From NCBI GenBank assembly GCA_900751785.1, contig CAADSM010000019.1, positions 1 through 21,194 on the forward strand: a stretch of DNA of 21,194 bases, read 5' to 3'. How positions within the stretch are numbered: the first letter of the stretch is position 1; every line of letters begins with the position of its first letter. Under the pieces are notes generated by a model, which was not told where the DNA came from, made no database searches, and was given only the letters and a program-made list of their open reading frames with translations. Position numbers and translations under genes: made by a program. Origin of the DNA: Lachnospiraceae bacterium. Lineage in GTDB: Bacteria; Bacillota; Clostridia; Lachnospirales; Lachnospiraceae. Below are positions 1 to 21,194 of the stretch, one piece after another.

Positions 1-62
1 CTTATAAGAATTATAAATCAAAGAGTGGAGGGGCACAACTTTTTTCATAACTTGTTTGTGCC
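1..62. other. AT-rich region upstream of gene A
   Basis: No gene is visible here. The first 20 bases contain two TATAA-like stretches (bases 3-8 and 12-17) that could be -10 elements, but no matching -35 can be assigned because the window begins here. GGCACAA (32-38) and TTGTGCC (56-62) can form a 7-bp stem with a 17-base loop. The upstream motif found ahead of genes C and D is absent. Confidence 0.4.
40..62 (+). repeat. Inverted-repeat copy 1 (pairs with 21100-21122)
   Basis: The 13-mer TTTTTTCATAACT starting at base 40 is exactly the reverse complement of bases 21110-21122 beyond gene D. Over the full 23 bases, 18 positions agree. The two copies bracket the four-gene array. They could be ends of insertion sequences, but no transposase is in the window, so this is only a candidate. 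Confidence 0.35.
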
Positions 63-92
63 TTGAGCGAAGCGAAAGGAATGGTAAAAAGT

Positions 93-3000
93 ATGAAAAC
101 GAAAGCAGGGCGGACCTTGCAAAAAGGTCTTGCATTAGTTTTGAGCGGTGCATTGACACTTTCAACAGGCGTGCTGAATGTCTATGCAGTCAGTGGCGAT
201 GAGGATACCCCGATCTATGAAGGCAATCTGCTTCTGAATCCTGGGTTTGAAGACGTCCGTGCCGACTGGGACTTTATTAACAGCAGCGGAAGCAGCGGAG
301 TCGGAGGAAGCGGTTCTGGTATCCAGCAGAATAATCCTCATACAGGAAAATATGGCTTCTTTTTGGACAGAGCAGAACGCTACGGCATTGAACAGACCGT
401 GATCGTTCCGTACAGCGGTTATTATAAAACATCGGCATATATTGCAACAGGTGGATCAAATTCCACTTTCGGAGTGAAATATAAAGACGGAGAGACGATA
501 CAGGAAATTGTCCTGCCTAACGGTGCAACATATGACGCGGCACATACTCTGCCGGCTGTCGAACTCAAGCAGGGAAATGAAATCCAGGTATATGTTTACG
601 GAGGAACCTCCTGGACAAATGGCGATGATATCTCTTTTGAGTACGATACGTCGCAGGTTACCTACAATTTAATGAAATGGACAGATTTTTCAGAGGATCC
701 TGAGCCGGAGATTCGTGTTCCGCGCGCCGGAGGATATGTATTCAGCGCTGATGTCAGCGCGGAGACAGACCTGACGATTACCTGCGGTGAACAGAGTCAG
801 ACCGTCCCGGCTGGAAGCAGTGAAAATGTTTCATTTACGGTGGATGACTGCGAACTGGGGCAGGTACTCAGGTTTACTTCCAGCGGCGAGGGGACGATCA
901 GCAGTCCTTCCCTGATATTTGACGTTTCCAGTATTCCGAATGAAGCGCCTTCAGCGGAAAATGTAAAGGCAGCAGGCACGGTACATTCCGGACTTTCATT
1001 GACTGGTACCTACACTTTTACAGATCCCGATGAAGGACAGACTGAGGGAAACTCCAGCTATCGATGGCTCGTGAGTGATACAAAGGACGGAGAATATACA
1101 GCGATTGAGAATGAAAATTCTACGCTGCTGACGCTGACCGATGAACTTGAAGGAAAGTACATCAAGTTTGAGGTGACACCGATAGACAATTATGGACTTT
1201 CCGGTGAAGCGTTTGTATCTGATGCGGTAGGACCGGTACAGATCAACTGGGTACGCAATCCGGGGCTGGAAATCGAATCCAGTTCTAACGGAGTTATCGG
1301 CTGGACCGGAAGAAACGGGGGCTCCACACCAAATAATAGAAATAATGCTCACGGCGGATTCCGTTATGTAAGCCTTCCCGCGGAGGACAGCGATGCAGAG
1401 GCTTATTATGGCATTACAGTTGAGCGCGATGCTTATTATACTGCCGGCGCATGGGTAAAGCTGCCGGAGGGTGAAAGCACTTTAGGCGTACGGCTTGCAG
1501 GGGCATCTTCTCCGATCAAATCCATTACGATTCCTGCTTCTTCGGAGTATACGTATGTAACACTTACAGATATTCCGCTTGAAAAAGGAAGCTCAGTTGA
1601 GATTTATGTGATGGGAAACAGCGGTGGAGAAGCGATGTATGCGGATGATTTTGAGCTTATCATAGACAGCTCGAAAGTTCCGCCGGCTTATGCGAATCTT
1701 CTTTCCTTTACTGCGGAGGGCCAGATTGGCGATACTGTGATCGACACGGAAAATAAAACAATTACGTTCAAAGTACCTTATGGCACTGATACAAGCAGGA
1801 TTAAGATCGAGGCAGTGTATTCTGACGGAGCAGTCATGACACCAGCTTCCGGCTCTGTGCTCGATTTTTCGAGTGGATCTCAGAAGTTCACGATCCAGAA
1901 TTGCGATGTGATCAATGAGTGGACCGCAAACTGTGTTGTCAAGGAGAAAACCGTTGCTCTGGAATCGGATAACGCGACACTGGAAGATGGATTTAACTGG
2001 GCAGTAGATAAGACCGCGCAGTTTGTCATGACCGGTCAGAACGGCATCATCAACGGAAAGCCGGAAGATCCGGATGGAACAGGAAATGCAGATTACATCC
2101 CTTCTTATTGGGCAGGATACTATAACCGTACCGCATTTTACGGACGTGATTTTGTACACCAGGCGACAGGCGCCGAGCTTGTCGGTCTGACGGAAGAAAA
2201 TTATAGTATGTTCAACGCATTTGCAAAATCTTCGACAGAAGCGCGAAAGTGGTATGCTCTGTGGGCGCTGAATTTTGACGGAAGCCCGTATACTGTAGAC
2301 TACAAGAGCGATACAAACTTTGTCCGCGAGGTACCCGCGCAGTTTGAGCTGGTTGAGAAGGCATATAAGCAGTTCCTGTGGTCCGGCGACGAGCGCTATA
2401 TCAGCGATGAGATGTTTAACTTCTATACAAAAGTAATGACCGATTTTGTGGAACTGCATGATACAAACGGCAACGGCGTTGCAGAGGGTACCGGCGAAGG
2501 CATCTGGAGCGGCTCATGCACATACAATGAGCGGGGTGGCCAGCCGATCATTGAGGCAGGCGATGCGATCGGATCTCAGTATCAGGCGACTCTGGCATAT
2601 GCAGGATTCTGCAAAGCACGCGGAGATGAAGAGTCTGCGGAGCTGTGGTATCAGAAGGCAGCAGATCTGAAGAAGTACTTTAATGAAGAATGGGGAGTCA
2701 TGCCGGGGGATGAAGACGGCAATTATGCCCGTGCTCTTTCTACTGACGGCGTAACAAAATATAATGACTTCGGTAAAGAAAACAGCTGGTTCATGCCGCT
2801 GAAAATGATCACGGAGCCAGGAGAGAAAAACGATAACTATCTGGATTTTATTTCCGAGAATCTGGCGGACGGAATCGGAACAGGGCCGAATGCGCCGACA
2901 AATATTGAAGCATATACATATATTCCGGATATGTTCTTCCTGTACAATCGGAACAACGATGCATGGAAATGGATGAAATATATCCTGAGTGTCAAGGACG

Positions 3001-4316
3001 ATACACATGAGAATGCGGCTCAGGGAACAAACGGAGATTATCCTGAAATTTCATATACGCTGGTTTCTCAGACCGTGGAAGGCATGATGGGAGTTACGCC
3101 GAACGTGCAGGAAAAGACACTTACTACGGTTCCCAGACTGCCGGACGAGGTGGGATATGTTACTCTGAAATATCAGGAGGTCGGAAACAATGAGATTGAC
3201 CTGACACATAACGGCAATACAGAATCTGTGCTGCATAATACTTCAGGCGATACCCTTACATGGGAGGCGCAGTTCTATGGCGAGTACAATCCCATCCTGT
3301 TTGACGGCGAGCCTGTCGCAGCTCAGCAGAAGGAGATCAATGGAGAAACAGTGAGTTATGCATCCGTTTCCATTGAAGCTGGACAGACTGTAACCGCAGC
3401 AGCGGCGAACAGAGAAGAAGAAGTCAGCAAGAAGACACTGGAATATTTCCTGAACAGTGCAAAAGAGCACCTGGCAAACGGAGATGCAGATGATGCAGTA
3501 GAATCTGTTCAGAAACTTCTCGAAGAGGCGATCGCAGAAGGCGAAGCTGTCATGGCAAAAGAGGATGCGACGAAAGAAGAGGTCATGAATGCGACCGTGA
3601 AGCTGATGAAAGCGATCCAGGCGCTGGATATGAAAGCGGGCGACAAGACTGACCTTGAGATGGCTGTCGAGCTGGGCGATATGATCGACCTGAGCAAATA
3701 TGTTGAGGCAGGACAGAAGGAATTTACAGACGCGCTTGTAGCAGCCAAGGATGTGCTGGCGGACGGAGATGCGATGCAGGAGGATATTGACTCTGCATGG
3801 AGCGCACTTGTGGACGCCCTTGACAATCTGAGACTGAAAGCAAACAAGGACGCGCTGGAAGACCTTCTGGATGAGGTCAGCGGCCTTGACCTGAGCCAGT
3901 ATACAGAGGAGTCAGTGGCAGTGTTTAAGCAGGCACTCGCAAGGGCGAATGAGGTAATGGCTGACGAGACATTATCTGAGGATGACCAGGATACTGTAGA
4001 CGAGGCAGTCTCGGCTCTTCAGAGTGCGGTGGACAGTCTTGTGGCCAAGGCAGATGACACTGGCGACGGCGGACAGACCGGCGGCAGTGATGACGGAAAT
4101 TCATCCGGCAGCGGACAGAATGGCGGCAGCCAGAACAATAATGGACAGAGCGGTAACAGTCAGAACAACGGCACTGCGTCAGGAAGCTCGGATAAGAGTT
4201 CTGTCAGCGGCAGCAAGGCGGTAAAGACCGGGGATACAGCAGCGGCAGGCATACTGCTTGCGGTCGTGATGCTCTCGGGCGGCGCGGTCATAGTACTGAA
4301 AAAGAGAAGAGCATAA
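93..4316 (+). CDS. Protein A: surface-anchored six-hairpin glycosidase-like protein
   Basis: Predicted secreted, wall-attached glycoside hydrolase of 1407 residues; substrate unknown. Start: ATG at 93 gives a normal signal peptide (MKTK then a hydrophobic run) and has AAAGGA at 75-80. The in-frame ATG at 81 has no spacing, and the TTG at 63 has no ribosome site. Domains (approximate residues): signal 1-35; jelly-roll-like binding module 44-190; second beta module 193-285; Ig-like 283-383; second binding module 382-526; DUF5018-like beta module 530-618; (alpha/alpha)6-type catalytic region 628-1010 plus beta domain to 1105; three FIVAR-like repeats 1111-1319; Gly/Ser/Asn/Gln linker; KTGD 1378-1381, hydrophobic segment, KKRRA tail. 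Conserved acidic residues shared with protein C include R685-D686, E813, E821, D824 and E896, and a DxNGNGxxE calcium-loop-like motif starts at D790. I cannot name the GH family. Its own terminator follows. Confidence 0.9.
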   Translation: MKTKAGRTLQKGLALVLSGALTLSTGVLNVYAVSGDEDTPIYEGNLLLNPGFEDVRADWDFINSSGSSGVGGSGSGIQQNNPHTGKYGFFLDRAERYGIEQTVIVPYSGYYKTSAYIATGGSNSTFGVKYKDGETIQEIVLPNGATYDAAHTLPAVELKQGNEIQVYVYGGTSWTNGDDISFEYDTSQVTYNLMKWTDFSEDPEPEIRVPRAGGYVFSADVSAETDLTITCGEQSQTVPAGSSENVSFTVDDCELGQVLRFTSSGEGTISSPSLIFDVSSIPNEAPSAENVKAAGTVHSGLSLTGTYTFTDPDEGQTEGNSSYRWLVSDTKDGEYTAIENENSTLLTLTDELEGKYIKFEVTPIDNYGLSGEAFVSDAVGPVQINWVRNPGLEIESSSNGVIGWTGRNGGSTPNNRNNAHGGFRYVSLPAEDSDAEAYYGITVERDAYYTAGAWVKLPEGESTLGVRLAGASSPIKSITIPASSEYTYVTLTDIPLEKGSSVEIYVMGNSGGEAMYADDFELIIDSSKVPPAYANLLSFTAEGQIGDTVIDTENKTITFKVPYGTDTSRIKIEAVYSDGAVMTPASGSVLDFSSGSQKFTIQNCDVINEWTANCVVKEKTVALESDNATLEDGFNWAVDKTAQFVMTGQNGIINGKPEDPDGTGNADYIPSYWAGYYNRTAFYGRDFVHQATGAELVGLTEENYSMFNAFAKSSTEARKWYALWALNFDGSPYTVDYKSDTNFVREVPAQFELVEKAYKQFLWSGDERYISDEMFNFYTKVMTDFVELHDTNGNGVAEGTGEGIWSGSCTYNERGGQPIIEAGDAIGSQYQATLAYAGFCKARGDEESAELWYQKAADLKKYFNEEWGVMPGDEDGNYARALSTDGVTKYNDFGKENSWFMPLKMITEPGEKNDNYLDFISENLADGIGTGPNAPTNIEAYTYIPDMFFLYNRNNDAWKWMKYILSVKDDTHENAAQGTNGDYPEISYTLVSQTVEGMMGVTPNVQEKTLTTVPRLPDEVGYVTLKYQEVGNNEIDLTHNGNTESVLHNTSGDTLTWEAQFYGEYNPILFDGEPVAAQQKEINGETVSYASVSIEAGQTVTAAAANREEEVSKKTLEYFLNSAKEHLANGDADDAVESVQKLLEEAIAEGEAVMAKEDATKEEVMNATVKLMKAIQALDMKAGDKTDLEMAVELGDMIDLSKYVEAGQKEFTDALVAAKDVLADGDAMQEDIDSAWSALVDALDNLRLKANKDALEDLLDEVSGLDLSQYTEESVAVFKQALARANEVMADETLSEDDQDTVDEAVSALQSAVDSLVAKADDTGDGGQTGGSDDGNSSGSGQNGGSQNNNGQSGNSQNNGTASGSSDKSSVSGSKAVKTGDTAAAGILLAVVMLSGGAVIVLKKRRA
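3423..4049 (+). repeat. FIVAR cassette, copy 1 (209 codons)
   Basis: Encodes three helical FIVAR-like repeats starting VSKKTLEYFLNSAKEHLANG. The same 627-nt unit, without any length change, ends all four proteins. FIVAR modules in other surface glycosidases act as stalks or sugar/protein-binding spacers. Confidence 0.8.
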
Positions 4317-4361
4317 AACAAGAGATATGTGTTAAGGACGTAATAGAGAAATAGTAAGGAG

Positions 4362-4413
4362 GAGCCACTGTGAAGCAGCCGGAGACACCGGCTGTGGAGC
4401 AGCGGCTCTTTAT
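4362..4413 (+). terminator. Rho-independent terminator after gene A
   Basis: GAGCCACTG (4362-4370) pairs with CAGCGGCTC (4400-4408), with one G-T pair, around an inner perfect stem CAGCCGG/CCGGCTG (4376-4382 and 4388-4394). A short TTTAT tail follows. It resembles the terminators after genes B and C. Confidence 0.75.
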
Positions 4414-4437
4414 CTATGGGCAGGTTCTATGGGCAGG
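4413..4437 (+). repeat. 12-bp direct repeat
   Basis: TCTATGGGCAGG occurs at 4413-4424 and again at 4426-4437 (period 13) immediately after the gene A terminator. It looks like a small tandem duplication; no function is evident. Confidence 0.6.
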
Positions 4438-4448
4438 ACTTCTGAAGT

Positions 4449-4464
4449 GTAGATTTTGGGACAC
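4449..4464 (+). promoter_or_regulatory. Degenerate copy of shared upstream motif, before gene B
   Basis: GTAGATTTTGGGACAC resembles GTAGTTTTGTGACATT found upstream of gene C, if one extra A is allowed. The similarity is weaker than between the C and D copies, so it may be a decayed or weaker site. Confidence 0.3.
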
Positions 4465-4507
4465 GAATCGGAAGATTATGACATTTTTTTGAAGGAGTAA
4501 AACAAAT

Positions 4508-4528
4508 ATGATGGTAAAAAGACCATGA
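4508..4528 (+). other. Possible six-codon leader ORF before gene B
   Basis: ATG ATG GTA AAA AGA CCA TGA encodes MMVKRP. AAGGAG at 4492-4497 lies 10 bases upstream, a plausible spacing. The ATGGTAAAAAG segment also occurs at 81-91 at the start of gene A, so this could be a relic of a duplicated gene start rather than a functional leader peptide. Confidence 0.25.
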
Positions 4529-4615
4529 GGGAGGTGGACAATAAAGAGGGTGCTCCAAAATGGAGAAAAAACGGTCCTTGGAGAGGGACTAAAATAACTA
4601 CTACTATTCTTAGAA

Positions 4616-4621
4616 GAGAGG
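4616..4621 (+). promoter_or_regulatory. Ribosome binding site of gene B
   Basis: GAGAGG lies 9 bases before ATG 4631 and supports that start, which leads directly into a good signal peptide. It is weaker than the AAGGAGG of genes C and D. Confidence 0.6.
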
Positions 4622-4630
4622 AAAAAGACT

Positions 4631-7600
4631 ATGAAAAGAAAACGGCTTGTTAGAATGCTCGGCGTTGTCCTCAGCTGTACGATGCTGTTTGGGGCAGTCC
4701 CGGGACTTCCGGTATCTGCGGCGGAGCAGTCAAGGTATCTGACTGATGCCGAGGGAAATCAGAGGGCACAGGTCGGAAAGATGACCGCTCAGAATCATGA
4801 GATCATCGATATTAACATCACAGACGGAAAAATACACAAGATTTCAGTGTATCTTCTGGACGAGGACAACTCCGGTCGCTGGAGTATAGTGGATATGATC
4901 GATCCAGATACACAGAAGCTGATGGACAGCCAGAATGTATATGATTTTTCTGACGGAGTGTATCTGAGCTATAATGTGTCCGGGCATGTTCAGCTCCGTT
5001 TGACAAATGTTTGGACGAAAAGGTATCAGGACTCCAAGGATACTGCCATTCACGGGATTTTTATTGACGGAGAAGATGCAGTAGAGAAGGGAGTCGCCAA
5101 AGTCGAGACGGGAAAAGTTGAGGAAGAGAAAGCAGCAGATGAACTCGACTGCATAAATGTTCTCGGAAGATTTGCGAATGCAGGGGAAGATTTCAGTGAG
5201 CCCTTCGACAAAGAGGTGCAGTCTGTAGAAATGCGTTTTGACGGAAGCATTGATCCGTCGAATGAAAACATCGACCAGATTCAGGTGTTAAAAGGCGGCG
5301 TTCCGGTAGAAGGACAGATGAGAACAGGACTGTATTCTGTAACGTTCCAGCCGACAGCAACGTCTACTATGAGAGACGGCAGCTATGAAGTAGTGATTCC
5401 TGCGACAGTGAAAAATACAGAGGGCAAAGAGCTTGGGAAGGAGTACAGAACGAAATTTGAGGTTAAAACAGATGTTTTTGTAACATACTTCCGAGACGGT
5501 CTCAATTATCAGTCACGCCGTGTAGACGTTTCATTTAATGATCGGATCGCATCGTCGACACAGGCTGCGCTTGTATATAATGGAGAAGATGGAAGCCATG
5601 AGATTACACTGGCTAACGGCGGCTATGGGATTGGAAGCAACGGCGGCAGATTATTTGCTGTCATGAGCACGATCCTTCCGAGCGGTTCCTATACATTTAC
5701 ACTTCCGGCAGGAGTGGAGAGCATCAGCGGCGCTGTCAGCGAAGAGGACTATGTACACGAGTTTGATTTTGATTCCACGCAGCTGTCTGCCAAGATTCAG
5801 GCGCCGTATGCCGTGCAGACTGGAGAAACCTTTGAAATGGAAATTCCGGAGTGCTACGGGTACGGAGAAGTCAGGTATGCATTTTCAGAAGAAGATCTGC
5901 AGAAGGCGGAATATCAGCCTGTTGCAGAAAAGATCGAGATCGATCCGGGAAGTCTGACCGGGGACCAGACACTCTATGTACAGTTCCGTGTAAAATCGGG
6001 ATCAAAGGAAGGAACAGAATCCCCGCTTCTCCACAAGGCGTTTAAGATCGGAGAACTGCAGGAGGGTCGGGTGCTCTCATTTGATATGCAGTCTGCGGGA
6101 GCTTACGACAAGGACGGATTCGGAAGTGTTGCTAATCCGACAGACGGTGTCTTCGATCTTGCGACGGACGAATGGTGCGTTGATTATATGGGACCGAACG
6201 GCACGAGTAACTATATCGCGGACGGACAGTATGGTCTGAGCGGTCTGTATGACAACGATAAAGACGGTAAGATCGTGACAAAGGCGGGAATTGAATACCA
6301 GCTCTCGACAGGTCTTTATACAGATGGAGCCAAGAATGTTGCGACAGGAAACGGCGTAGAAGTACCGGCTCCGGCGGAGACGGAATATGAGAAGATCTAT
6401 GTCCTTGCTGCAGGAAAGAGCGACAGCGAAAAGGGAACGTTCGTAATGAATTATACGGATGGGACAAGCTCGGAGCAGGAAATTGAGACACATTACTGGG
6501 GCGGAGAGAATGCACCGACTGATAATATTGTGTTCAATCAGATCAATATGTGCGCCGGATGGAGTAATAATGCAATCTGGCAGGGTGCGGTAATGCGTCA
6601 GTATGAGCTGTATCCGGAACCGGGAAAAACATTAAAGAGCATTACGCTTCCTGAAACAACGAACCTGATCCGTGTATTTGCCATGACCGGAAAAGAATCC
6701 GATATAGTGAGCGGAGAAGCTGTGGCAGCTTATGACGGAGATGTACTTTCCCATCAGGCAGGTGATACGGCGCTGACACCGGAAGAGCAGGATATGACAT
6801 ACGATGAATTTATGGAACTGTATGGTGATGATCCTGTGCTGAAAGGTGCAGCAGACGTGACAGATGTGACAAATATCAAAGAAGTGCTGCCGGGAGAAAG
6901 AGATTATGACGAAGACATACTCAAAGAGCAGGAAACACCGACGGGAGAGTATGGACAGAGTCTGTATCCGTATGCGAGACAGCCTGAGAAACTGATGTCA
7001 TATAAGATCCGCATGCAGGCTTATGAGAATTACGAACTGGATTTTGAGGATGCTCTGGAAGCAATCAGACGTGTAGATAACCTGACACGCGGCCTGGACA
7101 AGAAATGCTATCTTGTGGGCTGGCAGACAAATGGCCATGATACAGGATATCCGTATATCGGAGAAGTGAATCCGAGACATAAACGTCCTATGGACGAGAC
7201 GTCTCTGGACAGCTTGAAATGGCTGATCAAAGAAGCAAAAGAAAAATACAATACGACGATCACACTGCATGTAAACTTCTCGGATGCGTATACAGATGAT
7301 GACCCGATCTCACAGCAGATGCTGGAGGATCAGCTTGCGATCCGAGAGGAGGATGGAACAATCCGGCCGACAGGATACTGGGCAGGACATAAGGGATACA
7401 GCGTGAGTGCATATGGAAACTATTTTACAGGCAACTGGCAGAAAAACCAGGTGGATCCGCTACTTGAGATGGTTCCGGAACTGGAAGGCCAGTCGATCCA
7501 TCCGGATGCGTGGTACAGCTGGGATGACCCGTATTATGGTCTGGGAAGCGATAAGACAACGGATGCGCAGAGGCGCTCTGCTATGTATATGCGCGAAAAC

Positions 7601-9565
7601 TATGGCATGGATCTGACAACAGAGTTTGACGTAGCGTTTGGCGCAGGAGAAGCGTTCCAGGAAGATCATGTATTATATTTCCCGATGATCTGGCAGCATG
7701 GATGGTCGAAGACCAATCCGCTGATGGTACCGTCATATATCCAGAGCGGTGTGAATGAGACGACATGGGACGGACAGTATATCAGCGCGGCAGGCCGTTA
7801 TTTCGGAGAAGGAACGGCAGTAGAGCCGAACCTCTGGGGCGACGCATATGCTTCTGTTACAATGCCGGGACTGAAACAGTCCTTTGCAGAAAAAGAACTG
7901 ACAAGACAGTACTTAAATACACTGCTCAGACACTCCTTGGAAGATGATGAGGCAGTGGGCGGAGAGGCAGTACTCTATTCTGGAGATGGACAGAAGGTCG
8001 TTTCCGCATGGAATGGAGACAATACATCTGCTTCTTATAAGAGAACAGTGACAGTAGGCGATGATGTAGTGCTTCAGGAACCAGGCAATGTATTTATGCC
8101 GATGACATGGCGCGCAGACAGAGAGATCCAGGCATGGAGCAAAGATGGATATCAGGATAAGGCATGGAAGCTTCCGGTAGAATGGGAAGACGTCGCACAG
8201 GTCGATATCTATGACCTGAACCTGGAAGGACTCAGATATATCGAGACGAAAGATGTTACAGACAGAACATTTATAATGGATATGGCAGCAGATCAGTCAG
8301 TAGTTATTGTTCCAGCGGGACAGGATCCGAACAGTACGAAGGGATTCGAACAGAACGGAACCGTACAGTTCCTCGGAAGAGATACTGAGACTGGCGGAAA
8401 CTGGACGAAAACTTATGGTGGAGAAGGCTATGATATCTACGATCAGTCTGGAGAAAATATGCTTCCGGAGTCCGTTGAGATTTCCTATGTAAACGGAAAC
8501 ATAGAAACAATTTCTACAGGTACGGTCAAGACAGAGCTTGAGGAACTGTATAATGCAGTAAAAGATCTTGAGAAGGGAAGTTATACAGACGAGAGCTGGA
8601 AGGCTTTCGAAGAGGCAAGAGATCATGCGAAAGCCGTACTCGATAACGAAGATGCGACACAGGAAGAAGTGGATGCAGCAGCAGATGGACTCCAGGCAGC
8701 CATTGACGGGCTGAGAGTCAGCAAGACGACACTGGAATATTTCCTGAACAGCGCAAAAGAGCATCTGGCAAACGGAGATGCAGATGATGCAGTAGAATCT
8801 GTTCGAAAGCTTCTTGAAGAGGCGATCGCAGAAGGCGAAGCCGTAATGGCGAAAGAGGATGCGACGAAAGAAGAGGTCATGAATGCGACCGTGAAGCTGA
8901 TGAAAGCGATCCAGGCGCTGGATATGAAAGCGGGCGACAAGACGGACCTTGAGATGGCGGTCGAGCTGGGCAATATGATCGACCTGAGCAAATATGTTGA
9001 GGCCGGCCAGAAGGAATTTACGGACGCACTTGCAGCGGCAAAGGATGTGCTGGCAGACGGAGACGCAATGCAGGAGGATATCGATGCTGCATGGAGCGCA
9101 CTTGTAGACGCCCTTGACAATCTGAGACTGAAGGCAAATAAGGATGCGCTGGAAGACCTTCTGGATGAGGTCAGCGGTCTTGACCTGAGCAAGTATACAG
9201 AAGAGTCGGTGGCAGTGCTTGAGAAGGCTCTTGCGAGAGCGAATGAGGTAATGGCTGACGAGACATTATCTGTGGATGACCAGGATACTGTAGACGAGGC
9301 AGTGAAGGCGCTGCAGAGCGCGAAAAACGGTCTCGTAGCCAAGACGGACGATACCGGAAACGGCGGTCAGAACGGTGGAAGCAATGATGGCAGTACATCC
9401 GGCAGCGGCCAGAACGGCGGCGCCGCGTCAGGAAGCGCGGATAAGAATCCTGTCAGCGGCAGCAAGGCGGTAAAGACCGGGGATACAGCAGCGGCAGGCA
9501 TACTGCTTGCAGTTGTAATGCTCTCAGGCGGTGCGGTCATCGTATTGAAAAAGAGAAGAGCATAG
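4631..9565 (+). CDS. Protein B: GH101-like endo-alpha-N-acetylgalactosaminidase-like surface enzyme
   Basis: Predicted wall-attached enzyme of 1644 residues. GH101 enzymes release Gal-beta-1,3-GalNAc from Ser/Thr of mucin-type glycoproteins; activity here is inferred. Approximate layout: signal 1-31; beta-sandwich 33-150 of the galactose-binding type; SbsA-like Ig modules about 178-380; beta modules to about 685; catalytic barrel about 785-1102 with a C-terminal beta domain to about 1270; one unique FIVAR 1302-1364; the shared FIVAR cassette 1364-1572; linker; KTGD 1615-1618, hydrophobic segment, KKRRA. GH101 hallmarks: VGWQTNGHDTG and HVNFSDAY, matching the GHDS and HVNASE motifs of the family. 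D959 in HPDAW fits the nucleophile position and E998 in TTEFD fits the acid/base, 39 residues apart (32 in the pneumococcal enzyme as I recall it). It could be a GH101-related subfamily or GH129-like with another specificity. Confidence 0.85.
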   Translation: MKRKRLVRMLGVVLSCTMLFGAVPGLPVSAAEQSRYLTDAEGNQRAQVGKMTAQNHEIIDINITDGKIHKISVYLLDEDNSGRWSIVDMIDPDTQKLMDSQNVYDFSDGVYLSYNVSGHVQLRLTNVWTKRYQDSKDTAIHGIFIDGEDAVEKGVAKVETGKVEEEKAADELDCINVLGRFANAGEDFSEPFDKEVQSVEMRFDGSIDPSNENIDQIQVLKGGVPVEGQMRTGLYSVTFQPTATSTMRDGSYEVVIPATVKNTEGKELGKEYRTKFEVKTDVFVTYFRDGLNYQSRRVDVSFNDRIASSTQAALVYNGEDGSHEITLANGGYGIGSNGGRLFAVMSTILPSGSYTFTLPAGVESISGAVSEEDYVHEFDFDSTQLSAKIQAPYAVQTGETFEMEIPECYGYGEVRYAFSEEDLQKAEYQPVAEKIEIDPGSLTGDQTLYVQFRVKSGSKEGTESPLLHKAFKIGELQEGRVLSFDMQSAGAYDKDGFGSVANPTDGVFDLATDEWCVDYMGPNGTSNYIADGQYGLSGLYDNDKDGKIVTKAGIEYQLSTGLYTDGAKNVATGNGVEVPAPAETEYEKIYVLAAGKSDSEKGTFVMNYTDGTSSEQEIETHYWGGENAPTDNIVFNQINMCAGWSNNAIWQGAVMRQYELYPEPGKTLKSITLPETTNLIRVFAMTGKESDIVSGEAVAAYDGDVLSHQAGDTALTPEEQDMTYDEFMELYGDDPVLKGAADVTDVTNIKEVLPGERDYDEDILKEQETPTGEYGQSLYPYARQPEKLMSYKIRMQAYENYELDFEDALEAIRRVDNLTRGLDKKCYLVGWQTNGHDTGYPYIGEVNPRHKRPMDETSLDSLKWLIKEAKEKYNTTITLHVNFSDAYTDDDPISQQMLEDQLAIREEDGTIRPTGYWAGHKGYSVSAYGNYFTGNWQKNQVDPLLEMVPELEGQSIHPDAWYSWDDPYYGLGSDKTTDAQRRSAMYMRENYGMDLTTEFDVAFGAGEAFQEDHVLYFPMIWQHGWSKTNPLMVPSYIQSGVNETTWDGQYISAAGRYFGEGTAVEPNLWGDAYASVTMPGLKQSFAEKELTRQYLNTLLRHSLEDDEAVGGEAVLYSGDGQKVVSAWNGDNTSASYKRTVTVGDDVVLQEPGNVFMPMTWRADREIQAWSKDGYQDKAWKLPVEWEDVAQVDIYDLNLEGLRYIETKDVTDRTFIMDMAADQSVVIVPAGQDPNSTKGFEQNGTVQFLGRDTETGGNWTKTYGGEGYDIYDQSGENMLPESVEISYVNGNIETISTGTVKTELEELYNAVKDLEKGSYTDESWKAFEEARDHAKAVLDNEDATQEEVDAAADGLQAAIDGLRVSKTTLEYFLNSAKEHLANGDADDAVESVRKLLEEAIAEGEAVMAKEDATKEEVMNATVKLMKAIQALDMKAGDKTDLEMAVELGNMIDLSKYVEAGQKEFTDALAAAKDVLADGDAMQEDIDAAWSALVDALDNLRLKANKDALEDLLDEVSGLDLSKYTEESVAVLEKALARANEVMADETLSVDDQDTVDEAVKALQSAKNGLVAKTDDTGNGGQNGGSNDGSTSGSGQNGGAASGSADKNPVSGSKAVKTGDTAAAGILLAVVMLSGGAVIVLKKRRA
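8717..9343 (+). repeat. FIVAR cassette, copy 2 (209 codons)
   Basis: Same 627-nt unit as at the end of gene A. Bases 8852-8943 are identical over 92 nt to 3558-3649, including synonymous positions, which points to recent exchange. It is preceded by a separate, non-shared FIVAR module at about 8535-8716. Confidence 0.8.
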
Positions 9566-9616
9566 AGCGCGAGAAGAGTATTCTGACAGTAATGTAATAT
9601 AGAAATGATCAGAAAG

Positions 9617-9663
9617 AGTCACTGTGAAACAGCTGGGAGACCGGCAGTTTCACAGTGACTTTT
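9617..9663 (+). terminator. Rho-independent terminator after gene B
   Basis: AGTCACTGTGAAAC (9617-9630) pairs perfectly with GTTTCACAGTGACT (9647-9660), with an imperfect inner stem AGCTGG/CCGGCA and loop GAGA. A TTTT tail follows. This is the strongest terminator in the window. Confidence 0.85.
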
Positions 9664-9685
9664 GAGTGAATAAAAAGGCACATGA

Positions 9686-9705
9686 ATCGTAGTTTTGTGA
9701 CATTG
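9686..9705 (+). promoter_or_regulatory. Shared upstream motif before gene C
   Basis: ATCGTAGTTTTGTGACATTG matches the copy upstream of gene D at 18 of 20 positions, although the flanking DNA differs. It ends 59 bases before the gene C start. It may be part of a promoter or a regulator site; no canonical -35/-10 pair with 17-base spacing could be assigned. Confidence 0.5.
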
Positions 9706-9752
9706 CGGCGGAAATGATGAATTGATAAATTTATTTAAGAAAACAAAAAAAT

Positions 9753-9759
9753 AAGGAGG
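9753..9759 (+). promoter_or_regulatory. Ribosome binding site of gene C
   Basis: AAGGAGG lies 5 bases before ATG 9765 and fixes that start. Confidence 0.85.
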
Positions 9760-9764
9760 AAGTT

Positions 9765-12700
9765 ATGAAAAGAAAGCAAGTTATTCTTCTGGCAGCGCTG
9801 ACAGCTCTTTCTGTAACCTGCACAAGCGTGCTCCCGCTGGGAACTGCGTTTGCAGCAGAACCTCAGAGCCAGGTGTCTGCACAGGACAGCACAGAGGAAA
9901 CAGGGGACAATCTGCTCTCTAACCCATCTTTTGAGAATGGTCTTGACTCATGGAATGGAAGCAGCTACGGAACCGCGACAAATAATCCGGCTCCTGTCGG
10001 AGGCCCCACACATTATTATCTGGATCCGAACGGCTGGATCGGACAGAAGCTGATCGTACCATACACTGGATACTACAAAGTGTCCACCTGGGTTGCGGTC
10101 GGAGGCTCGGGAGCGTATTTCGGAGCCAACAATGATACAACAGGGGAGCGGCACGGCGTAGATATCGATACAGGATCTACCTATACAAGATATGAGCAGG
10201 AAGTCTGGATGAACCAGGGAGAGCAGATCGATGTATTTATGCTGGCAAACAGTGCAGGATGGGTAAACGGAGATGAGTTCTCTCTTACATATAACACGTT
10301 CCGTTTCCCGAATATGGCCGTGTCGCCAAAATTTGAGTCTGATACAGTATGGACAAAGACTGGAAATGCAGTGATAGAAAATGGCCAGGCAGTGTTGAGC
10401 GGAGAGTCAGATGCAGTGAGCCAGAGCATCACGATCCCACAGGACGGTCCGTATTATGCGGAAGTAGAACTGGAAAATGCGGACGGTGCAGTGGTATCCT
10501 TTGGCGGTCAGACGAGCGAAACAGTATCAGGAACGCAGACCGTGAAAGTGGCTGTTGATGAGCTTAAGAAAGATGACAGCGCAGAGATCAAAATTTCTGG
10601 CACAGCAGTGGTAAAAAGCGTTACTGTTGGATTCGATCTGTCATCAATCCCGAATGAAGCTCCCGCTATCAGCAATCTGAAGATTGAAGGAAATCTGACA
10701 GCGGATGAGAGCCTGGAGGCTTCCTATGATTTCAGCGATCCAGACGGACACGTGGAAGGCGCTACCCGTTTTCAGTGGCTGATTTCTGACAGTGCGGACG
10801 GAGAGTTCACTCCGATCGAAGGCGCGACAGACAAAAGGATCGCACTGAAAGAAGAGTGGGAAGACAAGTACCTGAAACTGGAGGTGACTCCGGTAGACCA
10901 GTATGAGAAAGCGGGCGAAACTGTGACCAGCGAAGTCATGGGACCGGTAAACGTCAATCTGGTGCAGGATCCCGGATTTGAAAAGGACGGACAGGGATGG
11001 AAAGGAATTGGCTTGTCCAATCGGGACGCCTATGACGGACTTGTAAGAGGAATCGTAAGTGCGAACGGCGAGGCTGCGCAGAGCATTACGGTGAAGAGAA
11101 GCGGATATTATGATCTGTCTGCGTTTACGAGATATACAGGAAAAGAAAAAGGAACGATATCTGTGGAAGATGAAGCAGGCAGCGTGCTCGCGGAAATGGA
11201 TGTAACTCCAGGAGACGGCTATCAGAAAACAGAAGAGAAGGGGATTGCCCTCGAGCAGGGACAGACGGTGGTCCTTCGGCTGACGGGAGCATCTGATAAG
11301 GCATATGATATTGATAATATCTGCCTGATGCGCGACAGAGAGCAGGGCATGCCTTCTTTCAACAGTGTTCTTGGGATTAAGACAGCTCCGGAAGCATTTG
11401 AAACAGTGATCGACAGAGCAGAGAAAACAGTAAACCTTTCTTATCTGTACGGCGAAGATATTTCCAGTGTCACGGTTGATGAGATCACTGTTTCCGAAAG
11501 TGCATCATCTTCGCTGCAGGCTGGAGATGTGATAGACCTGACAAGTCCGGTTGAAGTGACTGTGACAGGAAAAGACGGACAGGCGACAACCTGGACGCTC
11601 GTCGGAGATCACAAGGAGAAGAAGGTAAAGGTAAGCTCTTCTAATGAGTATCTGGAAGATACTTTCAACTGGGCTGCCAATAAACTGGATCAGTTTGTAA
11701 TGACAGGAAAACACGGACCGGTCAATAAGGATGAGAACCGGCCGGACGGTACAGGAGAAGCAGACTACATTCCTTCCTACTGGGCAGGATACTATGACAG
11801 GACGGCATTCTATTCAAGAGACTTCGTACATCAGGCAACCGGCGGACAGATTGCAGGCCTGGAAGAAGAGAACTATACGATGTTCAACACGTTTGCAAAG
11901 AACTGTACAGAGGCAAGAAAATTTTATACAGTATGGGCGCTGAACTTTGACGGAACTCCGCATACGATCGACTACAAGGACGACACCAATTTCGTGCGTG
12001 AAGTTCCCGCACAGTTCGAGCTGGTAGAGAAGGCATACAAGCAGTATTTATGGTCGGGAGATGAGCGTTATATCTGGGATGAGGATATGTTCAACTTCTA
12101 TACAAATGTCATGACGAAGTATGTTGAGCTGCATGATTCCAACGGCAACGGAATTGCAGAAGGAACCGGAGGCGGAATCTTCCAGGGAACTGCAAGCTAT
12201 AACGAGCGCGGCGGTGAACCGCTTCTCGAAGCAGGCGATGCCATTGGTTCACAGTACCAGGCAACGCTGGCATATGCGGGAATCCTTGAGGCGCGTGGAG
12301 ATGAAGCTGGCGCGAAAGAATGGTATCAGAAAGCCGCTGACCTGAAGAAATACTTCAATGAGGAATGGAGTGTGGCAGAAGGCCAGGAGGATACCTATGC
12401 CAGAGGCTGGAGCACGGACGGCGTGACGAAATACACCGGATTCGGAAAAGAAAACAGCTGGTTCATGCCTATGAAGCTGATCACAGAGCCGGGCGAGAGA
12501 AATGATGCCTACATTGACTATATACTTGAAAATCTCGGCGACGGAATTGGATCTGTGCCGACAGCTCCTACAAACATTGAGGCATATACATATATACCGG
12601 ATATGCTGTTCCCGTATAACCGCAGCGATGATGCATGGAAGTGGATGAAGTATATCACATCGATCAAAGACGAGCCTCACGAGAGACCGTCTCAGGGAAC

Positions 12701-13937
12701 AAACGGGGATTACCCGGAGATTTCCTTTACATTCGTATCACATACGATTGAGGGAATGATGGGTGTAGAGCCGAATGCAGGCGAAGGCTTCGTTGCGACA
12801 AGCCCGAGGCTTCCGCAGGAGGTTGCGGATGTGACAGCTCAGTATATCGATATCGGCGACTATGAGCTCGATCTTACACATACAGGAAATACTGCGTCAG
12901 AGATGACCAACCATTCCGACCAGGATCTGACATGGGAAGCGAGATTCTACGGAGACTACAGCAGCATTAAGTTTGGAGATGAGACTGTTCCGGCTGAGCA
13001 GAAGGAGATCAACGGCGAACTTGTCAGCTACGCGCAGGTAACGCTGAAAGCGGGAGAAACCCTGAAGGCTGAAGCAGCAGAGGATTCAGATGAGGTCAGC
13101 AAGACGACCCTGGAATATTTCCTGAACAGTGCGAAAGAACATCTTGCAAACGGAGACGCTGATAATGCGGTTGAATCTGTGCGGGAGCTGCTGGAAGAGG
13201 CAATCGCAGAAGGTGAAGCTGTTATGGCGAAGGAAGATGCCACAAGAGAAGAAGTCATGAACGCGACTGTGAAGCTGATGAAAGCGATCCAGGCGCTGGA
13301 TATGAAGGCCGGAAACAAGACAGATCTCGAGATGGCGGTTGAGCTGGCGCACATGATCGATCTGGAGAAATACGTAGAGAAGGGACAGCAGGAGTTTAAG
13401 GATGCGCTTGCTGCGGCAGAGGCTATGCTGGCGGACGGCGATGCAATGCAGGAAGATATTGACTCTGCGTGGAACGCGCTGGTAGATGCGATGGACAATC
13501 TGAGGCTGAAAGCCAACAAAGATGCTTTGGAAGACCTTCTTGACGAAGTGAGCGGTCTGGACCTGAGTAAGTACACAGAGGAGTCTGCGGCAGTATTTAA
13601 GCAGGCACTTGACAGAGCGAATGCAGTGATGGAGGATGAGACCTTATCCGTGGATGACCAGGCGGTTGTCGACGAGGCTGCGCAGACGCTTATGAGCGCA
13701 AGGGACGGTCTTGCAGCTAAAGTGGATGATACTGGCGATGGAAACCAGGGCGGAGGATCTGGAGATGGAAATTCCTCCGGAAACGGAAACAGCCAGGATC
13801 CTTCGAATGGCTCCAGCCAAAATGCAGGAGGAAATAAAGCTGCTAAGACAGGAGATTCGGTACCGGTCGGCATACCGATGGCGGCAGTGCTGGCATCAGG
13901 AGCGGCAGTCATTGCATTGAGAAAGAAAAGAAGATAA
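9765..13937 (+). CDS. Protein C: surface-anchored six-hairpin glycosidase-like protein, paralogue of A
   Basis: Predicted wall-attached glycosidase of 1390 residues. It has the same order of parts as protein A: signal 1-31 (cleavage near AFA-AEP); jelly-roll-like module 48-176; beta module 185-295; Ig-like 296-397; second binding-like module 398-525; DUF5018-like module 529-615; (alpha/alpha)6-type catalytic region from 629 to about 1010, then its beta domain; FIVAR cassette 1111-1319; linker; KTGD 1361-1364, hydrophobic segment, basic tail. The catalytic region is very close to A (for example FYSRDFVHQATG, YNERGGEPLLEAGD, GKENSWFMP), with R685-D686, E814, E822, D825 and E896 in place. The binding modules are much more diverged than the catalytic region, which suggests the same chemistry with altered targeting. 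The sorting motif reads AAKTGDS instead of AVKTGDT. The GH family is not recognised. Confidence 0.9.
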   Translation: MKRKQVILLAALTALSVTCTSVLPLGTAFAAEPQSQVSAQDSTEETGDNLLSNPSFENGLDSWNGSSYGTATNNPAPVGGPTHYYLDPNGWIGQKLIVPYTGYYKVSTWVAVGGSGAYFGANNDTTGERHGVDIDTGSTYTRYEQEVWMNQGEQIDVFMLANSAGWVNGDEFSLTYNTFRFPNMAVSPKFESDTVWTKTGNAVIENGQAVLSGESDAVSQSITIPQDGPYYAEVELENADGAVVSFGGQTSETVSGTQTVKVAVDELKKDDSAEIKISGTAVVKSVTVGFDLSSIPNEAPAISNLKIEGNLTADESLEASYDFSDPDGHVEGATRFQWLISDSADGEFTPIEGATDKRIALKEEWEDKYLKLEVTPVDQYEKAGETVTSEVMGPVNVNLVQDPGFEKDGQGWKGIGLSNRDAYDGLVRGIVSANGEAAQSITVKRSGYYDLSAFTRYTGKEKGTISVEDEAGSVLAEMDVTPGDGYQKTEEKGIALEQGQTVVLRLTGASDKAYDIDNICLMRDREQGMPSFNSVLGIKTAPEAFETVIDRAEKTVNLSYLYGEDISSVTVDEITVSESASSSLQAGDVIDLTSPVEVTVTGKDGQATTWTLVGDHKEKKVKVSSSNEYLEDTFNWAANKLDQFVMTGKHGPVNKDENRPDGTGEADYIPSYWAGYYDRTAFYSRDFVHQATGGQIAGLEEENYTMFNTFAKNCTEARKFYTVWALNFDGTPHTIDYKDDTNFVREVPAQFELVEKAYKQYLWSGDERYIWDEDMFNFYTNVMTKYVELHDSNGNGIAEGTGGGIFQGTASYNERGGEPLLEAGDAIGSQYQATLAYAGILEARGDEAGAKEWYQKAADLKKYFNEEWSVAEGQEDTYARGWSTDGVTKYTGFGKENSWFMPMKLITEPGERNDAYIDYILENLGDGIGSVPTAPTNIEAYTYIPDMLFPYNRSDDAWKWMKYITSIKDEPHERPSQGTNGDYPEISFTFVSHTIEGMMGVEPNAGEGFVATSPRLPQEVADVTAQYIDIGDYELDLTHTGNTASEMTNHSDQDLTWEARFYGDYSSIKFGDETVPAEQKEINGELVSYAQVTLKAGETLKAEAAEDSDEVSKTTLEYFLNSAKEHLANGDADNAVESVRELLEEAIAEGEAVMAKEDATREEVMNATVKLMKAIQALDMKAGNKTDLEMAVELAHMIDLEKYVEKGQQEFKDALAAAEAMLADGDAMQEDIDSAWNALVDAMDNLRLKANKDALEDLLDEVSGLDLSKYTEESAAVFKQALDRANAVMEDETLSVDDQAVVDEAAQTLMSARDGLAAKVDDTGDGNQGGGSGDGNSSGNGNSQDPSNGSSQNAGGNKAAKTGDSVPVGIPMAAVLASGAAVIALRKKRR
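13095..13721 (+). repeat. FIVAR cassette, copy 3 (209 codons)
   Basis: Same 627-nt length as the other three copies, beginning VSKTTLEYFLNS. It has more synonymous and amino-acid changes than copies 1 and 2, so it seems less recently homogenised. Confidence 0.8.
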
Positions 13938-13949
13938 GACATGATAGAA

Positions 13950-14001
13950 AGAGTCATTGCGAAAAACCGGATATTCCGGCAATAGAGCAATGGCTCTTTT
14001 T
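13950..14001 (+). terminator. Rho-independent terminator after gene C
   Basis: AGAGTCATTGC (13950-13960) pairs with GCAATGGCTCT (13987-13997) with one G-T pair; CCGG/CCGG forms an inner stem. TTTTT follows. It is similar in sequence and layout to the gene A and B terminators. Confidence 0.8.
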
Positions 14002-14059
14002 GACATTAATTTCCAGAAAAATACAGATAATTGGTAAAAGTGTATAAAAATATACCTTC

Positions 14060-14079
14060 ATCGTAGTTTTGCGTCATTG
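14060..14079 (+). promoter_or_regulatory. Shared upstream motif before gene D
   Basis: ATCGTAGTTTTGCGTCATTG differs at only two positions from the copy before gene C. It ends 140 bases before the gene D start, leaving a long AT-rich leader. TACAAT at 14095-14100 could be a -10 element, but its spacing to any -35-like sequence inside the motif is not ideal. Confidence 0.5.
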
Positions 14080-14130
14080 AAAAGAAATAAAAAATACAAT
14101 ATTTTTAATTATAATTCACGGAATAAACCG

Positions 14131-14166
14131 ATGAAAAGACAAAAGAAAGGAGAGAGAGGTTCGTAA
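14131..14166 (+). other. Possible 11-codon mini-ORF in the gene D leader
   Basis: ATG at 14131 opens MKRQKKGERGS and stops at TAA 14164-14166. Its composition resembles the basic start of protein D (MKKRQRRRGRK), so it may be a decayed duplicate start. No convincing ribosome site precedes it. Confidence 0.2.
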
Positions 14167-14204
14167 CCGAACAAAACACAGAAGCTTGAAGACGAGAAAA
14201 TTAC

Positions 14205-14211
14205 AAGGAGG
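14205..14211 (+). promoter_or_regulatory. Ribosome binding site of gene D
   Basis: AAGGAGG lies 8 bases before GTG 14220. It decides for the GTG start, which begins a basic n-region and a signal peptide. Confidence 0.85.
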
Positions 14212-14219
14212 GAAAAACT

Positions 14220-17200
14220 GTGAAAAAAAGACAGCGTCGACGAGGCAGAAAGATACTCTGCGGAGTGCTGGCAGGTGTTACAGTAAGCAGCATGGCAGCA
14301 GTTCCGGGACTGGCAAGTACAGACTGGCCGGATATGGGGCCGGCAAATGCATTGACAGAAGATTATATGGGGCTGCATAGATCCGTAAGAGACAGTAACA
14401 TCCGGCCTGATGATATCCTTACACTGGATTCGGACAATGATTTATTGAAAAGGGCTTTCAGCAGATCTGTAGATTATGCTTATGATGAACTGGTTGTGGG
14501 GCCTAAACAGTTCCCGCTGGATGAACAGAATGAGCAGCGGATCAGCAAACACTATAATGGAGAGGGATATTATACAAGTACGGCAATTCCTGCGATCTGG
14601 GGAACTTATCACGGACTTCCGGGACAGTCTTACAGAGAGTGTTTCTGTGCCCGGGATGTAGCACATACATCGGAGGCAGGCGCTCTGCTTGCTTTGAATG
14701 AAGAGAATTACCAGATGCTCAGCCGCTTTGCGGAAGAGTCGGCAGATCTTTACTGGAGAGATGTATTTCACAGCGAAGACGGAGGATGGAGCACAAAGTC
14801 TGCAAATCAGAAATGGTGGACACTGTGGTCGTTTGATTTTTACGGCGATGCGTATTATATGGACGCCGGATTCCAGGAGCTGCCCGCTCCGTTCGAGGTC
14901 ATGGATAAAATATGGACACAGTACAGATGGACGGGTGATGAGCGCTGGATCGACGATACGATGATCAATTATGGAATGCAGCTGCATTCTTATGACAAAT
15001 TTATGAAAAACCATGATCTGGATGGCGACGGTCTGGCGGACAACGGTAAAAACGGAAGCATACTGCCGACATTATATGAGTTTGAGGCGTCGGGCTATCT
15101 CCAGGAGAGCGACGTTGACTGGGAGAAGATGGATGAGCCGACGGGCGATCCATCCTATCCGTATGAGTCGACACTGGTCATTAAACCGGATTTCTTTATG
15201 AACCACAGCTTTTATGAGCTTCCGCTCACTATGAAACTGATCGGGAAATCCGGAAATACAGATGTTGAGCAGGGAGAAAATGCATATATTGTCCGGATCA
15301 GGAATAAAGAGTACGATGCGGAAAAACCGGCAGTTTTAAAAACCTTTGAACAGATGAGCAGCAGGAATAATTATGCGGATATCCATGATGTGGAAATTCC
15401 CGTTTATATACCGGAAGGTGTAACATTTGAGGTCTATAATTCTGCTGAGAAAATGAATGAGGAGTATTATACTGTCTCAGATAATGGCGATGGGACAAAG
15501 ACCATAACCGTGAAAGAAGATTTCTTCAGGCATGAATACGCTGACAACGGGATATACAGGACCAATACCGGAATCGTTGTCCGGTTCAGCGATGGATCAT
15601 CAGGCATGGCGATCATCAAACTGGACGATTCGAATGTAAATGGAGACCTGAATGTAGTATCGATCAAAAAGAACGGCACGGATGTGACAGATTCTCTGGA
15701 ATTTGATCCTTCGATCAATACTACGTATCTGGATTACGACGCCGCTGAGCTTGCGGATACGGTATATACTCTGACGATCAGGCACTCCGATCCTGTTACG
15801 CCGAAGAAGGAACAGGCAGGGAGCCTGCAGGAATACTGCCGTATTGCAAGTGATCTGACACGTGTGACTACAGCAGGTGATACAGCCGGAACACAATATC
15901 AGGCGCTTCTTGCTATGGCAGGCATGATCCGGGCAAGGATCGCGGCAGGAGATACGACGTTCCAGCCCTTCCATCTTGAAAAAGGAGTCAAGGTCAATGA
16001 AGGAGAACCGATTACCCTGACAGAAGAGATGGCGCAGGAGTACGAAGACCGGGCAGCGGGAATACGGGATATCATTGAGTCAGAGTGGAGAGATGAAAGC
16101 GCTCCTCAGATCTATGCCCGCGCAGTCAATAAGCTTGGCGAAAAAGATATGGGATGGGGACATGAAAACAGCTTCTTCATGCCGATGAAAGAATTGCTTA
16201 ATCCGGGAGAGGATACGATCAAATATTTGAATTTTATCCAGAAAAATGCACTCCTCGAGGATCAGCTGAACGAAGAGGCTATCACATATCTGCCTGAGAG
16301 CTTCTACACACATGGACAGAATGTGGCAGGATGGCAGTGGACAAAAGTCGGATTAGACCGTCTTGATCCGGGGAAAAAGACGGAGACTGAAATACTCCGT
16401 ACCTATCCGGAAATCGCACTGACCAATATCTCAAATGTTGTCAATCTGATGATGGGCGTTGAGCCATATGCAGCGGACAATGAGGTGACGACTCTTCCCA
16501 GACTGACAGACGAGGTCGGCTGGGTCACGGTGAATAACATTCCGCTTGGACAGGAAGGAAGAGAGGCTCTTAATAACGACGGGCGGGACAGCGACGGAAA
16601 CGGAAGACCGACAGGTTACGGAAAACCGATGGTTAATAACAGTTTTGATCTGACTCATGTCGGAACCGCTCAGTCAACGCTTACAAATACCGGTGATGAG
16701 ACGATCACGTGGAACGCAGAGTTTTACGGCACATATGACAAGCTTTATAAAACGGTTGACGGAGAAGTGACTGAGCTGACGGAAGGAATTTACCACAAGG
16801 ATACCGCTCCGGCAAGTACGTACTGTACGATCAAAGTGGAGCCGGGAGAGACCATTACAGTCGGAACTCAGAAGGATCCGAATGGTGCGAAGCCGAATAC
16901 GGACGGTATGATCTATCTGTCCGATCAGGAGGCTGCGTTTGAGGATTACCCGGACGACAAGCCGGTGCAGAAGGATCAGACGATTGGCGGAACCGCTTTA
17001 TACAACTATACATTTACAGAACATTATGACAAAGGCCTGGGAGTAAAACCGAATACTACGATCCGGTATTATCTGCCGGAGGGGACAGAAGCATTTAAAG
17101 CAGTGCCGACAATAACTGATTTTGTACGCGGACAGGATCCGCAGGAGACAGCGGCGGAGATCACATTCCGTGTATATCTCGACGGCGAGCTGAAGCAGAC

Positions 17201-20200
17201 GGTAACCCTGAATAATGAAAAACCTACAGGCGATGAACTTGATATTGCGATAGACGGACAGAGTGTTCTGGATCTTGTCGCGGTTTCTGAAAATCAGAAC
17301 ATCCAGGAGAGTGCGGCCTGGCTTGATGCAAGGATTTTGGTAGAAGGCCAGGATGAGATACCTTCTGATCTTCCGGACAATAAGCTGTACCTGACCAGTA
17401 TGCAGGCTGTGGATGAGAGCGGAGAAGTTTCGGCAGACCAAAGTACGCAGAATGCTGCTGCACTTGAGATTGACGGACATGCGTTCGGACGAGGAATCGG
17501 CTCCAATGGAAGCTCAGAGGTTACATATGAGCTGTCTGGATTATATGAGAAACTGGACGCTGTGATCGGAATCCAGGATGGAAACAGCGGAAGCGCGGTG
17601 TTTAAGGTATATCTTGACGACAGTCAGACACCGATGTTTGAACATACAGCAGATGCGGACAGCGGTGAAGAGAAGGTCAGCATCGATCTGAGCGTGGACG
17701 GAAAGCGCGCGGATCGGATCCGGATCGTTACCGAGGGAGATACACATTCCGTATGGGGAGATATGATCCTTACGATAGGAGATGATGTGGATCTGACAGA
17801 CCCGGCGATCATTGCAAAAAGGATCGCTTCAGCAGAAGATATCGGCCTTGGACAGAAAGAATATAATCTTCCTGAAATTCCTGTGAAAAATGCGGATGAC
17901 TATACAATTGAAATCGCATCATCATCAGAGGAAGCTGTACTTGCACTGGACGGTACGATTACACTGGATGATAATGAGCATGATATCGCAGTCAGCTTTA
18001 GAATAACAGAAAAGGAAGGGCAGAAGCGCTCGGCAGTTACGCGGGAGTTCGTTATCTATGCGCCTGGTAAAGACAAGATTTCTTTGACAAAGCTTAAGTG
18101 GACGGACTCTGTTTCCGAAAATGCACCAGTAACAATAAACGAGGATATCAAAGGCAATATCCTGAAACTTGACGACACAGAATACAGCAGAGGAATAGGT
18201 ATGCCGGCGGCTCCGGCAAGCCAGATCACATATGAGCTTGAGGATGGATTGTATAAGCGTTTTACAGCGACAGTGGGTGCGGCGCAGAACAGTTCGGTAA
18301 ATGACAATGACCTGTTCCGAGTATTTGTGTATGCAGTAGATCAGAACGGCAAGAGAACAGAGCTGTATGCAAGCCCTGTGTTTGTAAAGGGACCGGTTGA
18401 CCAGAACAATCATCTGAATTGTGATCTATGTAAAGCAGAGATTGAAAAGTATGGTCTGGCAGCTCAGGATACGGTTGATGTGGATATTCCTTCAGGATAT
18501 CGGCAGCTTGTGATCCGTACAGAGCGTATCGGAGATTCCTTCTGGGGTTCCTGTGCGATCGCTGATCCGTATTTCTATTTAAATTCTCCGTATGAGGGAA
18601 AAGAAATCGAATCGTTTGAACCGGTATCCGTGCAGACGGTGAAGGGTGTGAAACCGGTGCTTCCTGATATGGTAAAAGCGATTTACAAGGATATGGACGT
18701 TCCGCGTAATATCCGTGTGACATGGGATGAAATTGATGAGAGCCTGTATCAGGAGGTCGGCCAGTTTACAGTGAGCGGCACCGTGGAAGGTTCTGACAAG
18801 AGACCGGAATGCCTGGTAGAGGTCAAAGATAAGATTATCCTTACCGCAGAGAATGCATCTGTAGTTACCACGATAGGCAATGCTCCGGTAATGCCCGAGA
18901 CAGTACGTGTTCAATATAATGACAACAGCTCTGGCGAAGAGAAAGTTACATGGGATCCGATGGACGAATCAAACTGGGCACAGGCAGGAAAATTCACGGT
19001 GATGGGAACTGTGGATGGAACCGACATACGTGTGGGCTGTATCGTCCGGGTGGATGATCCTAACAAAGTAATCGTAGCGGATATGGAACCGGAATCAGAG
19101 ACGGCAATGGAGAGCGTGCAGAGAGGTACCTTCCGTATTAACGGAAAAGACTACGAAAACAGTATATTTGCACATGCTGATTCTGAGCTCATCTATGTGC
19201 TGGACGGACAGTATACAAGGTTTACTACAACAGTAGGTATTAAGACGGAAGGGGACAACCCGAATGTTATATTCCGCGGATACGGAATTGACGAAAATGG
19301 AGAAGAAACGCTGCTGTACGATACAAATCCGGTTACCCGTGTGGCAGATCCTTCAAAGCCGCCGCAGACGACCGATGAAAACGGATACTATTATGTCGGC
19401 GGAAATGTATCATATGATGTGGATGTAGATGTAACAGGCTTCCAGAAGCTGAAGCTTGTGGCCGATGTTGTCGGCAATCCGAATACCGACCATGCTACTT
19501 ATGGTACTCCGATCCTTTATAAAGAAGGTTCTGAATTTGGAAAGAATTTCCATACGATAACTGTTACGGCGGACGAAGGAGGAGCTATCTGGCCGAACGG
19601 ACGCGTAGTTGTTCCAGACGGCGAGAGCAAAGAATTTATCATTACTCCAAACCCGGCAAATCCGGTGCTTCCTGAAGTGAAAGAGATGGCCATCAATGAG
19701 TTTAAGCTGGATGAAACTGAGCAGACAGTGACAGATAACAGGTTCGTGCTTGAAAACGTAGATCAGGATCATACGATCAGCGTGAACTTCAGAGATGCAT
19801 CCGAAGTACCTGACGTGAAGTATAATGTGCAGGTAGTGAATGGAAGCGGAAGCGGTGAATGGGCGGCAGGTTCGACTGTCTCCATTACGGCAGACGCTGC
19901 ACCTGAAGGACAGGTATTTGACTGCTGGGTAAGTGATGACGGCGTTGAGTTTGCAGATGCGCAGGCAGCATCCACGACTTTCGTAATGCCGGAGAAAGAT
20001 GTGACGGTAACTGCTACATATAAGGAAAGCCAGGTGAGCAAAAAAACACTTGAATATTTCCTGAACAGTGCAAAAGAGCATCTCGCAAACGGTGATGTGG
20101 ATGATGCAGTAGAATCCGTCCAGAAGCTGTTTGAAGAGGCGATCGCGGAAGGCGAGGCGGTCATGGCAAAAGAAGATGCGACGAGAGAAGAAATCATGAA

Positions 20201-21014
20201 TGCCACCGCGAAGCTGATGAAGGCGATCCAGGCGCTGGATATGAAAGCGGGAGATAAGACAGACCTTCAGATGGCAGTTGAGCTGGCCGATATGATCGAC
20301 CTGAGCAAATACGTGGAAGCAGGACAGAAGGAATTTACGGATGCGTTTGCAGCGGCAAAAGACGTGCTTGCGGATGGCGATGCAATGCAGGCGGATATTG
20401 ACTCCGCATGGAGCGCTCTTGTGGACGCCCTTGACAACCTGAGACTGAAAGCGAATAAAGATGCGCTGGAAGATCTCCTGGATGAAGTCAGCGGATTAGA
20501 TCTGAGCCAGTATACTGAGGAGTCGGCGGCAGTGTTCGAGCAGGCGCTGATGAGAGCAAATGAGGTCATGGCTGATGAGACGCTGTCCGTGGAAGACCAG
20601 GCGGCAGTAGATGAAGCGGTTCAGGCACTGCAGAGCGCGAAGGACGGTCTTGTGTTGAAGTCGGATGACACCGGCGACGGCGACCAGAATACTGGCGATG
20701 GCGATCAGAATACTGGCGACGGCGACCAGAATACCGGCGATAGCGATCAGAATACCGGCAACGGCGACCAGAATACCGGCGACGGCAGTCAGAATAACGG
20801 TGGAAGCCAGGATACCGGTAACGGCGGAAAAGATACTGGAAGTCCGGCTGACGGACAGAACGGCAAAGCTCCGGCCGACGGTGCGGTACAGAAAACTGAA
20901 AGCGGCAGAAAAGCTGTGAAGACCGGAGATACGGCGGCAGCAGGAATGCTTCTGGCAGTGCTTCTGATTTCGGGCGTTACGGCGGTGACAGTGCTGAAAA
21001 AGAAAAGAGCATAA
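14220..21014 (+). CDS. Protein D: giant multimodular surface glycosidase-like protein with NPCBM modules
   Basis: Predicted wall-attached protein of 2264 residues with a GTG start. Approximate layout: signal 1-32; (alpha/alpha)6-type catalytic region 60-885, interrupted at about 275-545 by a beta-rich insertion; four NPCBM-like modules (896-1043, 1055-1190, 1286-1454, 1616-1770); an atrophied Ig-like module 1192-1284; two Big_4-like modules 1462-1612; two InlB B-repeat-like modules 1777-1935; FIVAR cassette 1939-2147; Asp/Gly/Gln/Asn repeat linker; KTGD 2234-2237, hydrophobic segment, KKKRA. It is homologous to A and C at R145-D146 (CARDVAH), AGDTAGTQYQ, GHENSFFMP with E649, TYPEI, and FDLTHVGTAQS. 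It lacks the YNERGG(E/Q)P..EAGD segment of A and C: the place reads TTAGD, so up to two glutamates are lost. Substrate and mechanism may differ, or catalysis may be lost. NPCBM modules are known to bind galactose/GlcNAc-type glycans. Confidence 0.88.
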   Translation: MKKRQRRRGRKILCGVLAGVTVSSMAAVPGLASTDWPDMGPANALTEDYMGLHRSVRDSNIRPDDILTLDSDNDLLKRAFSRSVDYAYDELVVGPKQFPLDEQNEQRISKHYNGEGYYTSTAIPAIWGTYHGLPGQSYRECFCARDVAHTSEAGALLALNEENYQMLSRFAEESADLYWRDVFHSEDGGWSTKSANQKWWTLWSFDFYGDAYYMDAGFQELPAPFEVMDKIWTQYRWTGDERWIDDTMINYGMQLHSYDKFMKNHDLDGDGLADNGKNGSILPTLYEFEASGYLQESDVDWEKMDEPTGDPSYPYESTLVIKPDFFMNHSFYELPLTMKLIGKSGNTDVEQGENAYIVRIRNKEYDAEKPAVLKTFEQMSSRNNYADIHDVEIPVYIPEGVTFEVYNSAEKMNEEYYTVSDNGDGTKTITVKEDFFRHEYADNGIYRTNTGIVVRFSDGSSGMAIIKLDDSNVNGDLNVVSIKKNGTDVTDSLEFDPSINTTYLDYDAAELADTVYTLTIRHSDPVTPKKEQAGSLQEYCRIASDLTRVTTAGDTAGTQYQALLAMAGMIRARIAAGDTTFQPFHLEKGVKVNEGEPITLTEEMAQEYEDRAAGIRDIIESEWRDESAPQIYARAVNKLGEKDMGWGHENSFFMPMKELLNPGEDTIKYLNFIQKNALLEDQLNEEAITYLPESFYTHGQNVAGWQWTKVGLDRLDPGKKTETEILRTYPEIALTNISNVVNLMMGVEPYAADNEVTTLPRLTDEVGWVTVNNIPLGQEGREALNNDGRDSDGNGRPTGYGKPMVNNSFDLTHVGTAQSTLTNTGDETITWNAEFYGTYDKLYKTVDGEVTELTEGIYHKDTAPASTYCTIKVEPGETITVGTQKDPNGAKPNTDGMIYLSDQEAAFEDYPDDKPVQKDQTIGGTALYNYTFTEHYDKGLGVKPNTTIRYYLPEGTEAFKAVPTITDFVRGQDPQETAAEITFRVYLDGELKQTVTLNNEKPTGDELDIAIDGQSVLDLVAVSENQNIQESAAWLDARILVEGQDEIPSDLPDNKLYLTSMQAVDESGEVSADQSTQNAAALEIDGHAFGRGIGSNGSSEVTYELSGLYEKLDAVIGIQDGNSGSAVFKVYLDDSQTPMFEHTADADSGEEKVSIDLSVDGKRADRIRIVTEGDTHSVWGDMILTIGDDVDLTDPAIIAKRIASAEDIGLGQKEYNLPEIPVKNADDYTIEIASSSEEAVLALDGTITLDDNEHDIAVSFRITEKEGQKRSAVTREFVIYAPGKDKISLTKLKWTDSVSENAPVTINEDIKGNILKLDDTEYSRGIGMPAAPASQITYELEDGLYKRFTATVGAAQNSSVNDNDLFRVFVYAVDQNGKRTELYASPVFVKGPVDQNNHLNCDLCKAEIEKYGLAAQDTVDVDIPSGYRQLVIRTERIGDSFWGSCAIADPYFYLNSPYEGKEIESFEPVSVQTVKGVKPVLPDMVKAIYKDMDVPRNIRVTWDEIDESLYQEVGQFTVSGTVEGSDKRPECLVEVKDKIILTAENASVVTTIGNAPVMPETVRVQYNDNSSGEEKVTWDPMDESNWAQAGKFTVMGTVDGTDIRVGCIVRVDDPNKVIVADMEPESETAMESVQRGTFRINGKDYENSIFAHADSELIYVLDGQYTRFTTTVGIKTEGDNPNVIFRGYGIDENGEETLLYDTNPVTRVADPSKPPQTTDENGYYYVGGNVSYDVDVDVTGFQKLKLVADVVGNPNTDHATYGTPILYKEGSEFGKNFHTITVTADEGGAIWPNGRVVVPDGESKEFIITPNPANPVLPEVKEMAINEFKLDETEQTVTDNRFVLENVDQDHTISVNFRDASEVPDVKYNVQVVNGSGSGEWAAGSTVSITADAAPEGQVFDCWVSDDGVEFADAQAASTTFVMPEKDVTVTATYKESQVSKKTLEYFLNSAKEHLANGDVDDAVESVQKLFEEAIAEGEAVMAKEDATREEIMNATAKLMKAIQALDMKAGDKTDLQMAVELADMIDLSKYVEAGQKEFTDAFAAAKDVLADGDAMQADIDSAWSALVDALDNLRLKANKDALEDLLDEVSGLDLSQYTEESAAVFEQALMRANEVMADETLSVEDQAAVDEAVQALQSAKDGLVLKSDDTGDGDQNTGDGDQNTGDGDQNTGDSDQNTGNGDQNTGDGSQNNGGSQDTGNGGKDTGSPADGQNGKAPADGAVQKTESGRKAVKTGDTAAAGMLLAVLLISGVTAVTVLKKKRA
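20034..20660 (+). repeat. FIVAR cassette, copy 4 (209 codons)
   Basis: Same 627-nt unit, beginning VSKKTLEYFLNS, fused here to InlB-like repeats instead of a catalytic beta domain. The junction lies at the same residue as in the other proteins. Confidence 0.8.
20673..20798 (+). repeat. Six tandem 21-nt repeats in the wall-linker of protein D
   Basis: Six consecutive 21-base units of the type GGCGACGGCGACCAGAATAC(T/C) encode a GDGDQNT heptad. Copies 1 to 3 are nearly identical; copies 4 to 6 carry changes (S for G, N for D, then N for T). The reading frame is kept throughout, so copy number can vary without breaking the gene. Confidence 0.9.
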
Positions 21015-21056
21015 ATATAAAAACCGCGGTCAGACAGAGGTATAGAACTGATCAAT

Positions 21057-21090
21057 AAAAGGGCGCAGCAGTATATTGCTACGTCCTTTT
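21057..21090 (+). terminator. Terminator after gene D
   Basis: AAAAGGGCGCAGCA (21057-21070) pairs with TGCTACGTCCTTTT (21077-21090), loop GTATAT, with one mismatch and one G-T pair. A-rich and T-rich arms suggest it may act in both directions. It does not resemble the other three terminators. Confidence 0.7.
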
Positions 21091-21099
21091 GTGATGGTA

Positions 21100-21122
21100 G
21101 TGTCAAATGAGTTATGAAAAAA
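21100..21122 (-). repeat. Inverted-repeat copy 2 (pairs with 40-62)
   Basis: Bases 21110-21122 are the exact reverse complement of 40-52. The sequence starting GTGTCAAATGAGTTATG has the look of an insertion-sequence end, but this is from general impression and no transposase is visible before the window stops. Confidence 0.35.
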
Positions 21123-21124
21123 TG

Positions 21125-21143
21125 GAGCCTAAGAAATAGGCTC
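21125..21143 (+). other. Short perfect hairpin at the right edge
   Basis: GAGCCTA (21125-21131) and TAGGCTC (21137-21143) form a 7-bp stem with loop AGAAA, just beyond the inverted repeat. No T-run follows, so it is not a typical terminator. It may be part of a mobile-element end or a structured leader of the next element. No gene is visible from here to the end. Confidence 0.4.
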
Positions 21144-21194
21144 AGATTGAACCTTGAAAATCACAGATATGATGTTTGATGGCAGCTTACGCCA

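Follow-up and report, generated by a model that had tools for sequence, protein, structure and literature searches.

A four-gene array from a Lachnospiraceae bacterium: a candidate (alpha/alpha)6 glycosidase family for alpha-galactosides and a remote GH101-type partner

What kind of catalytic domain do the four large proteins of this locus carry, and on which glycan would they act? The window (the whole stretch of DNA analysed, 21,194 nt) consists of four large forward-strand genes, A to D, and little else (Table 1). The initial annotation saw in it a GH101-like enzyme, B, beside three proteins sharing an (alpha/alpha)6 domain of no named family, and suggested an uncharacterised activity on host glycans. 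The explanation favoured here, with moderate confidence, places A, C and D in a new (alpha/alpha)6 family of glycosidases that invert configuration and act on alpha-galactosides, with B as a remote GH101-type partner.

Table 1. Positions of genes, domains, candidate catalytic residues and signals in the window
Feature	Position	Strand	Remarks
Gene A	93..4316	+	signal-peptide-like start, Ig/CBM-like domains, (alpha/alpha)6 core, FIVAR repeats, sortase-like tail
A residues 528-1110 as modelled	1674..3422	+	beta domain, (alpha/alpha)6 domain, C-terminal beta-sandwich
Asp686 of A	2148..2150	+	RDxxH motif; proposed substrate-binding residue; R685, D686 and H689 in 22/22 cores
Asp824 of A	2562..2564	+	AGD motif, start of sixth long helix; proposed general acid; 22/22 cores
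Glu985 of A	3045..3047	+	YPE motif, start of last helix; proposed general base; 22/22 cores
FIVAR-coding DNA repeat	3423..3722	+	copy in A; further copies at 8717, 13095 and 20034
Terminator-like hairpin 3' of A	4358..4412	+	-36 kcal/mol, z -7.02
Gene B	4631..9565	+	Big_5, GH101-like catalytic domain, FIVAR repeats, sortase-like tail
B residues 760-1236	6908..8338	+	GH101-like barrel, then beta domain
Asp959 of B	7505..7507	+	HxDA motif; proposed nucleophile; 23/23 aligned
Glu998 of B	7622..7624	+	DxTxE motif; proposed acid/base; 23/23 aligned
Terminator-like hairpin 3' of B	9605..9670	+	-37.5 kcal/mol, z -8.83
20-nt element upstream of C	9686..9705	+	also upstream of D at 14060-14079
Gene C	9765..13937	+	A-like architecture; 53% overall identity to A
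C catalytic core, about residues 615-1105	11607..13079	+	
Terminator-like hairpin 3' of C	13946..14008	+	-27.2 kcal/mol, z -7.35
Gene D	14220..21014	+	2264 aa; N-terminal divergent core, NPCBM domains, Big_4, InlB-like repeat, FIVAR repeats, sortase-like tail
D core, about residues 60-880	14397..16859	+	deep paralogue of A and C
Extra stretch in acid loop of D	15042..15863	+	between HDLDGDGLAD and AGD; about 250 residues more than A
Best-scoring NPCBM/NEW2 stretch in D	17403..17762	+	PF08305, 200.3 bits, 4 stretches

Each of the four proteins ends in FIVAR repeats, recognized by Pfam, followed by a KTGD-hydrophobic-basic tail; the signal peptide, CBM-like part and tail of A were assigned by eye. 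The LPXTG models TIGR01167 and NF033846 score B below their cut-offs (15.2 against 15.9 and 14.3 against 23.5 bits) and C likewise (13.6 and 14.8 bits), and A and D are absent among the NCBIfam matches. Since the curated anchor models thus miss these proteins or do not list them, it is from the tails that attachment to the wall, and hence a surface location, is judged likely. Compared with the FIVAR-coding DNA of A, that of C has 82% and that of D 88% identity. The copies in A and B (3423-3722 and 8717-9016) are 95% identical while the catalytic parts of the two proteins are unrelated, which points to a recent exchange of tails or gene conversion.

Downstream of A, B and C there are terminator-like hairpins, which speak for separate transcription of the four genes and make a single operon unlikely; the hairpin after D is weak (z -2.20). 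The 20-nt element shared by C and D, for which 0 copies are expected in 100 shuffles with a pattern built post hoc from these two copies, has a diverged relative upstream of B (4465-4486, 16 of 22 letters, with 3 of 2000 plain shuffles doing as well) and no copy upstream of A within the window. It is possibly a site for a common regulator of B, C and D or a part of their promoters. A phage origin of the array was considered and set aside, with 0 megablast matches in 50,697 phage records, and none of six pattern matches in viral contigs encoded a relative.

The model of the A core gives good support to a predicted (alpha/alpha)6 barrel, the catalytic domain type of GH78, followed by a beta-sandwich. 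In fold comparison the list is headed by alpha-L-rhamnosidases, at about 10% identity, which beyond 2okx we presume to be GH78 enzymes. The PDB title of 2okx names that family. The scores of other (alpha/alpha)6 enzymes are not far below (27.1 for an amylo-alpha-1,6-glucosidase, 23-25 for GH65 and GH94 enzymes). GH78, GH15, GH63, GH65, GH94 and GH95 are all missing from the Pfam and NCBIfam matches of A, C and D at E <= 0.1. The (alpha/alpha)6 domain outside any named family, as initially described, is therefore borne out by the A model and by the lack of a Pfam or NCBIfam family match: A, C and D make up a glycoside hydrolase family with no model in these two curated libraries.

In the PDB, phmmer with A, B and D found accessory domains or nothing convincing, and a profile from alignment A1 (the A and C cores with 45 relatives) gave no GH78-, GH65-, GH94- or GH95-type match. 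Two apparent assignments were discarded. GH92 (TIGR01180) scores 18.4 bits on A against a cut-off of 249.55, over 63 residues only, and a CBM-like module in A, suggested by a match of the A1 profile to 2xom and similar entries (E = 1.4e-7), rests on positions supplied by other rows of the alignment. No literature on the family was found among the titles and abstract openings of an open-licence library.

In an alignment of 22 diverse cores picked by hand (A, C, D and 19 others), 14 positions are invariant in all. The nine with polar or aromatic side chains are R679, R685, D686, H689, W724, D824, E939, Y983 and E985 in A numbering. GH15-like inverting (alpha/alpha)6 hydrolases usually have their general acid before helix 6 and their general base before the last helix. 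Acidic residues are similarly placed in A, where the helix of model residues 296-315 begins with D824 and the last long helix, 457-471, with E985. Position and conservation together suggest the roles proposed for D824, E985 and D686 in Table 1.

D is the outlier among the three. It retains all 14 invariant positions, the equivalents of D824 and E985 included, but it lacks Glu813, as does its relative P0147, has Thr at Glu821, and shares with P0147 the extra stretch in the acid loop. The missing and replaced acidic residues and the insertion could mean that the D core is a binding or regulatory domain instead of an active hydrolase; with every invariant kept, this seems rather unlikely. In the tree D falls into a deep, separate clade with P0147, P0148, G041, P0149 and L032, and the loci seen from this clade show no link to alpha-galactose. 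D is likely to be specific for another linkage.

The search with the A core gave 201 matches, of which 120 were listed and 45 were taken into A1. The core is found in Streptomyces, Paenibacillus, Burkholderia, Photobacterium and Psychromonas, genera that live mainly outside animal hosts, in soil or sea, and among the matches listed are also some gut-type Clostridia; the source names given in that listing are 'hypothetical protein' or refer to accessory domains. In overlapping sets of genomes the family was found in 5 of 391, 2 of 398, 3 of 206, 2 of 250 and 2 of 4, and eight plasmid records carry it, the same eight being returned by two further searches using other members. A groups with P0003 and C with P0023, both in one large clade but not as sisters. 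A recent origin of A, C and D by duplication of a single gene was rejected, as the tree separates them. Several branches are long and the placements of L013_Burk2, L014_Nono and L019_G249 are unsure. The closest mapped relative, G001, from an Oscillospiraceae MAG of roe deer rectum, is absent from the tree and is placed near A by its 77% identity to the A core.

The gene neighbourhoods that bear on the substrate come from the loci of relatives rather than from the window's own flanks: 13 loci with an A-type core were viewed (the orthologous L012 and L031 counted once, as were two contigs of G075; L002, a 4.8-kb Bacteroidales contig, and the S. atratus matches H4 and H5 stand outside the count), with a Pfam scan of selected frames per locus and some contigs short. 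About half of the neighbourhoods indicate alpha-galactose catabolism. In G001 a galactokinase, the sole one found in that genome, and GalT lie directly downstream of the family gene, a solute-binding protein, permease, histidine kinase and response regulator upstream, and a GH36-like gene, whose best PDB match is the T. maritima alpha-galactosidase (E = 2.4e-12), about 10 kb off. In Burkholderia pyrrocinia the order is LacI, family gene, ABC transporter and GH36 (389 bits), with a second, very divergent family copy upstream; in Streptomyces atratus it is LacI, alpha-galactosidase, ABC transporter and family gene, and Streptomyces NBC_01591 has the orthologous locus. A co-directional series in Nonomuraea comprises the family gene, a permease, a GH36-like gene (25.2 bits, below the cut-off of 27), GH95 and a GH110-like gene, with LacI-like and solute-binding-protein-like frames recognized by eye. 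G878 has an ABC permease, the family gene, AraC, GH4 and a GH36-like gene (44.9 bits), and G948 an ABC permease, the family gene and GH4, with no GH36 nearby. In G990 a GH36 gene lies 13.8 kb from a partial family match of 198 query residues, and blastp with the A core gave 0 matches among the called frames there.

No alpha-galactosidase-type neighbour was seen in the other six of the 13 loci: G041, G075, G103, G249 (where SusC and SusD precede the family gene and the genome has no PF02065), Photobacterium L011 and Streptomyces NBC_01276 (L032). An 863-aa frame beside galT in L001 (16625-19213) was disregarded as unreliable, having no Pfam match and an opposite-strand 845-aa frame across it. 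Galactomannan was also set aside as a substrate: GH26 occurs in only 2 of 13 records, a weak test in which five records are single replicons and to which GH5 did not belong.

The nearness of PF02065 to the family gene was put on a statistical footing in 13 genomes or records, with L014 (over 8 million bases) outside this set. A first test used 10 of the 13, omitting G103 and G075 (both fragmented, with many matches on other contigs) and W02 (an orthologue of W04); the final one restores G103 and G075 as misses and leaves out one orthologue (n = 12). PF02065 lies within 15 kb of a family gene in 5 of 12 (expected 0.64, P = 8e-5), within 12 kb in four (P = 7e-4) and within 6 kb in three (P = 0.0014). 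Without the two loci that generated the hypothesis, the counts are 3 of 10 (P = 0.009), 2 of 10 (P = 0.06) and 2 of 10 (P = 0.017), respectively. As the radii were chosen after the distances had been seen, the proximity supports the link without proving it. Loci that show it are spread over several branches of the tree, with none in the clade of D.

The genome G103 (2.0 Mb; contigs 5, 36, 79, 99 and others) is of interest in itself. It has 16 PF02065 matches, like the nine of G075 on contigs other than that of the family gene, together with A-type and B-type genes, and looks like an alpha-galactoside specialist. It also has seven copies of a family of roughly 400 aa (L015:10101-14948, L035:236-3839). 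Four of them come immediately after two A-type genes, and three are next to raffinose-synthase/GH36-like genes; the four copies in L015 have no Pfam match. They may represent a further glycosidase family of this guild that has yet to be assigned.

That a GH101-like enzyme stands beside A, C and D is upheld, though the relationship is remote: B passes the GH101 model PF12905 (38 bits, cut-off 25) and its model is GH101-like, with a structural identity of 16-18%. The model for the GH101 C-terminal beta domain, PF17451, stays below its cut-off (13.9 against 25 bits, E = 0.073). In an alignment of the B core with 22 of its 25 matches, the candidate catalytic residues are conserved throughout. By analogy with the GH101 enzyme of S. 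pneumoniae, Asp959 is proposed to correspond to Asp764 and Glu998 to Glu796, the residues mutated, according to the PDB titles, in 5a58 and 5a59. B-type domains occur fused to GH27 (P0141) and to a GH110-like domain (P0138), and in P0066 and P0070 they share one polypeptide with an A-type core. The B-type core had 0 matches in plasmid records, and P0142 gave no GH101 alignment against the PDB. The fusions in P0138 and P0141 cast doubt on reading every GH101 match as mucin-specific.

A host mucin system, in which B would be an endo-alpha-GalNAcase and A, C and D hydrolases of O-glycans, fits the GH101 score and model of B, the gut-type Clostridia among the relatives listed and the origin of one relative in roe deer rectum. 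The mucin-style binding modules of the initial annotation hold in so far as D has NPCBM domains (with a weak sequence match to PDB 2vmh, E = 0.0045), but D alone among the four window proteins has them, and we know of no demonstration that FIVAR is a mucin-binding module. According to an excerpt of PMC13096917, some mucin-active enzymes from a gut bacterium do carry FIVAR, and GH101 counts among the families involved in the breakdown of mucin sugars. Against a mucin system speak the presence of the core in Streptomyces, Paenibacillus and marine genera, the alpha-galactosidase and Leloir neighbours of its relatives, and the fusion of two B-type relatives to alpha-galactosidase-type domains. With the remoteness of B from GH101, these points weaken the case for host O-glycans, and a mucin system now appears unlikely. 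The soil and marine genera and the galactose-type neighbourhoods lead us to prefer an alpha-galactoside, and the family is probably directed at alpha-linked galactose sugars rather than being mucus-specific.

Within this preferred explanation, host glycans capped by alpha-1,3-galactose (the alpha-Gal epitope, blood group B) could be the target, A and C removing or exposing alpha-Gal and B cutting below it. The GH110-like and GH95 genes of Nonomuraea, the P0138 fusion and the NPCBM domains of D would suit such a target, but free-living members would have little reason to seek these caps, and the Pfam matches of A to D include no fucosidase or sialidase family, making it quite unlikely. Fungal or microbial polymers of alpha-Gal and GalNAc, such as galactosaminogalactan or alpha-galactan, would give A-type enzymes the Gal-type and B the GalNAc-type linkages. 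The pairing of a GH101-type domain with an alpha-galactose-linked family, even in one polypeptide, and the presence of the core in soil genera agree with this purely inferential proposal, which we hold to be doubtful. A different sugar, for example alpha-L-rhamnosides, on which the nearest folds act according to their titles, is very unlikely: rhamnosidases head the fold list at low identity with other (alpha/alpha)6 enzymes close behind, and no rhamnose gene is found among the selection of neighbours scanned with Pfam.

Returning to the alpha-galactoside explanation, we infer the following for catalysis, stereochemistry, substrate and endo or exo action. A and C, at the cell surface, would hydrolyse an alpha-galactoside by a single inverting displacement, with Asp824 protonating the leaving group and Glu985 activating the water, and B would probably act on the same substrate, at an internal bond of alpha-galacto configuration; this substrate might be an alpha-galactan, an alpha-Gal/GalNAc polymer or an alpha-Gal-capped glycoprotein glycan. 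The genes beside some relatives suggest that the products would be taken up, broken down to the end by GH36-, GH4- or GH27-type enzymes, phosphorylated by galactokinase and passed to the Leloir pathway. In a bolder and more tentative form, A, C and D would belong to the first (alpha/alpha)6 family for alpha-D-galactosides and B to GH101-related endo-alpha-galactanases, the two forming a joint alpha-galactan system, sometimes in one polypeptide, in gut, soil and marine bacteria. Its odds are slightly lowered by G001, where no B-type gene was found, and by the single B-type neighbourhood scanned (G103, L020/L037), where DprA-like and GerA-like genes but no sugar gene were seen.

A secreted enzyme family of several phyla would gain a predicted fold, candidate residues for catalysis and a class of substrates open to testing, and GH101 matches of B's type would need a second look before being read as mucin enzymes. 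Compared with the GH101 endo-alpha-N-acetylgalactosaminidases, B is remote, its two candidate catalytic residues are 39 positions apart as against 32 (the latter from the PDB titles), and GH27, GH110-like or A-type domains are the fusion partners of some domains of its type. With the GH78 alpha-L-rhamnosidases, GH65, GH94 and GH95, A, C and D have the (alpha/alpha)6 fold in common at a structural identity of only 8-15%, and the alpha-galactose neighbourhoods of their relatives set them apart. The known alpha-galactosidase families would resemble them in substrate, and several are gene neighbours or fusion partners of A- or B-type relatives, but the (alpha/alpha)6 fold of A differs: to our knowledge none of GH4, GH27, GH31, GH36, GH57 and GH97 is an (alpha/alpha)6 barrel. 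In an excerpt of PMC7939477 these six are the retaining families and GH110, a beta-helix, the inverting one; if the substrate is an alpha-galactoside, the fold of A would be new to the families given there.
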